From: Chloranthus sessilifolius
Lineage: Eukaryota; Streptophyta; Magnoliopsida; Chloranthales; Chloranthaceae
Assembly: GCA_021018995.1 (NCBI GenBank)
Contig: CM037585.1
Location: forward strand, 84,420,646-84,484,645
Length of the DNA: 64,000 nucleotides
Reading direction: 5' to 3'
The notes below the pieces were generated by a model that was not told where the DNA came from, did no database searches, and saw only the letters and a program-made list of their open reading frames with translations. The position numbers and the translations under genes are program-made. Below are positions 1-64,000 of this stretch, piece after piece (positions within the stretch are counted from its first letter, which is position 1; every line of letters begins with the position of its first letter).

Positions 1-1237
1 TTATCACCTTCTTCTGTTTCACTGTTAGATTTCATCTGCATCCCTGGGATGCCACTGACTTAATGCATCGTATAGATGCCCACCGTTACATATTTACGTC
101 CCCTGTGGTCCTCATAATTAAAACTTACATGTTTTAAAACTTACACACACACACCCTTTTTTCGAATGGTCATGTAATACTTGACTATTTATATGAAATA
201 TGCTACATATATGATTTGACGAAATAATGTACATGTTTCAAGAATAATCCCTACCTCAAAGCAAAACCTTCGATTCAAAGCACTCCCTTCTCCTAAACGT
301 GTGGACGCGAAGATTTCACGCCAATTCTAGATTGTATATGCCAAGAGTATGCTTAGAATGGTCATTAGGACCCTAGGAGTATATAGCCCCCCATAAATTG
401 TACTTAAAATTTATAAAATCCAAGTAGCGTCTCGCGCGAGCGGGAACTATTCCTCGCTCGAGCGGTCACTTAACTTCGCTCGAGCGAGTATTCAACCTCG
501 CGTGAGTGGTTAAAACGAGGTATCAACCCTCGCACGCGCGGTCACCCTAAATCGCTCAACTGACTTCTTTTCATCGTGCGAGCAGTTAAAACGAGGTGTT
601 CAATCCTCGCGCGAGCGAGTATTATTCATCTCTCGAGCGGTTAAAATGAGATCGTTTGAGCGGTTAAAACGAGCCATCTGAAGCTCTACGTAATGCCTCG
701 CTCGAGCGAGCCTCTCCTTTACTTTGGGTCTCGCTCGAGTGAGCTCAGAACGAAATCTGTTCTCAGGTTTTATATTTTGTCCTCGCTCGAGCGAGCCATT
801 TAGACTGCTCGAGCGGACCACGACAGAATTAAGTGCTCGATTAGTTCGAGAAAAATATTTCTTTTTCCATTCCAAGGCTTATAAATGTTAAAATCATTCA
901 TCTATTATTTCATACTCTATTAAACACACACATAAACATCTCAACCCATACCTCAATCGATAGACCCCGTATAATCTCGATCTTAGTTTCGAAACATATG
1001 AAAGGGGTCTCCATGGTTTCTTGTTATCTACCAGCCTCCATCTTTACAAACTCCTCTCTCGTTATTCTCTATTTTTCTCTCCTCTCTATTTTTTCTTCTC
1101 TCTAACTAGGAAGAATTAGGTTATGTATGAGAGATTCTCTCACTTTTCTCTTATATAGTCTTGGTTTCCTTGTGAACCACACATACATGTGTATGATACA
1201 TGACGTATACGGTTTACAAAAATCTGGGGTTATGACA
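1..1237 (-). repeat. E1 3' LTR, partial
   Basis: Bases 1-1237 match 9708-10962 of the complete LTR almost throughout. The LTR starts (minus strand) with TGTCATAACCCC next to the polypurine tract. It lacks about 50 bases present in the other copy near 10834-10885 and has an extra CGAG-type repeat unit near 640. A TATA-like CTATATAA lies at 1151-1158 (minus sense), and a second, CTATATACTCC, near 374-386 beyond the palindrome cluster. The outer end lies before the window. Confidence 0.95.
430..850. repeat. cluster of CGCTCGAGCG palindromes in E1 3' LTR
   Basis: Imperfect copies of the self-complementary decamer CGCTCGAGCG (central TCGA) recur every few tens of bases, for example perfect copies at 455-464 and 477-486, with variants such as CTCGCGCGAGCG between them. 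The same cluster is in the 5' LTR at 10130-10510 and again between pol and the third ORF at 3145-3365. Confidence 0.9.
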
Positions 1238-1250
1238 TTCACCCCACCTT
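1238..1250 (-). other. E1 polypurine tract
   Basis: On the minus strand AAGGTGGGGTGAA directly precedes the LTR start TGTCATAAC. This is the expected place and composition for the plus-strand DNA primer of reverse transcription. Confidence 0.8.
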
Positions 1251-1660
1251 ATATGATTTTCGTCCTCGAAAATCGATGATACTCGAGTGACTAGAAACGC
1301 CTATTACTAGGTTGTGCAATAGGCTAGTTCCATACATCCTCAGGTAACTAAACAATGGTCTAATTTCGTAACGACTTGCGTTAAACCATATCAACTTATA
1401 CCCATATAGTCAAGAATAATGATGATAAAATTTTATACTATCAGGTATTTCCACCATCATGATACTAATTGATCGTATGATAAAACTATAGACAATTGCC
1501 ATTATTGTATCAATACCCAAAATATCTGTGACAACCATGTCACAATAGTTTATGTAGTCAAAAAGCCACATCACCATCAAAACGATCATATCCAAAATAT
1601 TACCAACAAATTATTATAACCAAATTTCATTACCGTTCCAACGAAAAGTAAAATGACTAT
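1251..1660. other. E1 3' untranslated stretch, nothing recognised
   Basis: AT-rich sequence between the third ORF and the polypurine tract. The only open frame here is short and has no recognisable content. I see no structured feature. Confidence 0.5.
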
Positions 1661-2948
1661 CTAATCATCATCCTCCTCATACTCGTCGTCCTCGTTGCCG
1701 GAGCCATCATCATCGTCGTAGTCCTCGTCATCCTCATCCTCTTCAACCACCCTGGCGGTAGTGGTACCCCCTGTAGTGCTCCTCGTAGCAGGGCCTGAGC
1801 TAGACGCTCCAAAAATAGCGTCTCTCATGGCACCGATGCGCTCCATGTATGATTGCGGGTATGCCTAGCCCATGAGGTCTATAAGTAGCGCCTCCTGAAA
1901 CCTCTGATGTAACCTGATCTCCCGCCCCTGCTGGAGGAGCTCTCGCATCATGCCGGTGTCGATGGTGGGTAGGGGCTGTGAAGATGAAGTAGAGGGAGCA
2001 GTTGGTCCCGCCGGTGGTTGTTGCGTGGCTTGTCGGGAAATTTGGCGGTCTCTTTTCTTGTTGACACTAGTTTGAAGGCTCTTTAAGTTTCGGCTCCAGT
2101 CTTGGGCTAAATAGGGGACGACATTATCGGTAAGAGATAACTCGTCGGTTCGGATCTTGAATCCCTCTTTTTCATTTCGGGAGTCGAGGAGTCGGGAAAT
2201 CAAACGTGCATACGGTAGGCGGTTGATAGGTGGGGAATAGCGCCCCTGACATTTCTTCTATAGGCATGCACCATGACTTTGATAACTACCATGGGTGCAC
2301 TAAACCACCTGTTGTGAAAGGAGGAGTGCAGGGCTCGCAAGAATGCATCTCGGCGCTCTTGATCATGGCTGGTAGGGTGTAAATTCTTCTTAAAAATAAT
2401 ATCTAAAAGCCACATGTGTGGCGGTAGCTGAAACGGGTGATTGATTGGCCTGATGCGGACGTGCCGCCAGTAATATCCAAAATGATAGTTGGGAATTCTA
2501 CGTTCCCGGTAAAAGGTGGTTGAGTGTGTGGGCTCGGGGCATACGTATTAGGGCAATTCATGGCGGTGGAAACATCACCACTTCCAAAGGTTAACTCTTT
2601 TTCGTCGATTGTGACGAGGATGGTGTCCTCATTCACATTCATATTGAGAGTTTGATAAAACAGTTTTACTAGCCTCGGGTAGTACCGAGCTCCGAACGGT
2701 GTTAGCAATGGTCATAGTTAGTTGTTTGTTAGAAAATCTGAAGTCCATTTAGTGGACATCGGATTGACAAAACAAGAGGGATGAATTTCCCATTCGGTTT
2801 CCATGATCTTGGCTCCCCACCAATCGTTTAATTGGATAGGAGTGGTTGATGGGCATGGTTGTGGTGGTTGTGGCGCCTTGTTGCGCGATGATGGCGATCG
2901 AATCGCCATTCGTTTCTTTGGTTGGGGATTTGGGCTTGAAGAAGCCAT
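1661..2948 (-). pseudogene. E1 third ORF, putative plant transposon-protein family (ORF3)
   Basis: A third gene downstream of pol in the same direction. The start at 2948 opens with a short basic N-terminus containing PKKRM, a nuclear-localisation-like motif, and no signal peptide. A middle block contains YYPRLVKLFY, which aligns with YPRMVRLW and YPRLVKLW in the third ORFs of E2 and E3; a later block QERRDAFLRALHSSFHNRW matches their QERRTPILEALFHFSKGQF region. The end is a Glu-rich helix followed by a run of Asp and Glu of more than 30 residues. The frame is broken by at least two shifts (near 2700 and 2210) and one TAG at 1865-1867. I assign it to the family annotated in plants as 'putative plant transposon protein' from motif resemblance only. 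Its biochemical function is unknown. Chromoviruses usually lack such an ORF. Confidence 0.7.
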
Positions 2949-3144
2949 AATGCTTGTTTAGAACAAAAAGAAGCGGAATAGGATAGAAATTGGGTAGATT
3001 TTACCTTTTGAATCATTTTGGACGGATCGGATCGTCCGAATCTGGTTCGAATCAAACAGAAAAGATTGAAGATCAAAAGCCCTAAACCCTCGCTCAGCTC
3101 GGACTCCTCGCTTGAAGATGAAATGGACGTTTAACATTCTGTCT

Positions 3145-3365
3145 GTAATTTATAATCTGTCCTCGCTCGAGCGGTCGTTAGTTATTGCTCAAGCGAGCCC
3201 AGAATGCTCACTGATATAATTTATGGCCTCGCTCGAGCGGTTACTAATCGTCGCTCGAGCGATGCCAGAATACTTCCTATTTATAGTCTGTCCTTGCTCG
3301 ATGCCAGAATACTTCCTGTTCGAATCAAGAATACTAATCCTTGCTCGAGCGATGCCAAGCGACGT
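3145..3365 (-). promoter_or_regulatory. E1 ORF3 upstream module: TCGA palindromes and TATA box
   Basis: Perfect CGCTCGAGCG copies sit at 3164-3173, 3230-3239 and 3252-3261, with near copies at 3187 and 3342-3351, in the spacer between pol and the third ORF. Among them lies CTATAAATAG (minus sense, 3277-3286), an ideal plant TATA box, about 330 bases before the ORF3 ATG. The decamer is the one clustered in this element's LTRs. I infer an internal promoter for ORF3; transcription is not shown. Confidence 0.55.
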
Positions 3366-3617
3366 TGTTCTGGTTCTCTTAAGTCCACATCTTCACTGGT
3401 CTCGTGTAGCATTTAGAACACCTCTCACACATGACTTTGTATGTTGCACATTTACAATTTAAATCACATGAAAAGTTGTTCAGGCAAAAAGCTTATTTAT
3501 TATGCATGAATTTGTAATTGCACTCATTTGATTTGTTCAAGTATGAATTGATAGACTATCAATTTTATTTTTTTATTTTTTTTACCTTATCATATTTAAG
3601 AAAAACAAAAAGTACAA

Positions 3618-6600
3618 CTAGATAGCGTTCTCAAACAAGTTGGGATATTGTTCTCTGACATCCGCCTCCCACTCCCATGTTGCTTCCTCGGCCGCATGAT
3701 TCTTCCATCGAACAAGTACTAAGGGAATGACTTTGGTACGTAGCACTCGTTCCTTCTTATCCAATATCTCCTTCGGTTCCTCTATCATGCTCATGTCTTC
3801 GTGCATCTCCAGTGGTTGACCTTCCAAAATGTGGGAGGGGTCACCCACAAACTTCCTAAGCATAGAAACGTGGAAAACGTTATGTACCCGATCGAACACT
3901 GGAGGTAATCCAATGCGATATGCAACTTTGCCAACTAGGGCCAACACTTCAAATGGTCCAAGATATCGTGGACTCAATTTCCCTCTTTTTCCAAATCGCA
4001 TAACACCCTTCATCGGTGACACTTTTATGAAAACGTGTTCACCCACCTTATAATCTACACTGGTTCGCTTGATGTCAGTGTAGCTATTCTGCCTGCTTTG
4101 AGCTGACTTAAGTTTTTCTCTAATCATTTTGACGATTGTAGCATTATCTTCCAACAACTCGAGCCCTAAAACAAATTTCTCACCAGTCTCTTCCCAATTG
4201 ATGGGTGATTTATACCGTCTTTCGTATAATGCTTCATACGGTGCCATCCCAATGCTTGTCTGAAAACTTTTGTTATATGCAAATTCGATCAACAGTAGAT
4301 GTTGATCCCACGATCCTTGCATTTCTAGCATACACGCTCTGAGCATGTCTTCCATTACTTGATTTACTCGCTCTGTCTGTCCGTCGGTTTGCGGATGGAA
4401 AGCTGAACTAAAATCTAGTCGCGTTCCCATTCCTTCTTGAAATTTCTTCCAAAACTTTGATGTATATAACGGATCTCGATCGGACACTATGCTACTTGGG
4501 ATCCCGTGTAGGCGTACTATTTCCTTCATATAGAGTTCTGCGAGTTTTCCTGCCGTGTACATCGTATTGTAAGGTAGGAAGTGTGCTGACTTGGTCAGTT
4601 AGTCCACAATTACCCAAATGGCATTATATCTCTTTGCCGTACGCGGTAGTCCAATGATGAAGTCCATAGATATTGATTCCCATTTCCATTCCGATATAGG
4701 TAGGGGCTGCAATAAGCTTGCGGGATGTCTATGATCGATTTTGACTTGTTGACATGTCAAACATCGCGATACATACTTTGCGACGTCTTGCTTCAAACCT
4801 CTCCACCAATAATTCTTTTTCAGATCTTGATACATCTTCGTGCTCCCTGCATGGATAGCATAGCTTGACTTGTGGGATTCATCAAGAATCGTTCGTCGTA
4901 AATTGGCATTGTCCGGAATACAGAGACGGCCCTTAAAGAATAAGGAGCCATCCTCCTTGATTGAAAAGTCGGATCTGATACCCTCGATTACATCTTGACG
5001 TATCTTGGTCAGTACTGGGTCTTCTACCTGAAGTTCTCGTATATGTTCGAATATCACCGGTTTCACTGATATATTGGCTAAAAAGGCTCCTGTAGCTGGT
5101 GACTTGATGTCCGCACCATATAGTGCTAGATCTTCCAATAGTTTCCATTGGTGTATACCCAAAACTAGACTAGACAACTGAGCTGAACTCTTCCGACTCA
5201 AGGCATCGACCACTACATTAGCCTTGCCTGGATGGTACTGTATGGAACAATCATAGTCCTTGAGGAACTCCATCCATCTGCACTGCCTCATATTTAGTTC
5301 CTTCTATGTGAACAGATATCTGAGGCTCTTATGGTCGGTGAAGATTTCAAACGTTTCTCCATATAAATAATGTCGCCATATCTTCAATGCGAATATGACC
5401 GCTGCTAGCTCTAGATCATGTGTTGGATAGTTCTTCTCGTGCTCTTTCAACTGTCTTGACCCGTAAGCTATTACCGTTTTATGTTGATTTAGTACACAAC
5501 CTAAACCGTTATATGAAGCATCACTGTAGACTGCAAATCCTCCACTGCTTGATGGAATGGCTAACACTGGAGCTGAAGTGAGTCTCCTTTTGAGTTCTTG
5601 AAAACTCTTCTCACACGCTTCACTCCACTCAAATCTTGAATCTTTTCTTGTAAGCCTCGTAACAAGTCCCGAAATCTTTGAAAACCCCTCAACGAAATGT
5701 CGATAATAACCTGCCAGTCCAAGGAAACTTCGGACGTCTGTCATGGTCTTTGGTTGCTCCAAGTTCACTACTACCTCGATCTTAGCGGGATCTACTGTGA
5801 CACCATGCTTTGAGACGACATGTCCCAAAAAGCTAACCTCTTCTAACCAGAAATCACATTTGTTGAGATTGGCATATAATTGGTGTTCACGCAAAGTTTG
5901 TAGAGCAACCCGCAAATGTTCTTCATGCTTCGTCTTCAATTTTGAGTAAATAAGAATATCGTCAACAAACACGACAACGCAGGAGTCTAAGTGGGGTTTA
6001 AATACCTGATTCATTAAGTCCATAAACTATGCTGGTGCATTAGTCAATCCGAATGGCATCACCAAAAACTCATAGTGTCCATATCGTGTTCTGAATGCTG
6101 TCTTCTGTATGTCCTCAACCTTGACTCCTAACTGATGGTATCCAGATCTTAGATCGATCTTGGAAAAGTACTTCGCTCCTTGGAACTGATCAAACAAGTC
6201 ATCTATTATTGGCAACGGGTATCGATTCTTCACAGTGAGTTTGTTCAATTGTCGATAATCATTGCACAACCGCATCGACCCATCTTTCTTTTTCACAAAC
6301 AGAACTGGTGCTCCCCATGGAGACACGCTTGGTCTTATGAACCCCTTATCCATGAGCTCTTGCAATTGTTCTTTTAATTCTTTCAACTCAGCGGGAGCCA
6401 TCTTGTATGGTGCCTTTGAAACAGGCTCCGTTCCTTGTGCTAAGTCGATAGCGAATTCCACTTCTCTCTCTGGGGGTAATCCTGGCAATTCTTCGGGAAA
6501 TATGTCTTCAAATTCCCGCACTACTGCTATCTCAGAGATAACATTCTTTTCATCTTTATCTCCCTTCAGAAATGCCAAATAACTGCTGCACCCCTTTTTG

Positions 6601-7036
6601 ATTAAACGTTCTGCTCTGATTGCAGAGATGAGTGGCACTTGTGTCGACCTCTCTCCTCGAAACTGAAACGATCTCCTCGTGTTTGGTCAGAAAATAACAA
6701 CATTGTTCTTGCAATCCACCGTTGCACAATGATGGGATAGCCAATCCATGCCAAGGATCACGTCAAATCCTTACATCTCTAACAATATTAATTGTGCGTC
6801 CAATTCGTAGACAGCGTTATCCCAGACGCCCACTACTACCGATTTACAGACTAACTCTATGTCCACTAATTCTCCCGTTGGGATAGACACTGATAACACA
6901 AAGTCCAGTGTCTCCGGAACAATCTTCATTTTCTTTGCAAATCTAGGGGTGATGAAGGAGTGGGTAGACCCTGGGTCTATCAACACTCGTGCGTCACGTG
7001 GTACATAGCACCCTTTTTCATAGACTTGTAACGTAC
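3618..7036 (-). pseudogene. pol: E1 pol: protease, reverse transcriptase, RNase H, integrase, chromodomain
   Basis: One minus-strand frame from 7036 to 3618, broken only by five stops (6771, 6687, 6027, 5304, 4599) and no frameshift. Domains in order: aspartic protease with LIDPGSTHSF; reverse transcriptase with [10 protein letters not shown] and the catalytic FVDD; RNase H with SDAS and TDH; integrase with an HHCC zinc region (CLTCQQ), the catalytic Asp of SMDF, the next Asp in SDRD and the Glu of GQTERVN; GPF/Y-type region; and a C-terminal chromodomain ending near EEATWEWE. The chromodomain targets integration to marked chromatin in this group. The TAG at 5304 stands where the family usually has Gln, so it fits a C-to-T change. 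The enzyme motifs are otherwise well preserved, so the element is fairly young. Confidence 0.92.
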
Positions 7037-7185
7037 CTATAGCACATACATATACATAAATAACACATACTTTATTTAGAATTTTCTAACGTACAAACAC
7101 GGTTCTACACACTGTTCTAATGAATGTACCTTCTCTATCTAAAATTGTATTAAATTGAAATTCTTCAATAAAAAGGAAATCTTAC
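7037..7185 (-). other. E1 candidate spliceosomal intron between gag and protease
   Basis: On the minus strand the gag frame runs to CAAG, then GTAAGATTTCC begins at 7185, and the segment ends TGTGCTATAG at 7037 followed by GTACGTTACAAG. Removing these 149 bases (not a multiple of three) joins the gag frame to the pol frame in phase 1, giving a Gly-Thr-Leu continuation typical of this junction in related elements. The segment is AT-rich and T-rich toward its 3' end. If retained, a TAG at 7139 ends translation shortly after Gag. An ordinary decay insertion remains possible, but the fit of both splice sites and frame is good. Confidence 0.65.
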
Positions 7186-8567
7186 CTTGAATGACGTCAT
7201 GTACACTCCCTGCTTCTTGGGCGATAACTGCGTAGGCTCTCCCTTGAACAACTGGCTTCCGTGATTGAATAGGTCGTGGCATGGAAGCTGAGGCCGTCTT
7301 TTCCTTAATTGCTTCAGGGCAATCTCTAATTACGTGGCCTATCTTGCCACATTTAAAATAGCCTCGCTTTCCTTGCCTGTGATTCGCCGTTTTGTGGGAC
7401 TTGCCACACTTGGCACAAGTCTCCCTTGGTGTTGAAGAAGCAGCTCTTGAAAAGCCTTGTGTAGCTATAGCTCCGTTGGAAATAGCAGGACCCTCATACC
7501 TCATCGGTCTCCCTGATGCTAGCAATGGAAATTTTTGATGAGTAGTTTATAGGTCTGGAATGGTTGCCTCGATGGTTGCTCTGAAACCTCGGGTTCTTAT
7601 TCATTGATTCATAACTCCCAGTCCTGCTTTGATCTATGCTTCCTCTTCCCTGTTGTTCCCTCTGACGCTATCGGTTAGTGTTTTCTTCTTCGACCACTAA
7701 TGCCTTACTCATGACCTCTCCGTAGGTCTTTAGCTGAAAGGGCGCAACCCCTCCTCGGATGTCCGACCTTAAACCCTGTTGGAACCTCTTTGCTTTCATC
7801 ACATTAGAAATTACGTAGTCTGGAGCGAAACGAGCCAGTCTCATAAATTCTACTCAGTACTCTCTCACGGTCATCCTTCCTTGCATTAGTTGTAAAAATT
7901 GAGTCTCCATCTGATTTCTCACAACCTCCGGAAAATACTGCTTATTGAACCCTTCGACAAATTCATCCCAAGTCCAGGGCATATCTGGAGTTTCTTGAGC
8001 TCTAGTTCGTGAAACAGATTTCCACCAAGGTCCAGCTTCTCCATCTAGCATATACGTTGCCCAACGGATGCTCTCGTCCTCTGTGCATGTCAATACGCTA
8101 AACACCTTCTCCATTTCACCCAGCCAATTTTCGGCTGCCATGGTGTTTGCCTACCCTGAAAAGTTAGGAGGTCTCATCCTCCTGAATTCGGTAAATGCTG
8201 AAGCCACTGTTAGTGTAGGTCCTACTGGAGGCGTAGGTGTCTGATGTGATTCTGGGGCTGCATGTGCATCCAAGGATGCTGCTTGCTGTGCCATGGCAGT
8301 TGCCATGGTTTCCATTGTGTGCATCATCCTCTGACGCTCCTCTCTTTCTTCATTTCTCTCCCTCACTATATCTTATTCCCTTTGATCTCGATCCTGACGA
8401 TCTCATTTTTGCTTTTCTTCTTGATTTTGATTTTCTCCTTGGCCACTGCACTCAGGAATCTCCCTATTTCCTAATGGTACCCTGTTCGTAGGCGAGACGA
8501 ACCCATCTCTACTGCGCAAATTCCTATCATGACCACCCCTTGGTCGACCTCTTCTTCCAGAAGACAT
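7186..8567 (-). pseudogene. gag: E1 gag: capsid and zinc knuckle
   Basis: The start at 8567 is the first ATG after the primer site and opens with an Arg/Gly-rich tail. The capsid core (8141-7854) carries GEAGPWWKSV, WDEFVEGFNKQYFP and QGRMTVREY, the standard retrotransposon-gag pattern. Near 7370 a zinc knuckle reads YFKCGKIGHVIRDCP; the first Cys of the CX2CX4HX4C motif is Tyr, a TGT-to-TAT change. Several stops (after the N-terminal tail, at 8151 and at 7854) and one frameshift between 7854 and 7525 inactivate it. Function in family: forms the virus-like particle and binds the RNA. Confidence 0.88.
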
Positions 8568-8655
8568 TACGATCTGCATATGAAACTAACTCTCGTCAGT
8601 AGAAGTCCCTATGCTCTGACAAAAAGAGTGATTGTCAGAATTTCTAGAAGAAACT

Positions 8656-8667
8656 GCTCTGATACCA
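8656..8667 (-). other. E1 primer-binding site, tRNA-Met type
   Basis: Minus strand TGGTATCAGAGC, two bases downstream of the 5' LTR end. It is complementary to the 3' end of initiator tRNA-Met, the usual primer of chromoviruses. Confidence 0.93.
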
Positions 8668-8669
8668 AC

Positions 8670-10962
8670 TGTGACAGCCCGAATTTTGATGCCCCAAAAT
8701 TCGTGCCATCATCACGACCCTCAAGGTCATGCACCTTAGATCTATGCGGGACATCTATAAACAAGAAAAAGCCAATAATTTAAAATAGCCCGAGCTCTAA
8801 ACTAGTTAAGTCTCAATGTGTTAATGAAAGTCTAGCAACATAACAGATAGTTCTGGTCTCATGCCAATTCATGAGCAGAAGAACTGTCCCGAACCATTGG
8901 TGATAACCTGATCACCCCAAATGGTTCGCAAGAATAATTTATGGCATTTAGTTACATTTAAAAGAATAAAGCTTGACATACCAAGTAAAAGTTACTCTCT
9001 ACTCACTCGCAATACGTAAAGAAACTTCTAAAAGAATTCTTCAGGAGGAGGTTCTAACTCTTCTCCGGTCACGTAATCCGGATCTTCTAGATCCACGTCT
9101 ACCGAAGCCTCAGCTGCCGCTAGAATTGGACCTAGGACGTATAGTCTAAGGGGTGAGCTACATCCTAGCTCAATAGGGAAGCAAAATGAACATATAGATT
9201 AACTCTCACATATGTGTTAGCAGTTTTAAAAGCACACTTTATCAAATATCTCTTTTGGAAAACAATTGAAATAACTGGAATAAAATAATGATTTCGACTG
9301 TTACTTTGCATGGTTTTGTTTGTTCTCACTTTACTAGTTTAGTTATGAAGTCGGTCTAATCACTTAAATCTTTAACTTAAGTAGTCCCCGAGCAATATAG
9401 CATCGAGCCCCGATGGAATACCCACCATCGTCGTCTAACTAGACAGTTCTCATATGTATTCCCTGGGAATACAGCCCAAGCCCTTTTCTCATAGGTGACG
9501 GGGTCTATTCTCAATTTTACATCCCTGGGATGTGCTATAACTGTACGGATTGGCCGCCGTACCGGTCACGGATATCCTGCCTAGTCAGTCGTGGGTATCC
9601 CGCGATGTCGGTGGGGTATTCTAATCAAACCTTAAATAACAAATATATCGAATGTGCTCTACATATAGATATTCACCGTGATTGTGCTAATTTTATTATA
9701 TTAGGCCTTATCACCTTCTTCTGTTTCACTGTTAGATTTCATCTGCATCCCTGGGATGCCACTGATTTAATGCATCGTATAGATGCTCACCGTTACATAT
9801 TTACGTCCCCTGGGGACCTCATGATTATCGTTTTTAAAACTCACACACACACACACTTTTTCCGAATGGTCATGCAATACTTGACTATTTATATAAAATA
9901 TGCTACATATATGATTTGATGAAATAATGTACATGTTTCAAGAATAATCCCTACCTCGAAGCGAAACCTTCGATTCAAAGCACTCCCTTCTCCTAAAGGT
10001 GTGGACGCGAAGATTTCACGCCAATCCTACATTGTATATGCCAAGAGTATGCTTAGAATGGTCATGAGGACCCTGGAGTATATAGCCCCCCATAAATTGT
10101 ACTTAAAATTTATAAAATCCAAGTAGGGTCTCGCGCGAGCGAGAACTATTCCTCGCTCGAGCGGTCACTTAACTTCGCTCGAGCGAGTATTTAACCTCGC
10201 GCGAGCGGTTGAAACGAGGTATCAACCCTCGCATGCGCGGTCACCGTAAATCGCTCAACTCACTTCTTTTCATCGCGCGAGCAGTTAAAACGAGGTGATC
10301 AATCCTCGCACGAGCGAGTATTATTCATCGCTCGAGCAGTTAAAACGAGCCATCTGAAGCTCTACGTAATGCCTCGCTCGAGCGAGCCTCCCCTTTACTT
10401 TGGGTCTCGCTCGAGCGAGCCCAGAACGAAATCTGTTCTCAGGTTTTATATTCTGTCCTCACTCGAGCGAGCCATTTAGACCGCTCGAGCGGACCATGAC
10501 AAAATTAAGTGCTCGATCAGTTCGAGAAAAATATTTCTTTCTCCATTCTAAGACTTATAAATGTTAAAATCATTCATCTATTATTTCATACTCTATTAAA
10601 CACACATGAACATCTCAACCCATACCTCAATCGATAGACCCCGTATAATCTCCATCTTAGTTTCGAAATAGATGAAAAGGGACTCCACGGTTTCTTGTTA
10701 TCTACCAGCCTCCATCTTTACAAAACCCTCTCTCCTTGTTCTCTATTTTTCTCTCCTCTCTATTTTTCCTTCTCTCTAACTAGGAAGAATTAGGTTACAT
10801 ATGAGAGATTTCTCTCACTTTTCTCTTATATAGAGAAAACTAGTGTGTTTTGCACACACACACCCTCAGTGTGTACATGATAGTCTTTGTTTCCTTGTGA
10901 ACCACACATACATGTGTATGATACATGACATGTACAATTTACAAAAATCTGGGGTTGTGACA
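8670..10962 (-). repeat. E1 5' LTR, complete
   Basis: The 2293-base repeat runs, on the minus strand, from TGTCACAACCCC (10962) to CGGGCTGTCACA (8670), with TG...CA ends. It contains the palindrome cluster (10130-10510) and TATA-like boxes near 10824-10834 and 10075-10090. The open frame seen at 9530-9919 lies wholly in this LTR and is not a gene. Confidence 0.95.
10130..10510. repeat. cluster of CGCTCGAGCG palindromes in E1 5' LTR
   Basis: Counterpart of 430-850: repeated decamers with central TCGA and variants such as TCGCGCGAGCG, spaced by tens of bases. Several copies differ between the two LTRs by single transitions at CpG. Confidence 0.9.
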
Positions 10963-11313
10963 TGTCCACAGCAAAAACAACAACTAGCTGTTCCTTCTCA
11001 GTTGTGGTATAGTTTTGCAGAGCCTCTGCTAATATTTTGCTGGCATAGTATATCATTGTTGGAAGCTTGTCTTTTCTCTGTCCTAAGACAGCTCCTATTG
11101 CCAGATCTGATGCATCACACATCAGCTCAAAAGGAAGGGAGTAATCAGGGGATTGGATTGTAGGAGCAAAGGTGAGGCACTTTTTCAATGCCTCGAAGGC
11201 CTCAAGGCACTCAGCAGAAAAATCAAATTGCACATCCTGGCACAGCAGGTGGCACAGTGGTGTTGTAATTTTGCTGAAGTTCTTAATGAATCTCCCATAG
11301 AATCTAGCATGTT
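10963..11313 (-). pseudogene. E6: remnant of an Athila-type RNase H
   Basis: Minus-strand fragment with FELMCDASD and NYTTTEKE, matching the RT-RNase H region of E2 at 23000-23360. It ends abruptly at the E1 LTR on the left and at the E5 LTR on the right, so it is what is visible of the oldest element here. The bases TGTCC at 10963-10967 may be the E1 target duplication and CATGT at 11309-11313 that of E5; neither partner copy is in the window. Confidence 0.85.
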
Positions 11314-12717
11314 GTAGACACCCCCATTTTACCCTCTCGGAATATACAAATTTTTTCGATCAACCTTTGACCTCGCCCGTGACTTTTTAGAAAGAGCTTA
11401 CCTTCTCTGAAAGTTTCACAACCCTAATGTGGGACCATGCACTGAAACTATAGTACATGGCTGAACACAGGCTGAAATAATAGCTCTGTGGCTCAAATCC
11501 CGACGTAGGGAGACTATATATTGAAGCAATAGTATATAGTCGAAATGCAGACTAAAAAAATAATTCAGCCTTTCAGACCCTCTAACCCTAACGTAGGAAC
11601 CATGCATTGAAATAATAATACATGATTGAACATAGACTGAAATAATAAATCTATGGCCCAGGTCCCAACATAAGGAGACTATATATTGAAACAATAGTAT
11701 ATAGTTGAAATGTAGGCTAAAAAAATAGTTTGGCATTACAAGACCCGGACAACCCCACGCCTAAAACCACCCGCGCAATTTGATCGCATGCTAAGCCACA
11801 AACGTGCAATCAGTCCCCCTCTTAGACCAGACTTCCTTTCCCAGACCACCTCGAGACTCGATCATGCATGCCACATGGCATGCACGATTAGATTGAGCGC
11901 CCCACCATCGGCGCACAATTTGCCTATGCCCGACCTAGTCTTATAATCCTTGACTCCCAAGCTTCCTCGATCAAGCACTTCAAATGAAGTATTTAATAGG
12001 ATTGCGTAATCCACACTAGGCGCGCAATTAGTCCTAACATTGTTAAAACTAGGAAGCTCGCTTAGCAAGTCAGCCGGTCGCTCATTGAGTCGGTGATCGA
12101 CTCAGTGAGATTAAGCACCGAGAGACCGGTGTGCAATTTAGTTAAACGCCTGAAACATGCCGTTTAATTAGAAAAAAAACCTATAAAAGATTTAATTTTA
12201 ATTCGACCCACACACACAAGAAGAGGCTGAAAATTTCACAGAAAGAGAATGGAAAAATACAGAGAATTTTGAGAATGAACACATAGAGAAACAAAGCCAT
12301 GATTTCAAGATTTAAGCTTCGAATTTATGAGATTCCCCTCCACAGCCCCGACCTTTGGTAAAAATTTAGTTTTTAGTTTCCGACCTTAGTTATTTTTTCT
12401 AAAAATTTAGGTTTTCTTAGTCTCAAAAAATAATATTAAAATTTTCAGTCTTAGACCGTAGCACCCCTTTTTTAGACCGTAATTTTCAATTGTTGGTTCT
12501 ACTTCTTCGAATCTAGAACTAGTCCTTAATCTGACGGCCTAATCACCGACCTCAGGACTTTAATTTCATTCTGAAATCTTAATCTCTAGTCCTATCACTA
12601 ATCCCTGGTTCTAGTACTTCAAATCTAGAACTAGTCCTTAATCATACGGCCCAATTTTCTGATTTCGGACCCGAATAACGGGGACCAAGAGGAACTCAGA
12701 AAAAGTGTGCACCAACA
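11314..12717 (+). repeat. E5 5' LTR
   Basis: Begins TGTAGACACCCCC, the same start as the E4 LTRs, and ends near CACCAACA just before the primer-site-like TGGCGATCGC. The right end is uncertain by a few bases because the partner LTR is outside the window. Inside are a 164-base tandem duplication and a shorter duplication around TCTAGAACTAGTCCTTAATC (near 12510 and 12628). Confidence 0.75.
11420..11747. repeat. 164-base tandem duplication in E5 LTR
   Basis: Two imperfect copies, 11420-11583 and 11584-11747, each beginning ACCCTAAYGTRGGAMCATGC and containing GAGACTATATATTGAA. Offset between corresponding ACCCTAA starts is 164 bases. Confidence 0.85.
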
Positions 12718-12720
12718 AAC

Positions 12721-12738
12721 TGGCGATCGCGATGGGAC
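12721..12738 (+). other. E5 primer-binding-site-like sequence
   Basis: TGGCGATCGCGATGGGAC follows the LTR end by a few bases. The TGGCG start is that of Tat primer sites but the rest differs from the E4 site, so the matching tRNA is not identified. Confidence 0.5.
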
Positions 12739-12834
12739 ACGTTTGGTAAACTCTTTCATTGTTAGATAGTTAGTTTTTATTTTTATTTTCCTGGTTTTTC
12801 CTTCCATCGCATCATTTCAAATTCCTTTCCATAT

Positions 12835-14611
12835 ATGAGTCTTCGTCAAAGACTTGAGATATCCAGTATACGAAGAGTGAGTTTAGGAGACCCTCCGTTG
12901 TGGGGATATCACAATAACCCTGTTTACGAGGAAGAATCACTTTACGATTTTAGCCTACAACAACTTGAGATTAACATGGTTGGCGATCAAGAAAATCCCT
13001 TCTCTACCCCGCACACCGGAAATAATCATAACGAGAGAGATAGTAACACCAAACAAAATCTCACCGCTCACCAAATTGTAGAACTCAGTATTCAGAGAAT
13101 ACAAAGAGGAGATGATGACACCAAGGAATTGCTTTAAGGACTGCCTACCGCCTACGAGACCGTTAGGGCACGATATTATTCAAAAGAATAAGAATGGCAG
13201 GAGAGACTACCTCCTACCCCGAGCACGGTGTCAGCCCGCGCCTCACCATTAATACAACCTATTCACACGTTCTTCAACGATGATTCTTCGGACAAGGTTT
13301 GGTTGTGAGTTGCTCCAAAAGATAACACTATCATGATCGAAGATCTCCCAAAGATGCTCGATGTGTACATGGCCAAGAAAGAGCGCCCTGGTCACTCATT
13401 TTGATTCGACAAATTTTGTGGGGATATCAAATTTAACTTACCAACAGGATTCAAATTGCCAAAATTTACTAAATACAATGACATGAGAAATCCAAACCAT
13501 CACCTAGCCCTCTTTGTAATGATTGTCGACCCATACGCGATAATCAAGGACTTCTCATTCATTATTTCCAATGCTCATTAGAAGGAGAAGCTTTAGATTG
13601 GTTTGCGGGACTCCCGCTGTATAAGATAGAAATGTTCAATGACTTAGTCGATCAATTCCTAGACCAATACAAACACTTGATCCAAGAGACAGCTAGTCTC
13701 AGTGATCAAAATGGTAGCAAAGCAAGGACTCGATGAAGAGTTCGCCAACTTCGTCACCAGATGGAGGAAACTCGCTACCGAGACCGGCATTTCAATGAAA
13801 GAGAAAGACTCAGTTGACATTATCATCGATAACACTAGAGAACCATTGAAGAGTGCGCTTGTCATAAGTGATTGCCCCGACTTCACTACACTCCACTCTC
13901 GGGCATCCTGACTAGCACGACACATCAAAGGCTGAGACCTCGCCCTATCCATAGTCATGTCGAAAGTAGGCTCTTCTAGTCAATCTAAGTCAAAAAATAA
14001 TAAGAAAGCCTCAAGAACCAAGCAGGTTAACACCATTGTCAACCAAGGATAGAACTCTGGCAACAGAAACTTCCAATCGCAAAATTTCGGGCAAAATCAT
14101 AATCAACAACCTGTACACAAACCAAAATCAAGGCACTAATCAACAAAGATATGCAAACAAAAACCAAGGCCAAAACCAGAATCAGGGCCAATACCATAAC
14201 AGAAACCAATATCCTAACACCTACCAGAACCAGAATACCACACAGAATCGGCCGGCCCACGCATAGAACTATAATAACGTATCCCCATCGCAGAACTTCA
14301 ACCCAACTAGAGGCCCCTACCAGCCAAGATGAGAAGACTATCCCACTTTGGCTAATACAATTCCTAACATCCTCTGTCTCCTTAACACTCAGAATCTCCA
14401 CCGACCCCGAGCTTGGCTGACAAATTTAGACTATAGCAAATACTACGCATTCTATCGATAAGCGGGACACAATCTGGAAGACAGCTGGGTCCTCCAGGAT
14501 GTGATCTATGACATGAATGGCCGAAACCAAATTGACTAGGAAGCACTTAGGAATCCTAACCCTAACATTAACCAACCCCAACAGAACTTAGGAATCATTA
14601 ATAATCCTATG
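12835..14611 (+). pseudogene. gag: E5 gag, first part, heavily decayed
   Basis: The ATG at 12835 opens a 100-codon frame; beyond it the gag continues with many stops and shifts. Recognisable pieces are LPTGFKLPKFTKYND at about 13440, DFTTLH and EEFANFVTRWRKLA (13702-13911), an Asn/Gln-rich tract (14040-14270), and a degenerate knuckle with AGHNLEDSWVLQDVIYDMN near 14470, where the family has Cys in place of Ser. The end abuts the CTATG target site of E3 and continues at 62740. Confidence 0.85.
14607..14611. repeat. target duplication CTATG of E3
   Basis: CTATG at 14607-14611 and again at 62735-62739 directly flank the E3 LTR ends. Perfect 5-base match; proves E3 inserted as one unit into E5 gag. 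Confidence 0.95.
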
Positions 14612-14773
14612 TATTAATTAGTGAAAAATGCATGTTTTCACCCTTTACGCTGACCTGTGACAGACCTGTGAGTATAATAATAAATGCTTGTTGAGTATGT
14701 TTTGTAGATAGCAGTAAAAGGCAGTCATAGTGCAAAAATTCACCCAAAAATGCTTCACAAGAAGGTCCATCTC
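14612..14773 (+). repeat. E3 5' LTR, piece 1
   Basis: Matches 60757-60917 of the 3' LTR, from TATTAATTAGTGAAAAATG to GAAGGTCCATCTC, where E2 is inserted. A perfect 7-base hairpin GTGAAAA...TTTTCAC is at 14621-14641. Confidence 0.95.
14769..14773. repeat. target duplication ATCTC of E2
   Basis: ATCTC at 14769-14773 and 29027-29031 flank E2 exactly; the uninterrupted sequence GGTCCATCTCTCAGTAC is seen in the 3' LTR of E3 near 60909. Confidence 0.96.
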
Positions 14774-16615
14774 TGTTGTTGGTTCTTAGTGTGCATGATT
14801 CATTTGTGCTTTGAAAACAGACTTACAAATAATGAATTGTACTGAATTTGGAAAACTAAAAAGAATAAGAAAATATCAGCACAGAGAGAACATAATTAGC
14901 CTGCAAGATCAGGGCCAATTGTAACAAGTTTTAAATGTAAGTGAGTAAAAGATCGTCCACAGGGAATTGATTTAAAATGTAAGATAAACCTTCAGATCTG
15001 ACCTCTGATCCTATCTACAAAGCACATAAGATGGGAGGTTGAATTTGTCACATTAACTAAATGATAAAAGTAAAAATTAAAACTAAATGATCCAGATCCG
15101 AGTTGGGGAGATTTGATGTAAATTAGTAAGAATGGAGAAATAATATCTAACTTCGATTTAGTACTTGATTGCAGAATGAGAATAAATGTAAAACAAATGA
15201 GATATTATCCAATCTTCATCTGGCTACCAGCACAGATGCAAGAGAAAGTAATCCAACTCAAGGATTGGAATTGAGTTGGACTTATGGCTATGGTCTGTCC
15301 ACTTCCATGGACACAAATCATCCAATAGTCTTCAATTCGCATCCGTGATTCAAAATAAAAAACACCACTACAAATGCTGTGAGAAATTAGGTTACAAACG
15401 CCAATTCTCACAGGGATAATGAATTAAGGGAAATTGTTTTAAAAATATTAAATCTAAAGGAATCTAATGAAATAAGGAGATCACAGGGAAACCTTAACAC
15501 GAATCCAGTTGATAACATACGGTTCGCAGCAACCTTTTCAAATTCACCATTACAATTACTGAGCACAGCTTAAACAACTTTCGGATTTGTAGTCTTGAAT
15601 ACAATTCTCACTTGAATTACTAAAGTATCTCATAGTTTTCAAGTACAAATAAAAGCTAGGCTATTACAGAAGTTTCAGACAAGCTATCTGAATTGGAAAT
15701 GGGGCAATAGAAATGAAACTCAAAATCTGGATACCCAAATTGGGCAAATGGTTCGTCTATTTATAGTTTTCCCTAAGTTCAGCTCAGATGTGTATCAACT
15801 AATCAGAATTGGTTAGATCTGTATCAACCAATAGGAGTCGAGCACAAGGATCCAGATCTGTTTTGGCCATTCAGAACTGCTTGATCTAGTTCAGCCAATC
15901 AGGTGACAGAAGCATCAATTCTTTTATGTAATTTAAAAATCTGTTTGAGCTTCTAGAAGTTCCCGGCAAGTAATTTCATCTTTGGGTGTTCACATGGGGT
16001 AGAATATGCCTTTGGTTCGTGCTCAGAATCTTTTAGAATGTCCCTAGGCTTTTAAATGCATTGGGGCGCGTGCAGAGATTACTGAATTGCCCTTACAGAT
16101 GCTGGGAATCTTCCGAATATCATTTTGCACAGTTTGGAGAACTTTTTGCAAGGTACTATGACTTCTGAAGATCTATTCGCACAGATTGGAGACCTTTTCG
16201 AAAAGAACTGTAACTTCTGGAGATCTATTCGCACAGATTGGAGACTTTTTCGAAAAGCATTGTAACTTCTGGATATCTATTTGCAAAGATTGGGGATCTT
16301 TTTGCAAAGATTAGGGACCTTTTCGAATAGCATTCTGTAGTGCATTCTTCTTTTTGAATAGCTCCAAACCTCTTTCCAGGTTGAAACCAGGCCTTTGTCC
16401 TCTTTATTTTAGGCATTTTGACAGCCAGTGAGGTTGTCCTTTCTCTTTCTTCCTCCAGATCAAGATGGGTCATCATCTTTTAAGCTACTTTCAAGATTAA
16501 GCCTGCCTTTATTATTACCTGTAAAACAAGCACTTAAAACACTTATTTAGTTCTCTCAAGGGTCTATCAAGGCCCAGATTAAGGGGTGGAAAATGGTATT
16601 TTCCAGTTCTCAACA
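14774..16615 (-). repeat. E2 3' LTR
   Basis: 1842 bases, minus-strand start TGTTGAGAACTGG at 16615, end at 14774 (CAACAACA). Near-identical to 27196-29026. TATA box CTATAAATAG (minus sense) at 15757-15766. TTTTCGAAAAG palindromes at about 16195-16330. Terminal hairpin TGGAAAAT...ATTTTCCA at 16587-16605. Confidence 0.96.
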
Positions 16616-16630
16616 CACCCCCAAACCTAA
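16616..16630 (-). other. E2 polypurine tract
   Basis: Minus strand TTAGGTTTGGGGGTG directly before the LTR start TGTTGAG; matches the tract of E3 at 60741-60756. Confidence 0.85.
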
Positions 16631-18508
16631 GCTTTGCTAGTCCCTGAGCAAAGACAAAATAAAAAACAAAGTAAAAAGCCACTTTTGTAGGGAGCATAGT
16701 TGCATTTAGCATATGCAACAAGCCTTTTAAACCCCTAGGTGATCCCTAGTGGAGGAGTGAAGTCTCCTGAGGGTTTTCAGTGAGGGTACCCACAAACTTC
16801 TCCAATAAATCAGTTAAGATCAATGCAGTTCTGTTAAAACAGACTTTCATCCAATCAGATTATTCACACTTGCATCAGTCAAGCTATAAGAGAATCCTTA
16901 AGAAAACATCAGCTCAAAACTAAAATTCTGCTGTAAGTCCTTTTACCATTCACTCAATTTGTGTCAAAAAGTTTTTTACAAGAAAAATTAATGAACAACT
17001 TGCCTTCTATTTGAGAATCCAGGTTTGATGTTACCCCAAATAAGTCAATTTGAAACCCAACTCTCACCAGGGTTTTCACTCAACATGCAAGTAGGAGGGT
17101 TGTACTATTTCACACAGCTCAAGAGCAGTTACAACCCTCAAATAGGACTGTAAGCAGGAGCATAGGCATTGCTTTTCAGTTCTGAACTTACTGCTCTTTT
17201 CACCATAGATTACACAAATCCTTATCTCCATGTGACAGCTCAATCTATCATTGATCAGTAAGGACTTTAACTTGGGTTGTAATGTGGCTTATGGGTGAAA
17301 TTTATCAAGAATAAAAGGGTTCGAATGGAGTTCAAAATTTTAGAAGTCAGTCAAGGTAAGGAGGTGGTATGGACACCTTCTTTATTTGAGCACAATTTCA
17401 TCTTCTTCTTTGAATTTTCAGAGCCAAAGTGGCCATCTTTTTCTCTTTCTTTTTCAAACTTCCAATGAAATGACTTCTCCTTTTCTTTTTCATATATATA
17501 TATATATATTTTTTTTTTTCAAAGCAACATTAACTGAAATGCCACATTTCTTCTGCTGATACATCATTGCCTTCAATTATTTTTCTTTTTACCAAACTGA
17601 TACCCAACTCTTTTTTCTTCAGCTTCTTTTCCTTTACCTTCTGAATTCTCCGAGTGAGGGTTAGGCTAAATGAGGTTGATGAGGTTTCATAGAAATCTTA
17701 GATTTATAAAGCTCAAATGGTGTGTATCAAGGGCAGTTTCAAAAGGTGGGGCTTTTTGAAGTTCAAACTGTCCAAAATGAGGCCTTACATCATGTCTTTA
17801 ATATCATGATTGCTGTCAAACTATTTTAACTTGGATATATGTAACTTCTAGTGATAACAAGTAGGTTTAAACAGTCCCTAGAGCAGAAAAAATTGCCAAA
17901 TCATAACTCCAAAGAATACATTTCAGGCCCAAATCTCACTGGGTGTGGTTTTCTATCAAAATCCTGAGGTATATCATCACTGTTTTTTCTCTTTTTAGGT
18001 TTACTAAACATCAATCTTCTTTTGGAAATTTGCTGACATTCACTTCATGAAAGTATTAGAATTACACTAGGAAATTAATTTTAAAAAGTTTTAACTTCCA
18101 CATTTTTCAAAACAATAGGTGTGAAATTACTTCATCTTCAAAAATTCTGCTGATCATAAGCTGCACTGATGTTAACTAAACTATTGGCAATTCTGCCACA
18201 CCCCCAAACCTATGATGAGCAGTTTCCTCACTGGTCTAGGAGTGCATAAGTAACGAAAAGAACAAAAAACATAAATCATATTGACAGAGAATAAAGAAAA
18301 GAAATGCACAGTAATTACAAATTAACAAAAGTTAACAGAAAACAGGAATTACATACTACAGACCCAACAAAATAAACATGTACAATGTATTCTAATAACT
18401 GCGGTCAAAATCTGTATCATAAGTTGGTTCAATGGGTTCAAAACTGGAATCACTGTTAGAGTCAGAACTTGAGTTAGTATTGGAGTCTAAACTCGATTTA
18501 GCCTTCTC
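16631..18508 (-). other. E2 3' untranslated region with conserved blocks
   Basis: About 1.9 kb without a gene. Two blocks are clearly conserved with E3 although the LTRs have diverged: 16680-16810 (with 60575-60700; GTTTGTGGGTACC..., CTAGG-loop-CCTAG hairpin, GGGGTTTAAAAGGCTTG) and about 17075-17180 (with 60205-60310; TCCTATTTGAGGG...CTCTTGAGCTGTGTG). A short AT and T run is at 17490-17519. A second purine tract is at 18197-18212. Confidence 0.7.
18197..18212 (-). other. E2 second polypurine tract just after ORF3
   Basis: Minus strand TAGGTTTGGGGGTGTG, nearly the same as the tract at the LTR, about 300 bases downstream of the ORF3 stop. The same arrangement is at 59135-59148 in E3. Confidence 0.65.
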
Positions 18509-20740
18509 CTAGATTGTGGCTTGCAGCTCGGTGTATTCCTCAGATTTGATCTTTTTGGTGAGGCCAATATATTTTTCAAGTCTAGTACCCCTCAATTTTT
18601 CTTGTTCAAGCTGTGCTTGCAACATGGTAACCTTGTGTTGTTCACTCCTAACCATCTGAAAAGTTTGGCCCAACAGGTCCTGCATCTTCTCTCTCTCAAA
18701 TTTCATAAACAGCTCCAGTTTTCGAATCTGGTCTTCATAAGGGGTTTTGATGTAAGTGTGGAAATCGGCAATCCCCTTAAGGACATCACGAAAGATGTAA
18801 GGGTTATCTTCCATAGCCCTTTTGAGAGTGGCAAAACGTGGGATGGGAATGGAGTGGTAGGGGACCATATGTATTCCATCAGTGGGGGAAGGGGAAGATG
18901 AATCTACAAGCACTACCTCAGGGCCAGTTTGAGTGGCTTGAGCAGAGACATTGAGGATGGGTGCAGGTGAATCCAAAAGTATTGCCTCAGGTTCGAATTG
19001 GGTAGCATGGTCAGACACAGTGAGGATGGGTGGATCTAAAACTATTACCTCCGGATCTGTTTGGGTTGCTTGGTCAGAAACAGGAGGTACAGTGGCTAAA
19101 GTGGTTGTTTGGGATGTGGAGGCTAAGGTTTGGAGAAGGGAATTTGTCACAGACTGACTGTCTGTGTTGTTTTGTAGTTGGGCTTGGAAGGATTGGAGAA
19201 AGGTAAAGATTTGGCTAATTATGTCAGTTGTGGGTGTGGTATGCAAAGTAAGGGCTGGTAAAATTGATGTAGATGGTTGAGGGGCAATGGGTGAAATGGC
19301 TGTAAAGGGGGAAGTAGCCAAATGGGTGAAATGAGGGGTATGAGTGATTTCAGGTGTATGAGTTGAATGAGCAGGTGAACCTGAGAAGCTTTGGAGAAGG
19401 GGAGTGCTAGGAGAGTGTTCAACAAAATTTGTGGCCATATCTTGGACATTGTTAGGTGAATTTGGTGGTGTAAGTATGGATGGAGTGTTTGGTGTAGAGG
19501 GAGAGTCTGCAATTGGGATTATGGTGGTTATGAGTGATGGAACTGCTGGAATGGGTGAAGGAATAGGACCTGTGGTAGGTGAAGTCGGTAAGATGATGGC
19601 CTCTTCAACAATGGGTGCAGCTAAAGACCTGGTCACCTCAATAATGAAAGCTTGTTCAATGTCAGCTGCAAGTGAAATAGGTGCAGCTAAAGAGCTGGTC
19701 ACCTCAGGGTCTGGTAAAGCAGGTTCAATGGCAGCTGCAGGGGCTGATACAGGTATAGCAGGTTCTTGGGCTGGCTCAACCTCTTCCCTCATTCTATTCA
19801 ACATGGTTTGGCTTGTAGTCTAAGCCCTCTTCCCAAAAGCATGAGGAGAGACAATCTCAAATGGATCTTGCTCATCAATGTCAAATTTGGCTCTTAGTAG
19901 GGCTGTGATCAGCCTACCAAATGGTATTCCAGCTATTTTCTGCTCTTTCTTCATCTTGACACTGATGCCAGCCATGGCTTCAAAAATTAGCAAAGGGGCA
20001 TTGAAGAATTGCCCCTTAGAGAAATGAAAGAGGGCCTCCAAAATGGGTGTTCTTCTTTCCTGGCTATGCCCAGTGACATAAAAACATCCCCTCAAAATGG
20101 AATCCATCAGCAAAAATTGAGGTGCTAAGTCTCTTCTCATGATGGATTGCCTAGTTCCAACTATGCCTTGGGTTAGATGTGCAGTCATTTCTCTAAAAGA
20201 AGCTGTCTCTGGTGCAGCCAAAGGACCAGCCCGATCATGTTGAAATGGTATCCCCAAGGCATTTCCAATGTCTTCATAAGTGACTGTTAAATCACAATCA
20301 TCAATGAAAATTACAAGCGTTGGGACATCAGCATCCTTCTCAGTCACTTTCACCATATTTTGGCACCATAATCTCACCATTCTTGGATAGATTTTCTCTG
20401 GAAGAGGGGTTAAGATATTGCTCAGTGAAGCATCCCTGATGTAGTTCAATGATAGCTTACATTCAGGTTTGTGTGAGAAAAAGTTCTCATCTACAATAAG
20501 CTCTAGGATCAGCTTCTGAGCTTCAATGAATGGGTTTGGCAGTACCAAATGCAAAGGCAGAGGAGGAAGCTCAGGCTCAGGACTAGGAGCTGCTGTTGGG
20601 ATGGGTTCCTCATGTCTAACCTTCTTCCCTTTCTCAATCTTATCAGCTTTATCCATTGACAATTTCCTCTTGGCTGAGGTTTTAACTTTTTCTTTTGTGG
20701 AGGGTTTACTAACTTTCTTCACAGACGACTTCGGGAACAT
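18509..20740 (-). pseudogene. E2 third ORF, putative plant transposon-protein family (ORF3)
   Basis: A frame of 743 codons with a single in-frame TAG (codon 307, 19820-19822). Residues 1-45 are strongly basic (KRKLS, KGKKVR), nuclear-localisation-like, with no signal peptide or membrane segment. The core has YPRMVRLWCQNM near residue 118 and ends with HSQERRTPILEALFHF and IPFGRLITALL, shared with E1 and E3. Residues about 310-600 are Ser/Thr/Pro-rich and disordered-looking; a repeated VSxQATQTxPEVxVxDS motif occurs there three times. The last 110 residues (from MEDNPYIFRDVLKGI) look like a coiled coil. Start 20740 is chosen because the ATG upstream near 20772 is out of frame. The position matches the env-like ORF of Athila, but I see nothing envelope-like. 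Confidence 0.75.
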
Positions 20741-21060
20741 TGCAGCCAGTGATTTTTCAGCTTTCCCATTTTAAAACTTTGTTTGAATTTCACACAATGT
20801 ATGGTGACACAGAAATTAACTTTGCAAAACGCAAACAGAGGATATGCACAGAAAAATACCGAAATCTAGGGTTTTTCTTGAAATCTTTGATCGCTTGACT
20901 AAATCTACCAGCATCAGAAGCAAAGGGTCCCTCTCTTCAAGCTTAATCAATGGAACAAATATGAAGGAAATTGGATCTGAACTCTAAAAGCATGCAGGGA
21001 TGGAAGGAAAATGGGTTTTCTATGAAACAAGACACTCTGGGAAGGCTTTCAAATATGAAA

Positions 21061-21370
21061 CCCTTGCTTCGCAAGGGTTTAAATATGCTCAAAATGATTT
21101 TCGCAAAGCATCTTTGAAGTTTTCGAAAGTTCAAAACAATCCTTTTTACAAAGGAGAATGGCATCAGTACCATTCGAAAAGCAAAAGGCTTCTGAAACAA
21201 CTTTTCGAAAAGCAAAAGGCTTCAGAACCAACTATTCGAAAAGGTAATCATTCTTTTCGAGCAGTTAGTTACAGGTTCAGATCCTTTTCGAAAAGAAAAT
21301 TAAACTTTTCGAATTGAATTTTTTTCTTTGCGAATTAATTTTTCACATATTGTAAACTTCTCGAATTGAG
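21061..21370 (-). promoter_or_regulatory. E2 ORF3 upstream module: TTCGAA palindromes and TATA-like box
   Basis: Between the pol stop and ORF3 lie eight TTTCGAAA-type motifs (21119, 21172, 21201, 21231, 21254, 21282, 21305, 21357), two of them perfect CTTTTCGAAAAG. Downstream in the reading direction is GCATATTTAAACCC (21075-21088), TATA-like, about 335 bases before the ORF3 ATG, followed by a perfect 7-base hairpin CCCTTGC-TTC-GCAAGGG (21061-21077). The same palindrome recurs in this element's LTRs. Confidence 0.55.
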
Positions 21371-21448
21371 TGTAAAACATGATTAAAAACAGAGAGACAT
21401 AAACTAAAACAAACACAAATAAAATACATATGATACAGTTGTTTATCA

Positions 21449-24400
21449 TCAAAATTTTGGAGGCTCTTGATGATAGATGGTCAGCACAGGCTCTAGGGTA
21501 TTTTCAATGCATGGTTTGAGCCTCTGACCATTTACTTTCAAGGTTCTCCCATCACTTGGGTTCATAATTTCAACAGCCCCAGAAGGAGATGCTTGAATGA
21601 CAGTATATGGCCCTTCCCACCTGGGTCTCAGCTTTCCAGAAAAAAACTTAAGTTTCGAGTTGAATAGCCATACCTTTGAGCCAGCTATGAACTCTTTTCT
21701 CAGCAAATTTTTGTCATAGAAACCCTTAACTTTTTCTTTGTAAGATCTTGCATTGGTGTATGAATCCATTCTCAGCTCCTCCAACTCAGCAAGCTGCAGT
21801 TTCCTGTGATTACCAGCAGTAGTAAGATCCATGTCCAAGGTTTTAATAGCCCAAAAGGCCTTATATTCTAGCTCCACTGGTAAATGGCATGCTTTGCCAT
21901 AGACCAATCTGAATGGGGACATGCCAATTTGAGTTTTATAGGCTGTCCTATATGCCCACAATGCATCATTCAGCTTAAAGGACCAATCTTTTCTGTCCTT
22001 CTTCACAGTCTTTTCCAGTATATGTTTGATTTCTCTATTGGAAATCTCCACTTGTCCACTGGTCTGTGGATGATATGGAGTAGCTACTCTATGAGTCACA
22101 GAGTACTTTTTCAATAGAACTTCAAAATGCTTATTACAAAAATGGCTTCCTCCATCACTAATAATGGTTTTGGGGGAACCAAACCTGGAAAAAATGTTAT
22201 CCTTTAAGAATTTAAGGACAACTCTGTGGTCATTGGTTTTAGTGGCTGTGGCTTCAACCCATTTGGATACATAATCTACAGCTACTAAGATGAAATTAAA
22301 ACCATTTGAAGGAGGAAAGGGTCCCATGAAATCTATCCCCCAAATATCAAACAATTCAACTACCAAAATGGGTTGTAAAGGCATTGAGTTTCTCTTGGAA
22401 ATGCTGTCCAATCTCTGGCAATTCTGAAAAGACTTACAGTGCTGCAGTGCATCTTTAAAAAGTGTAGGCCAATAAAATCCACGCAGCAAAACCTTTGCAG
22501 CAGTTTTGTTTCCACTAAAATGACCTCTACAGGCCTGTTCATGACACATGAAAAGTATGCTATGAAAGTCCTCTTCAGGGACACATCTTCTAATTATTTG
22601 GTCTGCACAAATCTTGAACAGATAAGGATCCTCCCAAATAAAATGTTTAATCTTTGAGAAGAAAAGATCTTTATCCATTTTATTCCAGTGTTGAGGGGTT
22701 CTTCCATTAGCCAAAAAGTTGACTATATTTGCAAACCAAGGAGTGTGTACACTGATAGCAAAAAGTTGCTCATCAGGGAAAGATTCATTGATAGGCAGCC
22801 TATCAATCTCAGTAGTTAGAATTCTAGACAGGTGGTCAGCCACCACATTCTCGACACCCTTTTTATCTTTAATCTGCTAATCAGACTCCTCTAATAGGAG
22901 GATCCACCTGATTAATCTTGGTTTGGTATCCTTCTTAGACAAAAGGTGTTTCAGGGCTGAGTGGTCAGTGAACACCACAATTTGTGAACCCAAAACATAT
23001 GACCTGAATTTCTCCAAAGCAAAAACAATTGCCAACAGCTCCTTCTCAGTTGTTGTGTAATTGAGCTGTGCATCAATCATTGATCTACTGGCATAAGCTA
23101 TGACATGAGGCAGCTTATCCTTTCTTTGCTCGAGAACAGCTCCCAAAGCATAATCTGATGCATCACACATCAACTCAAAAGGAAATGAATAATCTGGAGA
23201 CTGTAGCATTGGAGCTGAAATCGAATAATTTTTTAGGAATTCAAATGCCTTCAGGCATTCATTATTGAAAAACAAAGGAACATCTTGGCACAGTAAATGG
23301 CAAAGAGGCTTGGATATTTTACTGAAGTCCTTAATGAACCTCCTGTAAAATCCAGCATGTCCCAGAAAACTTCTGATTTGTTTAACAGTTTTGGGAGGAG
23401 GCAAATGTGCAATTAAATCAATTTTTGCCCTGTCCACCTCAATGTGATTGTGGGAGACAACATGGCCAAGGACAATGCCTTGGGTGACCATGAAATGGCT
23501 CTTCTCCCACCTCAAAACTAGATTGGTTTCTTCACATCTCTGTAACACCAAGTTGAGATGATGTAAACACTGGGCAAAACTGTCTCCATATATTGAAAAT
23601 TCATCCATAAAAATCTCCATAAATTGGTCAATCATATCAGAGAAAATGGAGTATATGCATCTTTGAAAGGTAGCAGGAGCATTACAAAGACCAAAAGGCA
23701 TTCTCCTATAGGCAAAAGTGCCAAAGGGGCAAGTGAATGTGGTCTTTTCCTAGTCTTGTGGATACACAAGAATCTAGTTGTAACCAGAGTAACCATCAAG
23801 AAAACAATAATAAGCTTTTCCTGCTAGCTTATCTAAAATTTGATCAATGAACGAAAGAGGGAAATGGTCTTTTCTGGTCATTGTGTTTAGCTTTCTGTAA
23901 TCAATACAGACCCTCCAACCAGTTGTTTGTCTGGTTGAAATAAGCTCACCAGAATCTGAGGTTACAACAACAATCCCAGATTTTTTAGGTACCACCTGTG
24001 TAGGTGCCACCCAAGCTGAATCTGAAATGGGGTAAATGACCCCTGCATCCAACAACTTAACAACCTCTTTCATGACCACTTCTTGCATATGAGGATTCAG
24101 CCTCCTCTGCATTTCCCTAGAAGGCTTTGCATCTTCTTCCAAATGAATTTTATGCATACAACAAGCTAGACTGATTCCTCCCAACTCAGCAATAGTCCAG
24201 CCAATTGCCCTCTTATGCTATTTCAATACATTCAACAATTTTTTCTCCTGCTCCTCAGTGAGGGATGAAGAAATAATCACAGGCAATATTTTATGGTCTC
24301 CTAAAAACACATATTTCAGATTTTTGGGCAACTTTTTCAGCTCAACATCAGGTGGACTGACTAAAGAAGGTAGCAAAGGTACCTTGGCTGTTTGTGGATG

Positions 24401-24556
24401 GGGAAGAACAACAGGTTTCCATAAAAAACACCTTGCTGATTGATCATGAGTTCCTTGCACAGCATTCACTTCCTCAAACTTTGAGGTACAAACTGTTTCT
24501 TCCACAACATTTCTCCAAGCATCTTTAAAATCTGTGGTTAAATCTTCACACTGCAA
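21449..24556 (-). pseudogene. pol: E2 pol: reverse transcriptase, RNase H, integrase
   Basis: One frame with stops at 24218, 23774, about 23750 and 22877 but no shift. [28 protein letters not shown], and an active site reading FMDEF where the family has FMDD, so a catalytic Asp is Glu. RNase [28 protein letters not shown]. Integrase: HHCC region reads CKSFQNCQR and lacks one Cys compared with E3 (CYRC); catalytic residues [14 protein letters not shown] and GQVEISN are present; the C-terminal domain ends with a conserved [19 protein letters not shown]. The last 465 codons are uninterrupted. In the family these enzymes copy the RNA and insert the cDNA. Confidence 0.92.
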
Positions 24557-26994
24557 AAACTATGGTAAAGTTTCTTCTACCAATTCATCCAACAAATCAA
24601 CAAGAAAGCATTCCTCAGAACTGAATTGAGGATGTGTAACTGCATTGGAAACATTTAACTTCACCTTCATATTTCCAAAAGTGACTTCCATAATACCAGA
24701 TCTGCATTGAATGAAAGCATTGGCTGTAGCCAGAAATGGTCACCCCAAAATGACAGGGATGGATGTTCTGCTTTTTGTAGGTTCCATGTCTAATACCAAA
24801 AAATCAGCAAGGTAGAAAAACTTATCTACCCCTACCAATACATCCTCAATCATCCCAACTGGCTTTCTTTTAGATCTGTCTGCTAGTTGTAACACCACAT
24901 GAGTGGGTTTTAACTCTCCCAAACCTAGTTTCTCATATACAGAATATGAAAGCAGGTTGACACTAGCACCCAAATCTAATAAAGCTTTTTCAATGGTATG
25001 TTCCCCAATGATGCAAGGGATTGTGGGGATTCCAGGATCTTGAAGTTTAGGAGATGAGGTAATGGACAAAACCTGTTTAACTCTTTCAACAGCAAAGTCC
25101 TTCTTGGATAACTGTATCCTAGATTGTCTTTTGTGAGTGCAAATGTCTTTCAAAAATTTTGCATATGCTGGGACTTGTTTGATTGCATCAAGCAAAGGTA
25201 GATTTATCTTGACTTGCTTGAAAGTCTCCATCATTTCATCTATTTTTGTGTTCCCTTTATCAAAAGGGGATGCAGATTTCATGGCATGGGGAAATGGTAA
25301 ATGAGGAACTAATCCTTCATTTATAGCTTTAGAATCATCACCAAAATATTTTTGATTTTTGATTTTTTGATTTTTTTGATTTTTCTGAGGTATATCAATA
25401 CCCCCAATGCATATATCATGCTGCCCCTGCTGCATATCTCTAGCAGTTTCCTCAATTTTTTCTTCTTCTTTTTTAGGATTCACATTGTTATTTACAACTC
25501 TTCCACTTCTCAAAGTAGTGATAGCTTTTATTTCTTCATGTGAAATAGAAGCATCTCCAACCATGAACTGTCCTTTAGGATTGTTCAAGGGTTGGCTGGG
25601 TAACCTGCCTTCCTCTCTTTTAGCCAAAGTATTTGAAAGTTGACCCAATGTTTTCTCAATCTTTTTTATGCTCTGACTATGAAAGTTTACGGTCTGAGTT
25701 AAAGACCCTAGATTCTGGAGTGAAGTTAGAAATTGGTCTTCAAAAGAAGGGGATCTGGAAGGGGTTTGAACTGGAGCAGATTGCTACACAGGTTGTGCCA
25801 TCTGTTGTGGAATGGGCTGCTGAAATTTTGGCTTGGTATAAAAATTCTGCTGGTAAGGCCGAGCAGTTTTGAAAGGTATTTGGTTCTTTGGTTGCTGCTG
25901 TTGTTGTAATTGATAATTGCCCTGCCTCTACCTTAAATTGGGGTGCCCTCTCCATTTATATTCATTTGACTGCATCTGTCCAAATGATTGAGCAGCATGA
26001 GCTTGCTCCACCACTAGATCTGGGAACTGTGGTGCAGCTGCACATTGATCAAGTGAATGAGTAGGGGACTGGCATATCAGACATGCCTCCTCTACTCTTG
26101 CAACCATTGGATTTTTAAGTGAGTCCATCAATCTATCAAACTTAGTGGTCAAATTATCCATTTTCCTTTCCAACTCATTCACCTCATAAATCTTTCCCTT
26201 GGTGGTCTGTTGATTGTTCAACCGAGCAGGATTCTCAATGTCTCTTAACAGAGATTCCTGTTGAGTTGAATTTTCACCAATCACTTCAAATAAGTCCCAG
26301 ACCTCCTCAACTATTTTTTGCAAGTAGGTGCCTCCACAGGAAGCATCTACCATATTCTTGCCCTTTTGATCAATTCCCTGATAGAAGCTTTGAACAAGCT
26401 GCCATCGGGGAATTTGATGATGAGGACATTGCCTTAAAATTTCTTTAAACCTTTCTCATGCTTCATGGAAAGTTTCAGTTGAGTGTTGTGAGAAGGAAAT
26501 AATATTTTGTCTCAACTGGCTGGTCTTAGACATAGGAAAGTATTTGGCTAAAAATTGACACTGCAAATCATTCCAAGAAGTGATACTATTTGGTGCCAAC
26601 ATAGACAGCCATGCTCTAGCTTTATCCTTTAATGGAAAAGGAAAGAGCCTAAGCTTGGTTGCCTCTGGACCCAGTCCAGTTATGTTGAATGTTGTACAAA
26701 GAGACAAGAATTCATCCACATGCTTGTATGGATCTTCCTTACCCAAACCATGGAAGGAGGAAGCATCTGGATGGTTGATGATTTAATCTCATAATTTCCT
26801 TCAACAGTAGGAAATTGGATACAAAATGGGGAATTATATGCACCAGGTGCAAAGTAATCCCTCAAAAGTCTAGGTTCTTCACCCATAATAGCAGTCTCAG
26901 CAAAATTCTGTGATGTTTGTCTGGTTCTTAGTAGCCTTTCAAATTCTAAATTTAGAGGGACAATCTCAGGATTGAGAGTCCTTCTACCAAACAT
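24557..26994 (-). pseudogene. gag: E2 gag and protease
   Basis: The start at 26994 (MFGRRTLNP) matches E3 exactly in position. A one-base-type frameshift near 26750 and stops at 26456, 25928, about 25785, 24740 and about 24565 break it. Capsid: KEDPYKHVDEFLSLC, WLSMLAPNSITSWNDL, QSFYQGID, MVDASCGGTYL. A Cys-His stretch CLICQSPTHSLDQC is the Athila form of the knuckle. A Gln-rich linker follows. Protease near 25000: ALLDLGASVNLLSYS, the Asp-Leu-Gly variant usual for Athila. Confidence 0.9.
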
Positions 26995-27170
26995 ACAACA
27001 CAGAAATAGAGAAGAAAAAAATAATAATAATAATTATGCAAAGCAAACCTTCAAAACTGAGTAGATTCCAAGCTCAAATGTAACTGCACAGATTTAAGCA
27101 ACAGAACAGTTAGCACTGATGTAAAAATAAAATACAAAAAAAAACTTAGGTCTACCAATTTTAAAACAAA

Positions 27171-27189
27171 TTCCCCGATAACGGCGCCA
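27171..27189 (-). other. E2 primer-binding site, tRNA-Asp type
   Basis: Minus strand TGGCGCCGTTATCGGGGAA, a few bases after the 5' LTR. It is complementary to the tRNA-Asp 3' end (TGGCGCCGTTGCCGGGG) with one mismatch, as in Athila. 26995-27170 between it and gag is a short untranslated leader. Confidence 0.9.
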
Positions 27190-27195
27190 AAAACT

Positions 27196-29026
27196 TGTTG
27201 TTGGTTCTTAGTGTGCATGATTCATTTGTGTTTTGAAAACAGACTTACAAATAACGAATTGTACTGAATTTGGAAAACTAAAAAGAATAAGAAAATATCA
27301 GGACAGAGAGAACATAATTAGCCTGCAAGATCAGGGCTAATTGTAGCAAGTTTTAAATGTAAGTAAGTAAAAGATCGCCCACAGGGAATTGATTTAAAAT
27401 ATAAGATAAACTTTCAGATTTGAGCTACCAGATCTGACCTCTGATCCTATCTTCAAATCACATAAGATGGGAGGTTGAATTTGTCACATTAACTAAATGA
27501 TAAAAGTAAAAATTAAAACTAAATGATCCAGATCCGAGTTGGGGAGATTTGATGTCAATTAGTAAGAATGGAGAAATAATATCTAACTTCGATTTAATAC
27601 TTGATTACAGAATGAGAATAAATGTAAAACAAGTGAGATATTTTCCAATCTTCATCTGGCTACCAGCACAGATGCAAGAGAAAGTAATCCAACTCAAGGA
27701 TTGGAATTGAGTTGGACTTATGGCTATGGTCTGTCCACTTCAATGGAGACAGATCATCTAATAGTCTTCAATTCGCATCCGTGATTCAGAACAAAAAACA
27801 CCACTACAAATGCTGTGAGAAATTAGGTTACAAACGCCAATTCTCACAGGGATAATGAATTAAGGGAATTTGCTTTAAAAATAGTAAATCTAAAGGAATC
27901 TAAAGAAATAAGGAGATCACAGGGAACCCTTAACATAAATCCAATTGAGAACGTATGGTTCACAACAACCTTTTCAAATTCACCATTACAATTATAGAGC
28001 ACAGCTTAAACAGCTCTGGATTTGTAGTCTTGAATACAATTCTCACTTGAATTACAAAAGTATCTCACAGTTTTCAAGTACAAATAAAAGCTAGGCTATT
28101 ACAGAAGTTTCAGACAAGCTATCTGAATTGGAAATGGGGCAATAGAAATGAAACTCAAAATCTGGATACCCAAATTGGCAAATGGTTCGTCTATTTATAG
28201 TTTTCCCTAAGTCCAGCTCAGATGTGTATCAACCAATCAGAATTGGTTAGATCTGTATCAACCAATAGGAGTCGAGCACAAGGATCCAGATCTGTTTTAG
28301 CCAATCAGAACTGCTTGATCTGGTTCAGCCAATCCGGTGACAGAAGCATCAATTCTGTTATGTAATTCAAAAATCTGTTTGAGCTTCTAGAAGTTCCCGG
28401 CAAGTAATTTAATCTTTGGGTGTTCACATGGGGTAGAATATGCCTTTGGTTCATGTTCAGAATCTTTTAGAATGTCCTTGGGCTTTTAAATGCATTGGGG
28501 CACGTGCAGAGATTACTGAACTGCCCTTGCAGATGCTGGGAATCTTCAGGATATCATTTCGTACAGTTTAGAGAACTTTTCGCAAGTTACTGACTTCTGA
28601 AGCTCTATTTGCAAAGATTAGAGACCTTTTCGAAACGAACTGTAACTTTTGGAGATCTATTCACACAGATTAGAGACCTTTTCGAAAAGCATTGTAACTT
28701 CTGGAGATCTATTCGTAAAGATTGGGGACCCTTTTGAATAGCATTCTGTAGTGCATTCTTCTTTTCGAATAGCTCCAAACCTCTTTCCAGGTTGAAACAA
28801 GGCCTTTGTCCTCTTTATTTTAGGCATTTTGACAGCCAGTGAGGTTGCCCTTTCTCTTTCTTCCTCCAGATCAAGATGGGCCATCATCTTTTAAGCTACT
28901 TTCAAGGTTAAGCCTGCCTTTATTGTTAGCTGTAAAACAAACACTTAAAACACTTATTTAGTTCTCTCAAGGGTCTATCAAGGCCCAGGTTAAGGGGTGG
29001 AAAATGGTATTTTCCAGTTCTCAGCA
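27196..29026 (-). repeat. E2 5' LTR
   Basis: 1831 bases from TGCTGAGAACTGG (29026, minus strand) to CAACAACA (27196). TATA box CTATAAATAG at 28191-28200 (minus sense). TTTTCGAA-type palindromes at 28626, 28678 and 28762. Hairpin TGGAAAAT...ATTTTCCA at 28998-29016. The open frame at 28657-28887 is LTR sequence. Confidence 0.96.
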
Positions 29027-29031
29027 ATCTC

Positions 29032-30621
29032 TCAGTACTGCTCAGACCCAACAATAGCACAGAAGAGGGTTGCACACCAATGCCCACTTGGGGCATGCAG
29101 CAACAATAAAGCAATTTTGCAGAAGTGAAAGCAGGCTGAAAACAACCTTTTGAGAGGTTATTAGAACCTGTCGATAGGATCTGAAGGCTAAAAAAGGAAG
29201 AGGTGATGAAGATGGGAGAATTTGATAAGATCCAGAATCTATTGCACAGTCAGAAATAAGAAGGGAGCATCCTATCGATAGGTTGCCTGAGCTTGAAGAG
29301 AACCTATCGAGAAGTCTGAAACCTGTCGATAGGAGCTAGAAGCAAACCTATCGAAACTTATTGCGCAAGAGGTCAACATGTCGAAAAGATCCTTCAACCT
29401 ATTGAATACACTAGATGAAGGCGGCGGATGCTGGAGCTCTATTGGAAGGATCAACCTATCGGAACCTATTGAAAGGATCCTAAATCCTAGTGAAAGGAAC
29501 AAAATGCCTGCTTGGAACTTGTCGAAAGCTTCAGGAACCTATCAAAATTGACTGAAGGACTCCTCAAAAGAACATGTCGAAAGCTTCAGCAACCTAACCG
29601 ACCCACCCCAACTCTAACTAACTCATAGGACCTTCTAGAAGGGGAATAAAAAGGGAATAACAGAATCAACCCAACTAAGCTATGATTGGCGGGAAAAATA
29701 GATCTGAGGCAGAGGGGGAGAGATATAAAAGGAGGGAAGTTGCCAAAAAGAGGTGGACCATTCTGAAGATCAGAGCCTGTATCAAAATTTTCATTCGAAT
29801 TCATATTCTTTCTTTTAGTCCAACTATGGTAGGCTAATTTCTCAAGAGCAGTAAGGAGTGAGGTTGGACCTGTAATTGGGGAAGGTTGAGAGGGTTATTG
29901 AGAGTCAGATGATGCACAAACTACAAATTTGAGAGCATTTCATTGTATAGTGAGTTTATTTTAATGCAATGTTGGTTTTATTATTTTAATTAGATCCATA
30001 GTTCATTTGGTTTCATTTGGTGCTCGATCGGATTTGTGTAGATGGGAATCAGCTCACCCACCTAACTAGTAGACCTCTTGGATACCATTTGATCTCCCTA
30101 GATCTGATGTTCCTACAATTTCTTGTGTCTGTGGCGTGGCAGTTGCAGTGTTTGCAGTGATTATAATGTTTTGATGGAAACCTGAGAATGGAGTAAATCT
30201 ATTGGATGATCTGTGACCATTGAAGTGGACAGATCATAGCCTTAAGATCAATCCAAATCTCTAGCTTAGATCAGATTCTTCTACCCTACAGCTGTGCTTG
30301 TAGCTAGATGAGGGATTGGTGCCCTTTGAACTCTTTGTAACACTGTCAGCTCAACCCAATTGCAGCAAGACCAAACTTCAAGCTTCTTCTCTCCATTTTC
30401 TATTTTTTATTTTACCAAAAATTCCCCTCACTTGTAAGATCTGAACTCTGGACTTGATCCCAATTAATTTCAACATTTAATTGTGTTTCTATAGTTTAGT
30501 TTAAAGTGACAACCCCTTAAAACCTCTCCCCTTCCATTTGCTATTTTAGTATTAGGTAGGGTGCCAGATCTATTATAGATCTGGAGATTTACTTGATTTT
30601 CAGCTCACATTTCCCTGTGAA
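29032..30621 (+). repeat. E3 5' LTR, piece 2
   Basis: Matches the 3' LTR from about 60917 to 62583, with a deletion of about 75 bases near 29580. Contains CCTATCGATAGG-type palindromes (29150-29590) and a TATA box ATATAAAAGG at 29723-29732. Interrupted at its right end by the solo LTR. Confidence 0.95.
30617..30621. repeat. target duplication of the solo LTR (GTGAA / GTGGA)
   Basis: GTGAA at 30617-30621 and GTGGA at 32693-32697 flank the solo LTR; the empty site in the E3 3' LTR reads CCCTGTGGACATTCCC, so the left copy carries one later change. Confidence 0.88.
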
Positions 30622-32692
30622 TGTTAAGTGGTGAAAAATGCCACTTTTCACCCTTTAACCTGACCATTGATGGACCTGTGAGCACACTAATAAGCCTCTG
30701 TTGAGTGCATTTTATAGATAGCAGTGAAAGCTGGTAATAATGCAGAAAACCACTTAAGAATCCCCACAAAGAAGCCATCTCTCAGCACCATGCAGACCCA
30801 ACAACAGAACAAGGGGAAGGAAGCGAAGATAGGTCTAAAATATCCTATCGAGAGGATGTCTGAAGACTTCGATAGGAGCTGAGGGTTAAAAGGAAGGAAT
30901 TCGTGCAGTTGAGAAGGGTTCGATAGGATCAGAAGGCAGAGAAAGGAAGAATTCGTACAGAAGTGAAGAATTCGACAGGATCCAAGAACCTATTGAGTAG
31001 TTGAAAGAGAAAGAGAATTCAACCTATCGAAAGCTGGCTTGAGGGAAAAAGGAGACCTATTGGAAGATTCACTGAACCTATCGAAATAGAAGTGTTGAGA
31101 CAATACCTATCGCAGAATGATTTGAACCTTTCGATAAGAACAAGGGACATCCGATCGAAGCAATGGAATGTGAATCCCCAACCTATCGAATTACTCTTCC
31201 AACCTGTCGAAGGCCCCAGATTAAGTGCAGTGAAGCTGAAGCATCTAAGCCAAACCTATCGGAACCTATCGAAGAGACCAGGGAACCTATCGAAAGGGGC
31301 TACAAACTCCTTTTCAACCTATCAGAAGCTTCTCCAACCTGTCGAAATCGTGTGCAGGACTTCTCAGAAATTCAGCTGTGCACCTGCAGTGACTTGGTGA
31401 CTTGTTGCACGCAAACTGAGGCATTTTGATGACTGGCACGACATTCTAGAAGATGCCCTAGAAAGCCCTAACCGACCCATGTGCTCTAACAGAACCCTAA
31501 CAAACTCAAAGGACCTTCTAGAAGGGATTTTTGGCGGGAAAAATAGAGGAGAAAGTTATATAGAGAGATCCCTAATTCCCATTGGGGAGGATCAAAATTC
31601 TGAACAATTTCCTAGAGATCAGAGCTTGCAGCGAGATTCTATTTTCCTTCCTTTAGCCCAACCATGGTTGGCTAATTCCTCTGGAGCAGGAAGGAGTGAG
31701 TTAGATCTGTGATTGGGTAAGGTTAAGAGTGTTGCTGGGGTTAATTGCTGCATAGACTATAGATCTGAGAGCATTCCATTCTAAGAGTGACCTTGTTTGC
31801 AATGTAAATGTTGTTTTCAATGTTTCAATTAGATCTAAAGCTCTTTTGATTCCTTTTGGTGCTCGATCGAATTTGTGTAGAGGAGTTGCTTGATCAGCTC
31901 ACCCACTTAATTGGTAGACCTCTTGGATATCATCTGAATTCCCTGGATCTGATATCCCTGTAATTTCCTGCGTCCGTGACCTAGAAATTATAGCATCTGT
32001 AGTGGTCTTAATTGTTCTAATTGAGGCTCTGGCTTTGTAGGAGAACTCTAGGATGGTCTGTGACCATTAAAGTGGACAGATCATAACCTTAAGGTAAATC
32101 TAAGCTCAGGCCGCAATTGGATTCATCTGCTACAATCCATGGATTCGGTAAAGTCTATAGGATGGTCTGTGACCATTAAAGTGGACAGATCATAGCCTTA
32201 AGACCAGGTGGATCCTGTGTTTTGGAGTAGAATTTATACCCTGCAGTTGTGCTTGTGGCCAACTGAGGGACTTCTGTGCTTTTGAACCCCTGTAATATGC
32301 TTTTCTCAACCTGATTATAGTGAAAACAACCTCCAAGTTGTTCTTTTCCATTTTTTGAGTTTTTAAACCCTCCATTTGCAAGATCTGAGGCTCCAGATTC
32401 GATCAAAGACAATCTGCATTTTAATTGTAGTTTAGATTAAGTGAAATTCCAATCTAATCTCTCCCCTGTCTTTCAGCTAGATCAACATTAGTTAGGGTGC
32501 CAGATCTCTTACAGATCTGGAGATTTACCCAATTCCAAACTGCCTCTCTATGGACTTCCCTTTACTTACTTTTAAAACTTGCTACAAAGGACCCTGCATC
32601 TTGCAGGCCTAGGATTTCCCAGCTTTGCTGAACCCATCTCTATTTTCTCTTGATGTTCACACCATAAATCAGCACACTGGAATTCCACAACA
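30622..32692 (+). mobile_element. solo LTR of an Athila-related family
   Basis: A 2071-base LTR with TG...CA ends (TGTTAAGTGG to CCACAACA) and no internal region or partner. It is related to but diverged from the E3 LTR, and carries its own CCTATCGAAAGG-type palindrome cluster (about 30840-31340) and TTATATAG TATA-like box at 31556-31563. A 115-base segment with GGTCTGTGACCATTAAAGTGGACAG is repeated (near 32053 and 32162). Solo LTRs arise by recombination between the two LTRs of a full element. Open frames at 31092-31712 are part of the LTR. Confidence 0.92.
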
Positions 32693-32697
32693 GTGGA

Positions 32698-32846
32698 CAT
32701 TCCCTTACTCACTCTTTAAAACTTGCTACAACAGGCCCTGAATACTTGCAGGTCTGTGTGTCTGCTTGCTTTGGTGTGTGCCACCAATAGATCCTTTAAT
32801 TATGTGATTTTAACCCTCTTTTCGAACACAAGGTAAGAAGTCAACA
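32698..32846 (+). repeat. E3 5' LTR, piece 3
   Basis: Corresponds to 62589-62734, ending AAGTCAACA before the primer site. Confidence 0.93.
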
Positions 32847-32852
32847 ACTTTT

Positions 32853-32870
32853 TTGTGCCGCTGCCGGGGA
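32853..32870 (+). other. E3 primer-binding site, tRNA-Asp type, mutated
   Basis: TTGTGCCGCTGCCGGGGA against the expected TGGCGCCGTTGCCGGGGA: three differences. 32871-33183 is an untranslated leader with no gene. Confidence 0.85.
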
Positions 32871-33183
32871 TCTCTGCACTTAAAATTGGTAGATCTAAGT
32901 TTGTTTTAGTATAGATTGTAGATCTGTAATAGCCTGTTTAAGTTTTCACTAACTACTTTTGAAAGTTTTTGTTGTTTAGGAGTAGTTTTTGTTATTTCAT
33001 CTGATTGGAAGTTGTTTCTAAGGAGGAGCAATGTGTTGGAGGTTGCTCTAAAGTTTACATCCCTCTACTCCTCTTATTTTTCTAATATGTGGATTTGTAG
33101 ATTTATTAGTTAATTATGCTTGTTCCTGATTGTTGTGTTAAATTTGCTCTGCATTTTGTTTGCATTAAGATTATGAGTGGTGT

Positions 33184-35700
33184 ATGTTTGGAAGGAGAAT
33201 TCTCAATCCTCCGATTGTTCCACTAAATTCAGAGGTTGAAAGAATTCTTCGATCTAAACAAATCTCGCCCACATCTGCTGTATCTGAATCTACTGAAATG
33301 GGTGAGCAACCTAGAAACTTGAAGGAATTGAATGCACCAGAGGTTTACAATTCCCCCTTCTGCATTCAATTCCCTGCTATTCAAGGGAATTATGAGAACA
33401 AGTCTTCCATAATCCAAATGTTACCCTCATTCCATGGCCTAACCAAAGAAGACCCATATAAGCATATTGATGAATTTCTAAGACTGTGCACTACATTCAA
33501 TATTACAGGTTTGAGGGAGGAAGCAACCAGGATGAGACTCTTTCCTTTTTCATTAAAGGATAGAGCCAAGACTTGGTTGTCAATGCTCCCACCCAACAGT
33601 ATTCAGTTCTGGAGTGATCTGCAATGTAAGTTTTTGGCTAAGTTTTTTCCCATGTCAAAGACAAGCCAGTTGAGGAAGGGCATTATCTCATTTGGTCAAG
33701 ACCCAACTAAGGACTTTCACCAAGCGTGGGAGAGATTCCAAGAACTCCTGAAGAAATGTCCCCATCAACAAATCCTTGAATGGAAACTTATTCAAAGTTT
33801 CTATCAGGGAATTGATTCTAAAAGTAGAGATATGGTAGACGCCTCATGTGGTGGTACTTACCTCCACAAAATTGTTGAGGAGGCCTGGGAGTTGTTTGAC
33901 ATCATCAGTGAGAAATCCATGCAGAGAGAGACATTGTCCAGGGAATTGGACATCCCTAGAATGGTGAAAGAAAATACCACAAGAGGAAAGATGTATGAGG
34001 TGAGTGGGCATAATAATTTGGAAAGGAAAGTGGACAGCTTGACCTAGAAATTTGATAAGCTCAAGGGAACAACGCAGTCACCTATGGCTGCTAAAGTGGA
34101 GGAGGCATGTATTATATGCCAGTCCCCCACTCACTCCTTTGAGGAATGCCCCTCAGCTGTTCAATTTCTTGACTTTGTGATGGAGCATGTGACTACCACT
34201 CAGTATTTTGGGCAACAGCCTACTGCTGGTTACCAATGGAGAAACCACCCCAACTTGAGGTGGAGACAAGATACTTTTCTAAACCAGTAGCAACAGCCAT
34301 AGCAGTCCATGCCTTATAAAAATGCTCAGCCCTACCACCAGAAGTACTTTCCAAGGCCACACTACCAACAACCCATGACTCAGCCTATGGCTCAGCCTGT
34401 GCAGGAAGCTGTATCCCCTCCAGCTGCTAGATCACTTTCTTTTGAGGAATAAGCTCTGAATTCATTGCAGAACTTAGGATCCTTGTCTCAAGCTGTGCAC
34501 TCTCATAGCCAAAGCATTGAAAAGTTAGAAGACCATCTTGGTCAACTGTCTAATACTTTGACTAAGAGAGAGGAAGGGAGGCTGCCTGGCCAACCCATGG
34601 ACAACCCAAGGAGACAATATGTGGTAGGTGAAGTTTCTTTTTTCCATGAGGAAGCCAAATCTGTCACCACATTAAGAAGTGGAAGGTTGGTGGACAATCA
34701 AGTAGGCTGTGGGCCTTTAAAAAATTTAGAAAAAGAAAAAGAAGTGGTTATAGAGAAGGTACAACAGGAGCAACCCATGTTAAATAAAATGGATAATGAT
34801 GATCCTCAAGAAAATAATAAAATCAAAATGAGAGATGATGAGTTGGCTAAGGATGCAAATAGGGGAGCAGTCCCACATTTTCCATTTCCTAGGGCAATGC
34901 ATGCACCTTCCCCTTTTGATAAAGGGCATGCCAAAATAGAGGAAATGATGGAAACCTTTAAGCAAGTAAAGATCAACTTGGCTCTACTTGATGCTTTCAA
35001 GCAGGTTCCAGCCTATGCCAAGTTTTTTAAAGACCTTTGCACCCATAAAAGATAATCAAGGATACATTTATCCAAGAAAGTTTTTTCAACAGAAAAAGTG
35101 AAACAGATACTGACTATTGCAACCCGAACAAAACTCCAAGACCTTGGAGTCCCTACTATGCCCTGCATCATTAGGGATCATACCATTGAAAAAGCCTTGT
35201 TAGATCTAGGAGTTAGTATGAATTTACTTCCATATTCAGTGTATGAGAAGTTGGGCTTAGGAGAGTTGAAGCCCACACTTGTGGTCTTACAACTAACTAA
35301 CAGATCTGAAAGGAAGCCTTTGGGGACCATTGAAGATCTCTTGGTACGGGTTGACAAATTCTTTTATCCAGCTGATTTTTTGGTGCTGGACATGGAGCGA
35401 AGCAAGTGTGCTACTTCTATCCCTGTGATCTTAGGCAGGCCCTTTTTGGCCACTGCAAATGCTTGTATACAATGTAGATCAGGGGTCATGGAAGTATCTT
35501 TTGGTAATATGAAAGTTCAGCTGAACATGTACAATGCAGCTCATCAGTCCCACTTAGAGAATGAGGACTGTTTTTCCATTGATGTGCTGGATGAGTTTGT
35601 GGAAGAAAATCTGCCTCAGCTGCTGCATGGTAATGATTTATTTAATATTTTTGAAGAAGTATGGAATGAAATAGTGGAAGAGAAAGCTTCCACATCTTAG
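33184..35700 (+). pseudogene. gag: E3 gag and protease
   Basis: A single frame from ATG 33184 (MFGRRILNP) to 35700 with stops at about 34045, 34288, 34300, 34450 and 35053 but no shift. The 287-codon N-terminal piece contains the whole capsid (KEDPYKHIDEFLRLC, WLSMLPPNSIQFWSDL, MVDASCGGTYLHK). The Cys-His stretch is CIICQSPTHSFEEC. Protease: ALLDLGVSMNLLPYS, followed by VILGRPFLATANA. Collinear with E2. Confidence 0.92.
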
Positions 35701-37522
35701 CTTAAGCAAATGAAAAGTGTAAATTCTGAAGGCCAGCAAAGCATCACCCATGGAATCCTACTTTACTACCCCTTCCACCACATTCTAAGGCACCCTATTG
35801 CCTTCACTCATCAGTCCCTCAGATGTGGAGTTAAAGCAACTCCCAAAATCTTTAAAATATGCCTTTTTAGGAGCCAATCATAGACTTCCAGTGATAATCA
35901 CTTCTTCCATCACTCTTGAGTAGGAAGAAGAATTTCTGTGTGCTAAAAAGGCATAAGAGAGCAATAGGGTGGACCATTACAGATTAGGAGGGGATAAATC
36001 TAGCTGTGTGCATGCACAAAATTCATCTTGAAGAGGGCTCTAAACCTTCTAGAGAGATGCAAAGGAAACTCAACCCACACATGCAGGAAGTTGTTATGAA
36101 GGAAGTAGTCAAACTTCTTGATGTTGGGGTCATTTACCCTATCTCAGATTATCAATGGGTGGCACCTACCCAGGTGGTGCCCAAGAAATCTGGGATCACA
36201 GTAGTTCAAGTAGACTCAGGTAAGCTGATTCCAACTAGACAGACCACTAGTTGGAGGGTATGCATAGACTATCGCAAGCTCAATGAGAAAACTAGCAAAG
36301 ATCACTTCCCATTGCCTTTTATAGATCAGATCTTAGATAAGTTGGCAGGTAAGGCTTTTTACTATTTTCTTGATGGTTATTCAGGATACAACCAGATTCC
36401 TGTTTACCCTCACGATTAAGAAAAAACCACATTTACTTGTCCATTTGGAACCTTGGCATACAGAAGGATGCCATTTGGGTTATGTAAGCACCTGCCACTT
36501 TTCAAAGATGTATGTATGTTATTTTTTCTGACATGATTGACAAGTTTCTAAATATTTTTATGGATGATTTCTCTATTTATGGGGATGATTCTAGCCAATG
36601 CCTACACCATCTCAGCCTTGTGCTGCAAAGGTGTGAGGAGACCAACCTGGTTTTGAGTTGGGAAAAGAGTCATTTCATGGTGACTCAAGGCATTGTCCTA
36701 GGGCATGTGGTTTCTCAAAGAGGAATAGAGGTTGATCAAGATAAACTTAATTTAATAGCATATTTTCCCCCTCCTAAAACTGTTAAACAAGTCAGGTCAT
36801 TCTTGGGCTATGCTGGTTTCTACAGGAGGTTCATCAAAGACTTTAGCAAAATTTCCAAGCCTCTTCTCCACTTGTTGTGCCAAGAGGTTCCATTTGTATT
36901 CAATGATGAATGCCTAGCTACTTTTGAACTTCTGAAGACTTGTTTGACCACTATTCCTATATTACAAGCTCCAGATTTCTCTCTGCCATTTGAGCTGATG
37001 TGTGATGCATCAGATTTTTCCATTGGTGCAGTACTGGGACAAAGGAAAGACAAAGCACCATATGTGGTGGCATATGCTAGTAAATCAATGGTTGATGCTT
37101 AATTGAATTACACTACAACTGAAAAGGAGTTGTTGGCTATTGTATTTGCTTTGGAAAAATTTAGATCATATATGTTGGGATCCAAGATTACTGTGTTTAC
37201 TGACCATGTAGCCTTGAAATACCTCTTGTCTAAGAAGGAGGCTAAAGCTAGACTAATTAGATGGATTCTTCTTTTGCAGGAATTCAACTTGGAAATCAAA
37301 GACAAGAAGGGGGTTGAAAATGTGGTTGCATACCACCTATCAAGGATCCCAGATATTGAAATAGAGAGTTTGCTCATCAATGATTCTTTCCCAGATGAGC
37401 AGCTTTTTGCTGTGGAGATAAGTATGCCCTGGTTTGCCAACATAGTAAACTATCTTGCTGTGGGAAGGATACCCCCACATTGGAGTAAGGATGATAGGAA
37501 TCTATTCTTCTCACAAATTTGA
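35701..37522 (+). pseudogene. pol: E3 reverse transcriptase and RNase H
   Basis: The pro-RT linker (35701-36005) is decayed. RT begins near 36006 with MCMHKIHLEE, then VCIDYRKLN and a frameshift near 36420-36510. The active site IFMDDFSIYG is intact, unlike E2. RNase H carries [29 protein letters not shown] and [11 protein letters not shown]; a TAA at 37100 separates two open pieces in one frame. Stop after FFSQI at 37520. Confidence 0.9.
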
Positions 37523-38445
37523 TATTACATGTGGGAGGATCCTTACCTCTTTAAGTATTGCATAGACCATGTGACAAGATGTGTACCTGAAACTGAGCTT
37601 GAAAACATTCTAACCATGTGTCATGAATAGGCTTGTGGGGGCCATTTCAGTGGCAACAAGACTGCTGTAAAGGTACTTCAAAGTGGTTTCTATTGGCCCA
37701 CTCTTTTCAAGGATGCCATACAGCATTGTAAAGCTTGTTATAGATGCCAGCAAATGGCAAGTATTACAAAAAGAAACTTCATGCCCTTGCAACCTGTGCT
37801 TGTTGTTGAATTATTTGACATATGGGGAATTGATTTTATAGGACCTTTTCCCCCCTCCTATGGATATAATTTCATTCTTGTAGCTGTGGACTATGTGTCC
37901 AAATGGGTAGAGGCCATAGCTACAAGAACGAATGATCATAAGGTTGTCATTAAGTTCTTAAAGGACAACATCTTCTCTAGGTTTGGCAACCCCAAAGCTA
38001 TTATTAGTGATGGAGGAAGCCACTTTTGCAACAAACCTTTTGAAAAGTTGTTGGAAAAATATTCTGTGACCCACATAATTGCTACTCCCTACCACCCACA
38101 AACCAGTGGGCAAGTAGAGATTTCCAACAGGGAAATCAAACATATCCTAGAGAAGATTGTGCGAGCTGATTGGAGAGATTGGTCCATAAAACTGCCAGAA
38201 GCCTTGTGGACTTATAGGACTGCCTATAAACCCCCATAGGGATGTCTCCATTTAGGCTAGTACATGGCAAGACATGTCACTTGCCTGTTGAGTTAGAATG
38301 TAGAGCATATTGGGCTATTAAAACATTAAATTCTGACTTAACCTCTGCTGGTGTGAACAGGAAACTACAATTATCTAAGCTTGATGAGTTAAGGTTGGAA
38401 GCATATTCAAATGTCTGAATTTACAAGGAAAAAACCAAAGCCTTT
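37523..38445 (+). pseudogene. pol: E3 integrase, N-terminal and catalytic part, cut by E4
   Basis: Zinc region with a TAG inside it (37628-37630) and CYRCQQ; catalytic residues [14 protein letters not shown] and GQVEISN present. A frameshift near 38240 precedes the GPF-like domain. The frame stops at the CCTTT target site of E4 (38441-38445) and resumes at 54857. Confidence 0.92.
38441..38445. repeat. target duplication CCTTT of E4
   Basis: CCTTT at 38441-38445 and 54852-54856 flank the E4 LTRs perfectly; joining the flanks restores alignment to the E2 integrase. Confidence 0.96.
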
Positions 38446-39955
38446 TGTAGACGCCCAAATTTGGCCCAAGGCCCGATCGAAACACCTTTCGAGAGAGGTG
38501 TATTTCTGAGCTTTTGATGGCATGTACGGAACCCTTAGGAATCACCCTAAACCCTTAGGAATCACCCTAGATCTCTTAGGAACCTATCCCAAATCTTTAG
38601 AAAACAATCTCGAACCCTTAGGAATTAATCATACCCTTCCCAGACCTATTAGAACCCTTCCCGGGCACGATTCGAACCCCCCTAAACAGTGGTTAGAAAG
38701 AGGAGTGCTAAAGTTTTTTGTGGATAGTTGCCCAACCTAAGGTATATACTATTGGAAACTATACTTTTCCAGCTTTCCAACGAGCCATGAATCGCCTAAT
38801 TTGGAGTTGTACATAAAAAGTTATGGCAATTTGAAAATTGCGGATTTGTGCAGGAAATTGCAAACCTGGCCGGGCCCCTGCGAGTCTTCAACTTCCAACA
38901 GTTTGGACCTGGTTTTCCTTCAAAAAATGGCCAAAATTGACATTGGGGGTTTGACTTGTGGACCATCCCAAAGTCTAGGGTGTGTTTCTTTAGGACCCTA
39001 GTGACCCTATTAGCTTAAGTTATCACCCTTTCGCCATTCATGTCACCACCCTATCATCTACCATTAAACCCAAATCCCTCTTCTCCAAGCTCTAGAAAAC
39101 CACAAAAACCTTAGATTGCCCATTACCTAATTGCTAATCTAATTAGGACTTTAACCCTCACTAATCCTCCCTTTCTCTATAAATAGAGATCCACCCCTCT
39201 TGCTTAAGGGTTGAGAGTTTTTACCTAAGAGAGAAAGAGCTTAAGTGAGAAGATCTTTCTCCCATTGGTGCACCATCCCCATACAAATTCCAGAATTGAA
39301 AAAGCCCCTTTAGACCTTAGTATTTCACTAAAAACCTCTAGGTTAGGTGTGTGTTACCCCCTAGCTTTCCTTCTCTTCCTCTTAGTTTCAAGCCTTAGTA
39401 GTTAGAACCCCATTCCATACCATACAAGCCTTCAAAAAGCTCACCGAAGCAAGCCAACGCAAGGCTCCCCAACGGTGCTACAAGGGCCCAAGAGCTTCGG
39501 CTCTCCCCTTTATTCCTCTACCTTCTTTGCTTTTCCTCTATCCTTGAATTGAGCCGTTACGCTGCCCAAATTTTGGCAAGCGGGAAGGGCTCAATAGGAT
39601 CGATGTGCCTTCGGGCAAGGGGAAGTGCCGCTCATTTTACTTTCTTTTATATATATATAATTATATATATATATATATACTATATAAACCAGCCCCACAT
39701 AGACCTGGCCTTAAGTAGAGACCGCATTTAGCGGGTTGATCGGGTGCCTAACACCTTCCCGATCGATAACCGAAGCCCCTACCCAAGAGCCTTTGGTGTG
39801 GACCGGATTCAAAGTCATATTTTTAGCACTTCGGTGCTCATAAAAATGAACTAGGTATCCCAGGACACCGAAAGCTCCTGGTGGCGACTCTATATTTTTT
39901 ATAGTTAGAGAGTTCATTGTTGCGACGGGATCATCACGATTCCCACGGTTGCACA
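38446..39955 (+). repeat. E4 5' LTR
   Basis: 1510 bases, TGTAGACGCCC to GGTTGCACA. Contains an AT microsatellite (about 39648-39682) and a TATA-like CTATAAATAG at 39177-39187. No TCGA palindrome cluster. Confidence 0.96.
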
Positions 39956-39957
39956 GA

Positions 39958-39975
39958 TGGCGACTCTACTAGGGA
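39958..39975 (+). other. E4 primer-binding site, Tat type
   Basis: TGGCGACTCTACTAGGGA two bases after the LTR; close to the TGGCGACTCTGCTGGGGA of Tat elements. The tRNA is probably Arg, from memory of the family. Confidence 0.85.
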
Positions 39976-40069
39976 AGTAGCTAGTACAGCTTCCCTTTGA
40001 ACTAGGCCTGTTTTTTTTTTTTCTAACATTTTATTGCTGTTTTTTTTTTTTTTTTTTGCTTTTTTTTTA

Positions 40070-40430
40070 TCACTCACCCCTCCGATTACGTCATTTTACT
40101 CGCCCCTACGATTTCGCTTAAAATTTCAGCAATCTTTGCCTAGTCACTTGACTGACACCTTTTATTGCACACCCCTACGATTCAGCTTTAAATTTCAGCA
40201 ATTTTTGCCTAGTCATTTGACTAGCACCTTTTTTACTCACCCCTACGATTCCGCTTTAAATTTCAGCAATTTTTGCCTAGTCGCTTGGCTGGTACCTTTC
40301 TTTTACTCACCCCTATGTTTCTGCTTTAAATTTCAGCAACTTTTTGCCTAGTCACTTGACTGGCACCTTTTAAATTTCAGCACTTTATATTTCCCGCCTA
40401 GTCGCTTGACTGGCCCCGTCTTTTTTATTA
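40070..40430. repeat. 68-base tandem repeat in E4 leader
   Basis: About five imperfect units of roughly 68 bases, each with CACCCCTACGATT, CTTTAAATTTCAGCAA and TTTGCCTAGTCRCTTGACTGG. They lie in the untranslated leader between primer site and gag; the open frame across them (40034-40351) is only the repeat. Short duplicated poly-T runs precede it. Confidence 0.9.
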
Positions 40431-40744
40431 TTCATATCCTAACAGTGGACCCCGGCCCGTAGTGGCGGCACGGGATCATCACCCCCGGTCTTTGAACTAA
40501 AGAAAACTTCCAAAAAAAAAAGAAAAAGCTTTGAAAAAATTAAAATTGAACCAAGTTGGGGAGCTTAATTAATTTTTTTTTTTTATGGGGTAGATTTTCA
40601 AAGGGTTGGGTTTAGGCACACATACAAACACCCGGGTCTTAGTATGGCGGCAGCCCTAGTGGTGATGATCCAGAAAAGTCCCAGCCCACCTAGTATCTGA
40701 GAAGGCGCTCGCGCCGGAGGTATATCGGGTGGGTTTCCATTCCA

Positions 40745-40784
40745 AGCGCGCTCCCCAAGGCGCTCGCACCTTGGGGAGCGCGCT
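40745..40784. other. perfect 16-bp GC-rich hairpin in E4 leader
   Basis: AGCGCGCTCCCCAAGG (40745-40760), an 8-base loop CGCTCGCA, and its exact complement CCTTGGGGAGCGCGCT (40769-40784). A second GGCGCTCGCGCC palindrome lies upstream at about 40704. The rest of 40431-41503 holds no gene I can recognise. Confidence 0.9.
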
Positions 40785-41503
40785 AGTGAGTTATACCGGA
40801 CACAAACCCCTTAGGTGCGGTGAGGAGAGAATCGATCATAAAAATAAAAAACTGCTTAGTTCCCGGAAGCCTAGCTTCCACAAAAAAAAAAGAGACTCAT
40901 TTTGGGCTTGCTGTGCACACTATCAAACCAAGTCGAAGAACGGTTTTGCGGTAGCGTATATAATATATACCAAATCATCTGCTTAGTTTTGGTCAGGCGT
41001 ATATAATACATATGCCCAGTATAAATTGGGTTTAAGCAGCCTGAATCTGTGGCCTTCTTCACCTCCCAAGTTCCGCGATTAGTGTGCTTAGTGCCTTGTT
41101 TGGGCCCCGCCATCTCCGACACCCAATACTCCCTCGCCGGTCAAGAGAAGGCAGCTTCTTTTTGACTCATTTCGGGGGATCGGGTCGTTTGCCTCAATTT
41201 TTATGCCTTTAATAGATCGAAGGTTCTCCTTCGATTCTTCCGAAGTGCATCGGAACCGTCGCCGCGGGTCTTGAATTAAGGTACGAGAGCCACCCGAAAA
41301 GGGAATTCGAAGGCCTCGGAACCTTTGTTTTTCAAAAATGTTCTCATAAAATTCAAAAAAATATATAATCAAAACCAAAAAAATATTTAGTTTGTGGTGC
41401 CGGCACAACGGCATCATCTTGCCCTCCGTCGTCCCATAGGAGAAGAAGGACGAGGATTTTTGGGCCTTATCCAAGGCACCCTTACCCGATCCGCTCCCGA
41501 AGA

Positions 41504-44500
41504 ATGTCGTGGGTAGTGGACCCGGTTTACACCGATCCCGATTCATCCCCACCACATTCTCCAACCCACTCTCATTCGGGAGAAGTCTTTTCCACCATCC
41601 CCCTCACCCAACCCCCTTTTACCATTACCGGCCAATTCGGCGCCCCCATATTCCCAACCACTACCCTCCAAAATATCCAAAGTCCAACCCCCCATTCCCC
41701 ATCTTTTGCCCAAACCATGCCCATGCAAAACCCTACCCCATTTTTCCAATCCACATCCATGCCCCAATTCCCATCATCCCCCTATAGACCCGATCCACCC
41801 ACATTCATATACACCACTTCCACCCTATCCAACCCCCCGCAAAATCTTTCATCCATCTGGGTCATGCAATTTTTTACCAGGGCCATGCCCACTTTTCCTC
41901 ATCCATCCTCATCATGCCCCCAATCATCCCAAAACATACCCAACACATCCCCTCATCCACCCCATACACCCCCACCTACCGTGGCAATGCCTAATTATAC
42001 CAGGGCCATGCCCAATTTTTCCACCACCTCTACCCCATCCATACCCAATCGTCCATTAAATCTACCATCCACATCTGACCCCCCTTCCATGGCCATGATG
42101 GAGGATATGTTCCAATCATACTCCTCATGGAGGGCTTCCCAAAATATCTCTCCTCCACACCCCACATCCATGAATCCATCTCATACATTAGCAAACCTCC
42201 ATGCTTCACTCCCCCATGACCCCCATCAACCTCCCATAATCCACACCATCCAAACCCCCATCACCCAGATACCCCAAGGCCCCATGGCCCAACCTCCCAT
42301 AATCCACACCATTCAAACCCCCATCACTCACATACCCCAAGGCCCCATGGCCCAACCTCCCACCTTCCATACACCCCAAGGCCAAATGGCCCAACCTCCA
42401 AACTCCCACATACCCCAAGGCCCATTGGCCTAAACCCCCTTTTCCCACACATTTCAGGGCCCCATGGCCCAATACCCCACCATCCATGACCTCCAAGGCC
42501 CCATGGCCCAATACACCACTACCCATCATCCCCAAGGCCCATTGTCCCAAAATCCCATTACCCATATCCCCCAGGGCCCATTGGGCCAAACCCATCAAAT
42601 CCAAACCCATAAGGGGCCCATGGCCCAAATCCACCAATGGCCCATGGCCCCGACCCAACAAGGCCCATCGGACCAGACCCACCAAGGGCCCATGGCCCAG
42701 ACCCAATAAAGGCTCATGACCCAAACCCACCAAGGCCCATTGGGCCAGACCCACCAAGATCCATCGGGTCAGACCCATCAAGGGCCCATGGCCCAAACCC
42801 ATCAAGGCCCATTGGGCAAGACTCACCAAGGGCCCATGGCCCAAACCTACCCAAGCCCATTGGCCCAAACATATCCAGGGCCCATGGCTCAAACCTACCA
42901 GGGGCCCATGGCCGAAAACAATCAATGGCCTATGGCCCAAAATGATCAAGGGTTCATGGCCCAAACCCAAACCCCACACTCATACCTTCAACAATACCCC
43001 CAACACCTAACCCAACCTTCACAGCCGGGTCAAACCCATGCCATCCCCCAAACCCAATTCCCCCATGGCCCCGCACCCCAAGGCCATCCCCAAACCTTCC
43101 CTCACACCCAATGGCCCTATCCGACCCCATTTCAAAACCAAATTCCCATCACCCAACAAGCCTTTCCACACCCCCAATGGGCTTATCCAACCCCTACTTA
43201 TGTCATTCCCATCCAACCCATGCAGCAACAAGTTGATAATCTCGTCTTCACTGCACATTACACCGATCAGCAATAGGAAGAGGATGAGATTAGGAACAGT
43301 AGGGCTTATGCTGGGGCTTTGACCAGCCTCCACTCCCCTCCCATAATCGCCCATCCCCTAGTGGCCCAGAGTGAAGTCCAACTGACGGCCGAGAAAGCAA
43401 CCCCGGTATCAAAAGAGTCAGAGCAGCTGAAAGAACAGTTAGAGAAAATATAAAAACAGCTGATGAAAATGGGTGGTGCTGAAATCCACGCCACGGACTT
43501 CACAGACCTATGCTTGTTCACTAAGGTCCCCTTGCCCCCCAAATTTAAAATGCCAGTATTCGACAAATACAATGGAACAGGCAACCCGATCGCACACCTC
43601 AAGTCCTATTGCCGGGACATGTGCCAGTACGGGGGGGATGAAAGACTACTAATAAAAGTCTTTCAGAAAAGCTTGACCGGACCGGCCCTGAGGTGGTTCA
43701 CGTCTCTTGAACGATCCATGATGAAGACATGGAAAGATTTAGCGCATTTGTTCCAAGAGCAGTATGTCTATAATACTGATATTGAACCACGCAAGTCTTA
43801 TTTGGCCCGTTTAAGGCAGAATCCAAATGAGACCTTCAACGACTACTTAGGGCGATGGAGAGCACTGGCAGCTCAAGTCAGAAATAGAATACCGGATGAT
43901 GAGCAGATAGAGATGATTTCTAAGAACACTCTACCAGTGATTTCTGATTTTCTTGTATATCAACAGCAGTCCAATTTTGCTAATTTGGTGAGGAATGCCA
44001 ACCGCTGTGAGGATGCCATCAGGGAAGGGTGGTTGAGTAAGAATGCATCAGGGGGCCCTAGCGGGGTTAGGAGGTTTACTGAGTAGAAGAACGACAGGAG
44101 GATAGGGGCAGAGGTGCAAAATGTTGCGAACACTCGGCCCAATAATAACAATGTAGCCCCGTTCCAATTCCAAGCAGCGCAACTAGCTCCCGTCAGGACA
44201 GGGCCAGTACAAAGAGCAAGGAATGGGCAGGGAATGCAAATGACCCCGGAGAGGAGAGTCCGTTATGATCGAGTTTTTACGCCTTTAAGGCAATCCTTGA
44301 GTGTACTTTTGCCATTATTAATTGAAAAGGGTTTAATAACTGTTCTCCAACCACGACCTCCTCCCAATCCGATTCCATATAATTTTGACCCTAATACTCA
44401 TTGCAATTTTCATCAGGGTCTGGGTCACCAGATTGATCGCTGCTTCCCATTAAAGCACGTGGTCTAGGACTTAATCGATGATGGAAAGATCATTCCCCCT

Positions 44501-44932
44501 GCACCCACCCAAGCAAACCAGCATGTGAATATCCATCAGGTGCCTTTACCACCACACCCTACCGGAATAGCAGGTCCCAGACCCACCATAGGGATGGTAG
44601 AGGAATTTGAAGAAGAATTGGAGTTTGATCCGTCAGACTTCATTTGTAATCCAGAAATGTTTGTGGCACCAAGGCAAAGAAATCTAGGAGAAGGAACTGT
44701 TGGGGTGATTGAACCCCTTAATCTGGCAGATTATTTTCCTACCCCTACACCAACAGTTAAACCCCTAGATCTTAGGGCCTATTTCCCACCATCCACTCCC
44801 ATTAACTACATACAAATGAATGTGTATCAACCATATTCCACCACCTCCATCCATTATCCAATAAACCAACAAACCACCAATCCCCCACCACCAATAAATT
44901 ACCAATGGCCTGCTCCCACCCCATTATCGTAA
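41504..44932 (+). pseudogene. gag: E4 gag with long Pro/Gln-rich N-terminal repeat region
   Basis: One frame throughout, with stops at 42431, 42707, 43274, about 43450, 44084 and 44465. Residues 1-580 are Pro-, Gln- and His-rich and dominated by GPMAQ/GPLGQ-type repeats. The capsid (43463-44086) has YNGTGNPIAHLKSYCRDM, GPALRWFTSLE and FNDYLGRWRALAAQV. The knuckle CNFHQGLGHQIDRC (about 44400) is the CHHC form of Tat elements. A Pro-rich tail follows. The frame is lost by a shift between about 45170 and 45270. Confidence 0.92.
42236..42970. repeat. GGCCCATGGCC-type tandem repeats in E4 gag
   Basis: About 25 units of roughly 24-30 bases built on CAAGGCCCATGGCCCAAACC, encoding QGPMAQT. Two 57-base units at 42236 and 42293 are near-identical. 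Because the core is palindromic the opposite strand also stays open (42206-42979), which is not a gene. Confidence 0.9.
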
Positions 44933-45275
44933 GCTCAATCACATGCAAACTCTACCACCCCTGTCAATTCCCTCATGGCCCATCAAACCCCGAATCCTCT
45001 GCCTGCACTCATCAATTATCAATGGCCTACACACACAACATTACCCCCGGTGCAACCATCATTAAACCTCACCACTCCTACCTAGCCAAATTTTGCTACC
45101 CCCCAATCCATCACAGAGAAAAGCCATGTCTTACCTACCCTCCCAGAGCCATCAGTACATGCACTGTGAATCCATATCATTCTAGCTCTCAGGACCAACC
45201 TATGATCCACATCAGGTCCCGCTGAGCTAAGAGCAAACCAATGCTAACGCCGGCAGCAGCAGCAAAGAGGGAGCC

Positions 45276-46292
45276 GTGGACTTTATTACCAGGTTGGGGA
45301 AGATCTCGAGACAGCCTGAGAAAATAGCAGCAGCAGCAACAGCAACAGCAGCAACAACACAAGCCCAACCCGCGGGGAAGAAAGAGAGCACTGTGAATCC
45401 ATTTGAGAAGATGAGTCGAGAACATATACTGGAGACTCAGCTGAAAAGAATGCCGGCCCATACTACTGTATGGGATTTATTGATGACATCCCCACTCCAT
45501 TTCTAAGCATTAATGGGGGCATTGAAAAATGCTCATGTATCACTTCAAGTCAGCCCGAATGAAGTTGGGCAGATAATTGGTCAAGTGATGGCACCCAATG
45601 CCATATCTTTTTCGGATGCGAACCTGTCAGAGGAGGGAAATAGTCATTCTAAACCTCTCAACATCATTGTAGAATCTGGGAACATGATAATTCCCTTGGT
45701 TTTAATTGACAACGGATCTGCATTAAACGTGTGCCCATTGAGAACTACCACCAAAATTGGGGTAGACCCCTGCATGTTGAGGCCAACAAGGACCAGTGCT
45801 CGAGGTTTTGATAACACAAGGTGGGAGATCATGGGAGAAGTTGACCTTGAGCTCGTAATCGGGCCCATGACCTTTTCCATACCATTCCAAGTGATGGATA
45901 TCAAATCCTCTTTTAATCTACTAATAGGACGCCCATGGTTGCATGAGGTTGGGGCGATACCTTCTACCCTCCATCAAAAATTGAAATTTATATCAGGACA
46001 GAAGGTGATCATCATCATTGGTGAAGGGCACGATGAGAAAGACAAGGCCACCAACAGCAATGAAAATCCTAAGGTAGTGGATGTACCACATACTGAGGAA
46101 GACACCGACCTGCACAATTTTGAATATGAGGTGTCGACTGTAGACCCAGAACCCCCTAGAAACATCACTTCAACAACCAACAACGGAATGGAAGTAGCGG
46201 TGGCGATGCTCCAAAAGTGGGGCTATCAGAAAGGAAGGGGTCTGGGATCCAAATTACAAGGCCGAAGAGAGTCAGTGGTGGCTAAGGGATAA
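45276..46292 (+). pseudogene. E4 protease with C-terminal G-patch
   Basis: One frame with a single stop at 45504-45506. The protease motif is VLIDNGSALNVCPL, with the DNG variant of the catalytic triad, and IGRPWLHEVGAIPSTLHQKLKF near residue 160 of the second piece. The last 35 residues (MLQKWGYQKGRGLGSKLQG) form a G-patch, a Gly-rich nucleic-acid-associated motif also found after the protease in betaretroviruses. An imperfect CAG/CAA run (45328-45361) encodes Ala and Thr. Confidence 0.85.
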
Positions 46293-46435
46293 AAAGTAAG
46301 ATTTGGGCTAGGATATAAGCCCACAGAGCAAGAGGTCTGAGAGGCCAAAGAAAAGCCAGGGTCGCCGCAGCAACAAGAGCTTGAGGAACCAGCATAGAAG
46401 AGAAACCTCGCTCTAGGCCGCACATCAGGGATTCC

Positions 46436-48131
46436 TTTGTCAGCGCAGGGGTCATAAAGATCGATCGAAATGGGGCAACCCATTTGACCCCACACAAATC
46501 TAAAGCCCTAGTCCATCCCAACAATCCCCAGGTCTCCCTTCCCAGCTTGGAGATAGATTTGTCCGCGTTGTCCCTTTTCGAAGTACGACGATCGGTACCT
46601 GATCAAACCCCCCCTGTGGTAAATCACCACAAAATCGAGTTATCATTTGAAGACATGATCTCAGACGAAATGGGGATCAACATGATGGAGGCTAGCTCCA
46701 ACGAGCCATATCAACCAGCACCCTCCATCCCAACAGGTAAAGAAGCGACCCTCAGTGCATGAATCGGCATCTTTGCCCCAAACTCTGGAAGCAGGAAGTG
46801 GCCTAAAGTTTGGCACCTGTTTCCCAAAAAAAACCAACCTATAAAAAGTGAGATAAGCCCTTGGCTGGCAATACCTTGTGTATATAGCAACCCGCTTGGC
46901 CAAGGGCCCATCTCCGAAGAAAACAAAAATCTCAAAAACATAGAAGAAAACAAAAATCTCAAAAACATGGAAGAAAACAAAAATCTCAAAAACATCGAAA
47001 AAATCCAAAGTCCAAAAATATTGTCATTTAAAGTTCCAAAAAATGTCCAACAAAAGGACGCCTTAATCAAAATACCCGTCCCACGTGAAATCAACCCCTT
47101 CCCTGTAGAAATACAAGAGGTAGGGATCACGAGTCTGGACGAGGATGTCCCCTTCGAGGAGCTCTCCAATGAGCTCCTTGACCGATTTGACGACTTTGAG
47201 CATGGCCCTACCCCCATTGTTGAAGAGACCGAAGATGTCAATCTAGGAACTGAGGAGGTTCCCAGGATAACCAAAATCGGATTGTCACTGTCTCCTGAGG
47301 AAAGAAAAAGCATGATCGACTTCCTTCAGTCATACCAAGATGTTTTTGCCTGGTCGCACAAGGACATGCCTGGTCTAGATAATGATTTGGTCGAGCATGA
47401 GTTACCCCTCTACCCTCATATGAAGCTAGTCAAGCAGGAGCTGAGATGTCTCTGACCCGAATGGATGCTGAAAGTCAAAGATGAGGTCATCAAGTAATAC
47501 GATGCAGGGTTTCTCATGGTATCCAAATACCCGTAATGGCTAGCCAGTATCGTACCTGTGCTAAAGAAGGATGGAAAGGTCCGCATGTGTATCGATTTTT
47601 GCAATTTGAACAGAGCAAGCCCGAAGGATGATTTCCCACTGCCACACATCGACATCTTGGTTGATAACACAGCTAAGCACGGGATGCTTTCATTTATGGA
47701 TGGATTCTCAGGATACAATCAAATCAAATGGCAGAGGTTGACCGTGAGAAGACAGCGTTCATTACCCCTGGGGAACCTTTTGCTATCGAGTCATGCCATT
47801 CGGGCTGAAGAATGCCGTGCAAACGTGCAGAGAGCTATGACATGACATGATGCACCGAGAGATTGAAGTATATGTTAACGACATGATAGCCAAGTCACCG
47901 GAGCGAAGTGACCATCTAGTAAACCTTCAGAAGCTATTTGAAAGGCTGAGGAAATATCGACTACGTCTAAATCCACAGAAGTGTGCATTTGGTGCTATGT
48001 CAGGGAAACTGCTAGGGTTCATCGTAAGCAGAAGGGGGATTGAGGTCGACCCAATCAAAGTCAAGGCCATCACTGAAATGCCACCACCGTCTACCGAGAA
48101 AGAGGTTAGAAGATTTTTGGGCAGAATATAG
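46436..48131 (+). pseudogene. pol: E4 reverse transcriptase
   Basis: After a shift near 46430 the frame runs to 47713 with stops at about 46760, 47455, 47496 and 47534. A 27-base unit encoding EENKNLKNI is repeated three times at 46915-46998. RT motifs: VLKKDGKVRMCIDFCNLN, FMDGFSGYNQI, then a frameshift, then YVNDMIAKS where the family has YVDDM, so the first catalytic Asp is Asn. FLGRI with a TAG ends the piece. Confidence 0.9.
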
Positions 48132-49130
48132 TATATCAGTCGGTTCATTGCACAGCTAACTCCAATCTGCACACCGATCTTCAAGTTACTAAGGAAGAAT
48201 TCACCCGTTGAATGGAACGACGATTGTCAGGCCGTGTTCGAAAAAATCAAAAGCTACCTCCTTAATCCACCTGTTTTAGTACCACCTGAGCCAGGGAGAC
48301 CACTCTTGATGTATCTCTACACGACTGAAGTTTCGATGAGATGTGTCTTGGGGTAACATGGTGAAACGGGAAGAAGTTTATTGATTACGAGACGCGCTAC
48401 TCTCATTTGGAGAAAGCATGCCTAGCTCTTGTATGGGCTACTCAAAGGCTCCGCCACTACTTACTATCCCAAGCCATTCTGCTCTTAGCCCGAATGGACC
48501 CACTAAAATACCTATTTGAAAAGCCAGCTCTCACTGGACAAACCGCACGATGGCAACTTTTATTATCTGAGTTTGACATCACGTACATCACTCAGAAATC
48601 AATCAAGGGGCAGGCGCTTGCTGATCATCTTGCTGATAATCCTTTACCTGACTATGAGCCGTTAGGAACTGAATTCCCAGATGAAGATATCTTGTTCATG
48701 ATGGAGGACGATATAGAAGAAGCAGAAGAATCATGGGTAATGCACTTTGATGGGGCAGCAAATGTCGAGGGCCAAGGAGTTGGCGCTATCCTAATTTCAC
48801 CAAAAGGATCCCATGTACCGGTCTCTATCAAACTCAACTTCCCTTGCACTAATAATATGGCTGAGTACGAAGCTTGCGCCACTGGTCTGCAGGCGGCTCT
48901 CGATCTGAATGTAACTCACCTTCAGGTATTTGGCGATTCACAGTTAATCATATGTCAGACGAATGGTGACTAGAAGACGAAAGACGAGAAATTGATCCCC
49001 TATCATGAACACCTCGAGGATCTGATAGCTTGCTTCTAAGATGTGACTTTCTCATACATCCCTCGGATAAGGAATCACTTTGCCGATGCATTAGCAACTT
49101 TGGCATCAATGATTGAAATCCCCTATGGTG
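48132..49130 (+). pseudogene. pol: E4 RNase H and archaeal-like second RNase H
   Basis: The usual RNase H is worn (48132-48660; HLEKACLALVWATQRLRHYL). From 48720 follows a second RNase H with its own catalytic set: HFDGAAN, NMAEYEACATGL, VFGDSQLI and, after a stop at 48971, FADALATLAS. This second domain is the archaeal-type RNase H gained by Tat elements. Stops at 48352, 48971 and 49037 and a shift near 48360-48400. Confidence 0.88.
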
Positions 49131-50472
49131 TTAGATGAAGCCGATCGTGATCGAGCAGAGGAATGAGCCAGCCTTCTGCCTCTAGATTGAGGAACCTACA
49201 AAGCCTAATGATGAGCCACCTTGGTTCTTAGATATCAAGAATTTCCTCGAGACCCTGACCTTCCCAGAGGGTACATCCAAGACAGACCGACGAACCATTC
49301 AACGTCTAGCGGCAGGTTATGTCATTTGCGGGGAATGCCTCTACAATCGATCATACAATAATATCTTACTCAAGTACCTTACTGAAAGTGAAGCGGTCGA
49401 CATTATGAAAGAAATCCATGAGGGAGAATGCGGAGCCCACGTCAGCGGTCACATGCTCGCCAAGAAAATCCTACGGCAGGGATACTTTTGGACCACCATG
49501 GAATCAGATTGCTGCAAACATATTCAAAAATGCTACAAGTGTCAAGAACACTCCAGTCTGATACACGCTCCTGCCATTGATCTTCATTGCATGACCACTC
49601 CTTGGCCATTTGCTACCTGGGTCCTTGACGTTGTCGGATTGATTAATCCAAAAGCATCAAATGGACATTGGTTCATCCTCATCGCCATTGAATACGTCAC
49701 CAAGTGGGTAGAAGCGGCGTCATATGCCAACATCACGGCCAGTCACGTTGAGAAGTTTCTCAAGAACAATATTGTGTGCCGATTTGGAGTACCAAAAGAT
49801 ATCATCACAGACAACGGCACAAACTTCGCAAATAAGCCCATCCGAGACTTCTGCGAGCAATACAAGATCAAGCACCATCGCTCATCCCCTTATCGGCCTC
49901 AAACTAATGGAGCCATGGAAGCCGCGAATAGGACTGTAGTCTGCATCCTCGAGAAAATGGTCGTCACTTATTGAGAATGGAGCGAAATGCTACCATTTGC
50001 TTTGTGGGCCTACCGAACATCGATCCGTACCACTACAGGGGAAACACCATTCTCCCTTGTGTATGGAACCGAGGCCGTCCTCCTGGTGGAGGTTGAAGTA
50101 CCCTTACTCTGAATCTTTATGGAATCAAGCTTACCCAAAGCAGAAGGAGAAAGATCACGCTTTGATCAGCTGAACTTATTAGACGAGAAGAGATTCCTAG
50201 CCTTGTGTAACACTCAAGTTTACCAAGGGCGAATCGCACGCGCTTGCAATAAACATGTTCGCGGTCGAGATTTGAAGGTAGGAGACACTGTGTTGAAGAA
50301 GATCTTCCCATCCCTCCACGTCGATCTGTGGGGAAAATTCAAGCCAAACTGGGAAGGACCTTACGTCATCCGATAAGTGCTGTCAGGATACGCCATCCGC
50401 CTCGCCACCATGGACGGAGATCATCTTCCTGAGCCCATTAACGCTCGATATGTCCGACGGTTCTACTCTTAG
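49131..50472 (+). pseudogene. pol: E4 integrase
   Basis: Frame 1 with four stops (about 49184, 49972, 50108, 50374). Zinc region HVSGHMLAKK with CYKCQE; catalytic residues in VLDVVG, ITDNGTNF and GAMEAANR all present. [15 protein letters not shown] and a C-terminal WEGPYVI follow; natural stop at 50470-50472. No chromodomain. Confidence 0.92.
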
Positions 50473-53333
50473 TCCATCACGACAAGGTAAGTGTTGGTGA
50501 AACAGATACGTGACTGCTTAAGAACCACCCGAAAGAGGCCATCATTCCAAGCACAGTAGCCTAAAAACATCCCTAAAAATGATGATATCCTTTGCTACCC
50601 CATTTGAGCCTAGGCCTTCCTTTCAATAAACCCATTCCCCCAAAAAAAAATATATACGTGTACATATACCAAAAAAAAAAAGAGAGAGAGAAAAGATGAA
50701 GTAGAGTTACTATCAAAATTCAAAAAAATCGAAAAAGCAAAACCTTAAAAAGAGATTGCCTGAAATAAAGCAAAACGAACAAAAAAAAATGTAAAAGAAT
50801 CATGGGGCATGTACAGTAAAAACCCCCACGGAAGAAAGTATGTTGAGAAAACTGAAGTTGTATCAAGGAAACCCTTTTAGCCTAGCATACCTTGAAATCC
50901 TAACCTAACCCATGGCCAAGCTACACCCTGAAGGAAACCCTCTTTGTAGGTTCGCAAGCAGTCATAATATCTGTTAAGTCAACATGAGCAAAGTCGTGAG
51001 ACACTAGAACCCCATCTAGCCGGCTATGACGAAATCGACATCTATGTTGTGGCTCAAAAAAAAAAAAAAGAATAAAAAATATAATAAAAATACAAGCTCA
51101 AAGCAAGATGGACGTAGTGACAACCCGAAAGGCCATTACGGGTAAAAACAGGGGGCTTGTGCAAACCAGGTGAAAACCCGGAAGGGCGCTTGGGGTAAGA
51201 GAGGTAAACCCATGGACGTGGTGAAAACCTAAAAGGGCACCACGGGTAAAAAAGGAGATAAATGAAAAAAAAATAAAAAAAAAAGGAGAGAGAGAAGGAG
51301 AATGAAAAGAAAAAGGAAAAGAAAAGAAGGTTTGGACTGATTGAGATTATTGATGTTTGAGGAACCCTTTTCTTACTTTTCCTATACCCTCTTGTCCGAC
51401 TGGGCCGCTCATGCTAGTTCGAATCGGGTCCCGACCATAATTGTCTTTGTGAAACCCACACCGTCAATTGTATGACCCGAGGCAAGGAGAAAGGTTTAAC
51501 TCAATCCAAAGGGATCAACGTTCAGGCCTTGGTAAAATCTGGAAACTCACTTAGGTTTGACTGCATGAAAGAGTTCGACTATGCTAAAAATGGGACCCGT
51601 TACTCCGTCTCACTATCAAGGCATAAAAAAAAAAGAGCCAAAAACAAAAAAAATCAAGAAAAATCCAAACTCCAAAAAACTGTGTATATATTTCTACTCA
51701 TTTTCATGTACATATTTTCAGCATCATATTTCAATCTCAAAAATGAAGAAAAATAACAAAAAAATCTCCAAAAACAAAAACCCAAAAAAAATATCTTGAA
51801 AATGAAAAAGTATAGGTAGAAATCTACTTTTTCTTTTATTGTTTAGGATGCATTTTCTTTATATATATAAACAAAAAAGGGACTGACGTTTTCTCGAGAA
51901 TGTGCAGGAACATCACACAGTCCAAAGCCTCGAAGCAGGCAACTTCTCAGCGATGGACAAATCAGATAAAGCATCTCACCGCCGACATCAGGTCTAACAA
52001 AAAAATGATGAAAATCATTTTGAAAAGAAAAAGAAATCTATGTTTTCATACGACGCACATGCGTGTTTTGATGCGGTAAAATGTCAATATTTTATCGACA
52101 ACGCAGATGTGCAAAATTAATGTCCTAGGTCAAAGGTTCGCCTTGGATCCATGGATCCTACTTCAAAGTAGGAGTAACGGTGTAAGTCCCGGTCAAACAT
52201 TCAATGTTTCTGTTCGGTCAACTCCACTGCTAAATATTTTGAGCGATGAGCGCTCTGTTTTGGATTCGTGTGAACTTGAGTTGTCTTAAGCTTCAGATTC
52301 TCCGTTGAAAAAGGTCAATCGTTGGTTGAGACCAACCTGTTGAAAATGAGATTATGTGTCAATCAAACTATGTGCAACCATGCATTTAGAAGGGTTCATT
52401 TCCCTTTTTATTTTCTAGAGGCTTAAAACCTGTATGGGCAGCGGTATCCCTATAAAGTGTACACCATGCGTCTAGGTATCCGTATGATGGTCGTTTGTCC
52501 TCGTAAATTATACCCGGGTGGGTCTGGGTCGGGGCTTCCATCGCCTTTGTTGTTGCTTATTGCCCCTGATGGGTGCATGATTATGCATAGTTAATTGATG
52601 ATTATGATCATTGTCAATAGAGGCCAGGATTGGATGCCCCCTTTTGGGAGGTGCCCAATGTTTGGCTGGATCTGTTCAAGGAAGTCAAAATTGGATACTC
52701 TGGGTCATGTGGATCTGGGGCACGCTTTAAAAAAATGGCACATACTCCCAAAAAGCGTTGTGACATCTATTCACTTCGCTCAGGTGGTCATGCTAAATAA
52801 ACTTTAGGATCGATGGGTTCGCCCAAAGATCTCAAACCCCGCTTTCAGCAGGGCCACTTGCGAATGGTCCGATGGGGCCATCAAATGCCTTGTAGGATTG
52901 GACGCAAAATGTGGAGCCTTGTGTATGTTTAGTTCACACCTATCTTTAAATATGGGTCGATCACCCCTCTTACTTACGAAGCTGTTGCATTCATAATGAA
53001 TCTCGAACATCAATCACCTTCAAATCATCTCAAGAAGCGGGCGTTTTTCCCGACTAACGGGCTTTCGCAACTCGAGAGGTGAACGGTTTTCCCAGCTATT
53101 GGGCTTTCGCAACTCATTCCACCTTGGTTATGCCCAGTAATGTCGCTAAGCACCTGGGAATCGATTACCCCGAGAAACGAATGATTGGCCTAGCACCCCA
53201 GGGCTTTCGTTTTCTCACCGTGTTACTCACTTGATGTTTGAAGTTCATTCTGAATGCAGCAGACCTGTCAGTAATGCCTTGGGCCTCTTCGGATATCTTT
53301 TTACTTTGGCATACGATCATTAGTGATCAGATA
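50473..53333 (+). other. E4 3' untranslated region
   Basis: About 2.9 kb with no recognisable gene. It holds A-rich runs, three GTGAAAACCC-type units (51110-51255), a Lys-rich chance frame at 51472-51756, and two units of GGGCTTTCGCAACTC at 53063 and 53102. The length is usual for Tat elements. Confidence 0.75.
51110..51255. repeat. three imperfect GTGAAAACCCGAAAGGGC units
   Basis: Units at about 51117, 51170 and 51219 share GTGAMAACCYRRAAGGSC and end near GGGTAAAA/AGAG. Similar strings are common in Tat 3' regions. Confidence 0.75.
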
Positions 53334-53334
53334 C

Positions 53335-53348
53335 CAAAGAGGGGCATC
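53335..53348 (+). other. E4 polypurine tract
   Basis: AAAGAGGGGCATC immediately before the LTR start TGTAGACACCC; typical of Tat. Confidence 0.85.
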
Positions 53349-54851
53349 TGTAGACACCCAAATTTGGCCCAAGGCCAGATCGAAACACCTTTCGAGAGAG
53401 GTGTAATTCTAAGCTTTTGATGGCATGTATGGAACCCTTAGGAATCACCCTAAACCCTTAGCAATCACCCTATATCTCTTAGGAACCTACCCCAAATCTT
53501 TAGAAACCAATCTCGAACCCTTAGGAATTAACCATACCCTTCCCAGACCTATTAGAACCCTTCCCGGGCATGATTCGAACCCCCCTGAATAGTGGTTAGA
53601 AAGAGGAGTGCTAAAGTTTTTTGTGGATAGTTTCCCAACCTAAGGTATATACTATTGGAAAGTATACTTTTCCAGCTTTCCAACGAGCTAAGAATCGCCT
53701 AATTTGGAGTTGTACATAAAAAATTATGGCAATTTGAAAATTGTGGATTTGTGCAGGAAATTGCAAACCGGGCCGGGCCCCAGCGGGTCTTCAACTTCCA
53801 ACAGTTTGGACCAGGTTTTCCTTCAAAAAATGGCCAAAATTGACATTGGGGGTTTGACTTGTGGACCATCCCAAAGTCTAGGGCGTGTTTCTTTAGGACC
53901 CTAGTGACCCTATTAGCTTAAGTTATCACCCTTTCGCCATTCAAGTCACCACCCTATCATCTACCATTAAACCCAAATCCCTCTTCTCCAAGCTCTAGAA
54001 ATCCACAAAAACCTTAGATTTCACATTACCTAATTGCTAATCTAATTAGGACTTTAACCCTCACTAATCCTCCCTTTCTCCATAAATAGAGAGCCACCCC
54101 TCTTGCTTAAGGGTTGAGAGTTTTTACCTAAGAGAGAAAGAGCTTAAGTGAGAAGATCTTACTCCCTTTGGTGCACCATCCCCATACAAATTCCAGAATT
54201 GAAAAAGCCCCTTTGGACCTTAGTATTTCACTAAAAACCTTTAGGTTAGGTGTGTGTTACCCCCTAGCTTTCCTTCTCTACCTCTTAGTTTCAAGCTTTA
54301 GGAGTTAGAACCCCCATTCCATACCATACAAGCCTTCAAAAAGCTCACCGAAGCAAGCCAACGCAAGGCTCCCCAACGGTGCTACAAGGGCCCGAGAGCT
54401 CCGGCTCTCCCCTCTATTCCTCTACCTTCTTTGTTTTTCCTCTATCATAGAATTGAGCCGTTACGCTGCCCAAATTTTGGCAAGCGGGAAGGACTCAATA
54501 GGATCGGTGTACCTTCGGGCAAGGGAAAGTGCCGCTCATTTTACTTTCTTTTATATATATATATAATTATATATATATATATACTATATAAACCAGCCCC
54601 ACATAGACCTGGCCTTAAGTAGAGACTGCATTTAGCGGGTTGATCGGGTGCCTAACACCTTCCCGATCGATAACCGAAGCCCCTACCCAAGAGCCTTTGG
54701 TGTGGACCGGATTCAGAGTCATATTTTTAGCACTTCGGTGCTCATAAAACTGAACTAGGTATCCCGGGACACCAAAAGCTCTGGGTGGCGACTCTATATT
54801 TTTTATAGTTAGAGAGCGCAACGGGATCATCACGATTCCCATGGTTGCACA
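53349..54851 (+). repeat. E4 3' LTR
   Basis: 1503 bases, matching 38446-39955, with the same AT microsatellite near 54552-54585. Confidence 0.96.
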
Positions 54852-54856
54852 CCTTT

Positions 54857-55129
54857 CATGACAGGCACTTGTTGCGGAAAGAATTCAAAATAGGTGACAA
54901 GGTATGGTTGTTCAATTCAAGATTAAAATTCTTTTAAGAAAAATTGCAGTCCAGATGGGATGGGCCCTACACAGTTTTACATGTTTTCCTATCCGGGGCT
55001 GTAGAAATCATGGGCCCTATAGATGGTAGGGCCATGAAAGTCAATGAGCAGAGGCTAAAAATTTGTGTTGAAAAAATTCGTGAGCCTGAGGAGACCATTG
55101 ATCTTCAGGACCCTCTAATTTTTACCTGA
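54857..55129 (+). pseudogene. pol: E3 integrase, C-terminal end after E4
   Basis: Continues directly from 38445 with HDRHLLRKEF, VWLFNSRLKFF, a stop near 54937, then SRWDGPYTV and a natural TGA at 55127. Aligns residue by residue with the end of E2 pol. Confidence 0.93.
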
Positions 55130-55377
55130 TTTCAGTGTGTATCATATGTAATGTATTTTGGTTCTGTTTTAAGTGATTAATTTCTGTTTTGATGTTTTTT
55201 TCATTTACAATAAAATTGCCATGTTAGAATTCGGTCATCATATCAATCTTATCAGCAGTCTAGGGACCATGGGAGAATGTAAATAATGAAAACAAATTGA
55301 ATGGAAGCACAACAAAAGAATTTACTGGGTGCTGAGGTTGAACACAACACAAAAATGCAATTTTTATGGGCATATGG

Positions 55378-55642
55378 AACCTTTCGATAGGTAATTTGAG
55401 GATTTTGATAGGCACTAAGACTTGTTGATAAGTGAAAACAACTCTTTGATAGGTTCAAAAGGTCAGAAAGAAGTTTTCGATAGATTCTGGATACCTATTA
55501 GGAACCTATCGTGAGGAAGGATTTGACCTATGGAAGCATTCCACCTGCATGCCGTATTCTTTATAGTGTTCGACAGGATGCCTTGACCTATCAAAATCAC
55601 CCAGCTCATCTTATCGAAATCGATTCTCACTCTTTATATACC
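55378..55642 (+). promoter_or_regulatory. E3 ORF3 upstream module: ATCGAT palindromes and TATA box
   Basis: Between pol and ORF3 are decayed CCTATCGATAGG-type motifs (CCTTTCGATAGG at 55380, TTTTCGATAG at 55474, CCTATCGTGAGG at 55504, TTCGACAGG at 55568, ATCGAAATCGAT at 55614) plus TTGATAGG variants that have lost the CpG. Then TTTATATACC (55633-55642) lies 330 bases before the ORF3 ATG at 55972. An AAACCCTAGG box and GGGTAAGTTG donor-like site are in the leader (55852-55878). The same palindrome is clustered in this element's LTRs. Confidence 0.55.
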
Positions 55643-55971
55643 TGTTGTTAGGTCATTTTTGCTCCATTCAACACCTTCTGCAAAACCTTAGATCTCTCTT
55701 CCTCTTTTGTCACTGCTCTCATTTTCCGCTAAATACTCTAAGGACTTTTCGCCGTTCAATTTGCCATCCCTCAAGTTCATTCAACCCGCAGAAAGGAGCA
55801 TTTTGCACCTGATTTTTGTGGAATTGGAATTGTGCATCACGATTTCTGCAAAACCCTAGGAGTTTTGGGTAAGTTGTCCTGCTTTCACTCTGTTCTTTTT
55901 CTAATTGTTTACTTCAGAGTTTTAATACATATTGGTCAGTGAGCCTTACGAGATCAACTTTTGAGAGTAAA

Positions 55972-58954
55972 ATGGTCGATTCTGAAGAAACCCTAGTTGA
56001 CCTATTGCGGCAACCAGCTTCATCCACCCCAAAGTCCTTCAAAAAATCAAAGCCTACCACCAAATCACCTACCAAAAGGAAGCTCCCTAAGGGGACGCCC
56101 AAGAAGACTCCTAAAGCAAAAAAGGCCAAGTCTGCAGCAATTCCAGAGACTGACGCAGAAATACCTGTGGAGAGATCTACTCCAGCTGGGGAAGCACCAT
56201 TGCCCACCCCTGACATATTACCTGAGGTGGAGCTTCCTACTGCGTTAACCACTCCTAATGAGTTTGTGGATGGTTTGAGCCTTGTCCCTGAGACAGATTT
56301 TGACCTTGCGTACTTTGCCAAGATAGAGGAGTTCCAGGGGACACTCATGTATCTGAAGAATTAGGGATTGTTACCCCTACTTACACCCTTGAAGGAGACT
56401 GTGTACCCCAGGCTGGTTAAATTGTGGTATCAGAATTTGGCAAAGAAGGTGGTGCCTGGGACTGAGGCTATGCTGGAAATTTTGATTGATGATTGGCAAA
56501 TCACTGTGGATTGCAAGGATATTGGGATGGATTTGAGAGTTCCACATCGATTTAACTCCACTACATCTGAGGGAGCACCCAAATGAGTTGCATTTAGAGA
56601 AATGGCTAAACAACTCACCAATGGAATTGCAGGATCTGGTGAATCTTTAATGAGAAGAGACCTCCAACCCAACCTCAGATTCATCAATACTATTCTGAGG
56701 AAGAATGTGTATGTCACTGGGCACCTGCAGGAGAAAAGGGCCCCAGTTGTAGATGCTTTGTACTATTGTTCAAGAAGGTAGTTTTTGAATGCACCAAATC
56801 TGATTTTTGAGACAATGGTAGACATTAATGATAAGGTGCTTAAAAGACAAGCATTTGCTAAAGGTGATGGGTTGCCTTTCAGCAGGCTCAATACATGTTT
56901 TCTAAAGGCTGAGAAATATGTGGTAAAGAGGAATGAGCCAATAGAGAAGTTGACCCCCAAAGAGTAAGGAAAAAGGGCATGGTCCACCAGTCTGACCCTG
57001 ATAAAGAAGAGTAAGCTAGTTGAGATGGAGGAGGTTGAGGAGGTGCCCACTACCACTGTAGCAGATCTTACTACTGAGATTCCCTCCTCCATCCTTTCAC
57101 CTACCTTACCCACATCATCACCAACACCTCCACCCACTTTTATTTTCCCCTTTGTATGAGCTCCTTTTCCCACAAACCCCCCTCCTCCTACCTCTGAGCC
57201 AGTTTTACCTCCACCCACCACTTCAGTTCTCGAACCTGAAGTCCTTGAACCTCCAACACTACCAGACCCTACCCCTACCCTTTCTACACCACCCTTTGAC
57301 CAACCCATTTCTGACTTTTCCCCTCACCAACCCCTACTTCATATCCAAGGCTTAGACCAGTTTACCACTGTTGGGTTCACTGCTCTAATGACATCCATTG
57401 TGGAAGATGTTGGGCATGAGTACACCCCACTCCCTGACTCCCCACACCCCACTCCCCCTCACTTCAACCATGCACCCTCCTCCCCTTTCCATCGCATCTA
57501 AACACTTGTCCCCTCCAACTCCACCATTCCTGATACTTTCACATAATTTGTCTCCCTCTTAGAGTCCATTCAAACTCAATTGACCACCACCACCAACAAC
57601 CAAGCCATCATGAGCTCATGCCTTCAATCCATTCAGTCCACCCTTATCCCATCCTCTTCAGTTCCCAACCCCTTCACACTTCTCCTCTTTCCCCTGTCCA
57701 ATCACCTCTCCATTTATCTCCTCCATCTTCACCCATAGCTCCACTTCCCACAGCTGCTACCCAGTCTGAGGAGGTAGCAGCTCAACTTTTCCCCATACCT
57801 ATCTCACCACCATCTTTTACTCCTTCCTCACCAGCTGTAGTAGCTACTGCAACTGTTGTGTCACCTACCACCCAACCACCCACTCTCCCTCCACCTGTCC
57901 TCAAAGTTGCCACAACCCAAACTGATCCATTTGAGGAACTAGTTTTCTCCACCCCCCCTCTCCCTGCACTCTACCCCTTTCCTTGCCCATTGTACTCAAA
58001 TACCCCATCTACATTTTCCCTTACCTCACATTGCTATATGCAATGAGGGACAACCCCTACATCCATCGGGATGTCCTGAGAGGTATGGCTGCCATCCAAG
58101 CTTCCCTTGAAGCCTCCTATGAGGAGAGGATTGCTAACATGGAATTGGAGCATAGAATCATGCTCTAGGATATCTCTGAGGGGTGGAAGAAAATCCTGAC
58201 TCCTTATGAGTTTGCAAAACTACTTGCTGCTGCTCAGCGTAGCACTGCCGAGTTTGAGAAGAAGAATGCTGAACTTCTTCAGAAAAAATTAGCCAATGCC
58301 AAGGAGATACTTAAGGCTACCCAAGAACTCTCTGAGTCCAACCTGCTTTATGCAACAAAGAAAATCAAAATTTTGGAGAGAAAGATTGCTTCATTAACCT
58401 CTCAACCATTTCAACCAGCCCCTCTAGCTACAGCTCCTCCTACCAATCCTTCATCCACCCATCCCTGTACACCTTCTTCCACTCAACCTACTCCTACCCC
58501 ATCTGTGGATGTTCCCCCTCCTCCAGCCCAAGATCCTCCTTCCTCTCAACCTACCCCACCAAAACCTTAGAGGACTTACACAAAAAGAAGAGTCACTTCT
58601 AAAAGATCTGTTTCTTCTACTTCTGCTCGCAGAAAAGGGAAGGAACCTTCTACGCAGTTTGAAGAGGTAGTCCCCACAAAGCCCCCACCCCCACATGACA
58701 CCTCCTCCACCTTACTCTACAAGGAGGAAAGAAGGCAGGCTGCTGCTGCCCTTCGCCTAGATCCTACTGCCCTCTTCCCTTCTGATTCTACGGATGCTTC
58801 TGCCAAGCAAGACAAGAAATTTGCTACCCAGTCAGAGGAGGCCCCCCAGCAGTCCACCTAGAAGTCCCAACCTAAAGGAAAAGCTCCTTTAACCAAGAAA
58901 GATTTGAAAAACTTGGCAGACTTGTATGATTGGCCTGATGATGCTTGTAAATAG
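55972..58954 (+). pseudogene. E3 third ORF, putative plant transposon-protein family (ORF3)
   Basis: Homologue of the E2 and E1 third ORFs, broken by many stops (56362, 56584, 56779, 56965, 57158, 57500 and others) and at least two shifts. ATG 55972 is preferred to the upstream GTG. Residues 15-60 are Lys/Pro/Thr-rich, histone-H1-like (TKRKLPKGTPKKTPKAKKAK), again nuclear rather than secreted. Core motif YPRLVKLWYQNLA; then MRRDLQPNLRFINTILR and HLQEKRAPVVDALYY. A long Pro/Ser/Thr-rich part follows, then AMRDNPYIHRDVLRGMA, matching E2, and a coiled coil near 58200-58400. The C-terminus, with RR and KK clusters and TKKDLKNLADLYDW, is longer than in E2. Function unknown. Confidence 0.75.
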
Positions 58955-60740
58955 TGTATATTATTTTAGCTTGTTTTCAATTCCTTACTTGTATCTCGTA
59001 CATTTCTTTTTGGATATTATTAACATTTTGTTTTCCGTATCTGTGTCTCTCTTTGTGCATAATTGTTCTATATTTTTTTACCTCACCCTTCTCATTGTTT
59101 CCATGCTGTTTGAACAATGAGGACACTGTTAACTTAGGTTTGGGGGTATGGCAGGTGTGCCAATGGAATGAGTTAATGCTAATGCAGCTATGTTGAAAAG
59201 GAAAAGTTTTTGCAAATAAAGTGATTTCCCACCTGATATTTGATAAAAGAGGAAATTAAAAACTTTTTGAAACTGAAATATGTTGTAGTTTTAACCATTT
59301 TTCATGAAGCAAATGTCAAGAGTTTTCAAAAAATTGATGTTTAGTGAACCTGAAAGGAGAGAAAACTGTGAGGATACACCCCAGAAATTTGATGGAAGGC
59401 CATACCCAGTGAGATTTGGGCCTGAAAAATATTCTTTGAAGAGTGTCTTGGCAATTTTTCTGCTCTAAGGACTGATTGGATCTAGTTTCGATCACTAGAA
59501 GTTAGGCAAATCTAAATTAAAATAGCTTGATAGCATTCACGACATTGAAGACATGAAGTAAGGCCATCTCTTAGACAGTTTGAGCTTAAAATTTCCCACC
59601 TTTGAACTGCCCTTCATACACACCTTTGGAGCCCTAAAAATCCTAGTTTTCTTTGATGAAAATCAGAAAATTTGAACCCAAAACCTTTTGACCTGTTTCA
59701 GTTCACCCTCAATCTGAGAAATCAGGAAATAGAAGGAAAAGTGAGGTTAAAGGCTCAAGTTTTGACAATTTGGTGAAAGAAGAAGAAAATACATTTGAAG
59801 GCAAGTGTGATTCATAGTGGTGGCATTCCAACCCTTATAAGAAAAAAGAAAAAAAAAAAAACAGAAAAATAAAACAAAAGAAAAGAGAAGTCACTTCATT
59901 TGAAAATCTATAAGAAGATAAGAAGCTGATGAAGCTGATCACTTCAAGTCTGTAAATTCAAAAAGAAAATGAAGATGTGCTGAAATGAAGAAGGTTGAGT
60001 TGTAAATCACCTCCTTTCCTCTACTAATTTCTCAATTTGAATCCTTTTTACCCCTTTATTCTTTTGTAAATTTTACCCATAAGCCACATTAAAACCCAAT
60101 AAAAAGACCCTACTGATCTGAAATGGATTGAGCTGTCATGTGGAGATGAGGATTTGTTTAATCTATGGTCAAAAGAGTTAGAAAATTTCAGAAGTTAGAG
60201 CAATGGCTCTGCTCATGCTTGCAGTCCTATTTGAGGGCTGTAACTGCTCTTGAGCTGTGTGTAATGATGCACCCTTCTATTTTTATTGTGAGTGATAGCC
60301 CCGGTAAGGTTTGGGTCAGAAATCAAAAATTGATTGGGGCATTATCAAAACAAAATTCTTAAATTAAAGGTGGGCACTGAATTAATTTTCAGGCACAATG
60401 CCTTGACATGAACTGATTGATGATGAAGGAATTACAACAGAATTTCAGGTTTTGAACTGGTGATTTTTCTGCTAAGAATCCTCTAAAAACTGAATGGACA
60501 TGGTGTGGAATTTATTTTATTTACTTAAACTCTGTTTTAGCATGTTGCATTAGTACTAACTGATTTTGTTGGAGAAGTTTGTGGGTACCTTCACTGAAAA
60601 CCCTCGGGAGACTTCCCTCCTCCACTAGGGAGCACCTAGGGGTTTAAAAGGCTTGATGCATATGCTAAATGCATCTTTGCTCCCTACAAAAGTGGCATTT
60701 TAGTTTTCTTTATTCTTCCTTTGCTCAGGGACTAGCAAAG
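58955..60740 (+). other. E3 3' untranslated region with conserved blocks
   Basis: No gene. The 5' part has TGAACAATGAGGACACTG and a second purine tract TAGGTTTGGGGGTA (59135-59148). Blocks at 60205-60310 and 60575-60700 are strongly conserved with E2. A-rich run at 59842-59862. Confidence 0.7.
59135..59148 (+). other. E3 second polypurine tract just after ORF3
   Basis: TAGGTTTGGGGGTA, almost the sequence of the primary tract, 180 bases after the ORF3 stop; E2 has the equivalent at 18197-18212. Confidence 0.65.
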
Positions 60741-60756
60741 CCTAGGTTTGGGGGTG
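60741..60756 (+). other. E3 polypurine tract
   Basis: CCTAGGTTTGGGGGTG immediately upstream of the 3' LTR. Confidence 0.85.
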
Positions 60757-62734
60757 TGTTAATTAGTGAAAAATGCTAGTTTTCACCCTTTAACCTGACC
60801 TGTGATAGACCTGTGAGTAGACTAATAAATGCGTGTTGAGTATGTTTTGTAGATAGCAGTAAAAGGCAGTCATAGTGCAAAAATTCACCCAAAATGCTTC
60901 ATAAGAAGGTCCATCTCTCAGTACAGCTCAGACCCAACAATGGCACACAAGAGGGTTGCACACCAATGCCCACTTGAGGCATGCAACAATAGTAAAGCAA
61001 TTTTGAAGAAGTGAAAACAGGCTAAAAATAACCTATCGAGAGGTTATTGGAACCTATCGATAGGATCTGAAGGCTAAAAAAGGAAGAAGTCATGAAGATG
61101 GGAGAATTCGATAGGATCCATAACCTATCGCGCAGTCAGAAATAAGAAGGGAGCATCCTATCGACAGGTTTCCTGAGCTTGAAGAGAACCTATCGAGAAG
61201 TCTGAACCTGTCGATAGGAGCTAGAAGCAAACCTATCGAAACTTATTGCGCAAGAGATCAACTTTTCGAAAAGATCCTTCAACCTGTCGAATACACCAGA
61301 TGAAGGCTGCGGATGCTGGAGCTCTATTGGAACGATCAACCTATCGAAACCTATCGAAAGGATCCTGAATCCTAGCGAAAGGAACAAAATGCCTACTTGG
61401 AACTTGTCGAAAGCTTCAGGAACCTATCGAAATTGACTGAAGGACTTCTCAAAAGAGTTGTTGTGCACACGCTGCAAATTGGTGACCTACTGCACGCAAT
61501 TTGAGGCAATCTGGTGAGTGGCACAACGGTTTTAGAAATGCCCTAGAAAACCCTAACCGACAAACGTGCTTTCTCCCAACTCTAACTAACTCAGAGGACC
61601 TTCTAGAAGGGGAATAAAAAGGGAATAACAGAATCAGCCCGGATGAGCTGTGATTGGCAGGAAAAACATATCTGATGCAGAGGGGGAGAGATATAAAAGG
61701 AGGGAAGTTGCTAGAAAAAGGTGGACCATTCTGGAGATCAGAGCTTATATCAAAATTTTCTTTCGAATTCATATTCTTTCTTTTAGCCCAACTATGGTTG
61801 GCTAATTTCTCGGGAGCAGCAAGGAGTGAGGTTGGACCTGTAATTGGGGAAGGTTGAGAGTGTTATTGAGGGTCAGATGATGCACAGACTACAAATCTGA
61901 GAGTATTTCATTGTATAGTGAGTTTATTTCAATGCAGTGTTGGTTTTATTATTTTAATTAGATCCATAGTTCATCTGGTTTCGTTTGGTGCTTGATCGGA
62001 TTTGTGTAGATGGGAATAAGCTCACCCACTTAACTGGTAGACCTCTTGGATACCATTTGATCTCCCTAGATCTGATGTTCCTACAATTGCCTATGTCTGT
62101 GGCCTGGCAGTTGCAGCATTTGTAGTGATTATAATGTTCTGATGGAAACCTGAGAATGGAGTGAATCTATTAGATGATCTGTGACCATTGAAGTGGATAG
62201 ATCATAGCCTTAAGATCAATCCAAATCTCTGGCTTAGATTTGATTCTTCTACCCTATAGTTGTGCTTGTAGCCAGATGAGGGATTGGTGCACTTTGAACT
62301 CTTTGTAACACTTTCAGCTCAACCCAATTGCAGCAAGACCAAACTCTAAGCTACTTCTCTCCATTTTCTATTTTTTATTTCACCAAAAATTCCCCTCAAT
62401 TGTAAGATCTGAGCTCTAGACTTGATCCCATTTCATTTCTGCATTTAATTGTGTTTCTGCAGTTTAGTTTAAAGTGACAACCCCTTAAAACCTCTCCTCT
62501 TCCATTTGCTATTTTAGTATTAGGTAGGGTGCCAGATCTACTATAGATATGGAGATTTACTTGATTTTCAGCTCACATTTCCCTGTGGACATTCCCTTAC
62601 TCTTTAAAACTTGCTACAATAGGCCCTGAACACTTGCAGGTATGTGTGTCTGCTTGCTTTGGTGTGTGCCACCAATAGATCCTTTAATTGTGTGATTTTA
62701 ACCCTCTTTTCAAACCCAAGGCAGGAAGTCAACA
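60757..62734 (+). repeat. E3 3' LTR
   Basis: 1978 bases, TGTTAATTAGTG to AAGTCAACA, uninterrupted. TATA box ATATAAAAGG at 61691-61700, downstream of the palindrome cluster. Hairpin GTGAAAA...TTTTCAC at 60766-60786. It gives the empty-site sequence for both insertions in the 5' LTR. Confidence 0.96.
61020..61450. repeat. cluster of CCTATCGATAGG-type palindromes in E3 3' LTR
   Basis: About 14 motifs with central TCGA, mostly AACCTATCGAAAGG or CCTATCGATAGG (61026, 61050, 61105, 61156, 61187, 61205, 61231, 61260, 61282, 61329, 61339, 61401, 61421). They lie upstream of the TATA box. Confidence 0.9.
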
Positions 62735-62828
62735 CTATGCCCAACCACAACCAAGGAACCCGGTCCAGGTCACCACTATAGATCTGCCCGGTCAATCCTC
62801 CTTCTAGCTCTCCACATTAGTCACTCAC

Positions 62829-64000
62829 ATGCAACCCTCTAATACTTTTGCTACCCCTGTGAGAGTTCCTTCACCCCCGCATCCCTTGGCCTTGATCACT
62901 CGCATCGTCCTGCCGAACCCACCGCCTTACCCAAAATTCACCCAAATACGGGTGCACTCCTTTAGGGCTCGAAGGCCATTCCTCCATAGCTACTCACCAG
63001 AACCTTCAACCCCTCTGAATCCTGAACCAACGCCATTGCCACCCCCGTCGTCTGATTCTGAGCCCGAATATGGAGATCATGTTCTTTAAATCGTGACCTA
63101 AATTGCCACATGGGTAGATAGTTTCACTAGAAAGACTCCAAGCCAAGAAAATAAAACAATCGAATGTTTGCTAAACGTAGGAGAAAGTGAGCAAGAAGAA
63201 CATTGTAACTCATGCGAGACAGTGGTCTCTGCTTTCCTAGAAGAAGAGGATTACACACAGTACCTCTCACCATGGAGTGACACAATGCAAGTACGTGCTC
63301 CAACCTCGAATTTTACTCACTTCACAGATACATCAACGTCGAGAAATGTCGGGTTTGGTCAACAACTGACTTGCCTGATTCTTAAATCAGGAACCAATTA
63401 TCCACCTCTGCCTTTCCCTCGAAATAAGGATTTCACAAATGTACAACCACCAAAGGGGAACGTGAGAGAAAGAGAAGTTAACTTGCCACCCCCACCTCAC
63501 ATTATCCCTCTACCAATCCATGCACCTCAACCACTCCAACCACTTGCACCCAAGACTCATCGGCCAGGCAAAGAAATTACACTCAAGCCAAGGCAAGAAT
63601 ATGACCTTCTGCGACATCTCCAAAAGATCCTGGCCCAAATATCTATACTAGAACTCATCAAGAAATTGCCTGACCATCACCAGTTGTTGATAAGGACACT
63701 TGAAGACACACAAGTGGACGAGGACACAACATTTGATGAGCTTCATCAAATTGCCTCGGTCATGGCGCAACCTCCGACACTCACTTTCACAGACACAGAC
63801 ATGCCCAAAGAGTCCCTCCGTGGAAGTGCGGCTGCCATATACCTTACAGTCATAATTAGAGGATCCTCTGTACCCCATGCGTTGGTCGATACAGGAGCAG
63901 GACTCAATATCTGCCCTATCACAATGTTAAAGACGCTTGAATACATAGAGCAGGATGTTAGGCCCTCAGCACTATCTCTTATAACCTATGACGGCTCGCG
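62829..64000 (+). pseudogene. E5 gag end and protease, continuing past the window
   Basis: Frame open from 62829 with stops only at 63087 and 63099, then uninterrupted to the window end. A Pro-rich tail is followed by YDLLRHLQKILAQISILEL with LIKKLPDHHQLL, the conserved Tat pre-protease helix, and by the aspartic protease ALVDTGAGLNICP (63882-63920), whose DTG is intact. 62740-62828 is the continuation of gag from 14606. Confidence 0.9.

Follow-up and report, generated by a model that had tools for sequence, protein, structure and literature searches.

Family-specific short words shared by the LTR and the region upstream of ORF3 in Gypsy retrotransposons of Chloranthus sessilifolius

Why should a retrotransposon carry the same short DNA word in its LTRs and again just upstream of an extra 3' gene, ORF3, and why should that word change from one family to the next? 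The question is raised by a 64,000-nucleotide stretch of the Chloranthus sessilifolius genome (the window, meaning that whole stretch), in which the initial annotation described clusters of palindromes with a common TCGA centre in three elements, E1, E2 and E3, and proposed that ORF3 might bind them. It is clear that several plant retrotransposon families have the same short, mostly palindromic word in the main promoter and before ORF3, and that the word is family-specific. The words look like a private tag by which each family addresses its own copies. The features of the window are as follows.

1-1238, minus strand: E1 3' LTR, truncated at the window edge; array at 430-850
1868-3130, minus strand: remains of E1 ORF3 with a broken frame; homology to E2 ORF3 in the domain piece 2409-2711
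3131-3617, minus strand: E1 pol-ORF3 spacer; 5 scored sites, centres 3168, 3190, 3234, 3256 and 3346
3149-3154, minus strand: TATAAA box of the E1 spacer, following its last site by 7 nt
3618-6686, minus strand: E1 pol pieces, chromovirus type; the C-terminal piece 3621-4598 gives an SH3_Tf2-1 and chromodomain match
9708-10963, minus strand: E1 5' LTR; 12 scored sites at 10136-10486
14775-16614, minus strand: E2 3' LTR; array at about 16126-16355, with 52-bp repeats (21+31 spacing)
18512-20770, minus strand: E2 ORF3, in two pieces (316 aa and 436 aa) separated by one stop; PF20167 match below cut-off in the 316-aa piece
20771-21451, minus strand: E2 pol-ORF3 spacer; array at 21102-21362, TATA-like TATTTAAA at 21078-21085 (by eye)
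21452-25783, minus strand: E2 pol pieces, Athila-like
27196-29026, minus strand: E2 5' LTR; array at about 28560-28766; target duplication ATCTC
29027-30619, plus strand: main part of E3 5' LTR; array at 29151-29578; remainder at about 14610-14774 and 32693-32846
30620-32692, plus strand: E3b, a solo LTR from a related family (identity about 67%) that has the E3 code; sits inside the E3 5' LTR
38446-54851, plus strand: E4, nested in E3; LTR and internal region without a common array; negative control
55200-55900, plus strand: E3 pol-ORF3 spacer; 9 scored sites at 55385-55646, TATATA at 55635-55640 (by eye)
55873-58858, plus strand: remains of E3 ORF3, with several stops; homologous to E2 ORF3
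60757-62734, plus strand: E3 3' LTR; 15 scored sites at 61037-61428, TATA box at 61692-61698

The E3 5' LTR is thus split by two insertions, E2 and E3b. The likeness of their pol and ORF3 places E2 and E3 among the Athila-like elements, the name Athila itself resting on PF20167 and the literature.

Exact sites are found in the LTRs and pol-ORF3 spacers where the initial annotation had placed its clusters. All 12 exact copies of CGCTCGAGCG in the window fall within the two LTRs or the spacer of E1; four of the five copies of CTTTTCGAAAAG lie in the E2 LTRs and spacer and one in the E3 3' LTR (61262); both copies of CCTATCGATAGG are in E3 LTRs, and half-sites AACCTATCGA are numerous in the E3 LTR and spacer. 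Measured by 9-mer sharing with one mismatch against 60 Markov shuffles, each spacer resembles its own LTR (z = 19.1 for E1, 4.8 for E2 and 8.6 for E3), and the E3 spacer resembles E3b (z = 10.4); when the spacers were set against the E4 LTR or LTRs with a different code, z stayed at or below 3.2 in all eleven comparisons, the top value being that of the E3 spacer and the E4 LTR. Matrices, each trained on a single LTR, found 5, 11 and 9 matches in the own spacers of E1, E2 and E3, against 0.13, 1.65 and 0.40 in 100 shuffles, an excess over shuffled sequence in all three elements. The E3 matrix also matches the E2 spacer (8 against 0.56 in shuffles), hence the sister codes E2 and E3 overlap; at the aligned spacer site of E2 and E3 (and also of L010) the differences fall mainly in code bases, the E2 code being known from one element.

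The palindromes themselves are less uniform than first described, many of the sites being half-sites. Strict palindromic 8-mers are clearly enriched in E1, both LTR and spacer, and in the E3 LTR, and marginally in the E3 spacer, but the TCGA-centred ones of E2 stay within what the best of 256 words reaches in shuffled sequence, and E2 was therefore rejected as a strict palindrome array. The ORF3-less negative control is a single element, E4, in whose LTR and pol-3' LTR stretch no word is clearly enriched in both places (best P 0.004, TA-rich); one E4 stretch reached z 5.3 against the E4 LTR in 9-mer sharing and 0.0 with shorter pieces. The proposed correlation between ORF3 and the clusters is not strict: arrays are present in the ORF3 loci read and E4 has neither, but a derivative element nested in L016 keeps the E3 code in both spacer and LTR with its ORF3 apparently deleted.

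The identity of spacer and LTR words recurs elsewhere in the host genome, at 12 loci of E3 type and at 8 more chromovirus loci of E1 type. In the chromovirus copies with both parts separated, the word is present in spacer and LTR in 7 of 7, with 6-9 sites in the spacers and 7-12 in the LTRs against 0.2-0.6 in shuffled sequence; ORF3 together with the 3' UTR holds no site in six of the seven and two in L039. A further chromovirus, L041, has 13 sites in 3.1 kb against 1.3 in shuffles. For the E3 family there are 39 places outside the window, and 20 of them were retrieved: the best one and the 19 with the lowest likeness, a sample thereby biased to diverged spacers. All 12 copies analysed have the same word in spacer and LTR; the other eight (L009, L011, L014, L016, L017, L018, L020 and L027) were set aside, their LTR or spacer being absent, truncated or nested. 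Nine stretches, from left-out loci and from second elements of L019 and L021, were read apart. The L018 and L021 spacers carry the fourth code described below, the L020 spacer an E3-like code and the end of L027 a word resembling the fourth code; the words in the LTR stretches of L011, L019 and L020 are weak (P 2e-6 to 2e-5) and belong to none of the known codes, a spacer for comparison being absent. L001-L008, which have no LTR array, were kept out of the pairing, L033, a PF20167 match, was dropped as no Athila parts were seen, and the own LTR of L032 was not readable.

A fourth, Athila-like clade, found via ORF3 alone, has the word CCTCGCGAGG in 4 of 4 spacers and in the 3 of 3 LTRs identified, and since its centre is CGCG, the TCGA centre that the initial annotation had taken to be common was rejected as a universal core. 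The E1 matrix gives 3 matches in two fourth-code spacers against about 0.5. A motif-free spacer-by-LTR matrix, made from nine chosen elements and E4 with each LTR represented by roughly its first 0.8-1.35 kb, is block-diagonal by code, with z of 3.0-40.6 for the same code and at most 4.5 for different codes; the medians are 15.0 within the same element (n = 9, minimum 3.0), 17.6 for the same code in another element (n = 14, minimum 4.2) and 0.4 for different codes (n = 76, maximum 4.5). Sameness within an element and difference between families, as initially predicted, also hold out of sample, in genome copies, in the fourth clade and in this matrix.

The spacing of the sites follows the DNA helix in the E1, E2 and E3 codes, with periods of 10.4-10.55 bp in E2, E3 and E3b and of about 11 bp in E1. 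Phasing reached 1% or better against a jitter null in all seven window arrays tested, with one LTR copy used per element and the out-of-cluster matches of E2 dropped (one in the spacer, six in the left LTR). Among genome copies, where spacings up to 80 bp were used, phasing in the fourth code is weak or absent (V at 10.5 bp 0.11-0.48). The arrays of the spacer also stand in a regular relation to a TATA box: TATAWA follows the last spacer site by 6-7 nt in nine of nine chromovirus copies. A strict test over 27 spacers was passed by 11 against 3.3 expected: all 9 chromovirus spacers and 2 of the 4 fourth-code ones passed, while the single E2 spacer and all 13 E3 spacers did not; in E3 the TATATA precedes the last scored site (by eye). 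Behind the LTR array a TATA box is present in some LTRs only.

ORF3 is homologous between chromovirus and Athila elements, and in the chromovirus it is under purifying selection (dN/dS 0.09-0.26 for the domain, 28 pairs of copies); one misaligned E3 row was dropped from the ORF3 alignment. These two observations, like the helical spacing in the E1, E2 and E3 codes and the chromovirus spacer TATA, go beyond the initial annotation. The protein is PF20167-like: E2 (9.6e-8), L036 (4.3e-7) and L041 (2.6e-8) each give a weak match that falls short of the curated 45-bit cut-off. Pfam gave PF20167 alone for E2 ORF3 and PF20167 with two chance-level names for two chromovirus ORF3s, and found no recognised DNA-binding domain in any of them; comparison with solved structures gave four ankyrin matches at chance level, and protein searches and contig scans beyond the host genome came back empty. 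ORF3 has a lysine/arginine-rich N terminus, near which the chromovirus protein carries PQPRKRM or PQPKKRM, and 4 of the 8 chromovirus copies fetched also have an acidic tail; the ORF3s of L035 and of E1 in the window, which are without it, both stop ahead of the tail, at the same place. A conserved ORF with such an N terminus, with the tail in half of those copies and with its own array-linked TATA box makes it plausible that ORF3 binds the sites.

From these patterns in the DNA we would put at slightly better than even the chance that ORF3 acts as a self-specific regulator on the two promoters of its own family. Each ORF3-bearing Gypsy family would then carry a self-addressed regulatory circuit, in which ORF3 would be expressed from its own promoter, consisting of the site array, a TATA box that would be in use, and a leader, and in which its product, probably a nuclear DNA-binding protein, would recognise the family's site cooperatively along one face of the helix. 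Acting at the spacer array upstream of ORF3 it would provide positive feedback, and acting at the U3 array of the LTR it would activate the genomic promoter or counter its silencing; drift in recognition would lead both arrays to be re-tuned together, giving family-specific codes.

A rather unlikely alternative, and the one that survives best, is that host transcription factors bind the arrays, the ORF3 promoter using the same host factor as the LTR and the families exploiting different factors or escaping host repressors. The spacer arrays do precede TATA boxes, and a single host factor acting on both promoters of an element would likewise give them a common word. CGCG, the centre of the fourth code, is a core known for some plant regulators and counts on the same side. 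So do the Sirevirus repeated motifs, which according to the available portion of PMC2829016 mainly matched stress-related host sites. Four codes would nevertheless require four host factors, with LTR and spacer changing together even between the sisters E2 and E3 at the aligned spacer site, and the conservation of ORF3 would bear no relation to the arrays.

It is improbable that the likeness of spacer and LTR is a matter of bookkeeping, in which tandem duplication and copying by template switching or gene conversion produce it with no protein reader. Short tandem repeats do occur in the E1 and E2 arrays, and spacer-LTR alignments reach about 62% over 171-192 columns in these two elements, but sequence outside the sites is hardly alike in the alignments, for which reason the spacer was rejected as a plain copied piece of the LTR; no E3 spacer-LTR alignment is better than E=0.03, and a tandem-repeat search of the E3 spacer cluster listed no array. 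Helical phase is moreover kept at unequal site distances, and chromovirus subfamilies at dS of about 1 retain their code. That the arrays act on silencing or RNA, their palindromes being targets of small RNAs or methylation or forming hairpins in the genomic RNA, is very improbable in spite of the CpG in most sites and of the palindrome-rich Sirevirus LTR regions described, in the text at hand, as sRNA mapping hotspots, since many half-sites lack a dyad and would make poor hairpins, helical spacing points to double-stranded DNA and protein, and the matching of family-specific words in two places is left unexplained.

Regulation by a self-encoded ORF3 has partial parallels elsewhere. Ty1/copia offers a close precedent in the repeated motifs of Sireviruses (Bousios et al. 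2010, PMC2829016): as presented in the parts of that paper available, they are element-specific palindromes, present at least 8 times and lying mostly in the upper LTR half, with copies again upstream of the ENV-like gene in nine ENV-bearing elements (77 of 79 linker copies) and none in the linker of four ENV-less elements. The arrays described here are likewise palindromic and in the upper half of the LTR, that of E3 occupying 274-679 of a 1978-bp LTR; for E1 the half is not assignable because the window cuts its LTR, and for E2 the palindromic likeness is weak. The rule that copies precede the 3' gene only where the gene is present is followed by the ORF3 loci read and by E4, while the L016 derivative, its ORF3 apparently deleted, seems to depart from it. 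Unlike Sireviruses, the present elements are Gypsy (E1 by its SH3_Tf2-1 and chromodomain match, E2 and E3 as Athila-like), with TCGA or CGCG centres in place of a mostly CGG-CCG core, and the ENV-like gene and ORF3 are treated as separate genes. The same parts of the Sirevirus account consider nuclear factors and mention neither spacing phase nor a self-encoded reader.

VANC of VANDAL transposons (PMC5735166; PMC10398659, in the sections available) is element-encoded, with binding and hypomethylation shown and motifs such as YAGTATTAY in one orientation. As in VANDALs, short family-specific motifs are dense in the non-coding regions of their own elements (chromovirus counts, spacer-by-LTR matrix), and the joint evolution of VANC motifs and specificity, with spread by tandem repeats, counts as a further likeness to the ORF3 arrays. 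VANDAL, unlike the present elements, is a DNA transposon, and VANC has DUF1985/DUF287 where Pfam gives PF20167 and neither of those domains in ORF3, so that the comparison drawn by the initial annotation stands as an analogy only. Sunflower Athila 14 has a PF20167 match in a 3' extra ORF, with a predicted nuclear localisation signal (PMC11728184), which resembles the below-cut-off matches downstream of pol in E2, L036 and L041; the excerpted source does not report motif arrays, and gives chromovirus elements as its example of a 5' extra ORF, while the chromovirus here has a 3' ORF3 homologous to that of Athila. Retand TRP28 (PMC11963269) also has extra ORFs between pol and the 3' LTR, with predicted DNA binding, a proposed regulatory role and family-specific tandem repeats, but these are antisense and have domain PF04195, and a word common to LTR and spacer is not reported in the portion available.

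Candidate places for an extra 3' ORF in this genome numbered 49,176 and 30,525 at first look, of which 126 and 150 were scored. It is possible, at somewhat short of an even chance, that plant Gypsy ORF3s, long catalogued as envelope-like or unknown, serve their own elements as self-specific factors in transcription or anti-silencing, that ORF3 with its array-linked promoter is a module of two distant Gypsy lineages, and that each family has a private cis-trans code, convergent with those of Sireviruses and VANDALs. A private site in the LTR and before ORF3 opens a way to the function of these very abundant extra 3' ORFs. If the ORF3 of one family binds the word of that family and not that of another, self-encoded regulation would reach beyond Mutator-like transposons into major Gypsy lineages, and the Ty1/copia Sireviruses would offer a matching anatomy.

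The window contains nested plant Gypsy elements, and in each of E1, E2 and E3 a spacer and an additional gene, ORF3, follow pol.

E1, minus strand: chromovirus, with SH3_Tf2-1 in the C terminus of pol, along with a match to a chromodomain (E 7e-5, slightly under the cut-off)
E2, minus strand: Athila-like element
E3, plus strand: Athila-like element
E3b, window 30620-32692: solo LTR inserted in the E3 5' LTR, with about 67% sequence identity to the LTR of E3

E2 and E3 are related elements (71% DNA identity across 5.3 kb of gag-pol); E2 is inserted in the 5' LTR of E3, with the target duplication ATCTC, and E4, the ORF3-less control, in the pol of E3. The solo LTR, from an E3-related family, has a target duplication of about GTGGA (by eye) and 14 scored E3-code sites, and a Gypsy-pol-like remnant at 10965-11312, a piece of another broken element, adjoins E1.

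The initial annotation had described palindromes with a TCGA centre in the LTRs and before ORF3 of E1-E3, and the exact sites were found where it had placed them. By-eye motif choice was avoided by the use of three tests (9-mer sharing, an LTR-trained matrix and strict palindromes), from whose results it follows that the word common to spacer and LTR is real and that E1 has it as an exact palindrome and E2 and E3 as a partial one, with half-sites prevailing. By 9-mer sharing, each spacer resembled its own LTR (z = 19.1 for E1, 4.8 for E2 and 8.6 for E3) and the E3 spacer resembled E3b (z 10.4), as against z of at most 3.2 in eleven comparisons of spacers with other-code or E4 LTRs. Five control non-coding stretches set against five LTRs gave z of at most 2.4, bar one E4 stretch against the E4 LTR (z 5.3), for which TA-rich words are perhaps the source; the word enrichment test gave no word with clear enrichment in the LTR as well as the internal stretch of E4, and with shorter pieces in a motif-free matrix this pair gave z 0.0. 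Matrices trained on LTRs only matched their own spacers 5 times for E1, 11 for E2 and 9 for E3, against shuffle counts of 0.13, 1.65 and 0.40. With the E3 matrix, 8 matches were also found in the E2 spacer (0.56 in shuffles), and the E2 matrix scan found no site in the E3 spacer. Strict palindromes were strongly enriched in the LTR and spacer of E1, enriched in the E3 3' LTR, marginal in the E3 spacer and without enrichment in E2.

Such codes, each a family-specific site word in two places, recur in the host genome, as shown by searches that covered part of the assembly from which the window comes (2.17 Gb; 32 contigs). With a 501-bp query from the E3 spacer, 40 places were scored, one being the window itself; 20 of the others, namely the best match and the 19 with least likeness, were fetched as partial stretches. 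In all 12 of these 20 copies with a readable spacer and LTR array, the highest-ranked 8-mer was within one letter part of AACCTATCGA in the spacer and, taken by itself, in the LTR. Of at least 150 scored places from a search with Pfam PF20167, five were fetched and four proved to be Athila-like elements, their ORF3 only 33-38% identical to that of E2. These carry a fourth code, the new word CCTCGCGAGG; CCTCGCGA or CTCGCGAG ranked first or second in 4/4 spacers and in 3/3 identified LTRs. A fourth-code matrix, with three LTRs as training, gave 10-14 matches in each of the four spacers (1.5-2.2 in shuffles) and was hardly enriched in the E1, E2 and E3 spacers (1, 2 and 1 matches; 0.6-0.9 in shuffles). 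In two fourth-code spacers the E1 matrix gave 3 matches, against about 0.5. Elsewhere, L018 and the second element of L021 have fourth-code spacers and L020 an E3-like one, and three further LTR stretches, read in passing, yielded no clear word.

An assembly search with E1 ORF3 gave at least 150 scored places, from which seven chromovirus copies were fetched, and an eighth, L041, was picked from a pol list without knowledge of ORF3 presence; ORF3 and the E1 code are present in all eight. The seven have 6-9 E1-code sites in their spacers and 7-12 in their LTRs (0.2-0.6 in shuffles), with none in ORF3 plus 3'UTR in six and 2 in L039, and L041 has 13 across its 3.1 kb (1.3 expected in shuffles). 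In the motif-free matrix of nine chosen elements plus E4, the median z was 15.0 within the same element (n=9; minimum 3.0, L030), with z of 17.6 for the same code in another element (n=14; minimum 4.2) and 0.4 for different codes (n=76; maximum 4.5, L029 spacer against the E1 LTR). Separation of same-code from different-code groups is near but incomplete: two values, 3.0 for L030 with its own LTR and 4.2 for L031 with that of L030, fall under the top different-code value.

Related spacers also show a switch of code. E2 21195-21239 aligns with E3 55436-55480, with CTTTTCGAAAAG against CTCTTTGATAGG between similar flanks, and at the same aligned site L010, an E3 copy, reads CTTTTCGATAGG by eye, with only one of the two halves altered. 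A perfect E2-type site lies at 61262 within the E3 3' LTR and may be left over from a common ancestral code. L010, L013 and L023, copies of the E3 family, match E3 at about 78-80% identity in the LTR array segment and at 87-91% in the LTR on both sides, a pattern that is a lead only, from copies chosen for diverged spacers, and that is absent in L022 and L028.

Spacing within the arrays is helical in three of the four codes. Site-centre distances are multiples of about 10.4-10.5 bp (E2, E3, E3b) or about 11 bp (E1), at 1% or better under a jitter null in each of seven window arrays with hits outside clusters excluded, but these seven are not independent cases, since E2-LTR spacing is bound to 52-bp and that of E1 to 22-bp tandem repeats, and E3b is a homologue of E3. 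V values alone, without a null, were 0.44-0.86 for V(10.5) in 24/24 E3-family arrays and 0.25-0.89 for V(11) in 14 chromovirus arrays; phasing is weak in the fourth code (0.11-0.48). In all nine chromovirus spacers TATAWA starts 6-7 nt past the last site. Under this strict test 2/4 fourth-code spacers have the box, L030 having TTTATA in roughly that position and L031 TTTAAA by eye; TATA-like words seen by eye at the array ends of the E2 and E3 spacers are uncounted by it, and only some LTR arrays have a TATA box behind them.

A 316-aa piece of E2 ORF3 matches PF20167 (E 9.6e-8; 32.5 bits, under the 45-bit cut-off) and is homologous to what is left of ORF3 in E3 and E1. Homology likewise joins the ORF3 of chromoviruses to that of the Athila-like elements (E 9e-26, 28% identity across 212 columns). 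Chromovirus ORF3 is under constraint (dN/dS 0.09-0.26 for 28 pairs of eight copies; 93 codons, dS up to about 1.3) and carries PQPRKRM or PQPKKRM. Its tail is strongly acidic in four of the eight fetched copies (L036, L037, L038 and L041), a run that resembles an activation or histone-binding tail.

L036:1827-3497, L037:860-2356 and L041:664-1971: chromovirus ORF3 ending in a run of acidic residues

The L035 ORF3, as that of window E1, ends at ...DLMG, ahead of the acidic tail position, and the remaining three copies break off earlier or shift.

According to PMC2829016, Sireviruses have element-specific palindromic repeats in the LTR, with motifs upstream of the ENV-like gene only where that gene is present, and the classic retrotransposons compared there are stated to lack the motif; this anatomy, in Ty1/copia, is nearly identical to that of the present arrays. 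A literature search of papers open without subscription found no report of arrays of this kind in connection with ORFs of Athila or with PF20167. An Athila 3' ORF from sunflower, according to PMC11728184, has PF20167 and a predicted nuclear localisation signal. VANC, for which PMC5735166 and PMC10398659 report binding, is a functional analogue.

In the mechanism we propose, ORF3 would be the reader of the arrays and would feed back on both promoters; we infer that the spacer promoter is in use, that ORF3 binds and acts in the nucleus, and in which direction the effect runs. The initial annotation had coupled the arrays to the presence of ORF3, a link that seems to fail in its strict form in one nested element.

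L016, 5000-9900, minus strand: Athila-like nested element, its spacer and LTR both carrying E3-code arrays

Here about 0.8 kb separates the spacer match from the 3'UTR, seemingly too short for ORF3, which seems to have been deleted, and this element is possibly a non-autonomous user of the sites, served in trans.
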